Shown in pieces: positions 1-42,481 of a stretch of DNA of 42,481 nucleotides. Numbering within the stretch: the stretch's first letter is position 1; each line of letters begins with the position of its first letter. The stretch comes from Bacteroidales bacterium (GTDB taxonomy: Bacteria; Bacteroidota; Bacteroidia; Bacteroidales; UBA932): positions 1-42,481 of the forward strand of contig JAGCCX010000083.1 of the NCBI GenBank assembly GCA_017651465.1. The letters are read 5' to 3'. Made by a program: the position numbers and the translations under genes. The notes beneath the pieces were generated by a model. It worked only from the letters and a program-made list of their open reading frames with translations. It did no database searches and was not told the origin of the DNA.

Positions 1-2178
1 AGTCTGTCCGGGATTGCAGAGATAGCAATGATAATCAGTCGAGCTTGACCATCCGCTGTTGTACTCAGGAATGGTCCTGCCGCCATAGTACATATGTACC
101 AGCTGTATCTTGTTGAGGCTGGCAGCGTTAAGGATGCCCGGGAGATGCTCGACAGCGTCCTTGGTAAAGCTGTTGCCGATAAAAAGAATCCTGAAATCAG
201 CTTCAGCGTTCAGGTCGGGATCGGGCTGCTCCTCGCCGGTCTGAATCAGGTAAGTTATGTTGTTGAAAGTCCCGCCGGCACCGGTGGCGTTCGTTGTGCC
301 GAGGTATGCGACTTTTCCAGATTCCGGGTAAAGATCGTACTCATACGAACCGCCATTGTACTTGCCCACCTTTCCGCCGGCTACACCGCCTTCCCACGTT
401 GTGACGGTATTGATATAGCCGAAGAACACACCGCGGTAGTTACTGTCGGTGATGATCTCGCCATAATTTTCGCAATCGGTGAAAGGACCGGCATCGCTCG
501 GCAGCGAAATCAGGCCACCGCAGCGGCCGGCAGTCGTAGAAATCAGATTACCGTAGTTCTTGCAGGAACTCATCGTGGAGTTGTTGGCAATGTAGCAGAC
601 GATATTTCCAAGACGTGTCCCGTCGGTCTTATCCATTGTGTTCAGCTGGTTACCGCGATTCTCACAGGCGATGATGTCGGTGCTGCTGTTGGCGGCGCCG
701 ACTATTCCGGCAGTACGTCCGGCCTGGGAGGTCATCTCGCCATAATTGTTACAAGACGACACGGTATTACGCACGGAGCTGCCGGTGGGTGCATTGGTAA
801 AGCCTACGATTCCCGCGGCGTGGATGCCGGTGGCACCTGCGTTCAGATTCTGGGTGTTGGTCACGGAAATGGCGCCGTAATTATGCACGCTGTCCACGGT
901 ACAACCGCGGTTCTTGGTGTACATTCCTCCGATGAGTGCCATATGCAGCAGGCCTGTAGCGCTTCCGCCGTATGTCATAGGAGCATAGCTGGTAACATCG
1001 CGTACATCCGCGTCATAGAGCACGCCTGCAATCAATCCGGCGCTGTGAGATGCGGAAGAATTCACAGTCAGCGAGCAGTTCTCCTCGATGACGAAATTCT
1101 GCACGATAGCTCCTTCGCCCAGGCAGCCGAAAAGACCCCAGTGACGGCCTGTGACCGTTTCGTTACAGACGATGTGCAGGTTCTTGATGTGATGGGCGTT
1201 TCCGTCGAATTTTCCGGTAAAAGCGTGACCTTCCTTCACCACTGGATTATAGCTGCTCCAGGGAGCGGTGGCGAATCCCACCGGTGTCCAGGATGAGACT
1301 TCAGAGAAGTCGATATCTGCCAGAAGGTTCACCCAGCCATCTGCATTCTCCCACTGGAGCGTGGAGGCGCCGGAATTCACGGCCGCTGCGAAAGCGGCAA
1401 AATCAGCCGCGTCAGCAATGCCGTTCACCTTCCAGGCTACAGCCGGCATACTGCGCAGCTGGCCGGCCGCCAGGGTACGGGCACTGGTGTTACGCGTCAT
1501 TATCTCACCTTTCTGGTCGGTCACAGTTACCTTGAATCCCTGCGGATATTCGCCGGGAGGGACCGGCAGGTAAAGCTCCAGAGGCTGGGCAAGGGTGACA
1601 TCGCAGTTAACGGTAAGAGTCTTGTCAGCTTCGGCTGCAGAAGTCCCGGTGAGGGCTAGTGTTGCGTAGTCGATTGTGAAATCGCCTGCAATCTGCTCGC
1701 CTCCCAAACCGGCCACCTCTACCTTCTTTACAACAGTTTCGGAAGTGCCGACCACCGTTACTTTGAGCATTGAGGTAAGCGACGAGAAATGCAGCTCTCC
1801 CGCAGTCTCGGAGCGGCCGCCCAGCGGTACGACTTGCGAGTCGGCACTCCGCTCGGAGGGCAATGTCACTGTGTTCGCATCTTTATAAATAGACGCGGGA
1901 TACACGCCCTCATATGGAGTAGAGATGTCTTCGCTGAAGGAGAACTGGCCGACGGAAGCATCCTCGGTAAGGGGTGACGAAGCCTTACCGTTGACAACGA
2001 TGGCATCGCCTGCCGTCCAGCTTACCTTGACACCGTTGATTGCCGTCCGGCTTGCTAGTTCAGAAAGAGATGCACTGATGACATTCTTATTGTCCGGTTG
2101 TAGCCTTTCCCGCGTGCAACCCGGCAACAAGGCGGCACACAAGGCCGCAATGCAAATTAATAATACTGGCTTTCTCAT
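1..2178 (-). CDS. Surface lipoprotein: fimbrillin-like + GLUG-type repeats + DUF4886 SGNH-like hydrolase (3' end outside window)
   Basis: The frame is open from the ATG at 2178 to base 1, so 726 codons are visible and the C-terminus is missing. The protein starts with a lipoprotein signal ending ALLPGC (Cys about 21). Residues about 35-245 resemble the fimbrillin-like N-terminus of the next gene upstream, with SRTAINGVKVSWTAGDAIVV and the closing AAGQLRSMPAVAW. Residues about 250-650 form one GLUG-type module with recurring AGIVG and C-x-N-x-G steps. A new domain then begins with ILFIGNSFTKDAVEHLPGIL (GNS near 668-670), the block I signature of DUF4886, an SGNH-like family whose members are probably esterases or related hydrolases. 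It starts 7 bases after the preceding stop and is the most distal gene seen in the locus. The SGNH Asp/His block lies beyond the edge, so catalytic competence cannot be judged. Confidence 0.85.
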   Translation of the reverse strand, partial: MRKPVLLICIAALCAALLPGCTRERLQPDNKNVISASLSELASRTAINGVKVSWTAGDAIVVNGKASSPLTEDASVGQFSFSEDISTPYEGVYPASIYKDANTVTLPSERSADSQVVPLGGRSETAGELHFSSLTSMLKVTVVGTSETVVKKVEVAGLGGEQIAGDFTIDYATLALTGTSAAEADKTLTVNCDVTLAQPLELYLPVPPGEYPQGFKVTVTDQKGEIMTRNTSARTLAAGQLRSMPAVAWKVNGIADAADFAAFAAAVNSGASTLQWENADGWVNLLADIDFSEVSSWTPVGFATAPWSSYNPVVKEGHAFTGKFDGNAHHIKNLHIVCNETVTGRHWGLFGCLGEGAIVQNFVIEENCSLTVNSSASHSAGLIAGVLYDADVRDVTSYAPMTYGGSATGLLHMALIGGMYTKNRGCTVDSVHNYGAISVTNTQNLNAGATGIHAAGIVGFTNAPTGSSVRNTVSSCNNYGEMTSQAGRTAGIVGAANSSTDIIACENRGNQLNTMDKTDGTRLGNIVCYIANNSTMSSCKNYGNLISTTAGRCGGLISLPSDAGPFTDCENYGEIITDSNYRGVFFGYINTVTTWEGGVAGGKVGKYNGGSYEYDLYPESGKVAYLGTTNATGAGGTFNNITYLIQTGEEQPDPDLNAEADFRILFIGNSFTKDAVEHLPGILNAASLNKIQLVHMYYGGRTIPEYNSGWSSSTDYHCYLCNPGQT

Positions 2179-2185
2179 TTTTATA

Positions 2186-5100
2186 TTATTTTACTCGTAT
2201 TAATAAATAAGACATACAACTTCTTTCACCGTTACTGTCGGAAGGTCTGTTGACCACGGAACCTTGTCCTGACGATGGATTCCACAACCACATAGTGGTG
2301 GATCCGCCGCCGTCGAAGCGGGTAGCCGACCTGCCGCCGAGCTTCTTCGAAATACGGTATATTTCATATGCTTTCAGGCCCATAGAGTACCACCCCTGAC
2401 GGCCGTCCACAAGAACTACCCACAGCTTTTTGCCGTCCTCGCTGACAACCGGCCAGGTCATCGGGTCGAAGCGGGTATGAAGAGAGGATGTCGAACCTAT
2501 GGAAGATGTCCGGTCGTTACCGTCTTTCATTATCTCATACATAGACGATCCCTGAGCGGCTATGGGCTTTGAAGCGTCTCCTTCTATGGAGATATCACAT
2601 TTAAATTCAACATTGTCACCAACCTTCACCCTGGACGCCCACGTGTCGGCTACGGTTCCGGAAAGGGCGATGCCGATTTGATTTGCCGCCGTTATGTACG
2701 GCGGGTTCGAAAGCGCCTGCTTCCGGCCATCATAGATAGACCGCACCGTGGTCGAATAATAGCCGCGGTTGACCTTCATAGGCGTGTCGTCATATTCGCA
2801 GATAACATACAGCACGTTCGAAGCAAGGGAATTAACCAGTTTGCTGTTCGAAGGATGCGGCAGCTTCACGTAGCGCGACGTGTACAGGTTCACAGGAGCC
2901 ACGGTGGGAGAAGCGTGCCTGAGCGTGGTGTCGTTGATGCTATAGTAGGAATATTCAGTCCCCGCGTGGCGCAAGGTTCCGGTGAAAGCTTTCTTTCCTA
3001 AAGATGCGGAGCCATCCTCAAAGACTGTAAGGCCCCATCTGTGGTTGGAAAGAGACGTCACAACGGACGGATTGTTGATATACAGAGGCTCCCCTCCCTC
3101 AACGTGAAATCCGCGCAGGATTCCGGCGTAAGAATCGAAGAAACCGAGATTGACGCCGGCGATAATGTTGTCCCCTGCATTCCGCTTTCGCGTGCAGAGC
3201 TTGGACAAGGTTTCACGAAGCACGAATCCGGCGTCCAGGTGGTCGTTGTCCCGTCCGTTCGGATTGGGAATGATATCATCCGCCAGGGCTGTGGTAACTT
3301 CGACCGCCGGGCTCGTCAGATCGACTTCCAGGACGTGCATATGACGGGGAACATTCTTGAACTGGCAGTGACGGTAAGAGACACCCGATGCAAGATTACG
3401 GCTTTCCAGCACATTCCAGTCGTAATAACTGTCGGCCGTCCAGTCCACGCTGTTCTCTTCGGGTTTGAAGCAGCTGGTGTAGTCCTGGCGGACGGCGTTA
3501 TAGTAATTCGACTCTGGAGCAAGTTGGGGCGAGGAGGCATAGGTGTCATAATCGCCCACACGGCCATATCCGGAATTGGAAGTGAATGAAGCTGCGGTCT
3601 TATTGTAGCAGCAGCCCCAGGCGGGACCGTAATTGCCGTCAATGCGGCCTATGATCGCGCCGTTATTGACACAATTCTTGATGACTCCGGTACTGTAGCC
3701 GGCAAGTCCTCCCTGCTGGCAGGCCATAGGCACGATTATGTCGCCATTATTTGTACATCTGTCGGCTTCATTCTCTCCGCCGATGGTGGATTCGGGAGAA
3801 TTATAGCCCGCAAGTCCGCCGATTATCAGCCCGTTGCCCTGCGCACTGTTGCCCTCGACGCTCAAGTCGGCATTGTTGGTTACAGAGTGCAGGGTTACGC
3901 CCTTGGAATAACCCACGATGCCTCCGGCACGCAGTTTTTCCGGGTTACCGTAAAAGACGACTTTGCTATTGCTGTCTCCGAAAACAAGGTTGCTGATACT
4001 GACGTTATTCGCATTGCCGAAAAGTCCGGCGTGCGGATACTTCACGGCATCTATCCGCCAGTTGACGCCATAGATACGGTGTCCCATTCCGTCAATATCG
4101 CAGCTTAGCGGACGTTCACTCGTGCCGATCGGCACCCATTCGCTGATGGAGGAAGCGTCGATGTCGCGGAGTATCTGTACCGTTCCGTCGCTCTGCCAGG
4201 GAGCAAGGCTGCCGCCATCGTTAACCGCCTGAGCAAAAGCAAGCAGGTCCTCGACACTGTTTATCCCCGTCCACTCAGGCGCTTCGGTATAAATGATATT
4301 GTCCGGCGTTACATTTGTGGCGGATGAATTATGAGAACCGATATAATTGAAATAATTGTTCGCATTGACGCCCACCATCTGATAGGAACCGCCGTTGTAG
4401 GTTCCCACGTCGCCGGCAGCGATACAGGAGCTGAAACTGGCTGCCAGGTTGCATTGCTGGAAGAATGTGCCGCGATAAGTTGTCTCGTCAGAAATCACGC
4501 GGCCGTAATTGGCGCAGTTCTCAAAACGGTTGTTCTTATTGTTCACCAGGCTCACCACGCCGCCTGCGCGGGCCATAGTGGCGCAGATGACATCGGCATA
4601 ATTGACACATCCAACAAGCGCTGAACCGTCTCCGGTGATGCAGGTGATATTGGCTATTCGCCCGCCTCCGGATACCGTAAAAGCATTATAGTTGTCTCCG
4701 TGGTTTTCACAAGATTCGATAAGCGCATAACGGTTGGCCGCCGCAACGATTCCCGCACTGCGGCAGACCGTCGTTTCCAGCTCGCCGTAATTGGTGCAGT
4801 GGCGCACGTGGACAATCTTGCTTGAGTTGGCTGCGTTGGTTGCGAAACCTAGTATTCCGGCAACCTGTACACCGGTAGCACCATTCTTGATGTTGTTGCC
4901 GGTAGATGCAGATACCTTTCCCTCGTTGACTAGCCCCTCGATGATCGTGTCCCCTTCGCCGGAGAAAGCAAAGCCCAACATAGACATCGTCTCCCGTATG
5001 TCGTCCGCGGCTTTGTTATCCAGGGTCATAGACGCGTGATTGGTGATATTGCGCACGGTGGCTTCATTCACAAGTCCCGCAACAATTCCGGCATCACTTC

Positions 5101-6250
5101 TTACCGAAGGAGTAAACTTAAATGAGCAGCTCTCGTCAATTACAAAATTCTCTACGATGGCGCCGGGGCCAAGGATGCCGAAGATTCCGCAAGGCAATGA
5201 CTGCATACTTTCTTTGGTGATTCCTGCACCTGCCGCGGCATATGTAAAGGCGAAATTGCGCAGCGTATGGCCACAGCCGTCGAAGTGTCCAGTGAAGGGA
5301 TGACCGCTGACCGTCAATGTGTTGGATGCCCAGGTGCTCACGCCTGTGCCAACCGGAGTCCAGGAAGTGACGCCGGAGAAGTCGATGTCTCCGAGCAAGG
5401 TCACTACGCCTTGGTCATTTTCCCATTGCTTGGTGGAAGCGCCGCTGTTTACGGCTGCGGCAAAAGCCGCAAAGTCTTCCGCTGTAGCAATTCCGGGCTT
5501 CTTCCAGGCAAGGGCGGGCATAGCGCGAAGCTGACCGGCCGCGCAGGTGCGTGCACCGATATTACGGCTCATCTGGTTTCCCTCAGCATCCTCCAGGTCG
5601 AGACGGAATCCCTCGGGATAATTCCCTTCCGGCACGGGCAGGTACAGCATTACAGGGGTCTGTCCGAGCGTGGTGGTGCAATTGAGGCTGACAGTATTCA
5701 CGCCTGAAACCGGAGCTATTGTTCCGCTGGTAAAGTCGATACTGAACGTTCCGCTTAGTATCTGACCGCCAATGGCTGTCAAGGTCGCCTTTTTGAGGGT
5801 CTCTCCGTTCCCGGTCAGAGGAACACGGAGCACCGCGGTCAGTGCGGAAAAGCTAATCTTATTACCCGTCGAGGCGTATCCCCACAGCGGAATCTGTGTC
5901 AGGGAGGCATCAAAACTGTCCGGAATAGTCAGTTGAGTGTCGCTTTTCCACATCGACGAAGGATAGACTGCCCGGTATGGGAGAGTCAATTCGTCCGAAA
6001 AGTTAAAACTTGCGCTCGCTCCCGCTTCGGTCAAAGCGTATGAACGACTACCGTTGACCACAATCTCATCTCCGACACTCCACGTCAATTCAGTGCCGTC
6101 AACATCTGTCTTGGTTATGTCGGGAAGGGCGGCCTGAAGCGTAGTCCTGACCGGACCCGTGCCGGTTTCTTCCGGCACCAATTCGGTCATACAGCCACAC
6201 ACGGCTGCACAGAGAGCCGCAAACGCAACCCGGAACCTCTTAACACGCAT
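2186..6250 (-). CDS. Surface lipoprotein with fimbrillin-like domain, two GLUG-type modules and C-terminal phosphodiester glycosidase (NAGPA/DUF2233)
   Basis: 1354 residues. The N-terminus has a lipoprotein signal with Cys about 20 (CAAVCGC). Residues about 35-245 are fimbrillin-like (TELTWSVGDEIVVNG). Two repeat modules follow: the first about 250-670, opening GIATAEDFAAFAAAVNSGAS and rich in C-x-N-x-G turns, the second about 675-940. From about 975 to the end is a phosphodiester glycosidase domain (PF09992, the family of the human mannose-6-phosphate uncovering enzyme): AGVNLGFFDS, VVLVDGRQGWYSMGLKAYE, FDGGGSTTMW (DGGG from 1313) and a closing VNRPSDSNGERS. The family cleaves sugar-1-phosphodiester links. 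The C-terminal roughly 680 residues match the product of the gene at 13589-15997 almost along their length, so the two are paralogues. The start is 2 bases after the small gene at 6253-6384. Probably outer-membrane anchored and facing outward. Confidence 0.9.
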   Translation of the reverse strand: MRVKRFRVAFAALCAAVCGCMTELVPEETGTGPVRTTLQAALPDITKTDVDGTELTWSVGDEIVVNGSRSYALTEAGASASFNFSDELTLPYRAVYPSSMWKSDTQLTIPDSFDASLTQIPLWGYASTGNKISFSALTAVLRVPLTGNGETLKKATLTAIGGQILSGTFSIDFTSGTIAPVSGVNTVSLNCTTTLGQTPVMLYLPVPEGNYPEGFRLDLEDAEGNQMSRNIGARTCAAGQLRAMPALAWKKPGIATAEDFAAFAAAVNSGASTKQWENDQGVVTLLGDIDFSGVTSWTPVGTGVSTWASNTLTVSGHPFTGHFDGCGHTLRNFAFTYAAAGAGITKESMQSLPCGIFGILGPGAIVENFVIDESCSFKFTPSVRSDAGIVAGLVNEATVRNITNHASMTLDNKAADDIRETMSMLGFAFSGEGDTIIEGLVNEGKVSASTGNNIKNGATGVQVAGILGFATNAANSSKIVHVRHCTNYGELETTVCRSAGIVAAANRYALIESCENHGDNYNAFTVSGGGRIANITCITGDGSALVGCVNYADVICATMARAGGVVSLVNNKNNRFENCANYGRVISDETTYRGTFFQQCNLAASFSSCIAAGDVGTYNGGSYQMVGVNANNYFNYIGSHNSSATNVTPDNIIYTEAPEWTGINSVEDLLAFAQAVNDGGSLAPWQSDGTVQILRDIDASSISEWVPIGTSERPLSCDIDGMGHRIYGVNWRIDAVKYPHAGLFGNANNVSISNLVFGDSNSKVVFYGNPEKLRAGGIVGYSKGVTLHSVTNNADLSVEGNSAQGNGLIIGGLAGYNSPESTIGGENEADRCTNNGDIIVPMACQQGGLAGYSTGVIKNCVNNGAIIGRIDGNYGPAWGCCYNKTAASFTSNSGYGRVGDYDTYASSPQLAPESNYYNAVRQDYTSCFKPEENSVDWTADSYYDWNVLESRNLASGVSYRHCQFKNVPRHMHVLEVDLTSPAVEVTTALADDIIPNPNGRDNDHLDAGFVLRETLSKLCTRKRNAGDNIIAGVNLGFFDSYAGILRGFHVEGGEPLYINNPSVVTSLSNHRWGLTVFEDGSASLGKKAFTGTLRHAGTEYSYYSINDTTLRHASPTVAPVNLYTSRYVKLPHPSNSKLVNSLASNVLYVICEYDDTPMKVNRGYYSTTVRSIYDGRKQALSNPPYITAANQIGIALSGTVADTWASRVKVGDNVEFKCDISIEGDASKPIAAQGSSMYEIMKDGNDRTSSIGSTSSLHTRFDPMTWPVVSEDGKKLWVVLVDGRQGWYSMGLKAYEIYRISKKLGGRSATRFDGGGSTTMWLWNPSSGQGSVVNRPSDSNGERSCMSYLLIRVK

Positions 6251-6252
6251 AA

Positions 6253-6384
6253 TTAATCCCAGGTATCCTCGACTAATTCAAGATCAGTAATATCACCGGA
6301 ATAATCTGTTCCGGAAGCTTCAAGCAAAGGCTGTGCTTCTTTAAACTTAAGCAATTCAGCCACAGGAGACAAATACTTTTTCAT
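6253..6384 (-). CDS. Small peptide gene (43 aa) inside the SusCD lipoprotein operon
   Basis: An ATG at 6384 opens 43 codons ending TAA at 6253, with only 2 bases before the next lipoprotein start at 6250. The peptide begins MKKYLSPVAELLKF, has LLEASG in the middle and an acidic tail rich in Asp/Glu ending DTWD. It has no signal peptide, membrane segment or cysteine. The layout, a basic start with Y-x-x-P, an alternating hydrophobic stretch, a Leu-Leu-x-x-Ser-Gly step, then a polar acidic tail, is shared with the 44-residue gene at 9265-9399, and resembles many unnamed short Bacteroidales proteins I have seen. Function unknown. Candidate roles are a secreted peptide with a leader cut near Ser-Gly, or a small partner of the adjacent lipoprotein. 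No modifying enzyme is nearby. Coding is supported by position, tight spacing and similarity to the second peptide. Confidence 0.6.
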   Translation of the reverse strand: MKKYLSPVAELLKFKEAQPLLEASGTDYSGDITDLELVEDTWD

Positions 6385-6494
6385 ATAAATAGTTCTAATT
6401 AGATTGACATCTTATTTTTGCATTTAGCCCAGGAGTACCAGGGACCGGAAACGGGAAGGAGAGGAAGGATGGTTAAGAGACGCCTCATGCGGGA

Positions 6495-9251
6495 CTACTT
6501 GTAATAATCCTCTCCGAGGGCGGCGAGGGATGAAGGGACTGGATAAGAACACCCGGAAGGGATTTCCCAGCCGGCAGACTTGTAAGACTGTCCACTTACG
6601 GTCAGGCTGTATCCAGTGGCCCTGGATGAGTGAGCAGAACAGAAATCAGCACTGGTAAGAGTCACGGCATCGGACTTGGTGATATCTGACGTCGTTGTAT
6701 CACCAGAAGTACCGATAGTTTGGCTATTGTCTGAAACCACGTAATAGGCATGTGCCATTAAGCCAAAGGGCAAACCTCCAACAAACCCACCCCTATAAGT
6801 ATCAGAAGTGGCAGACAAGTTACTATTTTCTACTAATGAAATGTTATTTCGAACCCGGACATATGCGTGATTGGTAGCCACACCGGCAGTTACATTTCCA
6901 ACAAAAGCTCCTACATAAGTGCGTGCCCCCGCCGAGAGCTTCTTGTTCAGTCCAATGCAGTTGTCAATGGCCATATATTGACCGGTGTAACTAGCATTTC
7001 TGACGACACGACCTGCAACTCCGCCTAAATTGGCAGCCCCGGTAGAACGGGTAGTGCTTACATCCGCAGCTGCCAGACAGTCGTAGACATACATACGGCC
7101 GTAGGTTGAGTTGTTGCAATACATTTGCCCAACAATACCACCCACGTCGTAACCTGCCGCTACAACGGCACCTTTGGCAAAACAAGTGTTAAGGACACCG
7201 CCCAACATCTGCCCGGCTATCCCACCGGCGCAGGATGCGTTTGTGGATGTGGCGGTAATGGTTGCGTTCGAACGACATTTATTCAGATAAGGCCACCCGT
7301 TGTTATTACCCTGTCGTCCAACGATGCCGCCGACATACTGAGTTCCGGTTATGTCACCAATGTTGACGCATTGGGTTATAGTTCCTGCAGGAAGGTTCGC
7401 TGCAATGCCGCCGATATACGCTGCTCCGGTTACTTTTCCTTCATTGACACTATTGGAAACCTCTGCCGTATCAGAATTGACAAGGCATACTATACCTCCG
7501 ACATTGCCGCTTCCTTCAGACGGCACCTCAACTTTCCCATAATTGTGGCTACAGGTTATGGAACAACTACCGCCCAGAATAACGCAGATACCTCCCACTC
7601 GGGGGCTGTTGAAAATGTTGTGCACATCTCCCTTATTATTGCACTCCGAGATTGCCGTGCGGGCATTGGCAGCAGCCAGGATACCGGCGCAACGGCCGGT
7701 ATTAGCATCAATCTCTGCATAGTTGGTGCAGGAACTGATTTGATTGATGACAGAAGAAGCTCCCGTATTTCCAAAACCGGCTATACCTGCCACCTGAACG
7801 CTAGTGGCTCCATTAGCTGTATTGGCGCTGGATTGCGTGGCCGTGACTTTGCCGTAATTGTTCAATCCGCTAAGTGTAGAAAGACCGGAGGCGGCATCTC
7901 CATATACATATCCAACCATACCGAGCGCGACCCGGTTGGCAGAACTGTTGTCGGGAATGGTCATCGGGAAATAGTTTGTAACATTCTCGATGGTCGATCC
8001 GTACGAGACGCCGGCCAGGGCTCCTGCATCCATTCGTCCTTGAGGAGTAGCAGTTAATGCGCCTGTATCCCCGCTCTGCGCTCCCAGTATAAGGTTCTTA
8101 ACTTGCGCGCAATATAGGATGCCAAACAAACCATAAGGAGTATAGGTCTCCGGAGAACCGGTCATAACAAGGTTCTTGATGGCAAAGCCCTGTCCGTCGA
8201 AAGTTCCCTTGAAAGCGGGCTCCGTCCACTCGGCTGAAACCGTTCCACTTTCAACGGGGGTGAAAGTGCCATTCCCAATAGGTGTCCAGCTGGAGATAGT
8301 TGAGCAGTCGATATCCTGTCCAAGTTTTACTTGGCGGGTGGCCCACAGTATGCTGCCGCTGTTCACGCCGTCGCGGAATTCTTCCAGGTCGGAGGCATCG
8401 TTGATTTCGAAGCTGTTCGCATCCTGGACCTTGCACTGGATGGTGTACTGACCGCCGCCGGTCCAGTTCTGTGCGGTCATGGGCAGCGTACGGATGTACA
8501 CGTCTTCGGGGGTATCGACTGCTACGGTAAGTTCATCACCGGCCTGCCACTCCACACCTGCGGCCGAGAACATCATATAGGCTTCCAGAATGCGGTTGGA
8601 AGGAAGCGTAATGTTACTCAGGGCCAGCGTCATCTCATTTACTTTATTGGATGATGCCGAGTTGGTGGAAGGGAAGACGGGGCGGGAAGCCATCAGCGTC
8701 ACGGAGTTAGCGCCGCTTGTGCCTTCCGGCAGCTGCAGTCGCAGCTGGATGACACCGTTCTGTACCAGCGAACCGCCTTTTTCGGAAGCCCATTCCGTGT
8801 CGAACTTGGGCTCCTGATAATCACTCACGCCGGAAAGCATTGCGTTGTACTCAAGGTGGGCGGTGGAAGAATTGCCGCTCTGAGCCTGGCCGGTATAAGT
8901 ACGGGCATTGAAAGCCGTGGCGTCGGTGTAACTGCCAGGATAGATAATGGTGTACGACGAGGCGGCACCGGGGTCGGCACCTTCGAATTCTGCTTCGTGG
9001 TCGCTGATGATATTGGTCACCGAGAACTCATTTCCATTGACGGAAATCTTGTCGCTGATTTCCCACTTCAGATTCATTGCCTTCTTGTCCGAGGCTTCGG
9101 TCATAGACACTTTTGTGCCCAGACTTTCAGAAGTGGAGACCTTGATGGTAACGCGCTCTTTGGACTGAGGCTGGTCTTCCTGCTTTAGTTCCTGCGTACA
9201 GGAGAAAGCGATCAAGGCCGTAACGGCCATTAAGATGTATCTTGTCTTCAT
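6495..9251 (-). CDS. Surface lipoprotein: fimbrillin-like domain + long GLUG-type repeat region
   Basis: 918 residues from the ATG at 9251, chosen over an ATG 17 codons upstream because it gives a proper lipoprotein signal (MKTRYILMAVTALIAFSC, Cys18) and has a strong Shine-Dalgarno AGGAGG 8 bases before it. Residues about 35-275 are fimbrillin-like (LGTKVSMTEASDKKAMNLKW, then EISDKISVNGNEF). Residues about 285-890 are GLUG-type repeats: a module opening with DLEEFRDGVNSGS and CSTISSWTPIGNG, then many AGIAGFG, GGIVC and C-x-N-x-G turns, typical of a right-handed beta-solenoid. There is no recognisable enzyme domain, and the C-terminus ends on the Pro-x-Pro-type close common to GLUG proteins. 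Lies between the two small peptide genes. Likely a surface glycan-binding or adhesive protein; binding is inferred from locus context only. Confidence 0.85.
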   Translation of the reverse strand: MKTRYILMAVTALIAFSCTQELKQEDQPQSKERVTIKVSTSESLGTKVSMTEASDKKAMNLKWEISDKISVNGNEFSVTNIISDHEAEFEGADPGAASSYTIIYPGSYTDATAFNARTYTGQAQSGNSSTAHLEYNAMLSGVSDYQEPKFDTEWASEKGGSLVQNGVIQLRLQLPEGTSGANSVTLMASRPVFPSTNSASSNKVNEMTLALSNITLPSNRILEAYMMFSAAGVEWQAGDELTVAVDTPEDVYIRTLPMTAQNWTGGGQYTIQCKVQDANSFEINDASDLEEFRDGVNSGSILWATRQVKLGQDIDCSTISSWTPIGNGTFTPVESGTVSAEWTEPAFKGTFDGQGFAIKNLVMTGSPETYTPYGLFGILYCAQVKNLILGAQSGDTGALTATPQGRMDAGALAGVSYGSTIENVTNYFPMTIPDNSSANRVALGMVGYVYGDAASGLSTLSGLNNYGKVTATQSSANTANGATSVQVAGIAGFGNTGASSVINQISSCTNYAEIDANTGRCAGILAAANARTAISECNNKGDVHNIFNSPRVGGICVILGGSCSITCSHNYGKVEVPSEGSGNVGGIVCLVNSDTAEVSNSVNEGKVTGAAYIGGIAANLPAGTITQCVNIGDITGTQYVGGIVGRQGNNNGWPYLNKCRSNATITATSTNASCAGGIAGQMLGGVLNTCFAKGAVVAAGYDVGGIVGQMYCNNSTYGRMYVYDCLAAADVSTTRSTGAANLGGVAGRVVRNASYTGQYMAIDNCIGLNKKLSAGARTYVGAFVGNVTAGVATNHAYVRVRNNISLVENSNLSATSDTYRGGFVGGLPFGLMAHAYYVVSDNSQTIGTSGDTTTSDITKSDAVTLTSADFCSAHSSRATGYSLTVSGQSYKSAGWEIPSGCSYPVPSSLAALGEDYYK

Positions 9252-9264
9252 AATCGTGTCCTCC

Positions 9265-9399
9265 TTAATTATCGCCGTCAAGGTCTTCAATAAAGACATC
9301 ATTGTTTTCCATATCCTTCACGCCGGAGTATAGCAACATATCATCCAGTTTTACTACCAGCACTTTAACCCTGGGAGTCGTGTAATCGTTCTGTTCCAT
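9265..9399 (-). CDS. Small peptide gene (44 aa) inside the SusCD lipoprotein operon
   Basis: ATG at 9399, TAA at 9265, 44 codons. It sits 23 bases after the propeller gene stop and 13 bases before the next lipoprotein start. The peptide begins MEQNDYTTPRVKVLVVKLDD, contains MLLYSG and ends with an Asp/Asn/Glu-rich tail (FIEDLDGDN). It has no signal peptide or cysteine. It shares its plan with the 43-residue peptide at 6253-6384: aromatic-x-x-Pro near the start, a stretch with hydrophobic residues at alternate positions, Leu-Leu-x-x-Ser-Gly or Leu-Leu-x-Ser-Gly, then an acidic tail. Each peptide gene lies directly upstream of a fimbrillin-like lipoprotein gene, which suggests a link to that lipoprotein class. 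Function is unknown. Confidence 0.6.
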   Translation of the reverse strand: MEQNDYTTPRVKVLVVKLDDMLLYSGVKDMENNDVFIEDLDGDN

Positions 9400-9422
9400 A
9401 TTGTATTATGTTTTGATGGGTA

Positions 9423-10778
9423 TTATTTCAGTTTGATAACGCACGTGTGTTTCGAGGAGCCGGAAGAGGGGTAATCACCCACGAAGCCGAGGTACATCTG
9501 GCCTTTGCGGATATGGACACCTTCGGGTTCGAACGTGCCGTCCGAAGACAGATTCAGTTTGATAAGCTGCTGCTTGTCGGCAGACACGCCCACTTTTACG
9601 AGCTTTTGAATAATATTCCCGCTGAAATCCATAACCGACATCAGCGTGGCTTCGTCGTTTTTGGCGCCCGAGGTGACATAAATACGGTCATCATACACAC
9701 ACAGGCCCTGGACTGCTCCGGCGTTCGTATCTCCCGTGGTCACGCCTTTGCGTTTCCAGGGGAAACGGGCGATGGGCTTGACGGTGTTCAGATTGTAGGC
9801 CGTTACAGTTTTCCCCTGATTGTAGGATTCACGGGTAACCTTTACCGTGATAGTTTGGGCATTGCGGATTTCGGACAGCCGGTAAACATATATATAATCG
9901 CTGTTGTTCTCGTAGGTCCAAAGGGCTACCACGTCGTGCTCGGTATCAACATCGGCGAAGCGGGCCCCATTATCATTCAGATAGAAATGCTCAAGGGCCT
10001 CTTCGGCATACTCAGTGACTCCTGCTTTGAACTTGTGGCGGCAGATCAGGCGCACGTCGGGGCCGTTGGCCTTGCCGCCGGAGTATCCTCCGTTGTCGGT
10101 ATGGTCGCCCATTGTGCCGCTGGTCCAGAAATAGATATCATCGGCATCGTATTCGATGCTGAAACCGTCTCCGTGCCCGCCGCTGGGGAGGACCATATCG
10201 GAGCCGACCTTGGACCCGTCCATATTCAGTGCGCATACCTTCATAGAGGTATTATCTTCGGTTGACATATAGAAACGCCCGCGTTTGTCGATATCGAAAC
10301 TCTGCATACCGGTCTGGAGGCCCAGCGGGAGCGCTATCATATCAGCCGTCAAAGGCTGTGTGATGTCTTGATTGAAAGTTGAGGTTTGAGGTTCTTCGTT
10401 TTCTTTAACTGTCACGGTCAACTCCCCTTTTACCTGTATCTTATCCGATGAAAGAGACAGTGTGGCGGTGCCTTCCTTCCGGCCTTTTATTATCCCGGAC
10501 GATACGGAAGCGACCTCCGGATTGGAAGAAACGATATTTACTTCACCCGGATTACTGCCAAAATCATATTCCGCCTTGACAAAGACGCCTCTTTCAAAGA
10601 CCTGATACGACACTGGTACGGCTACTTCTTCTCCCACAAATAAGACGCATTCATTTTGCAGGAAGGTCATTTTGTCTTTGACCGTTTCCGAAGGGGCCGG
10701 TTCTGTGCAGCCTGTAAGCAGGAAGGCTGCCGCCGACAATACGGCGGCAGCTTTCGCTAGAAACAGTTTGGCGTCCAT
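9423..10778 (-). CDS. Lipoprotein with Big_2 domain and TagC/helveticin/P68-receptor-like beta-propeller
   Basis: 451 residues from the ATG at 10778, one base after the preceding stop; a longer frame reading would overlap the upstream gene and bury the signal peptide. Signal MDAKLFLAKAAAVLSAAAFL leads to LLTGC. Residues about 35-130 are a Big_2 Ig-like domain (VNIVSSNPEVASVSSGIIKG, then REGTATL-type close). Residues about 145-451 look like the propeller fold seen in TagC, helveticin J and the phage P68 receptor-binding protein: MQSFDIDKRGRFYMST, GGHGDGFSIEYDADDIYFWT, a central arm ICRHKFKAGVTEY, and the closing FEPEGVHIRKGQMYLGF. In phage P68 this fold helps bind wall teichoic acid; function in TagC is not settled. 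A paralogue lies at 25650-27026. No catalytic motif is visible, so binding is more likely than cleavage. The fold assignment rests on motif memory, not a search. Confidence 0.7.
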   Translation of the reverse strand: MDAKLFLAKAAAVLSAAAFLLTGCTEPAPSETVKDKMTFLQNECVLFVGEEVAVPVSYQVFERGVFVKAEYDFGSNPGEVNIVSSNPEVASVSSGIIKGRKEGTATLSLSSDKIQVKGELTVTVKENEEPQTSTFNQDITQPLTADMIALPLGLQTGMQSFDIDKRGRFYMSTEDNTSMKVCALNMDGSKVGSDMVLPSGGHGDGFSIEYDADDIYFWTSGTMGDHTDNGGYSGGKANGPDVRLICRHKFKAGVTEYAEEALEHFYLNDNGARFADVDTEHDVVALWTYENNSDYIYVYRLSEIRNAQTITVKVTRESYNQGKTVTAYNLNTVKPIARFPWKRKGVTTGDTNAGAVQGLCVYDDRIYVTSGAKNDEATLMSVMDFSGNIIQKLVKVGVSADKQQLIKLNLSSDGTFEPEGVHIRKGQMYLGFVGDYPSSGSSKHTCVIKLK

Positions 10779-10779
10779 T

Positions 10780-13572
10780 TTAATTGCCACAAACATTCCC
10801 TTCGAATTTACAATCACCAGCCTTGCTGGTAGCGAGGGTAATGTACTTATCGAAGTTGTCAGGAGTCAGGGTAACGACCTGAAAATCGGCATCGGGAGTC
10901 AGCGGGCCGATTTTTCCGCCCACCTTGCAGTCTTTGATTGTTACGGCCTTGTTGTTGGCATTGCCGAGGATGGCTCCCATATACACGGTGCTGGCCTTGA
11001 ATATATCGGAAAGGATGGATCCGTAGTTCTCGCAGGCCTCGATGGTGATGGGGTTGTTGGACTGGCCCAGGATGCCGGCGGCATAGCCGTGGACAGTATC
11101 ACCCGCCTTATCGAAAACGATGTCTCCCCTGTTGATGCAGCGGATAAAGACATCGTCGGTACTGCCGGCAGAGCAGATGCCGCCGATTCGGTTGTTGGTG
11201 GCCGTCACGTCAAGTCCGGAGATCTTGCCTTCGTTCACACAGTCCTCAACCTTGGTCTTGGCATTGGCGGAGGCCACGATGCCGGCAAGACGGGTCGCCT
11301 CGGCCGCAATCGCCACCTTGTTGGTACAGCTCTGGATGTAGCTGAAATTCTTGCCGTCCGAGAAGCCGACTATACCGGCGACGGAAAGGCCGTTTGCGCC
11401 GTTATTGGTATCGACAGAATTCTTGGAGGTAATGGAGCCTTCGTTTACACAGTTCTTGACGTAGCTTGCAAACTCGCCTTCACCCGTATAGACTTGGCCC
11501 ACAATGCCGGCCAGGCATTCGCGGGTGGCGTCCTTGGCGGCTGTAACGCTCATAGTAGCCTTGTTCGTGCAGCCCTCCACGGTGGAGTTGAGCGCAAATC
11601 CGGCTACGCCTCCGATGAAGGACACCGCTGCGCTCTGTCCCTCGAACACAGCCTTGGGGCCGATAACTACATTCTTCACCGTCGCGCCGTTGAGGATGCC
11701 GAAGAGACCTGCAGCATAGCCCGCGGGTGCATCGGCGGGAACGCTGACCTTAAAGTTATCTACGGTATGTCCCTTGCCGTCGAAAACGCCCGTGAAGGGG
11801 ACGTCGCCCTCCGTGATGACACCGGCATTGGTCACTGAACCCACACCGATGGGGGTCCATTCTTCACCGCCCATATCGATGTCAGCGCCGAGGGCGAGCA
11901 CACCATCGACCAGGAACTTGCTCACGTCTCCACCACTCTTTATCAATGCGGCGAATTCCTTCAGGTCTGCGGCCGAGCCTATGCCTTCCACCACTACGGG
12001 AGCGGGAGAACCGTCCCAGATCAGGTCGGTTATCTTCTCGCGGTTGGCATCCGAAACGGAACCGATGTATTCGGTGAAGTTTCCGGCATTGACATCAATC
12101 ATCTCGTGCTTGCCGTCTTCTTTATAAATACCGAGTTTGCCGCCGACTGTGACTCCGCTGATGGATGCAAACTTGCTGATGTTTCCACCGATGAGACCTC
12201 TATAAGTGGTTATCGCGGCAATCACGGTTCCCGTGTTCCTTCCTCCCTTCATAATGATGGCGTCGTCGTTGAAGAAGCTGACGATGGCTCCTGCGTGGGT
12301 GTCGGAAGCAGTGGTTGTAAGGTTTCCGTTGTTCACCAGGCCCTCTACGACAGCATTCTTATAGAGAACGGATACAACGTTACCGATACGGCCGTTGGCG
12401 ATGGTATTGATCTGGTTGGCGTTGTTCGTACAGTTAAGGAGATGACCACCGAAGTTGGCAGTAGCAACAATTCCGGAGCAACGGCCAAGATTGGCGGTTA
12501 TTTCACCATTGTTCACGCAGTTCTCAATATTGTTTGCAGAGTCATCCTGGGCCGTAGTCACGAAACCGGCAATACCGCCATACATTGCACCGCCGGCGCC
12601 GTTTCCGGTATTGCTGCCACAATCGGCATTGACGGTGAGGCTGGTCGTGCAGTCCTTGATAGAACTGGTGCCGGTGCCCGTATTGAACACGAAGCCGGCG
12701 AGACCGCTAAGGGCGAAACGCTTCGTGTCTCCGGTACCTGTGGAAGTAATCTTTCCGCTGACCTTCACATTCTGTATCGTGGAAGAAATAGCCGTTCCTA
12801 CGAGGACTCCGGCATCACCCTGACCCTCGGCGGAAATCTTGAGGTCGGTTTCGATATTCAGGTCTTTGACCGTGGCTCCGTCAAGGACTCCAAAGAGGCC
12901 GAAGGTGCCGTTGGCAGGCACTTTTACGGTAGGGTTGAAGCCCCGGATGGTATGGCCGCCGCCGTTGAACACGCCCTTGAATGCGATTCCGGTGTAGGAG
13001 CCTAAATAGTTGCCGTTGTTGACCGTCTCGGGATTGCCGATCGGCGTCCACTCCTGGAATTCAGAAAGGTTGATGTCGGCCAGCAGTTCGACTTCCTTGG
13101 AAGCGTTCTGCCAGCGGGCCGTACCATCATTCTCATTCACGGCCTGGACGAATTTCATAAACTCTTCTACGTCCGGAATACCCCCGATGCTTGCTGACGG
13201 ATCGAAGGGTACGGTGTAGCCGAGCTGTGAGATAGGAATCGTATAGGACTTGCCGCCGCCGGAGAATACTATCTCTCCGGAACGAGGAGCGACATCCGTC
13301 TTGTCGTTGATGAACGTGCTTTCCACCGTGAAACTGACGATGGAGTTGCCGCTGCCGAAGATAGGGTCGGCCTTGACCCAGTTAGGTGTCACTACGATCC
13401 AGTTGGCATTGGTCTTCAGGTTGATGACCTGCTCGCCTGGATTCCTGCAGGGCACGTCGCTCAGGACTGCCGGGTCAGAAGAAAAAGTAATCTGCTCGGC
13501 CTCCTTTACGCAGGAAGAGGCCACCATCAAGGCTAAAATCGATGCGCAGACCAGTTTTACAATTGATTTCAT
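10780..13572 (-). CDS. Surface lipoprotein: BACON domain + two GLUG-type modules
   Basis: 930 residues. Signal peptide with lipobox ending MVASSC (Cys21). Residues about 30-125 are a BACON domain (NLKTNANWIVVTPNWVK, then a close PISQLGY), a Bacteroidota surface module linked to carbohydrate or mucin contact. Two copies of the roughly 400-residue repeat module follow, about 134-535 and 540-930. Each opens with a segment like EEFMKFVQAVNENDGTARW and WTPIG, passes FKGVFNGGGHTIRGF or FTGVFDGKGHTVDNF, has many C-x-N-x-G turns, and closes with VGGKLGIY or VGGKIGPL. It ends without an enzyme domain. It begins 16 bases after the 802-residue gene stop and ends one base before the propeller gene start. 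Probably a surface-exposed binding protein. Confidence 0.85.
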   Translation of the reverse strand: MKSIVKLVCASILALMVASSCVKEAEQITFSSDPAVLSDVPCRNPGEQVINLKTNANWIVVTPNWVKADPIFGSGNSIVSFTVESTFINDKTDVAPRSGEIVFSGGGKSYTIPISQLGYTVPFDPSASIGGIPDVEEFMKFVQAVNENDGTARWQNASKEVELLADINLSEFQEWTPIGNPETVNNGNYLGSYTGIAFKGVFNGGGHTIRGFNPTVKVPANGTFGLFGVLDGATVKDLNIETDLKISAEGQGDAGVLVGTAISSTIQNVKVSGKITSTGTGDTKRFALSGLAGFVFNTGTGTSSIKDCTTSLTVNADCGSNTGNGAGGAMYGGIAGFVTTAQDDSANNIENCVNNGEITANLGRCSGIVATANFGGHLLNCTNNANQINTIANGRIGNVVSVLYKNAVVEGLVNNGNLTTTASDTHAGAIVSFFNDDAIIMKGGRNTGTVIAAITTYRGLIGGNISKFASISGVTVGGKLGIYKEDGKHEMIDVNAGNFTEYIGSVSDANREKITDLIWDGSPAPVVVEGIGSAADLKEFAALIKSGGDVSKFLVDGVLALGADIDMGGEEWTPIGVGSVTNAGVITEGDVPFTGVFDGKGHTVDNFKVSVPADAPAGYAAGLFGILNGATVKNVVIGPKAVFEGQSAAVSFIGGVAGFALNSTVEGCTNKATMSVTAAKDATRECLAGIVGQVYTGEGEFASYVKNCVNEGSITSKNSVDTNNGANGLSVAGIVGFSDGKNFSYIQSCTNKVAIAAEATRLAGIVASANAKTKVEDCVNEGKISGLDVTATNNRIGGICSAGSTDDVFIRCINRGDIVFDKAGDTVHGYAAGILGQSNNPITIEACENYGSILSDIFKASTVYMGAILGNANNKAVTIKDCKVGGKIGPLTPDADFQVVTLTPDNFDKYITLATSKAGDCKFEGNVCGN

Positions 13573-13588
13573 ATAGTTCTATTATTAA

Positions 13589-15997
13589 TTATTTCAGTCT
13601 TACAAGCAAATAGTTGAGACAACTGCGTTCGCCTTTGGAGTCGCAGACGCGATTAACAAGCTTGCCGGTGGATGCCGACGGGTCATATACCCACATACAG
13701 GAGGAGCCGCCGCCGTCGAGACGGGTCACGTTCCAGCCGCCGAGTTTCTGTGCGATTCGGAACATCTCATACCCCTTGAGACCATAGGAATAGGCGGGCT
13801 GGCGCCCGTCGACCTCGATCAGCCATACGGTCTTGCCGTCCTGGCTCACGACAGGGTAAGTCATCGGGTCGAAGGTGGTGTAGAGATTGTTCCCGGTGGC
13901 CGGAGTATTGCTGCCGTCCTTGCCGTTCTCCATCAAGCGATACATACTGCTATTCTGGGTGAAGATAGGCTTGGTTTCCCCTTCGATGGACATATCGAAC
14001 TTCAGGCGGACCGAGTCTCCCGTCTTGAGTGAAGAAAGGAGTGCCTGGGCGGTGGACCCGCTGACTGCGAACCCCACTTCTTTTGTGGAAGTGAGATACG
14101 GGGCGGCGGACAGGGGTGTACCGGTGCCGTTATGTATGGCCTTAACGACCGCCTCGGCCCAGCCGGTGTTCACCTTTACGGGGCCATCCTTGTACTCCGC
14201 CACAACATACAGGACATTCTTGGCAAGCGGGTTAGTTATAGAGGGCTTCGAAGAATGCGGGACCTGTTTGTACCGGCAGGTGTACATATTTACGGCATAT
14301 TTCGCGGAAGCGTGGCGCAGGATGGTATCATTGACGGAACTGATGGTGTATTCTTTCCCTCCGGCTTCAAGTTTCGCAGCAAGAGATTTCTTGCCGCAGG
14401 AAGCCGTACCGTCGGTAAACACGGTCAATGCCCACGAGTGGTTGGACAGAGAGTTGAAGACGGCGGGGTTGTTGATATACACTGGTTCTCCCTCCTCAAT
14501 GTGGTAGCCGCGGGAGATGCCGTCGTTGGAGTCGAAGAAACCGGAGTTGATGCCGGCGATGATCTTCTGGCCCTCCGAACGCCTCCTCGAGCATACTTCG
14601 GACAAGGTCTCACGGAGATTCTTGCCATTGTTGCTATTGTTATTGGCATTGGGATTGGGCACCTGCTCGTTGGCATAGGCCGTGGTCAGTTCGATTTCCG
14701 GATTTCCCAGGTCTATTTGCAGCACGTGCATATGGCGAGGCATTCCGGTGAAGGAGCAGTGGCTGTACTTTACGCCGGGGTGCAGCTGTTTCTCTTCCAG
14801 CACATCCCAGTTGTAGTAGTCGTCCTGCGTCCAGTCCACTGTGTTCTCTTCAAGATTGTAGGCAGAGAAAGGATACACGGCGGTGGAGTGGACGGAAGCC
14901 CGCCCGTTGACGGAACCGTAGCCGAAATTGCCGGTGAACTTGTCGGCGGAGGCATTGTAAGCGCAACCCCAGGCGGGTCCGAAGCCCTGTGAGGCTACGC
15001 CAGTGACGGCACCGTTGTTGGTGCAACCGAATATCTTCCCTTCGTTGTGGCCCACCAGTCCTGCATTGCGGCAGGCGAATGAGGCGGAGATATCGCCGTC
15101 ATTCACGCAGGCATTCTTTTTCGACTCCTGGTCGCCTATCAGCGAGACCGCATCCGTTTTTCCGCAGATTCCGCCCATACACAGGGAGGAAGAACCGGCG
15201 GACACGTTCAGCGCCGCTTTGTTGGTCACGCCCACAAGGGTCACCCCGACAGCGTTACCGACTATGCCGCCGATGGTGCCGGAGGCATTGCCCTTGAAAG
15301 TAACGACGCTTCCTTCGGAGCCGAACACGAGCTTGGATATCATAGCATTCCGGGCATATCCGAAGAAGCCGGCGTCGGGATACTTGTCGGTATCCACGGT
15401 CCACTGAACGTTCTTGATGACGTGTCCCTTACCGTCGAAAGCCTCGACGAACGGGTTGCTTTTCGTCCCCACGGGAATCCATTCCTTGATGGAGGAGGCA
15501 TCGATGTCGTTCAGAAGCGTCACCACTCCATCCACCATATAATGACTCACGGCTCCCCCGTTGTTGACGGCTGATGCGAAGGCCAGGAGATCGTCGGCGC
15601 TGGAGATGCCCTTTACCGAGGGCTCTCCGCTGCCTGCGGCCTGGACTAGTTCAACAGTCTTTTTATTCCCGCCTATGTCGCTGACGGTTACCGTAGCCGA
15701 ACGCTGCGAAGCGGACGGATTCTCCGAAACGGAGATCTTGACAGGGGTCGGATTGTCGGAACCGGGCCCCTTGACAGTCAGCAACTTAACCCAGGGCTGG
15801 TCGACAACGGCCATCCAGTCTTCGGTACTTACTACGTTGAATGCCACCTGCCCTCCCGGGGCATCAACCGTCAATGTTGACGGAGATACCTCCAAGCGGT
15901 CGGCAACCGGTTCCTTCTCCTTGCCGCACGCCTCTAATAAAGACAGGGCGGCAAGGAAAACGAAAGCCGTTTCAAGTATTAGGCGAACGCGCTTCAC
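13589..15997 (-). CDS. Surface lipoprotein: BACON + GLUG-type module + phosphodiester glycosidase (NAGPA/DUF2233)
   Basis: 802 residues. The start codon is GTG at 15997, three bases after the SusD stop; no ATG offers a signal peptide. Signal reaches LLEAC (Cys24). Residues about 33-125 are a BACON domain (DAPGGQVAFNVVSTEDWMAV). Residues about 130-375 are a GLUG-type module (GISSADDLLAFASAVNNGGA). Residues about 425-802 are the phosphodiester glycosidase domain: IIAGINSGFFDSNDG, WLIEVDGRQPAYSYGLKGYE, LDGGGSSCMWV (DGGG from 761) and a KGERSCLNYLLVRLK end. Compared with the paralogue at 2186-6250 the SSCM step replaces STTM, but the DGGGS core is kept. First gene after SusCD, the place where PULs usually put the surface glycan-binding protein or surface enzyme. 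It probably releases sugar-1-phosphate-linked units at the cell surface; the substrate is not known. Confidence 0.9.
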   Translation of the reverse strand: MKRVRLILETAFVFLAALSLLEACGKEKEPVADRLEVSPSTLTVDAPGGQVAFNVVSTEDWMAVVDQPWVKLLTVKGPGSDNPTPVKISVSENPSASQRSATVTVSDIGGNKKTVELVQAAGSGEPSVKGISSADDLLAFASAVNNGGAVSHYMVDGVVTLLNDIDASSIKEWIPVGTKSNPFVEAFDGKGHVIKNVQWTVDTDKYPDAGFFGYARNAMISKLVFGSEGSVVTFKGNASGTIGGIVGNAVGVTLVGVTNKAALNVSAGSSSLCMGGICGKTDAVSLIGDQESKKNACVNDGDISASFACRNAGLVGHNEGKIFGCTNNGAVTGVASQGFGPAWGCAYNASADKFTGNFGYGSVNGRASVHSTAVYPFSAYNLEENTVDWTQDDYYNWDVLEEKQLHPGVKYSHCSFTGMPRHMHVLQIDLGNPEIELTTAYANEQVPNPNANNNSNNGKNLRETLSEVCSRRRSEGQKIIAGINSGFFDSNDGISRGYHIEEGEPVYINNPAVFNSLSNHSWALTVFTDGTASCGKKSLAAKLEAGGKEYTISSVNDTILRHASAKYAVNMYTCRYKQVPHSSKPSITNPLAKNVLYVVAEYKDGPVKVNTGWAEAVVKAIHNGTGTPLSAAPYLTSTKEVGFAVSGSTAQALLSSLKTGDSVRLKFDMSIEGETKPIFTQNSSMYRLMENGKDGSNTPATGNNLYTTFDPMTYPVVSQDGKTVWLIEVDGRQPAYSYGLKGYEMFRIAQKLGGWNVTRLDGGGSSCMWVYDPSASTGKLVNRVCDSKGERSCLNYLLVRLK

Positions 15998-16000
15998 AGA

Positions 16001-17866
16001 CTATTCCCAACCGGGGTTTTGAGTTAACTTTCCATCGTACGCCTGTATCTGTCCGAGCGGAACAGGATACAGATAATCGCGGTCTTTCCACACATAATCC
16101 TCTGCGGCGTCACGGGTGATGTACCCGTGGTCTCCGTCGGACAGGGTGAGCGAATTGGCGCCAACCTGGATGCGGTTCGTGGCAGGGATGGAGGAAGTGA
16201 CGCTCGAAGGCATCTGGCCGGAATAGATCAACAGGTCTTTCTTGCCGTCGTGGTCGGTGTCGTATTCACCGAGAGCAGGAATGTAGATGCCTTTGTAGCC
16301 GGGGGTGAGGGAAGCAGGATCGAGCGGAGATGCACTGTCGGACTTGTTGCCGGCGGCAGTAAGGGGCCCGCCCTCTTTCCAACGAATCATATCCCAGAGG
16401 TGGAATCCTTCTGCAAAGAGTTCTACGACTCTTTCACGACGCACTTCCAGGATTGCAGCAAGCATAGTGCCTTTGGCATTGGGATAGTACTCTGCCATCA
16501 GCGGATCGGGAGAGTCGGGAAGCGTCAGGTTGGGCATTCCGGCTCGGTCGCGGATGAGCTTGATGGACTTGTCTATCATCGCCTGGGTCAGTTCACCAAG
16601 TTCGGCGTTGGCCTCGGCATAGTTGAGCAGGACTTCAGCATAACGGATGAAGGCCCAGTCGGTCGTGCTGGTGGTAGCATTCTCGTGGCTGCCGTCGGAT
16701 ACGCCCTTGATGACGCGGTATCCATTCAGCGTCCTGGCGAAGTCGGTGGTTTCTACGGCGCCCTTCATCGCGGGATCGAGATAGCCGAAGTGGCCGGGAC
16801 CGTGAAGGGTCTGCGCCATACGGGGATCCCTGCGCTGGAACTGCTCGTAGTATTCTTCAGTGGCCCAGCCGTTCCTGTTCTGGATAGGCGTGCCGTCGGA
16901 GCACAGGTAGTGGTTGACGAAACGGCGTGTAGCACTATAGGTTTCGTTCTTCAAGTCGAACTGGAGTCCGTGACGGATGGCAAGGGTAACGTCGTAGTGC
17001 CTTGCGAAAATCGCCTCGGGATTACCCTTGAGGTCCTCGAGCTGGAAGAAGTCGCGATAGGCCTTCCAGTGGGAGTCTTTGCTGGTATTGTACAGGCTGT
17101 ACCTGCCGGAAGACATAACGCTCTGGGCGGCATCGGCAGCCTGGCGAAGGAACCATTCGGCGCTGAGCGTCGTGGTGGAGCCGTTCGCATCGGTGTAGGT
17201 CTCGTCGGCCACGTTGTGATATTTGCGGAATGTTCCCTCGAACAGGGCGACGCGGGACTTGTATGCCATCGCGGCGTATTTGTTGACGCGGAAGCAGCCG
17301 TCGGGCCAGCTGTCGGGGAGTTTCATTGCGGCAAGGTCCAAATCTTCGATGACCTTCTTCATAACATAACCGCGGGAATCGCGAGCGTGGAAGAGTGCGT
17401 CTTGATCGGCGGATCCTACTACAGAATCATAATACGGTACGTCACCATAATACTGGACCATCTGATAATAGAACATAGCACGGAAGAAGTGCTCTACGCC
17501 CTCATATTTGGTGCGGGCCTCTTCGTTCTTGCAGTTGGAACAGTTTTCGAAGAACTGGTTGATATGGCGGAGGTAGCCCCAATGGCCCTGGGACCAGAGT
17601 CCGGTGGTCGCATTGGTGCGGGTGCCTTTCTGTATGGCGCTCAGGCTGCGTCCGATGTAATCGTCACCCCTGACTTCAGCATACGACGTGGCGTCGTCCA
17701 GCAGGGCGTTATACTCGTAGTTGGTCCACAGCTCCATTTCTTTCTCGGACGAGAAGAAATTTTCAGGGGCGAGATTGGTCTCAGGAGTTTTCGTGAGAAA
17801 GTCCTCGCAGGCAGTCATAGTCAGCACTGCGGCCGATACTGTCAATACTTTGAATATACTTTTCAT
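16001..17866 (-). CDS. SusD/RagB family glycan-binding outer-membrane lipoprotein
   Basis: 621 residues. Lipoprotein signal MKSIFKVLTVSAAVLTMTAC, then EDFLTKTPETNLAPENFFSS, the standard SusD opening. The N-terminal TPR-like region has EGVEHFFRAMFYYQMVQYYG and DVPYY; the C-terminal part has ADDATTSTTDWAFIRYAEVLLNYAEA-type text (the step is FIRYAEVLLNYAEANAELGE) and ERVVELFAEGFHLWDMIRW. SusD proteins lid the SusC pore and deliver bound oligosaccharide or peptide to it. Starts 18 bases after SusC with a strong Shine-Dalgarno AGGAGG, unusual in Bacteroidota, where initiation seldom relies on one. Length is at the high end of normal. Specificity cannot be read from the sequence. Confidence 0.96.
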   Translation of the reverse strand: MKSIFKVLTVSAAVLTMTACEDFLTKTPETNLAPENFFSSEKEMELWTNYEYNALLDDATSYAEVRGDDYIGRSLSAIQKGTRTNATTGLWSQGHWGYLRHINQFFENCSNCKNEEARTKYEGVEHFFRAMFYYQMVQYYGDVPYYDSVVGSADQDALFHARDSRGYVMKKVIEDLDLAAMKLPDSWPDGCFRVNKYAAMAYKSRVALFEGTFRKYHNVADETYTDANGSTTTLSAEWFLRQAADAAQSVMSSGRYSLYNTSKDSHWKAYRDFFQLEDLKGNPEAIFARHYDVTLAIRHGLQFDLKNETYSATRRFVNHYLCSDGTPIQNRNGWATEEYYEQFQRRDPRMAQTLHGPGHFGYLDPAMKGAVETTDFARTLNGYRVIKGVSDGSHENATTSTTDWAFIRYAEVLLNYAEANAELGELTQAMIDKSIKLIRDRAGMPNLTLPDSPDPLMAEYYPNAKGTMLAAILEVRRERVVELFAEGFHLWDMIRWKEGGPLTAAGNKSDSASPLDPASLTPGYKGIYIPALGEYDTDHDGKKDLLIYSGQMPSSVTSSIPATNRIQVGANSLTLSDGDHGYITRDAAEDYVWKDRDYLYPVPLGQIQAYDGKLTQNPGWE

Positions 17867-17884
17867 ATTTCTGTCCTCCTGTAA

Positions 17885-20800
17885 TTAGAATGTAATGTCC
17901 ACGCCGAAGGTGAAGGTCTTGGCATACGGATACAAGCAGTCGCCGTATGCGGAGGTCGTCGCCACTTCGGGATCCACAGTGTTGCAGTATTTCTTCATCG
18001 GAGAGAGATAGAACAGGTTTTCTCCGCTGAAATAGAGTCGGCACTTCTTGATGGCTGAAGCCTTGAAAGGAATGGAGTAACCCAGGGTGAGGTTCTTCAG
18101 ACGCAGGTAGGCCGCGTTTTGCAGGTAGCGGTCGTTGACGACGCTGTTCTTCACGAGCTGTGCACGCTGGCGGGGGAAATATCCATCAGGGTTCTCTTCG
18201 GTCCAGCAATTTGCCTGCAGGGTGGTCGGGATGAACGTAGGCCTTCTATAGGAATAAGGGCCCCAGAAGTAAACGCAGTTGGCATCGGGATACCAGTCAC
18301 ATTTGCCCACGCCCTGGAAGAAGACACTCAGGTCTATTCCGTTCCAGGAGAAGTCGCTCTTGAGGGAATAGCGGTAGCGGGGCAGGCTGTTTCCGATCAC
18401 GCGGCGGTCGCCGGGATCATCAAGGGTGTTGGAACCCGTATTGATGGACTTCTTGCCATCCTTCACATGCGTGTCACCGTCAAGGTTCTCAAACTTCATA
18501 TCACCGGCAAGTACCTTGTTATAAGGAGCCTTGCAATCGAGTTCAGCCTTGTTGACGACGCTCAGGTCGTATTCTTCGGCCCATTGAGCGGCCTCTTCAT
18601 CGGAGCCGAACAAGCCTAATACGTGGTAGCCCCAGATCTCGCCCAGAGTCTTGCCAACATAATTGTCGGTAAGCAGGTTGGTGGGGTTGTTGAACTTGGT
18701 GATCTTGGTGATATTGTCGCCCAGGGTGGCGCTTATGCCGTAGTGGAGGGGCTTGCCGCCAAGTTTCACGGCATCGTGCCAGCTTACCATAATCTCGTAT
18801 CCGGTAGTGCGCAGGTCGGCGGCATTCTCCTTCGGGGCGCTCTCACCGTAAACGTTGGGAAGCGTCATCGACTTGGTGAGCATATCCTTGGTGTCACGGA
18901 TGTAAGCGTCGGCCGTGATGTTCAGGCGGTCCCTGAAGAATCCAAGGTCAACACCGGCATTGTAGGAAATCACGGTCTCCCAGGTCAGGCCACTGGAAAC
19001 GGGAGACGACATCGTGGCGCGCTGCGCAGCATCGGTCCCGTTGAAGGTGTAAGAAAGTTTGGCAAGGGAGATGGTGTCGAAATAGTAGTAGTTATCGACC
19101 TGCTGGTTGCCCAGGGTACCGTAGCTGAGACGCAGTTTAGCCTTGTTCCAGGTGTCTTTCAAGGGCGCCCAGAAAGGTTCCTCGCTGATGCGCCAGCCCA
19201 CGGATGCCGAGGGGAAGAAGCCCCAGCGGTGACTCTTCGGGAAGCGGGAGGTTCCGTCATAACGTCCGGAGATCTCGAGCAGGTATCTTTCAGCGTAGTT
19301 ATAGTTGATACGCCCAAAGAAGCCGAGAGTACGGTAGGCGCTGTTGGACTCGGCGAGGGTTGAGATTTCCGTGGCTGAGGCCAGGTTGATGTAAGAGAGA
19401 GACTCGCTCAGCGAACCTTTCTGGTGTACCGTCAGGTTTGATGAACGGTAGTCGTCGAAGTTGGCGCCGAGGGTGGCGGCGACATTGTGATTGCCGAACG
19501 ATCCGTCATATGAGAAGTAGCCGTTGGCAACGTGGCCGTCCCGGTAGTAGCGCACCTCGCGATAGAAGTCATACACGGAACCGTTGCTGAAATAGCCTCC
19601 GGTGAGCCCGTTACCCACGTACATACGCTTGTTGGCGTTGTCGTAGCTGTTGGGGGTCGGAAGGCTGCGGTAGGTATTCACATTGTCGTTGCGGCGATAG
19701 GTGTAGTCGGCGACGAATTTCAGTCCTTTGGCGATGCTGAAGGTGAAGCGGTTGGTCAGGGTCAGGGCGTTTTTGATGTGGGCATTCGTGTTGGTATCGC
19801 TCATCCACACGCCGCCGCGGCCGCTGAACAGAGGAGAGGTTGCTCCGTACATAAAGCCCGGTTGCATATTCACGGTGCCGTCGGGATTGAAGGGAACATA
19901 GAAAGGACCGACGTTCTGCGTCGTGTTCCACAGGATACCAGCCTCAACGAGGCCGCCCAGTCCGTCCTGCTCCCAGAATCCACCGTACCGGTAGTTGGAC
20001 CTTTCGTATGCGATGTTGTTGGAATAGTGCAGCCAGGGGGTGATTTCCGCATTAAGTTTGGCGCGGAAGGAATAGTTGTCGACCTTGTCTTCCGCCGCCT
20101 GGTTGAACAGGCCTTCGCGGTACAGGTAACGGCCGCTCACATAATAGTTCATCTTCTGGGTGCCGCCCTTGACGGAGACGTTGTGCTCCGTCTCGGGACG
20201 AGTCCTCTTGAACAGGTATCCGTACCAGTCGAAATTGCCGAGGTAGAGGTAAGTGTAGGTGTTGGTCACGTCGGGAATGACCCACGGACGCGAGGGATCC
20301 TCGGTCACATCGTTCCTGCGGTCGTACATCATTTGGATCTGCGCCTCAGAGAATGTCCAGGCGTCGTTACCCTGGAATATCTGGTTGAACGAGTTCGTCA
20401 TTGTGATGTAGTCGTACGCGGTGGTGATGAAGTCCGTCGAGGTGGTGTTGCTGGCGATGGAGTAGCGACCGTTGTAGTTGATGGATGCCCTGCCTTCCTC
20501 ACCGACGCCGCTCTTGGTGTTGACCAAAATCACGCCCGCGGAAGCCTTTGCTCCGTAGATGGCACAGGCGGAGGCGTCCTTAAGCACGGAGATGCTCTCG
20601 ATGTCATTCGGGTTCACGAGCGACAGGCTGCCCTCCACGCCGTCCACCAGAACAAGCGGGCTGCCGGAGTTCAGGGAAACCTTTCCTCGGACGGACACGC
20701 TGTATTCGGTAGCTTCGATGGAACCGTTCCCGTTAGTGAGGATAATGGAAGGATCAGCACCCTGGAGGGCCATTGCCGTATTAGTGACGGGACGCTGGTT

Positions 20801-21445
20801 GAGAGTCGCGCCGTCGATTACGGAAACGGCACCGGTCACGTTCACCTTTTTCTGGGTACCGTAACCCACCACCACGACTTCGTCGAGCAGGTTCATCGAA
20901 TCGTCGAATTCGACTCTGATATGGCCTTCGTTGCCATTAACCGTAATCTCCTGGTCGGAATAGCCGATGTAGGAAACGACGAGGGTCGCGGGGAATTTGA
21001 CGTCCTTGAGCGCAAAACTTCCGTCGGAGCCGGAGATAAATCCAAGATTTGTGCCCTTGACGAGTATACCGGCTCCCATAAGCGGATCCCCGTTCTCATC
21101 CAGCACAACGCCGGTGACTTGAGCGGGTTTTGTCTTAGGTTCGCCTTTGCTGACGGAAATGCTCTTCCCGTCGATGATGTAGGTCACTTGCTGGCCTGCG
21201 AAAATCTGGTCCAGCACGTCCGTGATAGATGCTCCGGAAGCGTTGACGCTAATTACCTTGTTGAGATCCACGTCGCCCGAATTAACGGATACCGAGTATC
21301 CGTGGGCTCGGTTCAGTGCGGTAATAGCATCGCTAACCTTCACATTCTTCAAAGACAGATTAACCTGAGCACTCGCGCCGATGCTGAGCACCAAAGCAGC
21401 GAATGTCAGAATAAGTGGCTTGAAAAAGCTTTTTTTGGTTAACAT
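17885..21445 (-). CDS. SusC/RagA family TonB-dependent receptor with STN signalling domain
   Basis: 1186 residues. Signal peptide to about ASA(25). Residues about 28-100 are an STN domain (VNLSLKNVKVSDAITALNRA) that contacts a FecR-type anti-sigma factor across the periplasm. Residues about 108-195 are a carboxypeptidase-regulatory-like beta-sandwich (VTGVVLDENGDPLMGAGILV). A SusC hallmark TonB-box area (LLDEVVVVGYGTQKKVNVTG) leads into the plug, with NPNDIESISVLKDASACAIY, and the rest is a 22-strand barrel ending FTFGVDITF with a terminal aromatic. It imports ligand delivered by SusD using TonB energy. The STN domain plus the sigma/FecR genes directly upstream point to trans-envelope signalling, in which ligand binding frees the sigma factor. 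Starts 17 bases after the fecR stop. Confidence 0.97.
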   Translation of the reverse strand: MLTKKSFFKPLILTFAALVLSIGASAQVNLSLKNVKVSDAITALNRAHGYSVSVNSGDVDLNKVISVNASGASITDVLDQIFAGQQVTYIIDGKSISVSKGEPKTKPAQVTGVVLDENGDPLMGAGILVKGTNLGFISGSDGSFALKDVKFPATLVVSYIGYSDQEITVNGNEGHIRVEFDDSMNLLDEVVVVGYGTQKKVNVTGAVSVIDGATLNQRPVTNTAMALQGADPSIILTNGNGSIEATEYSVSVRGKVSLNSGSPLVLVDGVEGSLSLVNPNDIESISVLKDASACAIYGAKASAGVILVNTKSGVGEEGRASINYNGRYSIASNTTSTDFITTAYDYITMTNSFNQIFQGNDAWTFSEAQIQMMYDRRNDVTEDPSRPWVIPDVTNTYTYLYLGNFDWYGYLFKRTRPETEHNVSVKGGTQKMNYYVSGRYLYREGLFNQAAEDKVDNYSFRAKLNAEITPWLHYSNNIAYERSNYRYGGFWEQDGLGGLVEAGILWNTTQNVGPFYVPFNPDGTVNMQPGFMYGATSPLFSGRGGVWMSDTNTNAHIKNALTLTNRFTFSIAKGLKFVADYTYRRNDNVNTYRSLPTPNSYDNANKRMYVGNGLTGGYFSNGSVYDFYREVRYYRDGHVANGYFSYDGSFGNHNVAATLGANFDDYRSSNLTVHQKGSLSESLSYINLASATEISTLAESNSAYRTLGFFGRINYNYAERYLLEISGRYDGTSRFPKSHRWGFFPSASVGWRISEEPFWAPLKDTWNKAKLRLSYGTLGNQQVDNYYYFDTISLAKLSYTFNGTDAAQRATMSSPVSSGLTWETVISYNAGVDLGFFRDRLNITADAYIRDTKDMLTKSMTLPNVYGESAPKENAADLRTTGYEIMVSWHDAVKLGGKPLHYGISATLGDNITKITKFNNPTNLLTDNYVGKTLGEIWGYHVLGLFGSDEEAAQWAEEYDLSVVNKAELDCKAPYNKVLAGDMKFENLDGDTHVKDGKKSINTGSNTLDDPGDRRVIGNSLPRYRYSLKSDFSWNGIDLSVFFQGVGKCDWYPDANCVYFWGPYSYRRPTFIPTTLQANCWTEENPDGYFPRQRAQLVKNSVVNDRYLQNAAYLRLKNLTLGYSIPFKASAIKKCRLYFSGENLFYLSPMKKYCNTVDPEVATTSAYGDCLYPYAKTFTFGVDITF

Positions 21446-21462
21446 ATAGTATAGAATTAGGG

Positions 21463-22410
21463 TTATTTAGATTGTAAATAAATGGTCTTTCCGGAGCGTT
21501 TGACGCTCATTTTGCCGTCTGAACTCATCACGGCCAGAATCTGGTCGAGGGTTTCGTCGTTGGTGAAGATGGAGAAATAGCGCCTGGAGGCCAACTTCTC
21601 GTCAAGGACTATGATTTCGCAGTTGAAGCGGCGGGACAGGTCCGCTGCAATATCCGCCATTTCCATATCAAAGAAATGAAGCGAATTGTCTTCGAAGAAG
21701 GCCTTATAACCAGAGGGGTTGAAGCGGATAACATCAAGTTTGTCGTTTTCGCGGTTGTATTTCATTTGGTCCCCGGGCTTCAGCCGTACTACCCTTGTGT
21801 CGTTCCGTACAGACACGCTGGCCTCAACGCTACCATCCATCAGAAGTAATTCAGCCGTATGTTCCTGGGCAAAATTCTTAAAGTTGAACGAGGTGCCCAG
21901 CACCTTGATGTCAACGCCCTTGGATTTGATGATGAATGGATGCTCGGGATCTTTTGCCACGTCCAGATATGCCTCTCCGTCCATAAAGACGGTGCGGCTG
22001 GCCCCTGAGAACGTTGCCGGATACGTCAGGCGGCTTCCTGAATTGATGTGAAGCACCGTACCGTCGGAGAGTGTTACCGTCTGCTTTTCGCCGAAGGGCA
22101 CGCTCACTTCTACCCACTCTATAGCGGCTATGCGTTCTTCTCCTGTGCTCAGGCCGGCCTTATAAGAAATAGGCAAGGCTATCAGAAGAGCAATCACAGC
22201 TGCAGCCGCTATGATATAAGGATAAATCTTTTTGAATATGGTTTGACTGCGGTTTTGCTGACCCGACGCTGAAAGGCACTCGTCGAAAAGACTCCGGAGG
22301 GAGTCGTCGAGTTCCTGCGACCTGCTGTTGGTACAGATGTATTTCTGTACCTCTTCCTCTTCACTTAAGGAGAGGCGGTCGTAAAAATAATCGTTTAATT
22401 TATTCTTCAC
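21463..22410 (-). CDS. FecR-type anti-sigma factor
   Basis: 315 residues from a GTG start at 22410. A cytoplasmic N-terminus of about 60 residues (DRLSLSEEEEVQKYI) would bind the sigma factor. One membrane segment lies about 63-85 (IYPYIIAAAAVIALLIALPI). The periplasmic FecR domain spans about 105-210 (VSVPFGEKQTVTLSDGTVLH, INSGSRLTYP, MDGEAYLDVAKDPEHPFIIK). A DUF4974-type C-terminal domain at about 245-312 (FFDMEMADIAADLSRRFNCE) resembles STN domains and probably meets the SusC STN domain. It sits between the sigma gene (48-base gap) and susC (17-base gap), so the signalling chain is complete in gene order. Confidence 0.95.
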   Translation of the reverse strand: MKNKLNDYFYDRLSLSEEEEVQKYICTNSRSQELDDSLRSLFDECLSASGQQNRSQTIFKKIYPYIIAAAAVIALLIALPISYKAGLSTGEERIAAIEWVEVSVPFGEKQTVTLSDGTVLHINSGSRLTYPATFSGASRTVFMDGEAYLDVAKDPEHPFIIKSKGVDIKVLGTSFNFKNFAQEHTAELLLMDGSVEASVSVRNDTRVVRLKPGDQMKYNRENDKLDVIRFNPSGYKAFFEDNSLHFFDMEMADIAADLSRRFNCEIIVLDEKLASRRYFSIFTNDETLDQILAVMSSDGKMSVKRSGKTIYLQSK

Positions 22411-22458
22411 ACTTATTAAACGTATGAAGAACTTGAAATACGTAATTGAAGCCGATGA

Positions 22459-22992
22459 TTAATTCAGATAAATCGAGACTTCTTTTTTGGCCAACTCAAG
22501 GTGCTTCTGTACCGTGCGGACCGAGATGCCCATACGGGCGGCTATTTCATCATCGGAAAGACCGTTTAACTTGCTCATCCTGAACACCTCCGATCGTTTT
22601 TTCGGCATCTTGGCCAAGACTGAATTGAGCACGGGCATCATAGCCTCGGGCTGAATGCCGTCGGATATCCTTTCGGGTATGTCCAGCCCGCGGTCAACGT
22701 GGCTTTCCCACTTGGAGCGCAACGTGCTGACTACTTCGTTGCGGGCGCAGATGAACAGCCAGTTTTTAAACGATGTTTTGTTTTCAAACGATGGTTTGGA
22801 CGACAACAAACGCAAGAAGATATTCTGGACTATGTCTTCTGCCTTCGCCTTTTCTTTGATAAGGCCTGTCACGAATCGGCGCAACCCCGGGGAATAGCGT
22901 TTATAGATCTCAGCAAAGGCCCCCATATCCCCATCGGCCATAGCCTTGATGAGGACATTATCGTCGGTCTTTCCCTGAGATCTGAATGACAT
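22459..22992 (-). CDS. ECF RNA polymerase sigma factor (FecI-like)
   Basis: 177 residues, the usual size. Region 2 is at about 24-95 (MGAFAEIYKRYSPGLRRFVT, AEDIVQNIFLRLL, KNWLFICARNEV), region 4 at about 118-172 (LNSVLAKMPKKRSEVFRMSK and DDEIAARMGISVRTVQKHLE, the helix-turn-helix). It lacks region 3, as all ECF sigma factors do. The neighbours FecR and STN-bearing SusC make it the effector of ligand sensing for this locus. No TAnnTTTG box is seen in the 33 bases upstream or in the end of the preceding gene, so basal expression may depend on read-through from the FAD oxidoreductase gene, an ECF promoter I cannot recognise, or autoregulation. Confidence 0.96.
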   Translation of the reverse strand: MSFRSQGKTDDNVLIKAMADGDMGAFAEIYKRYSPGLRRFVTGLIKEKAKAEDIVQNIFLRLLSSKPSFENKTSFKNWLFICARNEVVSTLRSKWESHVDRGLDIPERISDGIQPEAMMPVLNSVLAKMPKKRSEVFRMSKLNGLSDDEIAARMGISVRTVQKHLELAKKEVSIYLN

Positions 22993-23025
22993 CTTACTAT
23001 ATATGAAACAGTGTCGCGAACAAGC

Positions 23026-24438
23026 TTACTCAGGCAGATAGACCCCGTCTTCCTTGAGTGTTTTGACGAGGAGGTCCGGGTCGAGCTGTTTGGGGCCAAC
23101 GCCTTCGCGTACGGCAAGCGCAGCGGCGGTACCAGCAGCCTGTCCCATTGCAAAGCACGGCGGGATGACACGGATCGCAGCCATCACAGGTCGCTCGGCG
23201 GCGGCGCAGCGGCCGGCGCACAGCAGGTTGTCAACCTTCTGGGGCAGCAGGGCACGGTAAGGGAAGTAATAGGGGTCGTTGGTGTTGCGGGCCACATATT
23301 CGACATAGCCTTTGCGGTGAATGTCCATATGGTTGGCACAGCAGAACACCGGATCGGGGTACTTGACAGAATTCTTTGCGTCTTCCGTAGTGACTGTATA
23401 CTCGCCCACTATACGGCGTGTCTCCCGTATGCCCAGCTGCTCGGCGGTGGAAGCAAGCTCGCAGTTCTCGCAGCCCTTGACATACTTACGCAGGAACTTG
23501 ACTATGATGGCCGCCTGGGCACGTCCATCCACCTCGGCGTCGGTGATTTGCTTGGGATCAAGGCCGTCAACGCCGTCGCTCTGGGCCATATTTACCGTGG
23601 CTGTGCCGTCAAGATTCTGGAACAGAGCTATCTTCTGGCGCCACATCGGGAACTCACCGGCTTCGCGGGCGGCAATAATCTCGCGCATATAGAACTGGCC
23701 TTCAAAATCATCAGCTTTCTTGCAGGCCTCGTTGTGGGCGTCCATAGCCTTCCAGTCCACTCCGCGAACTACAAAGAAGAGGCTGCTGGCCTGAATGTCT
23801 CCGGATCCGTCGCCGTACACATAGGGGGCGCCGGCCTGGAACGCTACGTCACCGTCTCCTGTGCAGTCGATATAGTTCTTGGCGGTTATTTTCCAGATAC
23901 CGTCCTTGGTGGCAAAGTAAGCGGCTGTAATCTTGCCGCCCTTGGTATCGGCCTTCACGAAGAGCAGGTGGTAGAGCAGCTCAACTCCAGCCTCTTTGCA
24001 AAATTCTTCGGTGGTGCGCTTAAGGCACTCATAGTCGAAGGTGGTAAGGCCGTGATGGCCCTTGTCCCGGTAAGCCGAAAAAGAACCTATCTGCGCATTG
24101 AGCGGGTGGATGGCGCCTCCCTGGGCTTCCATACGGTTCACGAGCTCCTCGTAGAATCCCCTTATAAGCATAGTCTTGCCATCAGGCGTAGTGGATGACA
24201 TAAACGGCGCCACAAGGCCAGCGGTGGCCATTCCTCCAAGATATCCTCCCCTTTCGGCCAGTATGGTCTTGGCTCCGTGGCGCGCTGCGCACACGGCCGA
24301 GCCTATGCCGGCGGGACCGCCACCAACGACCAGAACATCGCAGTCGAAACTACGTGTAACTGTAAACTTAACTTCGTTTTGATTGGCGCAGGAGGCCAGC
24401 AAAAGAGCGGCGGCGGCGCAGACTAAGATTCTGTTCAT
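23026..24438 (-). CDS. Lipoprotein FAD-dependent oxidoreductase (FAD_oxidored family)
   Basis: 470 residues. The N-terminus is a lipoprotein signal (MNRILVCAAAALLLASC, Cys17). After it comes an FAD-binding Rossmann motif, CDVLVVGGGPAGIGSAVCAA followed by AERGGYLGGMAT. Further motifs are NYIDCTGDGDVAFQAGA in the middle and NLLCAGRCAAAERPVMAAIR then CFAMGQAAGTAAALAV near the C-terminus, typical of the FAD_oxidored family (PF12831). Natural substrates of this secreted Bacteroidota group are mostly unknown; an electron acceptor and the route of FAD loading outside the cytoplasm are open points. It has its own promoter-like element and ends 33 bases before the sigma gene of the SusCD locus, so it may be part of that locus or merely upstream of it. 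Confidence 0.85.
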   Translation of the reverse strand: MNRILVCAAAALLLASCANQNEVKFTVTRSFDCDVLVVGGGPAGIGSAVCAARHGAKTILAERGGYLGGMATAGLVAPFMSSTTPDGKTMLIRGFYEELVNRMEAQGGAIHPLNAQIGSFSAYRDKGHHGLTTFDYECLKRTTEEFCKEAGVELLYHLLFVKADTKGGKITAAYFATKDGIWKITAKNYIDCTGDGDVAFQAGAPYVYGDGSGDIQASSLFFVVRGVDWKAMDAHNEACKKADDFEGQFYMREIIAAREAGEFPMWRQKIALFQNLDGTATVNMAQSDGVDGLDPKQITDAEVDGRAQAAIIVKFLRKYVKGCENCELASTAEQLGIRETRRIVGEYTVTTEDAKNSVKYPDPVFCCANHMDIHRKGYVEYVARNTNDPYYFPYRALLPQKVDNLLCAGRCAAAERPVMAAIRVIPPCFAMGQAAGTAAALAVREGVGPKQLDPDLLVKTLKEDGVYLPE

Positions 24439-24462
24439 ATTATTAATTATGTTTCTAATCTG

Positions 24463-24493
24463 CTAAGTTATCGAAAAAAACAGAAATAACAAA
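24463..24493 (-). promoter_or_regulatory. Bacteroidota-type promoter for the FAD oxidoreductase gene
   Basis: On the minus strand TTTG (24493-24490) is followed after 19 bases by TAACTTAG (24470-24463), one mismatch from the -7 consensus TAnnTTTG. This is the only site in the window where I see both elements at the expected spacing. The expected start of transcription is about 20 bases before the ATG at 24438. Confidence 0.55.
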
Positions 24494-24503
24494 ACCGTAA
24501 GCA

Positions 24504-25106
24504 TCAATACAGCAGCAGTCCCAGCACTGCTCCGGCCACGATGACCAATATCGGATTGACCTTGCCCCAATACGAAGCCACGAAGGCGGCGCCCAGCAGG
24601 CACCAGCTCTTCCAGTCGGCAAAGTTTTCTCTCACCAGCGAGAATGACGGCACGCAACCCGCCCAGGCCACGCGCACCACCAAAATTACGGCCGCAGCGC
24701 CGATGAGTCCTGCCACGGCCGGCCTGAGCCAGCCCATAGTGCCGTCGAACAGGCTGCTGTCTTTGAACTTGGTGTAGAACTTGACTATCGCCAGCACAAT
24801 AAAGAACGAAGGCAGCATCAGCGCAAGAGTTGCTACGCCGGAGCCCAGGACTCCCATCCATTGCAGCCCGGTGGCCTCGTGCAGTACGCTGTAGCCCACG
24901 TATGTAGCGGCGTTTATGCCTATGGGGCCGGGAGTCATCTGCGATACTGCCACTATGTCGGTGAACGCGCTTTCGCTGATCCACTCGTGCGCCACCACCA
25001 CCTGCGTCTGCAGCAGGGAGAGCATCGCATAGCCCCCGCCGAAGGTGAAGGCTCCTACCAGGAAGAAGGTCCAGGCGAGCTGCAGAAGAAGAGTCAGCGT
25101 TTCCAT
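24504..25106 (-). CDS. Chromate transporter family protein, second half of a split pair
   Basis: 200 residues from the ATG at 25106. The CHR signature is present: LVGAFTFGGGYAMLSLLQTQ and VAVSQMTPGPIGINAATYVG, followed by about six membrane segments ending AVLGLLLY. The family (PF02417) is made either as one long protein with two CHR halves or as two short proteins. This is the short form, overlapping its partner at 25094-25648 by 13 bases, so the two are likely co-translated and form one antiporter-like complex. Chromate export is known for some members; the substrate here is not shown. Confidence 0.9.
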   Translation of the reverse strand: METLTLLLQLAWTFFLVGAFTFGGGYAMLSLLQTQVVVAHEWISESAFTDIVAVSQMTPGPIGINAATYVGYSVLHEATGLQWMGVLGSGVATLALMLPSFFIVLAIVKFYTKFKDSSLFDGTMGWLRPAVAGLIGAAAVILVVRVAWAGCVPSFSLVRENFADWKSWCLLGAAFVASYWGKVNPILVIVAGAVLGLLLY

Positions 25107-25648
25107 TTCTGATTGAAGTAAGTTACGCTGAATCCCAGCACTATAACGCACAGCAGTATATATATGGGCGAGACGTTGAGGAACGCCACCAGAAGGAGCG
25201 AAGCCGCCGCGATGAGCCATTTCCACCAGCTGGTGCAGGCCTTGCGCGCCATATTGATCATAGGCACCGCTATGAGGCTGATGACAACCGGCCTGATGCC
25301 CTTGAACGCCCGCTCCACCCAAGGATTGTCCCTGAATGCCGAGAAGAACATAGCCAGCGCGAGGATGATAACAAAAGACGGGGTGACCGAACCCAGCGTT
25401 GCCGCAATACTGCCGGCTACTCCCCTCAGGCGGTAGCCCGCGAATATTGAGATATTGACGGCCATTACGCCCGGAGCGCTCTGCGAGAGTGCCACTATGT
25501 CGGGCAGTTCGTCATCGGAGATCCAGCCCCTTCGCGACATCTCCCTCTGGATGATGGGAATCATTGCATACCCGCCGCCTATCGTGAACGCCCCTATCTT
25601 GGCGAACACGGCAAAAATCTGCAGCAGCGATACTTTCTTTCCCTCCAT
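25094..25648 (-). CDS. Chromate transporter family protein, first half of a split pair
   Basis: 184 residues. The N-terminus has the CHR motif FAKIGAFTIGGGYAMIPIIQ, then DIVALSQSAPGVMAVNISIF, and five to six hydrophobic segments follow. Starts one base after the stop of the propeller lipoprotein gene and overlaps the second half downstream by 13 bases. The order exodeoxyribonuclease III, propeller lipoprotein, CHR, CHR makes one probable operon, though the genes have no obvious shared role. Confidence 0.9.
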   Translation of the reverse strand: MEGKKVSLLQIFAVFAKIGAFTIGGGYAMIPIIQREMSRRGWISDDELPDIVALSQSAPGVMAVNISIFAGYRLRGVAGSIAATLGSVTPSFVIILALAMFFSAFRDNPWVERAFKGIRPVVISLIAVPMINMARKACTSWWKWLIAAASLLLVAFLNVSPIYILLCVIVLGFSVTYFNQKWKR

Positions 25649-25649
25649 T

Positions 25650-27026
25650 TCAGTCCAATGAATACTTAAAGATGTTCACCCTTCGCTGGGGAGAACTGCC
25701 GGCATCCTTGCTGGCAAAGCCAATATACAGATCTCCGTCCTTGACCTTGATGCCTTCGGCCTCGAAGTAGCCAAGATCGGTTATGCCTTCGCTCTTAAGC
25801 AAATCGAGATCGGTCACCCACGGCACCGACACAGTGACCAGGGTTTGTCCCAGGGTATCTACCAGATAGGCCTTAGCCCAATTCTCGCCCGTGCCGGCCT
25901 GGACGGCAGCGGCTTCGGCTCCCCCGCCCCGGAAGAGCCATAATTTGTGATGATGCCAGTCGAATCCCTGGATAACATTGTTGAAAGGCAGTTTAATTGT
26001 ATACAGTGGCGTAAGCCTGGCAAGGTTGACCGCTCTCACGACAGGCCTGGAGGCAACCACCGGACTGCCATAAAAAATGTTGTAAGTTAACTGTATGTCT
26101 TCTGGAGCGGCTGCTTTAAGCGCCTCAAAATCATATACGTACACATAGGCCTTATTGCCGGAATCTCGGCTCCACACGGCTATGCTTCCATTGTCGGGAT
26201 CATATGCAGCTATTAACCGCTTCATGCCCGGAAGCACGAAATTGAAGTCGGCTTCTTCCGGAAGCAGCGTCTCTCCCGGACGGAAACGCACTCTCGAGAG
26301 CACCTGGGAGTCGGCGTACCGGTTGGTCTCGCCGCTCTCGAGTGTGCCATAGTTGGACACCCACATCCAGTCGCCGTCGGGGCAACGTTCCACAAAGATA
26401 TTATCTCCGTGTCCGTAATACTTCAGATGCATGTATGCCTGCGGGTTCTGGGAATGCACGGGCTTGCGTGTAAATGAAAGGGTATGCGGAGCTCCGCACA
26501 CCTGGCAGGCATATAGATAGTCGTCGAAGAAGTCCCACGACTGCACCACCGACTTGTAGTATAGTGTATGCCCGCAAGTGAACTTCCTTGCCGGGTCGTA
26601 TGCCGCCTTGATCTGGCTGAGGTTCACCACGTAAACCTTGCGTTCGGCATAAACTTCCGTATCCACTTCAGTAACCCTGATTACCGTGCTGCCCGCTTTG
26701 CGGGCTGTAACCAGTCCGGTGGCGCTGACGGTGGCAACGGTAGGGTCGGACGAAGAATAGAGCACCTTGTAATCTTTAGCCGGATCATAGGCATTGCCCT
26801 CAAGAGTGTATGTCAAAGTACATGTCTCGCTGGGGTACAAATCTATGTAGGGAGCGTTGAAACTAATCTCAAATGTCTTTTCCGGCTCCGGCTCAGGCTC
26901 TGGTTCGGGTTCGGGATCCGGAGCGGGCGGCAGTACCGGCACGGGGCCGGGCTCCACCGGATCGTCGGTGGGAGTACAGGACGCCAGCACGGCGGCCAGG
27001 GCCAACACCGGAAGAAAGCGTTTCAT
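25650..27026 (-). CDS. Lipoprotein with Glu-Pro linker, Big_2 domain and TagC/helveticin-like propeller (paralogue of 9423-10778)
   Basis: 458 residues. Lipoprotein signal MKRFLPVLALAAVLASC (Cys17), then a low-complexity Pro-Glu/Asp linker at about 25-50 (PEPEPEPEPEP) that would hold the domains off the membrane. Residues about 55-130 are Big_2-like (SSSDPTVATVSATGLVTARK). The rest matches the propeller of the gene at 9423-10778: VVQSWDFFDDYLYACQV, YYGHGDNIFVERCPDGDWMW, VLSRVRFRPGETL, and the same closing text FEAEGIKVKDGDLYIGFASK. The ATG overlaps the exodeoxyribonuclease stop as ATGA, so it is translated in an operon with a DNA repair gene, an odd pairing. Cysteines in CQVC suggest a local metal site or disulfide. 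Role unknown; surface binding is the best guess. Confidence 0.7.
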   Translation of the reverse strand: MKRFLPVLALAAVLASCTPTDDPVEPGPVPVLPPAPDPEPEPEPEPEPEKTFEISFNAPYIDLYPSETCTLTYTLEGNAYDPAKDYKVLYSSSDPTVATVSATGLVTARKAGSTVIRVTEVDTEVYAERKVYVVNLSQIKAAYDPARKFTCGHTLYYKSVVQSWDFFDDYLYACQVCGAPHTLSFTRKPVHSQNPQAYMHLKYYGHGDNIFVERCPDGDWMWVSNYGTLESGETNRYADSQVLSRVRFRPGETLLPEEADFNFVLPGMKRLIAAYDPDNGSIAVWSRDSGNKAYVYVYDFEALKAAAPEDIQLTYNIFYGSPVVASRPVVRAVNLARLTPLYTIKLPFNNVIQGFDWHHHKLWLFRGGGAEAAAVQAGTGENWAKAYLVDTLGQTLVTVSVPWVTDLDLLKSEGITDLGYFEAEGIKVKDGDLYIGFASKDAGSSPQRRVNIFKYSLD

Positions 27027-27772
27027 TTGAGTATCAGTTCAACCGGACAATGGTCGGAGCCATATATTTCGTTATGGATGTCGGTAGAAGCTATACGCTC
27101 CTTCAGGTCGTCCGACACCAGGAAATAATCGATTCTCCATCCTACGTTTCGCTCGCGGGCCGCCATACGGTAAGACCACCAGGAGTACTTGGCCTCCCCG
27201 GGATGAAGGCTGCGCCAGCTGTCGGTAAAGCCGGCGGCGAGCAACTCGCTCATCTTGGCGCGCTCTTCGTCGGAGAAACCGGCGTTGAAATGATTGGTAT
27301 CGGGGTTCTTGAGGTCTATTTCTTCGTGGGCGACATTCATATCGCCGCATACTATAACCCCTGTTTGCTTGTTGAGGGCAGTCAGGTGGGCGCGGAATGC
27401 ATCTTCCCACTCCATACGGTAGTCGAGCCTTCTCAGGCCGTCCTGCGAGTTGGGGGTATAGACGTTCACCAGATAGAAATCAGGCATTTCAAGGGTGATT
27501 ACGCGGCCTTCGGTATCGTGCTCGGGAATGCCCAGACCGTAGCTCACCGACAGCGGAATGTGCTTGGTGTAGATGCAGGTGCCCGAATAGCCTTTCTTCT
27601 CGGCGTAATTCCAGTACGAAGTGTAGCCGGGAAATTCAAGGTCTATCTGGCCCGCCTGGAGCTTTGTCTCCTGCAGGCACACAAAATCGGCGTCCAATTC
27701 TACAAATATATCGGCAAAGCCCTTTCCGGCCACGGCTCTCAGGCCGTTCACATTCCAGCTGATGAGTTTCAT
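27023..27772 (-). CDS. xth: Exodeoxyribonuclease III (AP endonuclease)
   Basis: 249 residues, normal length. The endonuclease/exonuclease/phosphatase fold motifs are all present: ISWNVNGLRA at the N-terminus (metal site Asn), CLQETKLQ (catalytic Glu), NVYTPNSQDGLRRLDYR, VCGDMNVAHEEIDLKNP (Asp/Asn), WRIDYFLVS, and GSDHCPVEL at the end (catalytic Asp-His). The enzyme cuts DNA at abasic sites and removes 3' blocks during base excision repair in the cytoplasm. The start sits 6 bases after a TAnnTTTG box, and the gene leads an operon with the propeller lipoprotein and the CHR pair. Confidence 0.97.
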   Translation of the reverse strand: MKLISWNVNGLRAVAGKGFADIFVELDADFVCLQETKLQAGQIDLEFPGYTSYWNYAEKKGYSGTCIYTKHIPLSVSYGLGIPEHDTEGRVITLEMPDFYLVNVYTPNSQDGLRRLDYRMEWEDAFRAHLTALNKQTGVIVCGDMNVAHEEIDLKNPDTNHFNAGFSDEERAKMSELLAAGFTDSWRSLHPGEAKYSWWSYRMAARERNVGWRIDYFLVSDDLKERIASTDIHNEIYGSDHCPVELILK

Positions 27773-27778
27773 ATACTA

Positions 27779-27786
27779 CAAAAGTA
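27779..27786 (-). promoter_or_regulatory. TAnnTTTG promoter box for xth
   Basis: TACTTTTG on the minus strand, 6 bases before the xth ATG. No TTTG is seen at the -33 position. With a usual start site 5-8 bases after the box, the mRNA would begin at or next to the ATG. Confidence 0.6.
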
Positions 27787-27814
27787 ATCAATTATTCCGT
27801 ACGAGAGCCAGCTG

Positions 27815-28450
27815 TTAGAGCAACAGGTCGTCGAGTTGGATTTTGGGTACGTAATGCACGCCGTCTTTGCGGTAATAGCGGGTGGAAGCCCCTGCGGGAA
27901 CTTCGGTAAGTTCTATCTTGTCGAGCCCCTTACCCAGCGCAAGCACGGCCAGAGGCTCCAGATCAAGGCCCAGGGCCTGCTGTACCTCGGTGTGGTCGAA
28001 AGCCCTTACTATCAGGGCATTGAGCCCGATTTCAACCGCCTTGAGCGCCATACTCTGAAGCGATATTCCAAGGTCGATGTCTATAGTAGGCGATTCAGGC
28101 TCTGTGCTGCACACCACTATGAAGGCCTGAGGCTCCGTGCCGGGAGCGGGGAGATGCAGCTCCGGAAGATATCCGCCCAGATGCAGGAAGCGGCAAAAAC
28201 CCTCCCCGCCTTCACTCGCTTCGAGCAGCTTGAAGCGAAGCCTCTGGGCGTTACGTCCCGAGGGAATCTTGGTATTGACGGAAACTATCGCCTCCAGCTG
28301 GCGGCGGGCCACTACGTAAGAAGTATCGTACGCCCTGTGGCTCCGGTTCTTGAGAAGAAGGGTATCAAGCGACGGAGAGTTCCTGCGCAGCACCACCTTC
28401 CCCGCAGAACGGAGAGCCTCCTCGCGCCTTTCGAGATAGTTGTCTGCCAT
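27815..28450 (-). CDS. Nitroreductase family protein
   Basis: 211 residues. After about 30 residues come LLKNRSHRAYDTSYVVARRQ and IPSGRNAQRLRFKLLE, the FMN-contact arginine and the Ser-Gly-Arg-Asn-Ala-Gln (family usually P-S-x-x-N-x-Q) step. LGISLQSMALKAVEIGLNAL and AVLALGKG are the later FMN/dimer regions. The family reduces nitro compounds, quinones or enones with NAD(P)H and works as an FMN dimer in the cytoplasm. Four bases follow the yccF-like stop, so the two are likely one transcript. The true substrate is not shown. Confidence 0.88.
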   Translation of the reverse strand: MADNYLERREEALRSAGKVVLRRNSPSLDTLLLKNRSHRAYDTSYVVARRQLEAIVSVNTKIPSGRNAQRLRFKLLEASEGGEGFCRFLHLGGYLPELHLPAPGTEPQAFIVVCSTEPESPTIDIDLGISLQSMALKAVEIGLNALIVRAFDHTEVQQALGLDLEPLAVLALGKGLDKIELTEVPAGASTRYYRKDGVHYVPKIQLDDLLL

Positions 28451-28454
28451 AGGG

Positions 28455-28823
28455 CTACTTGATTTCTTTGCCGAACGGAAGGATGGCGGGGATTATCATC
28501 TTGAAATGCTGCATACCGAACGGAATGCCGACGATGGTGATACAGCACAGCAAGCCGAACACCAGATGGATGACAGCTATCTCCCACCAGCCGAACACAA
28601 TCCAGATAAGGTTCATCACCGTGGAGAGGCATCCCGGCTGGCCGGGACGGTTGATCAGCTCGTGCCCGAAGGGCCAGAGGGAATATGTCCCGAACTTGAA
28701 GAGCTGCACCCCGAACGGAATGCCGACGAAGGTTATGCACATCAGCAAACCCACAATGTAATAGAACACGGCCACAAGTATGCCGCCAAACAGAAGCCAG
28801 AGTATGTTACCCAAAAATTTCAT
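28455..28823 (-). CDS. YccF-domain inner-membrane protein
   Basis: 122 residues with two tandem YccF units (PF03733), each with the motif C-I-T-x-V-G-I-P-F-G-x-Q-x-F-K: one at about 28-45 leading to SLWPFGHE, the other at about 88-105 leading to ILPFGKE. Hydrophobic segments flank each unit, about four crossings in all. The function of this conserved family is not known. No TAnnTTTG box lies before the ATG; the weak hairpin upstream leaves open whether it is transcribed from the metallophosphoesterase gene. Confidence 0.92.
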   Translation of the reverse strand: MKFLGNILWLLFGGILVAVFYYIVGLLMCITFVGIPFGVQLFKFGTYSLWPFGHELINRPGQPGCLSTVMNLIWIVFGWWEIAVIHLVFGLLCCITIVGIPFGMQHFKMIIPAILPFGKEIK

Positions 28824-28842
28824 AGTGCTTATTAATGTCCAG

Positions 28843-28861
28843 AAGGCGAATTTAACGCCTT
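28843..28861 (-). terminator. Weak hairpin after the metallophosphoesterase gene
   Basis: A 6-base perfect stem (AAGGCG / CGCCTT) with a 7-base loop lies between the metallophosphoesterase stop and the yccF-like start. In the minus-strand transcript it is not followed by a run of U, so it is at best a weak or attenuating terminator. Confidence 0.25.
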
Positions 28862-28872
28862 TTGCTGCAATC

Positions 28873-29982
28873 TCAAAATGTTTTTACGGCCACGCGCTTT
28901 TTCCCCCTGTCCCCCACTACATAATAGCTGCCCTCCTCGATGAGGATGGCCCTGCCGCGGTGCTTGCGCCGGTTGACGCGGTTATCTACATTAACGTCTA
29001 TGACCTTGCCGTCAAAGAAAGTGCTCACATCTTTCAGCATAGTATGCCCGACTATGATGCGGTCGGCTCCGCACCGGTCCAGGATCAAATCAAGCGTATC
29101 CCGCTGGATGGGGCGGAACTTTTCTTCTTTGACCACCAGCCCGCGATACCATATAGGGCCGTGGCTGCCGTACAGGAAATTCAGCGTATCCGACAGGGCC
29201 TTACGCTCCTTGTTCCGCATAAAAATGGCTTTGCTCATCTGGGCGTTGACCGTGGGCACCGGGAGATTCCAGCGGTAGAAGTCGCCGCCGAGCCCCGCGT
29301 GCACATAGAGGTCCCGTCCGATCTGGCAGATAGTGTTCCACGACGCAATCCACCTGCCGAGTTCCGATGAAGGGCCGAAGAGGTCCCGGTATTCCACACC
29401 GAGCTCACGGGCGAGTATCTTGTACTTGGGTTTGGCGTAACGCATATCCCCCGAGAACTCCATCGGTTCGTGATTCCCAAGGAGCATAGTCACGCAGCCG
29501 CCGGCTTCCTGCGCCTCCTGCTGGAGTTTATAGAAGAGCCAGTAGATTTGAACGGCATCATCGCCGCGGTCGAAAATATCTCCGATCACAACCAGATGGT
29601 CCTGCCCGTACGTCCAGCGCAAATCGCTGTCTATCACATTGTTCCCCTGAAGAAGGCTCACCACGCAGTCGAGCCGTCCGTGAGGGTCCGACATTACAAA
29701 TACACGCTGCGGCTGCGTTTCCACCAGCCATTCCTGCCTCGAAAACGGCCTTATGCTGACTTCGAACGGGTAGCGTCCCCGATGGTCGGTCACCTTAAGG
29801 GTGAGGGGCGCCTCAGGGAGTAGTTCATCTTTAATCGAACCCTCCGGATCGACAGTAATCACCCTTACGCCGCCATCGGTATATAAAACATACGGGCCGT
29901 CGACGGAAAGCGAATCGCGGCTCTCCCGGGCAGGAAGAGCCAAGGCGCTCAAGGCCAGCAGGATGGTGATAATCGTTTTCAT
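28873..29982 (-). CDS. Secreted metallophosphoesterase (calcineurin-like, PPP-type)
   Basis: 369 residues with an N-terminal signal peptide (MKTIITILLALSALALPARE) and about 90 residues of beta-rich leader before the enzyme. The dinuclear metal motifs are in order: VFVMSDPHGR (Asp-x-His), VVIGDIFDRGDD, TMLLGNHEPMEFSGD, LYVHAGLGG and IIVGHTM. The set matches PPP-type and Shewanella-like phosphatases, which hydrolyse phosphate esters. With a signal peptide and no lipobox it is probably periplasmic. Its start overlaps the stop of the gene before it as ATGA. The substrate is unknown; given the phosphodiester enzymes in region 1, a role on phosphate esters from glycans is possible but nothing in the sequence links them. 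Confidence 0.88.
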   Translation of the reverse strand: MKTIITILLALSALALPARESRDSLSVDGPYVLYTDGGVRVITVDPEGSIKDELLPEAPLTLKVTDHRGRYPFEVSIRPFSRQEWLVETQPQRVFVMSDPHGRLDCVVSLLQGNNVIDSDLRWTYGQDHLVVIGDIFDRGDDAVQIYWLFYKLQQEAQEAGGCVTMLLGNHEPMEFSGDMRYAKPKYKILARELGVEYRDLFGPSSELGRWIASWNTICQIGRDLYVHAGLGGDFYRWNLPVPTVNAQMSKAIFMRNKERKALSDTLNFLYGSHGPIWYRGLVVKEEKFRPIQRDTLDLILDRCGADRIIVGHTMLKDVSTFFDGKVIDVNVDNRVNRRKHRGRAILIEEGSYYVVGDRGKKRVAVKTF

Positions 29983-30425
29983 TTCCCGGAGGCTTTAGCC
30001 AGGGACGCAAGATATGCATTTACGGCTTTAATCCCTTCTTTAAGGTTCTCGGGCGGCCAGGCATTGTCTGCCGAGCAGCTCACTCCGCCTCCCTCGTAGC
30101 TGATATAGACGTGCCACTGCGTGCCGTCAAGCACTTTGAACGGCGGGCGATATGTCTTCTTGAGCCTGTAGAGCTTGTAGCTGCTGATCAGTGAATCTAC
30201 AGTCTGGACGGCCTCGTCCGGAACGTTCACCCGGACCTCATCGGAATTGCATTTAGCCCAGCTCAGAACTGCCCCTTCCTTCTCGGAATACTCCAGGCGG
30301 TAATACTCGTGAGGATACTCCCTCATAGTAGAAGAACCGTACTCATAGTACTTAAAAGCTCCCGAAGGCTTTGCTCCCAAAGACATAATCATCGAAATAA
30401 TTATCAGTAGTGTTATGTTTCTCAT
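29979..30425 (-). CDS. Unidentified small secreted protein
   Basis: 148 residues from the ATG at 30425; a start 7 codons earlier would fall inside the promoter box. Signal peptide MRNITLLIIISMIMSLGAKP. The mature part has a Lys/Tyr-rich stretch (FKYYEYGSSTMREYPHEYYR), a Val-Pro-Asp-Glu turn, and a C-terminal segment DGTQWHVYISYEGGGVSCSA. I do not recognise the family. It is translationally coupled by ATGA overlap to the metallophosphoesterase gene, so the two may act together in the periplasm. Confidence 0.75.
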   Translation of the reverse strand: MRNITLLIIISMIMSLGAKPSGAFKYYEYGSSTMREYPHEYYRLEYSEKEGAVLSWAKCNSDEVRVNVPDEAVQTVDSLISSYKLYRLKKTYRPPFKVLDGTQWHVYISYEGGGVSCSADNAWPPENLKEGIKAVNAYLASLAKASGK

Positions 30426-30434
30426 CGCAAGAGA

Positions 30435-30442
30435 CAAAAATA
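30435..30442 (-). promoter_or_regulatory. TAnnTTTG promoter box for the 148-aa protein/metallophosphoesterase operon
   Basis: TATTTTTG on the minus strand, 9 bases before the ATG at 30425. No clear -33 TTTG. Supports choosing the ATG at 30425 over the one upstream at 30446. Confidence 0.5.
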
Positions 30443-30519
30443 ACAAAAATTTAGCGCAAGGACTACAGGACGATACAAAAGGCGCCGAATGGATATCGCT
30501 GACTTATAGGCGGTTACCG

Positions 30520-30553
30520 AAACTGACCTGGTCAAAAATAACCAGGTCAGTTT
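30520..30553. repeat. Perfect 13-bp inverted repeat (hairpin) beside tRNA-Arg
   Basis: Arms AAACTGACCTGGT (30520-30532) and ACCAGGTCAGTTT (30541-30553) are exact reverse complements around an 8-base A-rich loop. It lies in the 222-base gap between the tRNA 3' end and the 148-aa gene. There is no T-run after it on either strand beyond the TTT of the arm, so a classical terminator is doubtful. It is downstream of the tRNA in the tRNA's direction and may end or process that transcript. The rest of the gap shows nothing I can name. Confidence 0.7.
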
Positions 30554-30647
30554 ACATAAGGTGCTGTGTAACAAAGGCTTCCATCCTGCGGCAGGCTTTT
30601 CACCACCTGACCTCCGAGGGGCAGAGCGTCAATTCACATACACAGGT

Positions 30648-30724
30648 TGGTGATTCCGGCGCGACTCGAACGCGCGACCCACAGCTTAGAAGGCTGTTGC
30701 TCTATCCAACTGAGCTACGGAACC
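30648..30724 (-). tRNA. tRNA-Arg (anticodon UCU), CCA encoded
   Basis: The minus strand folds as a full cloverleaf: acceptor GGTTCCG with CGGAATC (one G-T pair), D arm with AGCTCAGTTGGATAGAGC, anticodon stem ACAGC/GCTGT around loop CTTCTAA giving anticodon TCT, and a T arm GCGCG-TTCGAGT-CGCGC. The discriminator is A (30651) and CCA is encoded at 30650-30648. It reads AGA codons. Confidence 0.96.
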
Positions 30725-30733
30725 AACGGGTTG

Positions 30734-30741
30734 CAAATATA
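30734..30741 (-). promoter_or_regulatory. TAnnTTTG promoter box for tRNA-Arg
   Basis: TATATTTG on the minus strand, 9 bases before the tRNA 5' end and inside the 25-base gap after the flippase-like gene. It would start the transcript close to the mature tRNA end. Confidence 0.6.
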
Positions 30742-30749
30742 GTAAAAAA

Positions 30750-31724
30750 TTATGATTTCTTGCGCAGGGTGAGGCGTATGTAGGATGCTATGCCAAGAAT
30801 GATGATGAGCACGGCGTGCGACTCGTGGCAAAGCACAGCGTACACAAGACCCATATTCTCTGTGGCTCCGAACAGCGACTGGAGCGTGGCCTTGACGAGA
30901 TAGTGAAAAGCACCTATTCCGCCGGGAACAGGTATTACCGAGGCTACATTACCCACTGCAGAGATGAACAGCGCGTCGGAAATCCCAAGACCGGCAAGAG
31001 GCGGAAGAGCCTTCAGGCCCGACCAGCTCATAAGCACATACATCGTCCATATCAGCACCGTGTAGAGAACGAAGAGCCACTTGTGCTCCATCTTCCCCAC
31101 ACTCACGAATCCGGCGCCCAGGCCCCTGATCCATCCGGCAATCTTGCCGCAGACCTTATTGGTACCGCTCCAGTGAAACACAGCCCAGACCAGCAGCGCC
31201 AGCACCAGCAGCGCCCCGCCCAGGAACCACCAGGGCGATGCCCCAAGGCGGCCGGTAAGAGGGGTCCAGATCTGCTCGGTAAAGAAACTGCCGAACTTGC
31301 TCCATCCGGTAAGCAGGGCCACTGCAAACAGCACCGCCACGGCAACCAGATCGCACACCCTCTCGCACACGATGGTGCCGAGAGCCTTGTCGTAAGTCAT
31401 ATTACGGCGGGTTATGTAGCCGCAGCGCACAAACTCCCCCGCTCCTGGAAGGACCACGTTAACCAGGTTGCCCACGTTGTTGGCATCCCACACATCAAGA
31501 CGCCCGGCTCCTGGATCGATGGGCTTGATGATGGCCCTCCAGCGCTCCTCGCGGAACACCAGGGCCAACAATGAAAAAACGAAGAACAGCCCAAGCCAGA
31601 AAAGGCGGGTCTGACCCAGGCCGCCCCAGAACGCCTTCCAGTCGACGCCCTTGAATGCAAAGAATACCAGCACTCCCGCAAGCAGGAATGAAACGATATA
31701 CTTTATGACATTCTTTAACTGCAT
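30750..31724 (-). CDS. Flippase-like integral membrane protein (UPF0104 / lysylphosphatidylglycerol synthase TM region)
   Basis: 324 residues with about eight hydrophobic segments. Family motifs (PF03706) are EERWRAIIKPID, NVVLPGAGEFVRCGYITRR, IVCERVCDLVAVAVLFAVAL and the late SAVGNVASVIPVPGGIGAFH. It lacks the soluble synthase domain of MprF, so it is the membrane part only. Members are thought to move lipids across the inner membrane; the lipid is unknown here. The ATG overlaps the cysS stop by one base (TAATG), showing co-translation with cysS. Confidence 0.9.
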   Translation of the reverse strand: MQLKNVIKYIVSFLLAGVLVFFAFKGVDWKAFWGGLGQTRLFWLGLFFVFSLLALVFREERWRAIIKPIDPGAGRLDVWDANNVGNLVNVVLPGAGEFVRCGYITRRNMTYDKALGTIVCERVCDLVAVAVLFAVALLTGWSKFGSFFTEQIWTPLTGRLGASPWWFLGGALLVLALLVWAVFHWSGTNKVCGKIAGWIRGLGAGFVSVGKMEHKWLFVLYTVLIWTMYVLMSWSGLKALPPLAGLGISDALFISAVGNVASVIPVPGGIGAFHYLVKATLQSLFGATENMGLVYAVLCHESHAVLIIILGIASYIRLTLRKKS

Positions 31725-33253
31725 TACTCACTCAGCGTCCACTCGGCTCCGTCTTTGGTGTCTTTGACCTGGATGCCGAGGGCCTTGAGAGCGTCACGTA
31801 TATGGTCCGAGGTCGTCCAGTCCTTGGCGGCCTTGGCTGCGGCCCTCTGCTCGAGCACCATATCCATAAGTCCGTCGATAACTTTGCGTGCACCCTCGGA
31901 GCCCGTCTCCTCATCTTTGAGGCCCAGCACGCCGAACACCACGTCGTCAAAGAGCTGGCACAGGGTGCTGAGGTCAGCCTCGTCAAGTTTGACCTGTCCC
32001 GCCTTGGCGGAATTGATAATCTTCACCGCCTCGGCGATGCTGGCAAGGGCCATAGGAGTGTTCATATCGTCGCACAGGGCGTCGTAAACGCCTTCGAACA
32101 CCTCGCGCACCGCAGGAGAAGTGGCAGTGCACACATCGGGAGCCACCCCGAAAGATTCCTCGCCGTACACATACACGGGGGCCTTGCGGCCGGCCATAGC
32201 GTACAGGTCGCGCGCGGCCTGCATCACGCGGGCGAGCCCCTTGTCGGCGGCCTGCAGGGCCTCGTTCGAGAAGTCAAGCGTGCCGCGATAGTGCGCCTGG
32301 AGGATGAAGAAACGTATGGTCATAGGGCTGTAGGCCCTTTCAAGCTTGGGATGGTCGCCGCTGAAGAGCTGGGGCAGGGTGATAAAGTTGCCGAGGCTCT
32401 TGCCCATCTTCTGGCCGTTGATGGTGATCATATTGTTGTGCACCCAGTAATGCACTCCCTGAGTGCCGCGGCAGGCCACGTTCTGGGCAATCTCGCACTC
32501 GTGATGCGGGAACATCAGGTCCATTCCGCCGCCGTGGATATCAAACTCTCCGCCCAGATACTTCTCTCCCATCACGGAGCACTCGAGGTGCCAGCCGGGG
32601 AAACCCTCGCCCCAGGGGGACGGCCAGCGCATAATGTGCTCCGGCTCTGCCTTCTTCCAGAGGGCGAAATCGAACGGGGCGCGCTTGTCGTCCTGACCGT
32701 CAAGACTGCGGGTGCCCTCCAGAGTATCGTCGAGGTTGCGTCCGCTGAGCACACCGTAACGGTGGTCGCGGTTGTATTTCTGCACATCGAAATAGATGCT
32801 GCCGTTGGACTCGTAGGCGTAACCGGCGTCAAGAATCTTCTTGACGGCCTCTATCTGCTCCACGATGTGGCCGCTGGCCCTGGGCTCGATGGAGGGCGGC
32901 GCCACGTTGAGCAGGCGCATAGCCTCGTGGTAACGCAGTGTGTAGGTCTGCACCACTTCCATAGGCTCCAGCTGCTCGAGCCTGGCCTTCTTGGCTATCT
33001 TGTCCTCTCCGGAATCGGCATCGTGCTCAAGATGCCCCACATCGGTGATGTTACGCACATAACGCACTTTGTATCCCAGATGCCTCAGCAGCTTGCTCAG
33101 CACATCGTAGGTTACGCCCGGACGCGCGTGTCCGAGGTGGGCGTCTCCATAAACCGTAGGGCCGCACACATACATTCCAACGTGACCCTCCTGAACGGGC
33201 TTGAAGAGTTCTTTGGTACGCGTAAGCGTATTTGTAAGCTTGAGTTGTCGCAT
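31724..33253 (-). CDS. cysS: Cysteinyl-tRNA synthetase
   Basis: 509 residues from the ATG at 33253. Another ATG three codons earlier overlaps the promoter box and is rejected. Class I motifs are clear: [19 protein letters not shown] (zinc Cys plus HIGH-type GHAR), the zinc ligands in WHLECSVMG and FPHHECE, and [11 protein letters not shown] (KMSKS-type). The C-terminal DALR-like region ends [18 protein letters not shown]. The enzyme charges tRNA-Cys in the cytoplasm. It lies divergent from the LolA-like gene and is followed with one-base overlap by the flippase-like gene. Confidence 0.98.
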
Positions 33254-33259
33254 AGTGTG

Positions 33260-33286
33260 CAAAGATAAGAAAAAGTGCTATATTTG
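33260..33286. promoter_or_regulatory. Divergent TAnnTTTG boxes between cysS and the LolA-like gene
   Basis: Minus-strand TATCTTTG at 33267-33260 lies 6 bases before the cysS ATG. Plus-strand TATATTTG at 33279-33286 lies 27 bases before the LolA-like ATG at 33314. The two boxes are 11 bases apart, so both polymerases cannot bind at once. Confidence 0.65.
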
Positions 33287-33313
33287 CACGTATCACCATT
33301 ATTGTTTGTTAGA

Positions 33314-33937
33314 ATGAAAAAGCTCATTATCCTGTTTTCTGCCCTGCTTTGCGCTGCAGCGGCACTTGCCCAGACACCCGAGGAAATCCTTTCCCGAATG
33401 GAGGCGGCGATGAACGCCCACGAGAAAGACGGTATAGCTATGGTCGTCGATGTCAAAATGCCCATCCTTGGCACTATGAGCAGCAAGACCTACGCCGTGG
33501 GCGAAAAATTCAGAGTGGAAGTAAGTATGGCCGGAGTTGATGTCATCACCTGGTCGGACGGCAAAACCAAATGGACTTATACCTCTAAAGATAACGAAGT
33601 CGTGATCGAGAACGAGAACCCCGACAGGCCCACTTCTTCCGACAGCGACACCGAGATGTTCAGCGGCATCGCCGAAGGGTATGATGTATCCCTGAGCAAG
33701 GAGACCGACAAGGCCTGGTATTTCAACTGCAAGAAATCCAAGACCAACAAAGACAAAGACGCGCCCAAGAACATCGACATAGTAGTGGCTAAGGGTACTT
33801 ATTATCCAATCAGTCTGAGCGCCCAGCTGAAAGGCGTATCCATTACTATGCGCAACGTCACCTTCGGGGTCTCCGACAAGCAGGTATCCTTCAATGCCAA
33901 AGACTACCCCGATGTAAAGATAACTGACAAACGATAA
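33314..33937 (+). CDS. LolA-like outer-membrane lipoprotein carrier/secreted protein
   Basis: 207 residues from the ATG at 33314, which gives a clean signal peptide (MKKLIILFSALLCAAAALAQ); an upstream in-frame ATG falls in the promoter region. The mature start TPEEILSRMEAAMNAHEKDG and later KFRVEVSMAGVDVITWSDGK with WTYTSKDNEVVIEN fit the LolA-like beta-half-barrel of Bacteroidota. These proteins carry lipoproteins across the periplasm or bind lipids. One base separates it from the next lipoprotein gene. Assignment rests on pattern likeness; a more distant LolA-fold protein is possible. Confidence 0.8.
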   Translation: MKKLIILFSALLCAAAALAQTPEEILSRMEAAMNAHEKDGIAMVVDVKMPILGTMSSKTYAVGEKFRVEVSMAGVDVITWSDGKTKWTYTSKDNEVVIENENPDRPTSSDSDTEMFSGIAEGYDVSLSKETDKAWYFNCKKSKTNKDKDAPKNIDIVVAKGTYYPISLSAQLKGVSITMRNVTFGVSDKQVSFNAKDYPDVKITDKR

Positions 33938-33938
33938 T

Positions 33939-34610
33939 ATGAAGAAACAAATCGCCCTGCTGCTTCTCGCAGCAACCCTGGTTTTGACCTCCTGCGGAGC
34001 ATCTAAGTTCTACGCAGGCAAGGCGGCCGACATAGCTCCCATAGCCCTGGTCAGTCCGTACTCCCACCTGACTGATGCGGTAGGTGATTTTCAGACCGAT
34101 TATGTAGAGGGCCCTTCGCTGTTCAACCAGCAACTGATATCGGAGGCCGTGAGCCAGATAGGGCTTCCTGTAAGCAAAACTGTCGGTTTTGATTACAAAA
34201 AGCAAGATGCGGCCATAAGCACCTGGATGCTCCGCCTTTCGGAAATCGGTGCCGCCAGGGCAAAAGACCTGGAGGTTCCCACGCAGATTGTGGAAGCCGT
34301 CAAAAAGAGCGGCTGCGACTACGGACTGCTGATTACCGACGTGGGTTACGTCAAAAACATCCACGAATATCAGGCAGAACTGGCTCTCGAATCAAGCCAG
34401 AAAGTTTTAGGCCTGCTCAAGAACGGCGAGTTAGACCTCTCGAAAGACACCGAGGCCTGTATGAGCGGAGTGTTCTCCGTAATCTTTGACAGCCGGACCG
34501 GCAAGCCCGTCTGGTTCGGTTCCCTGCCCCGGAGCTACAAGAACAATCCCATCGACAGCGAAAGCATCATTCAGCAGATGGAAAAACTCTTCAAGGATTT
34601 TCTGAAATAA
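33939..34610 (+). CDS. Unidentified lipoprotein
   Basis: 223 residues with lipoprotein signal MKKQIALLLLAATLVLTSC (Cys19). The mature part is mixed alpha/beta with VGFDYKKQDAAISTWMLRLS, a segment ending KSGCDYGLLITDVGYVKNI, and a late VFSVIFDSRTGKPVWFGSLP. The last strand pattern (aspartate-x-arginine-thr-gly-lys-pro-val-trp) is like lipoproteins that report on envelope state, but I do not recognise the family. One base after the LolA-like gene, so co-transcribed. Its last 20 bases overlap the end of the convergent gene at 34591-35616. Confidence 0.78.
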   Translation: MKKQIALLLLAATLVLTSCGASKFYAGKAADIAPIALVSPYSHLTDAVGDFQTDYVEGPSLFNQQLISEAVSQIGLPVSKTVGFDYKKQDAAISTWMLRLSEIGAARAKDLEVPTQIVEAVKKSGCDYGLLITDVGYVKNIHEYQAELALESSQKVLGLLKNGELDLSKDTEACMSGVFSVIFDSRTGKPVWFGSLPRSYKNNPIDSESIIQQMEKLFKDFLK

Positions 34611-35616
34611 ATTCTTTGAAGACCAACTGGTTATCCGACACGGTATTGATCTCTTCATCATCGGAGACCAATTTCGTTTCGGTAAGAATGCCCACCTGGC
34701 TCGGCCAGCCGGTGGGTAGATGTATTACCCAAAGCCAATACTTGTCAAGAGTTACCTGAAGGTGGCTGTCAACAGCCTCCTGCAGCCAACTATCCCAGGA
34801 CTCCTGGTATTCATCTTCATCGGCAGTGGATTGCCTGAACCCGTCCATAACTGCCTCTTCCAAATAGGGCATCAAAGTATCGTTTCCGAGCGAAGCGTGA
34901 CCTCTGATGACTACAAATGTGGTGTCGGACTGCGCCGAATCGACCCAGAACGATTGTTCTGTTTCAAATGAATGGCCAAAGACGGCGTCGATCTTGGTAT
35001 TTACATTATAGACCCTGGTTGTATCCAGCCTGAGCCCGTGAAAGAAAAGCATATTCGTGAGCGTCGGGACAGTGTTGTTGTAAAGCGCGTCGGAATCGCC
35101 GAACTGAGATGACAACCCGCCGGCCAGAGCTTTCAAGCGCTCTTTTTGCTTTGCTTTTAACGCGTGCCCTTTCTGTTTGATGAACTCATCGCACCACTTG
35201 GGAAGCTCCTCCAGAACACGTTCGCTCTCCGAATAAATATTATAAAAAGATTTCAGGTCGCCGCATTCGTCCGTAAGGTAATCCAGCTGCACACGGCCTA
35301 TCATATCGGACATAAATTCGGCGTCCAGCGGATCATCCACGGTGGAAGTTACCACGTCTTTCATAGTCAGGCGCAGGATATAAGAAGTATCGGTCTGGTC
35401 GACGACTTCAAAATAATCATTTTCAGAACTGGACAACAATACTTCTTCTTCGCCGCTTTTGTAAATTCGCTTTGTAGAGCTCTCGACTGAGTACATAACT
35501 TTATCGCCTTTATCCCAATAGGCGACAACCTGCACGGTGGAATCCGGCATCATCTGGGCGCCGGCCGAAAAACACGCCAGCAGGACAAATGCAGAAAGAA
35601 CAATTGCTTTTTTCAT
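34591..35616 (-). CDS. Unidentified secreted protein
   Basis: 341 residues from the ATG at 35616, with signal peptide MKKAIVLSAFVLLACFSAGA; the ATG 16 codons upstream lies in promoter sequence. The mature part has the tryptophan/tyrosine-rich start VVAYWDKGDKVMYSVESSTK, a long helical middle (KQKGHALKAKQKERLKALAG) and a C-terminal beta part. No lipobox match is convincing, since the Cys at about 15 lies inside the hydrophobic core. I do not recognise the family. Its stop overlaps the convergent lipoprotein gene by 20 bases. Confidence 0.78.
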   Translation of the reverse strand: MKKAIVLSAFVLLACFSAGAQMMPDSTVQVVAYWDKGDKVMYSVESSTKRIYKSGEEEVLLSSSENDYFEVVDQTDTSYILRLTMKDVVTSTVDDPLDAEFMSDMIGRVQLDYLTDECGDLKSFYNIYSESERVLEELPKWCDEFIKQKGHALKAKQKERLKALAGGLSSQFGDSDALYNNTVPTLTNMLFFHGLRLDTTRVYNVNTKIDAVFGHSFETEQSFWVDSAQSDTTFVVIRGHASLGNDTLMPYLEEAVMDGFRQSTADEDEYQESWDSWLQEAVDSHLQVTLDKYWLWVIHLPTGWPSQVGILTETKLVSDDEEINTVSDNQLVFKEFISENP

Positions 35617-35621
35617 ATTCG

Positions 35622-35648
35622 CAAAGTTAGCATAAAAAGCTATATTTG
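35622..35648. promoter_or_regulatory. Divergent TAnnTTTG boxes at 35.6 kb
   Basis: Minus-strand TAACTTTG (35629-35622) is 5 bases before the ATG at 35616. Plus-strand TATATTTG (35641-35648) is 50 bases before the ATG at 35699. The plus-strand leader holds GGAG and CTCC about 20 bases apart, which could form a small hairpin. Confidence 0.6.
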
Positions 35649-35698
35649 TATCCAGGAGGCACATTTATTGTAACTCCTGACATCAAATTAACTGCGTT

Positions 35699-36259
35699 AT
35701 GAAGTATATTCTGAGCATATTTGCAGCCGCTATGCTGTGCCTTTCGGCAGCAGCACAGGACCATCTTTCCTTTGAGGGCATTCCTATCGAAGGCCCCCTG
35801 TCCAGCTTTGTCGACAAGCTTAAAGAGGCCGGATTCAAAGAGTGGGAGGACGACGTTGCCCGCACCCTGCTCAAGGGTAAGCTGTTCGGCCGCGAATGCA
35901 CCTTGATAGTAAAGTCCAATCCCGACAGCGGCGAGGTGTACGCAGTAACCGCAACCTTTGCCATACGCAATAGCTGGAGACTCTGCAAAGAAGATTACAT
36001 CGCTGCCCAGGAAGGACTTAACAAGCAGTTCGGCCGTCCTACAAGGATAGAAAAGTTCGAACGCCCTTTCCGCGAGGGCGACGGGCTTGAACTGCACCAT
36101 CTCAATATGGGGCTGTGCAAGTGGATCTCTACCTACAACACGCCCTGCGGCCCCGTGACGCTGCGCCTTGCTCCCGTGATTGTCAACAACGGGCAGCTGG
36201 TAGTGCTCTGGGAAGACAAGATCAACTCGGAGCAGATGTCGGCAAAGACGGGCGAGTAG
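35699..36259 (+). CDS. Unidentified secreted protein
   Basis: 186 residues with signal peptide MKYILSIFAAAMLCLSAAAQ. The mature protein opens DHLSFEGIPIEGPLSSFVDK, followed by a Lys-rich helix (KLKEAGFKEW) and a sheet region VYAVTATFAIRNSW. Similar small Bacteroidota proteins with the opening F-x-G-I-P-I-x-G are common, but the function is not known to me. It ends 6 bases before the convergent exporter gene stop. Confidence 0.8.
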   Translation: MKYILSIFAAAMLCLSAAAQDHLSFEGIPIEGPLSSFVDKLKEAGFKEWEDDVARTLLKGKLFGRECTLIVKSNPDSGEVYAVTATFAIRNSWRLCKEDYIAAQEGLNKQFGRPTRIEKFERPFREGDGLELHHLNMGLCKWISTYNTPCGPVTLRLAPVIVNNGQLVVLWEDKINSEQMSAKTGE

Positions 36260-36265
36260 AAAAGC

Positions 36266-36742
36266 CTATTTGAACAGATTTATTGCCCCGAAGACGCCCA
36301 GCGACGCCAGCAGCATAATCACTCCGGCGAGCACCACACCCAGCATAACGTAGAGCACGCTCTTCTTGAAATCCATATTCAAGATGCTGGCGGCGAGGGT
36401 ACCTGTCCACGCGCCGGTACCGGGCAGTGGAATGCCCACGAAAAGCAGCAATGCCCAGTAAAGACCGTGCCCGGCCTTGGACTCAAGCTTGCGGCCGCCT
36501 TTCTCGCCCTTTTCGAGGCACCAGCTGAAAAACTTCCCTATGTATTTCTTATCCTTCCCCCACTCCAGGATACGCCGCGCGAAAAGGAAGATGAACGGCA
36601 CGGGCAACATATTGCCAATCACTGCGATAATATACGAAGGCACAAGCGGGAGCTCGTAAGCGACTGCTGCAGGAATAGCGCCCCTTAGCTCTACCAGCGG
36701 CACCATCGATATGAGGAAAATGATCAGGTACTTCTTAAACAC
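36266..36742 (-). CDS. Small multidrug-export-type membrane protein (PF06695)
   Basis: About 158 residues if started at the GTG at 36742. Family marks are ISMVPLVELRGAIPAAVAY, a helix AVIGNMLPVPFIFLFARRIL and a late VGIPLPGTGAWTGTLAAS, with about four to five membrane segments. The start is uncertain. The GTG lies 5 bases after a TAnnTTTG box, as the starts of several neighbours do, and keeps the hydrophobic lead FKKYLIIFLIS. An ATG at 36706 would trim that helix; an ATG at 36865 lies inside the divergent kinase gene. Export of drugs is a family label, not a shown role. Confidence 0.82.
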   Translation of the reverse strand: MFKKYLIIFLISMVPLVELRGAIPAAVAYELPLVPSYIIAVIGNMLPVPFIFLFARRILEWGKDKKYIGKFFSWCLEKGEKGGRKLESKAGHGLYWALLLFVGIPLPGTGAWTGTLAASILNMDFKKSVLYVMLGVVLAGVIMLLASLGVFGAINLFK

Positions 36743-36747
36743 GGGTA

Positions 36748-36785
36748 CAAAGATAGCATTTTTCAAAGAATCCTTTGTATCTTTG
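36748..36785. promoter_or_regulatory. Divergent TAnnTTTG boxes between the exporter and the PfkB kinase
   Basis: Minus-strand TATCTTTG (36755-36748) is 5 bases before the GTG at 36742. Plus-strand TATCTTTG (36778-36785) is 6 bases before the ATG at 36792. Both start codons would sit at or next to the predicted first base of the mRNA. Confidence 0.65.
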
Positions 36786-36791
36786 TGGGTT

Positions 36792-37787
36792 ATGAAATCT
36801 ATTCTCGGAATTGGCAATGCCCTGACGGATATTCTGGCCGTACTGCCGGACGATTCGCTGCTCAAAACCTACCATCTGCCCAAGGGCAGTATGCAGCACG
36901 TTGATATGGAAACGGGCGATATGATATGGGCCGCTCTCAAGCCGCTCGGCGTTAAATACGTTGCCGGCGGCAGCGCTGCCAACACCATAGTCTGCACATC
37001 CATTTTCGGTATGCCGTCGAGCTTCATAGGCAAGATCGGAGACGACGAGCTGGGCCTGCTGTTCAAGAGCGACCAGGAGCAATACGGAGTTAATACCCTG
37101 CTCCTCAAGAGCGAGCACTCCAGCGGACGCAGTATGGTATTTGTGAGCGGAGGCAATGCCGAGCGCACCTTTGCCGTATATCTCGGAGCCGCCCTCGACC
37201 TTGTGCCCGAAGACCTCAAGCCCGAGTACTTTATGGGGCACGACTACTTCCATATCGAGGGATATCTGGTTCAGAACCAGGCACTTATCCGCAAGGCCGT
37301 AGAGCTCGCCCACGAGGCCGGCTGCATAATCTCGCTGGATATGGCCTCATACAACGTGGTAGAGAGCAACAACGCATTCCTGCACGATATCATCGACCGC
37401 TACGTGGATATAGTGTTTGCCAACGAAACCGAGGGCCGCGCATTCACCAAGCTGGAAAGCACCAGGGAAATCCTGGACGAAATAAGCACCCACTGCAAAA
37501 TAGCCGTACTCAAGGTCGGCAAGGACGGCAGCTGGGTTAAGTCGGCCGACGAAGAGCACTACATCGAGGCCTGGCCCGCAAATACCATCGACGCCACCGG
37601 CGCCGGCGACACTTATGCGGCTGGATTCCTGTATGCACATTCGCTCGGTATGCCTCTTAAGGTTTGCGGAGAGGTGGGTTCCATAATCGCCGCCAAGGTG
37701 GTGGAGGTTATAGGCACCAAGATCGACATCCCCCGCTGGAGGGATGCCAAGATTGAAATCCGGGATCTTATTTCCAAGTACGAATAA
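36792..37787 (+). CDS. PfkB-family kinase, probably adenosine kinase
   Basis: 331 residues from the ATG at 36792 (an upstream frame extension is promoter sequence). The ribokinase fold is clear: MKSILGIGNALTDILAVLPD, VAGGSAANTIVCTSIFG, FIGKIGDDELG, the ATP/catalytic DATGAGDTYAAGFLYAHSLG near 275-290, and VFANETEGRAF. The catalytic base Asp sits in GAGD. Length and motif spacing match Bacteroidota genes labelled adenosine kinase, though sugar kinases of the same family cannot be ruled out. Its stop overlaps the next start (TAATG). Confidence 0.9.
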   Translation: MKSILGIGNALTDILAVLPDDSLLKTYHLPKGSMQHVDMETGDMIWAALKPLGVKYVAGGSAANTIVCTSIFGMPSSFIGKIGDDELGLLFKSDQEQYGVNTLLLKSEHSSGRSMVFVSGGNAERTFAVYLGAALDLVPEDLKPEYFMGHDYFHIEGYLVQNQALIRKAVELAHEAGCIISLDMASYNVVESNNAFLHDIIDRYVDIVFANETEGRAFTKLESTREILDEISTHCKIAVLKVGKDGSWVKSADEEHYIEAWPANTIDATGAGDTYAAGFLYAHSLGMPLKVCGEVGSIIAAKVVEVIGTKIDIPRWRDAKIEIRDLISKYE

Positions 37788-38215
37788 TGGGCTTCACTCG
37801 CAAGTTGGTTCGCGCTTTCGCGCTCCGGGCGCATCGCAGCAAGGTTCCCACCAGGCTTATACCTCTGACGGAAATCCGCAGCGCCGTGGTGTACGTGAAT
37901 GCGGTGGAGCCATATTGCGAGCCGTTCAAGCTCAAGCTCAAAGACTTTTTCGGCAAGAGGGGCATAGAACTCAAGATCATCGGGGAGTTCGACAAGGACC
38001 TGCGTACCGACTCCGACTTCTTCCTCTCCCTCAATCCCAAACCTTGCATCAACGAGCGCTATGCAGCCACGAGCAGCACCGCCCGTTTCAAGGCCGGACG
38101 CCATCAGCTCAAAGGTGGCGTCTATGACCTCGTGGTGAGCGACACCACCCCCGAGCCCGTTGCAATGAAAGAGGCTTTTGAAGTAATTGAAAAAATGCTA
38201 AACAACATCAAATAA
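37787..38215 (+). CDS. Conserved Bacteroidota protein, likely DUF6913
   Basis: 142 residues, basic N-terminus (MGFTRKLVRAFALRAHRSKV), then IRSAVVYVNAVEPYCEPFKL, a conserved NPKPCINERYAATSSTARFK and an end HQLKGGVYDLVVSDTTPEPV. This looks like the short cytoplasmic Bacteroidota family DUF6913, of unknown function. Translationally coupled by one base to the kinase upstream and 9 bases before nfnA. Confidence 0.78.
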   Translation: MGFTRKLVRAFALRAHRSKVPTRLIPLTEIRSAVVYVNAVEPYCEPFKLKLKDFFGKRGIELKIIGEFDKDLRTDSDFFLSLNPKPCINERYAATSSTARFKAGRHQLKGGVYDLVVSDTTPEPVAMKEAFEVIEKMLNNIK

Positions 38216-38224
38216 ACTAAAACA

Positions 38225-39085
38225 ATGTTTGAAATTTTGTCAAAAGAGATGCTGACCCCCATCATCTGCCGGATGAAGGTTCACGCCCCCAGGCTTGCCG
38301 CAGCGGCCCAGCCCGGAGAGTTCCTCATCGTCCGCGCCGACGAGAAGGGCGAACGCATTCCGCTTACTATCAGTGACTTCGATCGCGAGAAGGGCACTGT
38401 GACCATCGTTACCCAAAAAATCGGCGCATCTACCGCCGACATCATTGCCTACGAGCAGGGCGAGTGTTTCGCCGACGTAGTGGGCCCTCTGGGACAACCT
38501 TCCGACTTTGTGAAGATGCCCGAAGAGGAGTTCAAGAAGCAGCGTTACATCCTTATCGCCGGCGGTCTGGGCACCGCTCCCGTATATCCTCAGGCCAAAT
38601 GGCTCAAGGAGCACGGAGTTCCCGTGGACGTCATCATTGGCGCCAAGACCAAAGACCTGCTCATCTATGTCGATGAGATGAAGGACGTTTGCGACAACCT
38701 GTTCGTCTGCACCGACGACGGCTCGTTCGGATTCAAAGGAATGGGCACCAATATGCTCGAGCACGTGGTCGGCGAGGGGCACAGTTACACCCAGGCCGTC
38801 ATCATCGGCCCTATGATAATGATGAAATTCACCACCCTCACTTGCAAGAAGCTCGGCATCCCCGCCGTGGTGAGCCTGAACACCCTTATGGTGGACGGCA
38901 CCGGAATGTGCGGAGCCTGCCGCGTGAGCGTAGGCGGAAAGACCCGCTTCGCTTGCGTCGAGGGTCCCGAATTCGACGGTTACGAGGTCGATTTCGACGA
39001 GGCGATGCGCCGCCAGGGCCAGTACAAGGCCGAAGAAGCTGCAGTCAATGAACACCACGTTTGTAAAATAGGGAGGGGACAATAA
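38225..39085 (+). CDS. nfnA: NfnA-type FAD/NAD-binding subunit (sulfide dehydrogenase beta / ferredoxin-NADP reductase small subunit)
   Basis: 286 residues. N-terminal FAD domain with PGEFLIVRADEKGERIPLTI, then an NAD(P) domain with YILIAGGLGTAPVYPQAKWL. A [2Fe-2S] cluster loop near the C-terminus has DGTGMCGACRVSVGGKTRFA followed by a Cys. Family members pair with the GltA-like large subunit. In Thermotoga and Clostridium the pair bifurcates electrons between NADH, ferredoxin and NADP. In other hosts it is described as a sulfide dehydrogenase. Its stop overlaps the start of the large subunit by one base. Confidence 0.9.
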   Translation: MFEILSKEMLTPIICRMKVHAPRLAAAAQPGEFLIVRADEKGERIPLTISDFDREKGTVTIVTQKIGASTADIIAYEQGECFADVVGPLGQPSDFVKMPEEEFKKQRYILIAGGLGTAPVYPQAKWLKEHGVPVDVIIGAKTKDLLIYVDEMKDVCDNLFVCTDDGSFGFKGMGTNMLEHVVGEGHSYTQAVIIGPMIMMKFTTLTCKKLGIPAVVSLNTLMVDGTGMCGACRVSVGGKTRFACVEGPEFDGYEVDFDEAMRRQGQYKAEEAAVNEHHVCKIGRGQ

Positions 39086-40461
39086 TGGCTAACAGAATAC
39101 CCAGAGTCGCGGTCCGCGAGCAGGATCCCAAGGTCCGCGCAACCAATTTCGAAGAAGTCTGCTACGGTTACAACCGCGAGGAGGCGATGCTTGAAGCTTC
39201 ACGCTGCCTGCATTGCAAGAACCCGCGCTGCGTTACCGCCTGCCCCGTGAACATCCAGATCCCCGAATTCATTGCCAAGGTGTGCGAAGGGGACTTCGAT
39301 GGCGCTGCAGCCATCATTGCCGAAGACAGCTCTCTTCCCGCAGTATGCGGACGCGTCTGCCCGCAGGAGACCCAGTGCGAGGGCAGTTGCATCCTCGGAG
39401 TTAAGGGCGAGCCCGTGGCAATCGGCAAACTGGAAAGGTTCGTCGCCGACGAGTCTCTCGGTCACGCATCCACCAACTGCGCTCCCGCCAACGGCATCAA
39501 GGTGGCTGTGGTGGGTTCCGGTCCTGCAGGCCTTGCCTGCGCCAGCGACCTCGCCAAGTGGGGTTATGATGTAACCATCTTCGAGGCGCTTCACAAAGCC
39601 GGCGGCGTGCTGGAATACGGTATCCCCGAGTTCCGTCTGCCCAAAGACAAAGTGCTCAAAATCGAGATTGAAGAAGTACGCAGGCTCGGTGTGAAGATCG
39701 AGACCGACGTCATCATAGGCAAGACCGTCACCATCGATTCACTTATGGACGAGGAAGGCTTCAAGGCCGTGTTCATCGGCAGCGGTGCTGGTCTGCCCAA
39801 GTTTATGGGCATACCCGGCGAGAACCTCTGCGGCGTATTCTCCGCCAACGAGTTCCTTACCCGCAACAACCTGATGAAGGCCTGGAGGGAGGATTATCTT
39901 ACTCCTATCCACGCCGGCAAGAAGGTGTGTGTGGTGGGCGGCGGCAATGTGGCTATGGATGCCGCACGTACCGCCCTCAGGCTCGGCGCCGAGGTGCACA
40001 TCGTGTACAGGCGTACCGAAGCCGAGCTTCCCGCCCGCCGCGAGGAAGTGCATCACGCTATGGAAGAAGGTATCATATTCGATATGCTCACCAACCCCGT
40101 AGAGATAATTGGTGACGAGAAGGGCTGGGTGAAGGCTCTCAAGTGCATCCGTATGGAGCTGGGTGAGCCCGACGAGAGCGGACGCCGCAGTCCAGTGCCC
40201 ATCCCCGGCAGCGAATTCGAGATCGACACCGAGACCGTGATTATGGCTCTCGGAACATCTCCCAACCCTATGATTTCCAAGACCACCGAAGGTCTGGAGG
40301 TGAACAGGCGCGGTTGCCTGGTGGCCAACGAAGTGGGTGCCACCACCCGCCCGGGCGTCTTCGCCGGAGGCGATGCCGTTACCGGTGCCGCCACCGTCAT
40401 CCTGGCTATGGGAGCCGGCCGCACCGCCGCGAAAGCGATTGATCAGTATTTACGTCAATAG
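39085..40461 (+). CDS. nfnB: NfnB-type large subunit (glutamate synthase small-chain-like, NADPH-dependent)
   Basis: 458 residues. The N-terminal domain holds the Fe-S cysteines in ASRCLHCKNPRCVTACPV, with VCGRVCPQETQCEGSC further on. Two dinucleotide-binding folds follow: VAVVGSGPAGLACASDLAKW and KVCVVGGGNVAMDAARTALR, then ALGTSPNP and FAGGDAVTGAATVILAMGAG. This is the GltD/GltA type used as the NfnB subunit. The gene directly upstream is the small subunit, and a purine-rich GGGAGGGG lies 8 bases before the start. Often annotated glutamate synthase (NADPH) or sulfide dehydrogenase alpha; the pairing favours Nfn. It ends 7 bases into the convergent esterase gene. Confidence 0.92.
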   Translation: MANRIPRVAVREQDPKVRATNFEEVCYGYNREEAMLEASRCLHCKNPRCVTACPVNIQIPEFIAKVCEGDFDGAAAIIAEDSSLPAVCGRVCPQETQCEGSCILGVKGEPVAIGKLERFVADESLGHASTNCAPANGIKVAVVGSGPAGLACASDLAKWGYDVTIFEALHKAGGVLEYGIPEFRLPKDKVLKIEIEEVRRLGVKIETDVIIGKTVTIDSLMDEEGFKAVFIGSGAGLPKFMGIPGENLCGVFSANEFLTRNNLMKAWREDYLTPIHAGKKVCVVGGGNVAMDAARTALRLGAEVHIVYRRTEAELPARREEVHHAMEEGIIFDMLTNPVEIIGDEKGWVKALKCIRMELGEPDESGRRSPVPIPGSEFEIDTETVIMALGTSPNPMISKTTEGLEVNRRGCLVANEVGATTRPGVFAGGDAVTGAATVILAMGAGRTAAKAIDQYLRQ

Positions 40462-41318
40462 CCGAAGCCAAGGGAGACGAATGTAAGAACTTCGGGAAGG
40501 GCGGTCCGCCAGTATTCGCTGCTGTGCGTGCCCTCCCTCACCCGGAGCTGGGCGCAAGGAAAACCAAGCATCCGCATCTCTTTATAGAGGTTAATGCTCC
40601 CGTCAAGCAGATAATCATCGTCGCCGCAGTCAACGTACCAACGTACTGCGGCGATTGCTTTCTGCTTGTCGGCCGGAGCGTCGCGCAGGTAGGCGGGCAT
40701 ATCGTTATACTCCACCTGGTCGATGTACTCTCCCATCTCAGGGCGGTCTTTGTAGCCGTCGGGGCGTCCCTGCAGGCGCGCGCTCAGCGGGCAGGCGGAG
40801 CTCCAGTACTCCGGACGGTGCATTGCGAACATAGTGGTGCCGTGCCCTCCCATCGACAAGCCGGCAATGGCCCTGTGCGCGCTGTCGCCTATGATGCGGT
40901 AGCGGCTCTCGATGGCCGGAATAAACTCATCGAAGAAGAAATCCTCGTAACGCCAGCCGGGGTAATTGAAGTATCCCATATAGCGCCCAACGTTGTCGGG
41001 CCCGTCGCCGGAAGCATCGGGCATCACAATTATCATAGGCGTGCAGAAGCCCGAGTCGGTGCGCCAGTCGGCAATGAGTTTCATATTGTAGCTCTTGGCC
41101 CAGGTCTGGTACGAACCGTGGGCTCCGTGAAGCAGGTAAAGCACAGGATAGGAGCGCTCGGGATGCAGATCGTAGTCTTTGGGCAGGTACACATTGTACT
41201 TCTTGTCCGCCCCCAGGATCTTGCTGCTCACAACTCCGGTCTCGATGCGGCTGTCATTGCCCGCCGAGGCGCTCAGGGCCATCAGCAGGGAGAGTAAGGA
41301 AAGAACTATTCGTTTCAT
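40455..41318 (-). CDS. Secreted esterase D/feruloyl-esterase-type hydrolase
   Basis: 287 residues with a signal peptide (MKRIVLSLLSLLMALSASAG). The alpha/beta-hydrolase set is present: SYPVLYLLHGAHGSYQTWAK, MIIVMPDASGDG, the nucleophile elbow AIAGLSMGGHGTTMFAMH (Ser in G-x-S-x-G), the acid Asp in VDCGDDDYLLDG and His in REGTHSSEYWRTALPEVL. This matches PF00756 esterases such as acetyl xylan, feruloyl or S-formylglutathione types. A periplasmic carbohydrate esterase is likely, given the signal peptide; the substrate is unknown. It is convergent with nfnB, overlapping by 7 bases. The start lies 5 bases after a TAnnTTTG box. Confidence 0.93.
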   Translation of the reverse strand: MKRIVLSLLSLLMALSASAGNDSRIETGVVSSKILGADKKYNVYLPKDYDLHPERSYPVLYLLHGAHGSYQTWAKSYNMKLIADWRTDSGFCTPMIIVMPDASGDGPDNVGRYMGYFNYPGWRYEDFFFDEFIPAIESRYRIIGDSAHRAIAGLSMGGHGTTMFAMHRPEYWSSACPLSARLQGRPDGYKDRPEMGEYIDQVEYNDMPAYLRDAPADKQKAIAAVRWYVDCGDDDYLLDGSINLYKEMRMLGFPCAQLRVREGTHSSEYWRTALPEVLTFVSLGFGY

Positions 41319-41323
41319 ATCAG

Positions 41324-41331
41324 CAAAACTA
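41324..41331 (-). promoter_or_regulatory. TAnnTTTG promoter box for the esterase gene
   Basis: TAGTTTTG on the minus strand, 5 bases before the ATG at 41318. No clear -33 partner. Confidence 0.55.
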
Positions 41332-41354
41332 ACAAAATCATTCCGATTTACGCC

Positions 41355-42035
41355 CTATCCCCTGGAGAAAGCGTTGACTATACTCCCTACTACAGTACGG
41401 GAAGTGGTACCGGCGGAGCCGCGGGCCGAGCCGTGGTACTGGCCGGCTCCGGTAGTGAGTACAATCTGCCTGATATTCGAGGGATTGATTCCGGCTCCCG
41501 GCATAATGCTTATGCGCCCGGCGGCCTGCTCGACAAGGCTCGCTATAAGGGCGCAGCCTTCCAGGGCCGAAGGAGCGTGACCGGAGGTGAGAAGGGTGTC
41601 ACAGCCAAGGGCGATGATGTCTTCAAGGGCCGTGCGTGGCTCGGCACACTCGTCGAAAGCCCGGTGGAAGGTAACTTCGAGAGGACGGGCAGCCCGAATG
41701 AAGCGGGATACAAGGGGGACGTCGATCTGGCCGTCAGGAGTGAGGGCCCCTATAACTACTCCATTGACTTTCAGCCGTTTACAAATGGCGATGTGCTCCA
41801 GAATCTCTTCCGCCTCCGAAGGAGAGTAGCAAAAGTTCCCTTCCCTTGGACGCACAAGGACATTTACGGGGATGCTTACAGCCTCAAGGACTTCGGCTAT
41901 GAGCCGCTCCGAAGGGCTTACTCCGCCCACTTCGAGCCTGGAGCATAGTTCGATACGTCGCGCCCCGCCCTCCTGCGCCTCCACGGCATCCCGGACCGAC
42001 TGGCAGCAACACTCAAAAATAATCCCCCTTTGCAT
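41355..42035 (-). CDS. cutC: CutC family protein (copper homeostasis)
   Basis: 226 residues, the usual size. Motifs of the CutC TIM barrel are present: FECCCQSVRDAVEAQEGGAR, RIELCSRLEVGGVSPSERLI, VNVLVRPREGNFCYS, VNGVVIGALTPDGQID, VTFHRAFDECAEP and IMPGAGINPSNI. The triple Cys near residue 10 replaces the single Cys common at this site. CutC was linked to copper tolerance in E. coli, later attributed in part to a small RNA, so the enzyme's real activity is open. The start is 4 bases after a TAnnTTTG box and just beyond the rRNA terminator. Confidence 0.95.
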   Translation of the reverse strand: MQRGIIFECCCQSVRDAVEAQEGGARRIELCSRLEVGGVSPSERLIAEVLEAVSIPVNVLVRPREGNFCYSPSEAEEILEHIAICKRLKVNGVVIGALTPDGQIDVPLVSRFIRAARPLEVTFHRAFDECAEPRTALEDIIALGCDTLLTSGHAPSALEGCALIASLVEQAAGRISIMPGAGINPSNIRQIVLTTGAGQYHGSARGSAGTTSRTVVGSIVNAFSRG

Positions 42036-42039
42036 AAAG

Positions 42040-42047
42040 CAAAGATA
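42040..42047 (-). promoter_or_regulatory. TAnnTTTG promoter box for cutC
   Basis: TATCTTTG on the minus strand, 4 bases before the cutC ATG and 2 bases past the T-run of the distal rRNA terminator copy. The -33 region would fall inside the terminator stem. Confidence 0.6.
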
Positions 42048-42049
42048 GT

Positions 42050-42085
42050 AAAAAAAAGGCTCGGGTCATTTCTGACTCGAGCCTT
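42050..42085 (-). terminator. Distal copy of the rRNA operon terminator
   Basis: In the minus-strand transcript AAGGCTCGAGTCA-GAAA-TGACCCGAGCCTT forms a 13-base stem with one A-C mismatch and a GAAA loop, followed by a run of eight U. A second hairpin just upstream in the transcript, GCCC-TTCG-GGGC (42094-42105), carries a cUUCGg tetraloop, an exceptionally stable form. It stands before cutC and would stop rRNA read-through. Confidence 0.9.
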
Positions 42086-42120
42086 TCGAAAAGCGCCCCG
42101 AAGGGCAAACTGTATTTAAA

Positions 42121-42187
42121 GGTAGCTGCCGCAAAAAAAAGGCTCGGGTCATTTCTGACTCGAGCCTTCCGAAAAGCGGCAGCTACC
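42121..42187. repeat. Inverted copy of the 5S rRNA 3' tail around terminator copy B
   Basis: GGTAGCTGCCGC at 42121-42132 is the exact reverse complement of GCGGCAGCTACC at 42176-42187, the latter being the end of the 5S gene as read on the plus strand. The arms enclose terminator copy B. In the transcript the downstream arm could pair with the mature 5S 3' end, competing with 5S helix I. Confidence 0.85.
42133..42168 (-). terminator. Proximal rRNA operon terminator, directly after 5S
   Basis: Same stem-loop as the distal copy, 7 bases after the 5S 3' end in the transcript, with a run of eight U after it. A standard intrinsic terminator for the rRNA operon. Confidence 0.93.
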
Positions 42188-42285
42188 TACTCTCCCACCT
42201 GGTGGGGCAGTACCATCGGCGCTAGTGAGCTTAACTTCTCTGTTCGGGATGGGAAGAGGTGGATCCTCACCGCTGTAACCACCGC
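42176..42285 (-). rRNA. rrf: 5S ribosomal RNA
   Basis: About 110 bases on the minus strand. The 5' part GCGGTGGTTAC pairs with the 3' part GTAGCTGCCGC to form helix I. Internal text GGATCCACCTCTTCCCATCC, GAACAGAGAAGTTAAGC and GCCGATGGTACTGC is the usual Bacteroidota 5S core. Ends set by helix I and may be off by a base or two. Transcribed after 23S. Confidence 0.95.
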
Positions 42286-42325
42286 AGTATTTTACTTGAG
42301 AGAGATAATCTGGCTTCCCTGGCTT

Positions 42326-42481
<156 letters not shown>

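Follow-up and report, generated by a model that had tools for sequence, protein, structure and literature searches.

The window analysed here is the whole of contig JAGCCX010000083.1 (G000:C83; assembly GCA_017651465.1, Bacteroidales UBA932), a stretch of 42,481 nt. An operon runs along its minus strand from position 22992 to position 1, with the gene order and coordinates reported in the initial annotation, which had counted eleven proteins where a recount gives ten. The operon opens with an ECF sigma factor of 177 amino acids (22459..22992; Sigma70_r2 and r4_2) and a FecR-type anti-sigma factor of 315 amino acids (21463..22410; FecR and FecR_C), followed by a SusC TonB-dependent transporter of 1186 amino acids (17885..21445), recognised by its STN (E 8e-9), plug and barrel domains, and a SusD lipoprotein of 621 amino acids (16001..17866; SusD_RagB, 3.5e-42). 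Six further lipoproteins follow, each with a plausible lipobox. The first (13589..15997, 802 amino acids) consists of BACON_2, a repeat region and a C-terminal NAGPA domain, the second (10780..13572, 930 amino acids) is a repeat surface lipoprotein with orthologs, a solenoid judged GLUG-like by eye, and sub-threshold Pfam matches to BACON and M26_N, and the third (9423..10817, 464 amino acids) combines an N-terminal Ig-like part with a five-bladed propeller. The fourth (6495..9302, 935 amino acids) is a repeat surface lipoprotein matching no Pfam family, and the fifth (2186..6250, 1354 amino acids) is a repeat lipoprotein with a C-terminal NAGPA domain. The last (1..2178) is a repeat lipoprotein that enters DUF4886, as had been noted earlier, and is cut by the contig end; the match begins at residue 663 and, at 20.7 bits, lies under the cut-off of 26.7 in this truncated gene. 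The complete ortholog of this protein in locus L137 carries the SGNH-like motifs GNSFT and DGYH within DUF4886. As the contig begins at base 1, the left side of the operon was judged from relatives only.

Both NAGPA domains (PF09992) score over the cut-off, with 60 bits in the 13589..15997 protein and 54 bits (2.8e-14) in the 2186..6250 protein. The Pfam match covers the C-terminal half of NAGPA only, and alignment extends it to a domain of approximately 410 amino acids in both proteins, encoded at 13592-14815 and 2189-3418 of the minus strand. The motifs G-[IV]-N-x-GFFDS and DGGGS are present in both domains, and in ortholog alignments the N and the second F of NxGFF never change across 40 rows, nor does DGGGS across 45 rows, while the G of NxGFF varies, S or C also occurring. 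In profile comparison the domains match 3ohg (E 1e-27) and the uncovering enzyme structures 6pki and 6pkg (2-3e-11), with N-x-G-[FY]-F-D and DGGGS aligned in each. Pfam scores and alignment therefore agree with the initial annotation, which had described two lipoproteins ending in NAGPA with intact N-x-GFF and DGGGS motifs and had named the loss of metal or catalytic residues in both domains as a ground for rejecting its proposal; the motifs are kept and can be aligned to NAGPA structures. Unlike 6pki, 6pkg and 3ohg, the window domains are part of repeat surface lipoproteins and have a fixed place after susD, and their catalysis is putative. A NAGPA gene stands directly after susD in all 40 comparable loci, and the main families exceed their cut-offs, which rules out chance or artefact.

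In FastTree phylogenies of SusC, which carried long-branch warnings, the window SusC falls in a clade of 74 rows with a support of 99. Operons of this clade carry phosphoester-type genes, namely EEP, GDPD, MINPP-type phosphatase, MetallophosN/C, NAGPA and GlpT-like (OPA) transporters. With NAGPA excluded, and using our own HMMs, which were partly trained on the compared loci, labelled phosphoester-type genes were found in 19 of the 20 operons chosen for their SusC similarity, in 29 of the 40 chosen for NAGPA and, for comparison, in 4 of 42 sampled SusCD pairs, or 5 of 44 if G042:C6 and G041:C8, two NAGPA loci omitted from the sample, are included. The 20 SusC-similar loci were hand-picked from SusC search matches and first meant as a control, and proved to be members of the window SusC clade. 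The sampled set comprised every third of 127 rows, with the last row dropped and one swapped for its neighbour because of overlap, and 100 of its 134 operon proteins were scanned. The 179 operon proteins of the NAGPA loci, less 37 NAGPA and 62 repeat-protein homologs, left 80, from which 7 near-duplicates or fragments were dropped and 73 scanned. Families from the operon scans are the best 25 of 120 (sampled loci) and the best 25 of 56, and locus counts rest on scan loci only, 40 of 52 of which have a SusC–SusD pair in our own gene calls. Related loci are non-independent, and kinship was addressed by grouping at 75% SusC identity. This reduces the 40 NAGPA loci to 11 groups, with a labelled member in 7 and all members labelled in 4, and the group counts are 13 of 14 for the SusC-similar loci and 4 of 42 for the sampled loci. 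In 11 of the 40 NAGPA loci, among them both Alistipes loci and some on short contigs, no further labelled gene occurs. Alistipes montrealensis kh20 has a locus homologous to that of the window (L165, SusC 49%). Outside the genus, the four best SusCs (4 of 10 such loci were read in depth) agree on a phosphoester context, one having the order GlpD-like–OPA–SusC–SusD–x–NAGPA; their tree rows were labelled by us and the labels were borne out by Pfam. The EEP of G120 scored 48 with our HMM, below the threshold of 70.

On this contig, the NAGPA genes are the sole phosphoesterase-type genes of the window operon. In the approximately 90% identical ortholog L137 the operon ends in DUF4886–DUF389–MFS/OPA transporter. 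An EEP or MINPP-type gene comes after the counterpart of the 6495..9302 protein in L120 and L124, and EEP/MINPP-type genes occupy the place of that counterpart in G011. GDPD-OPA pairs occur in the related operons L123, L127 and L149 and on another contig of the source genome, and the window contig is without such a pair. One protein represents the fusion proteins in the comparison with solved structures, phmmer aligning MINPP structures with its residues 58-426 and 3ohg with residues 605-699; Pfam found NAGPA only, and the reading as a MINPP-NAGPA fusion was kept. For one EEP, no solved relative was found at E<=0.01. The Metallophos gene at 28873-29982 of the window contig is not an ortholog of that in L126, and NlpC/P60 and MR_MLE genes, which lie downstream in L166, were set aside as evidence, Pfam having shown no counterpart in the tested L125 and L171 proteins. 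A survey of 11 genomes with OPA proteins 66-98% alike was given no weight, as G016, G012 and G013 have no labelled phosphoesterase near the OPA gene. The EEP genes and one S1-P1 nuclease could indicate the uptake of extracellular nucleic acid, with these relatives cutting DNA or RNA, but the EEP family also covers phospholipid and inositol phosphatases, and we know of no role for NAGPA, GDPD or GlpT-like carriers in nucleic acid use, which leaves this explanation highly improbable.

No GH, PL or CE family scored over the cut-off in the ten window proteins (Pfam), and no glycoside hydrolase or lyase was found among the 73 accessory proteins of the other NAGPA loci. Hydrolases just outside the window had been named beforehand as evidence against the proposal, and none was found in the rest of the L137 operon, in which co-directional genes only were scanned. 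The description of the locus as lacking glycoside hydrolases thus holds for the window but does not extend to the whole clade, one relative of which carries GH89 and GH31; the source genome has a GH31-GDPD-OPA operon on another contig. SusC, SusD, surface lipoproteins and ECF/FecR control are shared with classical SusCD polysaccharide utilisation loci, from which the window locus and its approximately 90% identical ortholog differ in having no glycoside hydrolase or lyase over the cut-off. Animal NAGPA cleaves GlcNAc-1-P-6-mannose, which, together with the GH89 of one relative, would suit a host, plant or fungal phosphoglycan (phosphomannan, GPI glycan or mannose-phosphate glycoproteins) or the phosphorylated capsule of another bacterium. 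Such a substrate is unlikely, given that no mannosidase family occurs among the 73 accessory proteins scanned and that phosphomannan leaves the glycerol-phosphate genes unexplained.

The propeller protein matches PF21311 over the cut-off (1e-8), and its modelled fold is that of the staphylococcal phage receptor-binding platform, which bears out the earlier assignment to the P68-receptor type. Among the matches listed, phi11 Gp45, 80alpha, P68 and NF5 C1 RBP are fold relatives; unlike these, it is a Bacteroidales lipoprotein of 464 amino acids in which the match is confined to residues 140-463. A sub-threshold match (17.4 of 27 bits) to HL_N-beta, the Ig-like N-terminal domain of hyaluronate lyases, is also present, and in the loci read here the propeller is limited to near relatives of the window. 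As modelled, it shares its fold with teichoic-acid-binding phage proteins, although fold alone is no proof of ligand. The same propeller and the large repeat lipoproteins would also suit a purely adhesive role towards neighbouring cells or the host, in which nothing is catabolised and the NAGPA domains would be lectins, but a SusCD importer, intact catalytic-type motifs and the phosphoesterase, GlpT-like and GlpD-like genes of related operons make this very unlikely.

As described in PMC8115612, the Flavobacterium PusCD systems (PUS I-IV) have a SusCD pair beside phosphomono- and diesterases in place of CAZymes, with inner-membrane organophosphate transporters and ECF sigma/FecR genes in the clusters; they are induced by phosphate depletion, and lipid head groups and nucleic acids are suggested as targets of the PUSI cluster. 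The window locus shares the SusCD-like pair, the ECF/FecR genes, phosphoesterase genes in place of CAZymes (in the window NAGPA alone; in orthologs EEP, GDPD, MINPP-type and OPA) and, in its relatives, organophosphate transporters. PusD is polyphyletic in Flavobacterium, whereas here there is one SusC clade from gut and rumen Bacteroidales, and the main text of PMC8115612 uses none of the terms NAGPA, teichoic, calcineurin or GlpT. The initial annotation had set the locus apart from hydrolase-based loci; no hydrolase scores over the cut-off at the locus, but a locus of this kind has its precedent in Pus. The best reading is that it represents a gut relative of the Pus systems. In the strict Pus sense, it might scavenge organic phosphorus generally, drawing mainly phosphate or glycerol from phospholipid head groups, glycerophosphodiesters or inositol phosphates, and NAGPA would then be a phosphodiesterase of broad range. 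The similar parts of Pus systems (PMC8115612), the mixed, exchangeable phosphoesterases, including a MINPP-type phosphatase that would suit inositol phosphates equally, and the GDPD, GlpT-like and GlpD-like genes are consistent with this. It is nevertheless rather unlikely, as the phage-RBP-type propeller, together with several long repeat lipoproteins, speaks for a large polymer as the surface ligand, the characterised NAGPA member acts on a sugar-phosphodiester, and ECF/FecR/STN points to induction by a ligand, though Pus clusters have ECF and FecR too.

GlpQ is a GDPD. In Bacillus subtilis, GlpQ and the calcineurin-like PhoD are teichoic acid hydrolases (PMC11188070). Related operons have members of both superfamilies alongside GlpT-like carriers, a likeness at superfamily level only, and where the B. 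subtilis enzymes recycle the cell's own wall (PMC11188070), those considered here adjoin an outer-membrane importer. No SusCD system for teichoic acid use was found in open-licence papers. The phosphoesterases and GlpT-like transporters of orthologous operons, the SusC phylogeny, the out-of-genus loci and the propeller fold are independent context that supports the original proposal in part, namely in its core of an uptake locus for a phosphodiester-linked glycan, the glycan itself being putative. The substrate is probably a phosphodiester, and the chance that it is teichoic acid is about even. We lean slightly towards a Pus-like sigma/anti-sigma SusCD operon for the import not of ordinary dietary glycans but of a polymer linked by glycerophosphate or glycosyl-phosphate units, with the teichoic acid of Gram-positive bacteria as its likeliest identity. 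The fuller version, a dedicated teichoic acid utilisation locus with a phage-type propeller, NAGPA clipping the anchor and a dedicated SusC lineage feeding GDPD/GlpT/GlpD, is put forward tentatively.

For the catalytic steps, sensing route, localisation and substrate we infer the following. The propeller and solenoid lipoproteins would hold the polymer at the cell surface, where the two NAGPA lipoproteins would break sugar-1-phosphodiester linkages, perhaps the alpha-GlcNAc-1-P-O6-MurNAc bond through which teichoic acid is held to peptidoglycan, and the DUF4886 SGNH-type enzyme may strip D-alanyl, acetyl or similar ester groups. Oligomers would be imported through SusCD, the substrate being sensed from the STN domain through FecR to sigma. 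EEP, GDPD, MINPP or calcineurin-type phosphoesterases, whose genes lie in the operon in relatives and at other sites in the source genome, would release phosphate or glycerol-3-phosphate, the latter to be taken in by a GlpT-like carrier. If this is correct, Bacteroidales are tied through a nutrient to the walls of Gram-positive cells, living or dead, in gut and rumen, many 'phosphodiester glycosidase' lipoproteins gain a function, phosphoester SusCD systems extend to the gut, and the ligand of a phage adsorption fold may also be that of a surface lipoprotein in Bacteroidales.

The locus is not unique, since four other SusCD pairs of the source genome adjoin phosphoester-type genes (NAGPA in C52, Metallophos in C49 and C35, and EEP in C38), of which C52 alone was placed in the SusC tree. 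Of 295 genomes of the order, only one, the source genome itself, gave the long NAGPA domain at E<=1e-40, so this form is narrow; SusC matches at E<=1e-190 occur in 11 of the 295.

The window is the entire contig of an assembly with 2.5 Mb in 85 contigs, which its relatives place in the Bacteroidales, and reading of the genes confirmed the SusCD gene set described in the initial annotation. Running along the minus strand (22992 to 1), the locus encodes ten proteins: an ECF sigma factor, FecR, an STN-type SusC, SusD and six lipoproteins. Lipoproteins 1 and 5 carry a C-terminal phosphodiester glycosidase (NAGPA) domain, lipoprotein 3 is a propeller, and lipoprotein 6 enters DUF4886 before the contig stops within its gene. 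None of these ten proteins matches a hydrolase or lyase family above its cut-off. The DUF4886 gene is interrupted at a contig end in two separate assemblies (window 1-2178 and L080:9242-10720), at residues 726 and 493 of 1351, respectively, and a repeat may break the assembly inside this gene in both. A second lipoprotein with Big_2 and propeller-like domains (25650-27026, minus strand), 26-27% identical to the locus propeller protein, lies upstream of the sigma factor with a few genes in between. A calcineurin-type phosphoesterase (28873-29982, minus, same strand as the locus) lies ~6 kb upstream of the sigma factor; it is not an ortholog of the L126 Metallophos gene.

The region left of base 1 was read from an ortholog on CACZMF010000005.1 (fetched as L120 and L137), which has 90% SusC identity and the gene order of the window. 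An EEP gene precedes the second NAGPA gene, and the complete DUF4886 protein (1351 aa) is followed by a DUF389 protein and an OPA-type MFS transporter, for which GlpT (1pw4, 1e-41) is the closest match among solved structures; genes beyond the transporter lie on the opposite strand. No hydrolase occurs among the co-directional genes up to this transporter, and the operon therefore ends, as far as a ~90% ortholog can represent it, with a phosphate-ester-type transporter, in agreement with the hydrolase-free locus first proposed. In the sister genome, G011, a MINPP-type phosphatase and an EEP are found in the stretch following the propeller. The second NAGPA gene there (G011:C77, L080:5330-9234) reads as two ORFs, and the repeat protein following NAGPA in L120 is likewise split.

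A profile search of genome contigs, built on the NAGPA alignment, recovered 52 loci, 40 of them with a SusC-SusD pair, and NAGPA adjoins SusD directly downstream in all 40. Among named records, the closest are assemblies of Bacteroidales from rumen and gut (RUG, goat, buffalo, deer, horse), together with Alistipes montrealensis and Alistipes sp. Zagget8. An EEP, GDPD, MINPP-type, Metallophos or OPA gene shares the operon in 29/40 NAGPA loci and in 19/20 hand-picked SusC-similar loci (Metallophos directly upstream of susC in 12/20), as against 4 of 42 SusCD pairs in 40 regions drawn at intervals from the list of SusD hits in five genomes, with HMMs trained partly on the compared loci. After collapsing at 75% SusC identity, the proportions were 13/14 for SusC-similar, 4/42 for sampled, and 7/11 (any member labelled) or 4/11 (all members) for NAGPA groups. 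Pfam scans, independent of these HMMs, listed Alpha-amylase, GH20, GH3 and GH123 enzymes and two EEPs among the families in 100 sampled-locus proteins, and MetallophosC (17), EEP (4), GDPD (3), NAGPA (3) and one GH89 among those in 81 SusC-similar proteins. None of the 17 Pfam families in 73 accessory proteins of NAGPA loci was a GH, PL or CE.

In a FastTree phylogeny of 121 SusCs, 74 fall on one side of a branch with support 99. Labelled SusCs, from operons with a phosphoester-type gene, make up 72/74 inside this clade and 7/47 outside, the label being built in for NAGPA-scan rows and not for SusC-similar or out-of-genus rows; the two unlabelled clade members (L140, G054:C75) are on short contigs. 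With HMMs fixed beforehand, the four top-scoring SusCs from other genera, among 295 genomes surveyed in the order, belong to four other families. By Pfam, G269 encodes a DAO/DAO_C protein (glycerol-3-phosphate dehydrogenase/oxidase type, cut by the stretch end), an MFS transporter (OPA by our HMM), SusC, SusD, a secreted protein and NAGPA, which ties NAGPA and SusCD to use of glycerol-3-phosphate. G120 has SusC-SusD-secreted protein-EEP-EEP, and G085 and G168 have MetallophosN/C-SusC-SusD.

Motifs were searched at any position in the relatives' phosphoesterases, and the shorter patterns are weak evidence: RHG[ASV]R and [GAH]HD occur in 18/18 MINPP-type proteins, SDH in 31/31 and [GA]D[FL]N in 30/31 EEPs, and HRG and HD in 13/13 GDPDs (7/13 with the stricter EID pattern). 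Among 17 metallophosphoesterases, GNH[DE] was found in 17, GHxH in 11 and our first motif in 6.

A profile built from 45 NAGPA domains matches 3ohg (1e-27), 6ozd (4e-18) and the uncovering-enzyme structures 6pki (2e-11) and 6pkg (3e-11), with N-x-G-[FY]-F-D and DGGGS aligned between profile and structures. The known NAGPA enzyme takes α-GlcNAc off GlcNAc-1-P-6-mannose. Wall teichoic acid is linked to murein through α-GlcNAc-1-P to C6 of MurNAc (PMC7831098), which is the uncovering-enzyme bond chemistry on a different hexose. A 718-aa fusion of MINPP-type phosphatase and NAGPA in the same genome (G000:C6, L022:8121-10277) suggests that NAGPA would free a phosphomonoester, which is then dephosphorylated. 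Similar proteins were detected by our HMMs in G016, G042, G003, G023, G033, G017 and G028; Pfam overlooks the phosphatase half in both of those that were scanned.

Response to phosphate depletion is the defining trait of a phosphate utilisation (Pus) system. The Flavobacterium Pus, as outlined in PMC8115612, has SusCD beside phosphoesterases and ECF/FecR regulators in place of CAZymes. The present locus may work like such a system, and by gene content the name may apply. It is set apart by its NAGPA following SusD, a propeller of phage type, DUF4886 and large repeat lipoproteins. GlpQ is a GDPD. Bacillus subtilis breaks down its own teichoic acid via GlpQ and the calcineurin-type PhoD (PMC11188070), whose superfamilies also occur in these operons. 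Among the open-licence papers that came up for teichoic acid together with Bacteroides, Bacteroidetes or PUL, none presents a SusCD-type teichoic acid locus in its title or abstract opening. As to the phosphate-linked glycan uptake first proposed, the gene observation stands and a phosphodiester substrate is well supported by context and quite probable; teichoic acid would be the best single guess, with roughly even chances. The locus is a variation on a known SusCD-phosphoesterase theme, and the core idea is bold and easy to test.

Elsewhere in the same genome, a GH31-GDPD-OPA operon (C52:118015-122970) would suit α-glycosylated glycerol phosphate, and L018:2703-6776 (G000:C39) encodes a 1357-aa DUF4855-DUF6259-NAGPA protein whose SusCD locus is outside the clade. 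A clade operon in G051:C19 (L109:8370-19055) reads Metallophos-SusC-SusD-987-aa protein-GH89-GH31-Metallophos/GDPD, with glycosylated glycerophosphate as a possible substrate. In L166:16342-19891, the GDPD gene is immediately followed by genes for a MocA oxidoreductase, an NlpC/P60 peptidase and an MR_MLE enzyme, which may serve in the use of muropeptides. Downstream of two EEP-SusCD operons (L101:11874-16055, L118:11170-15355) lie genes for a proton-pumping pyrophosphatase and for a fusion of NagB and PIG-L.
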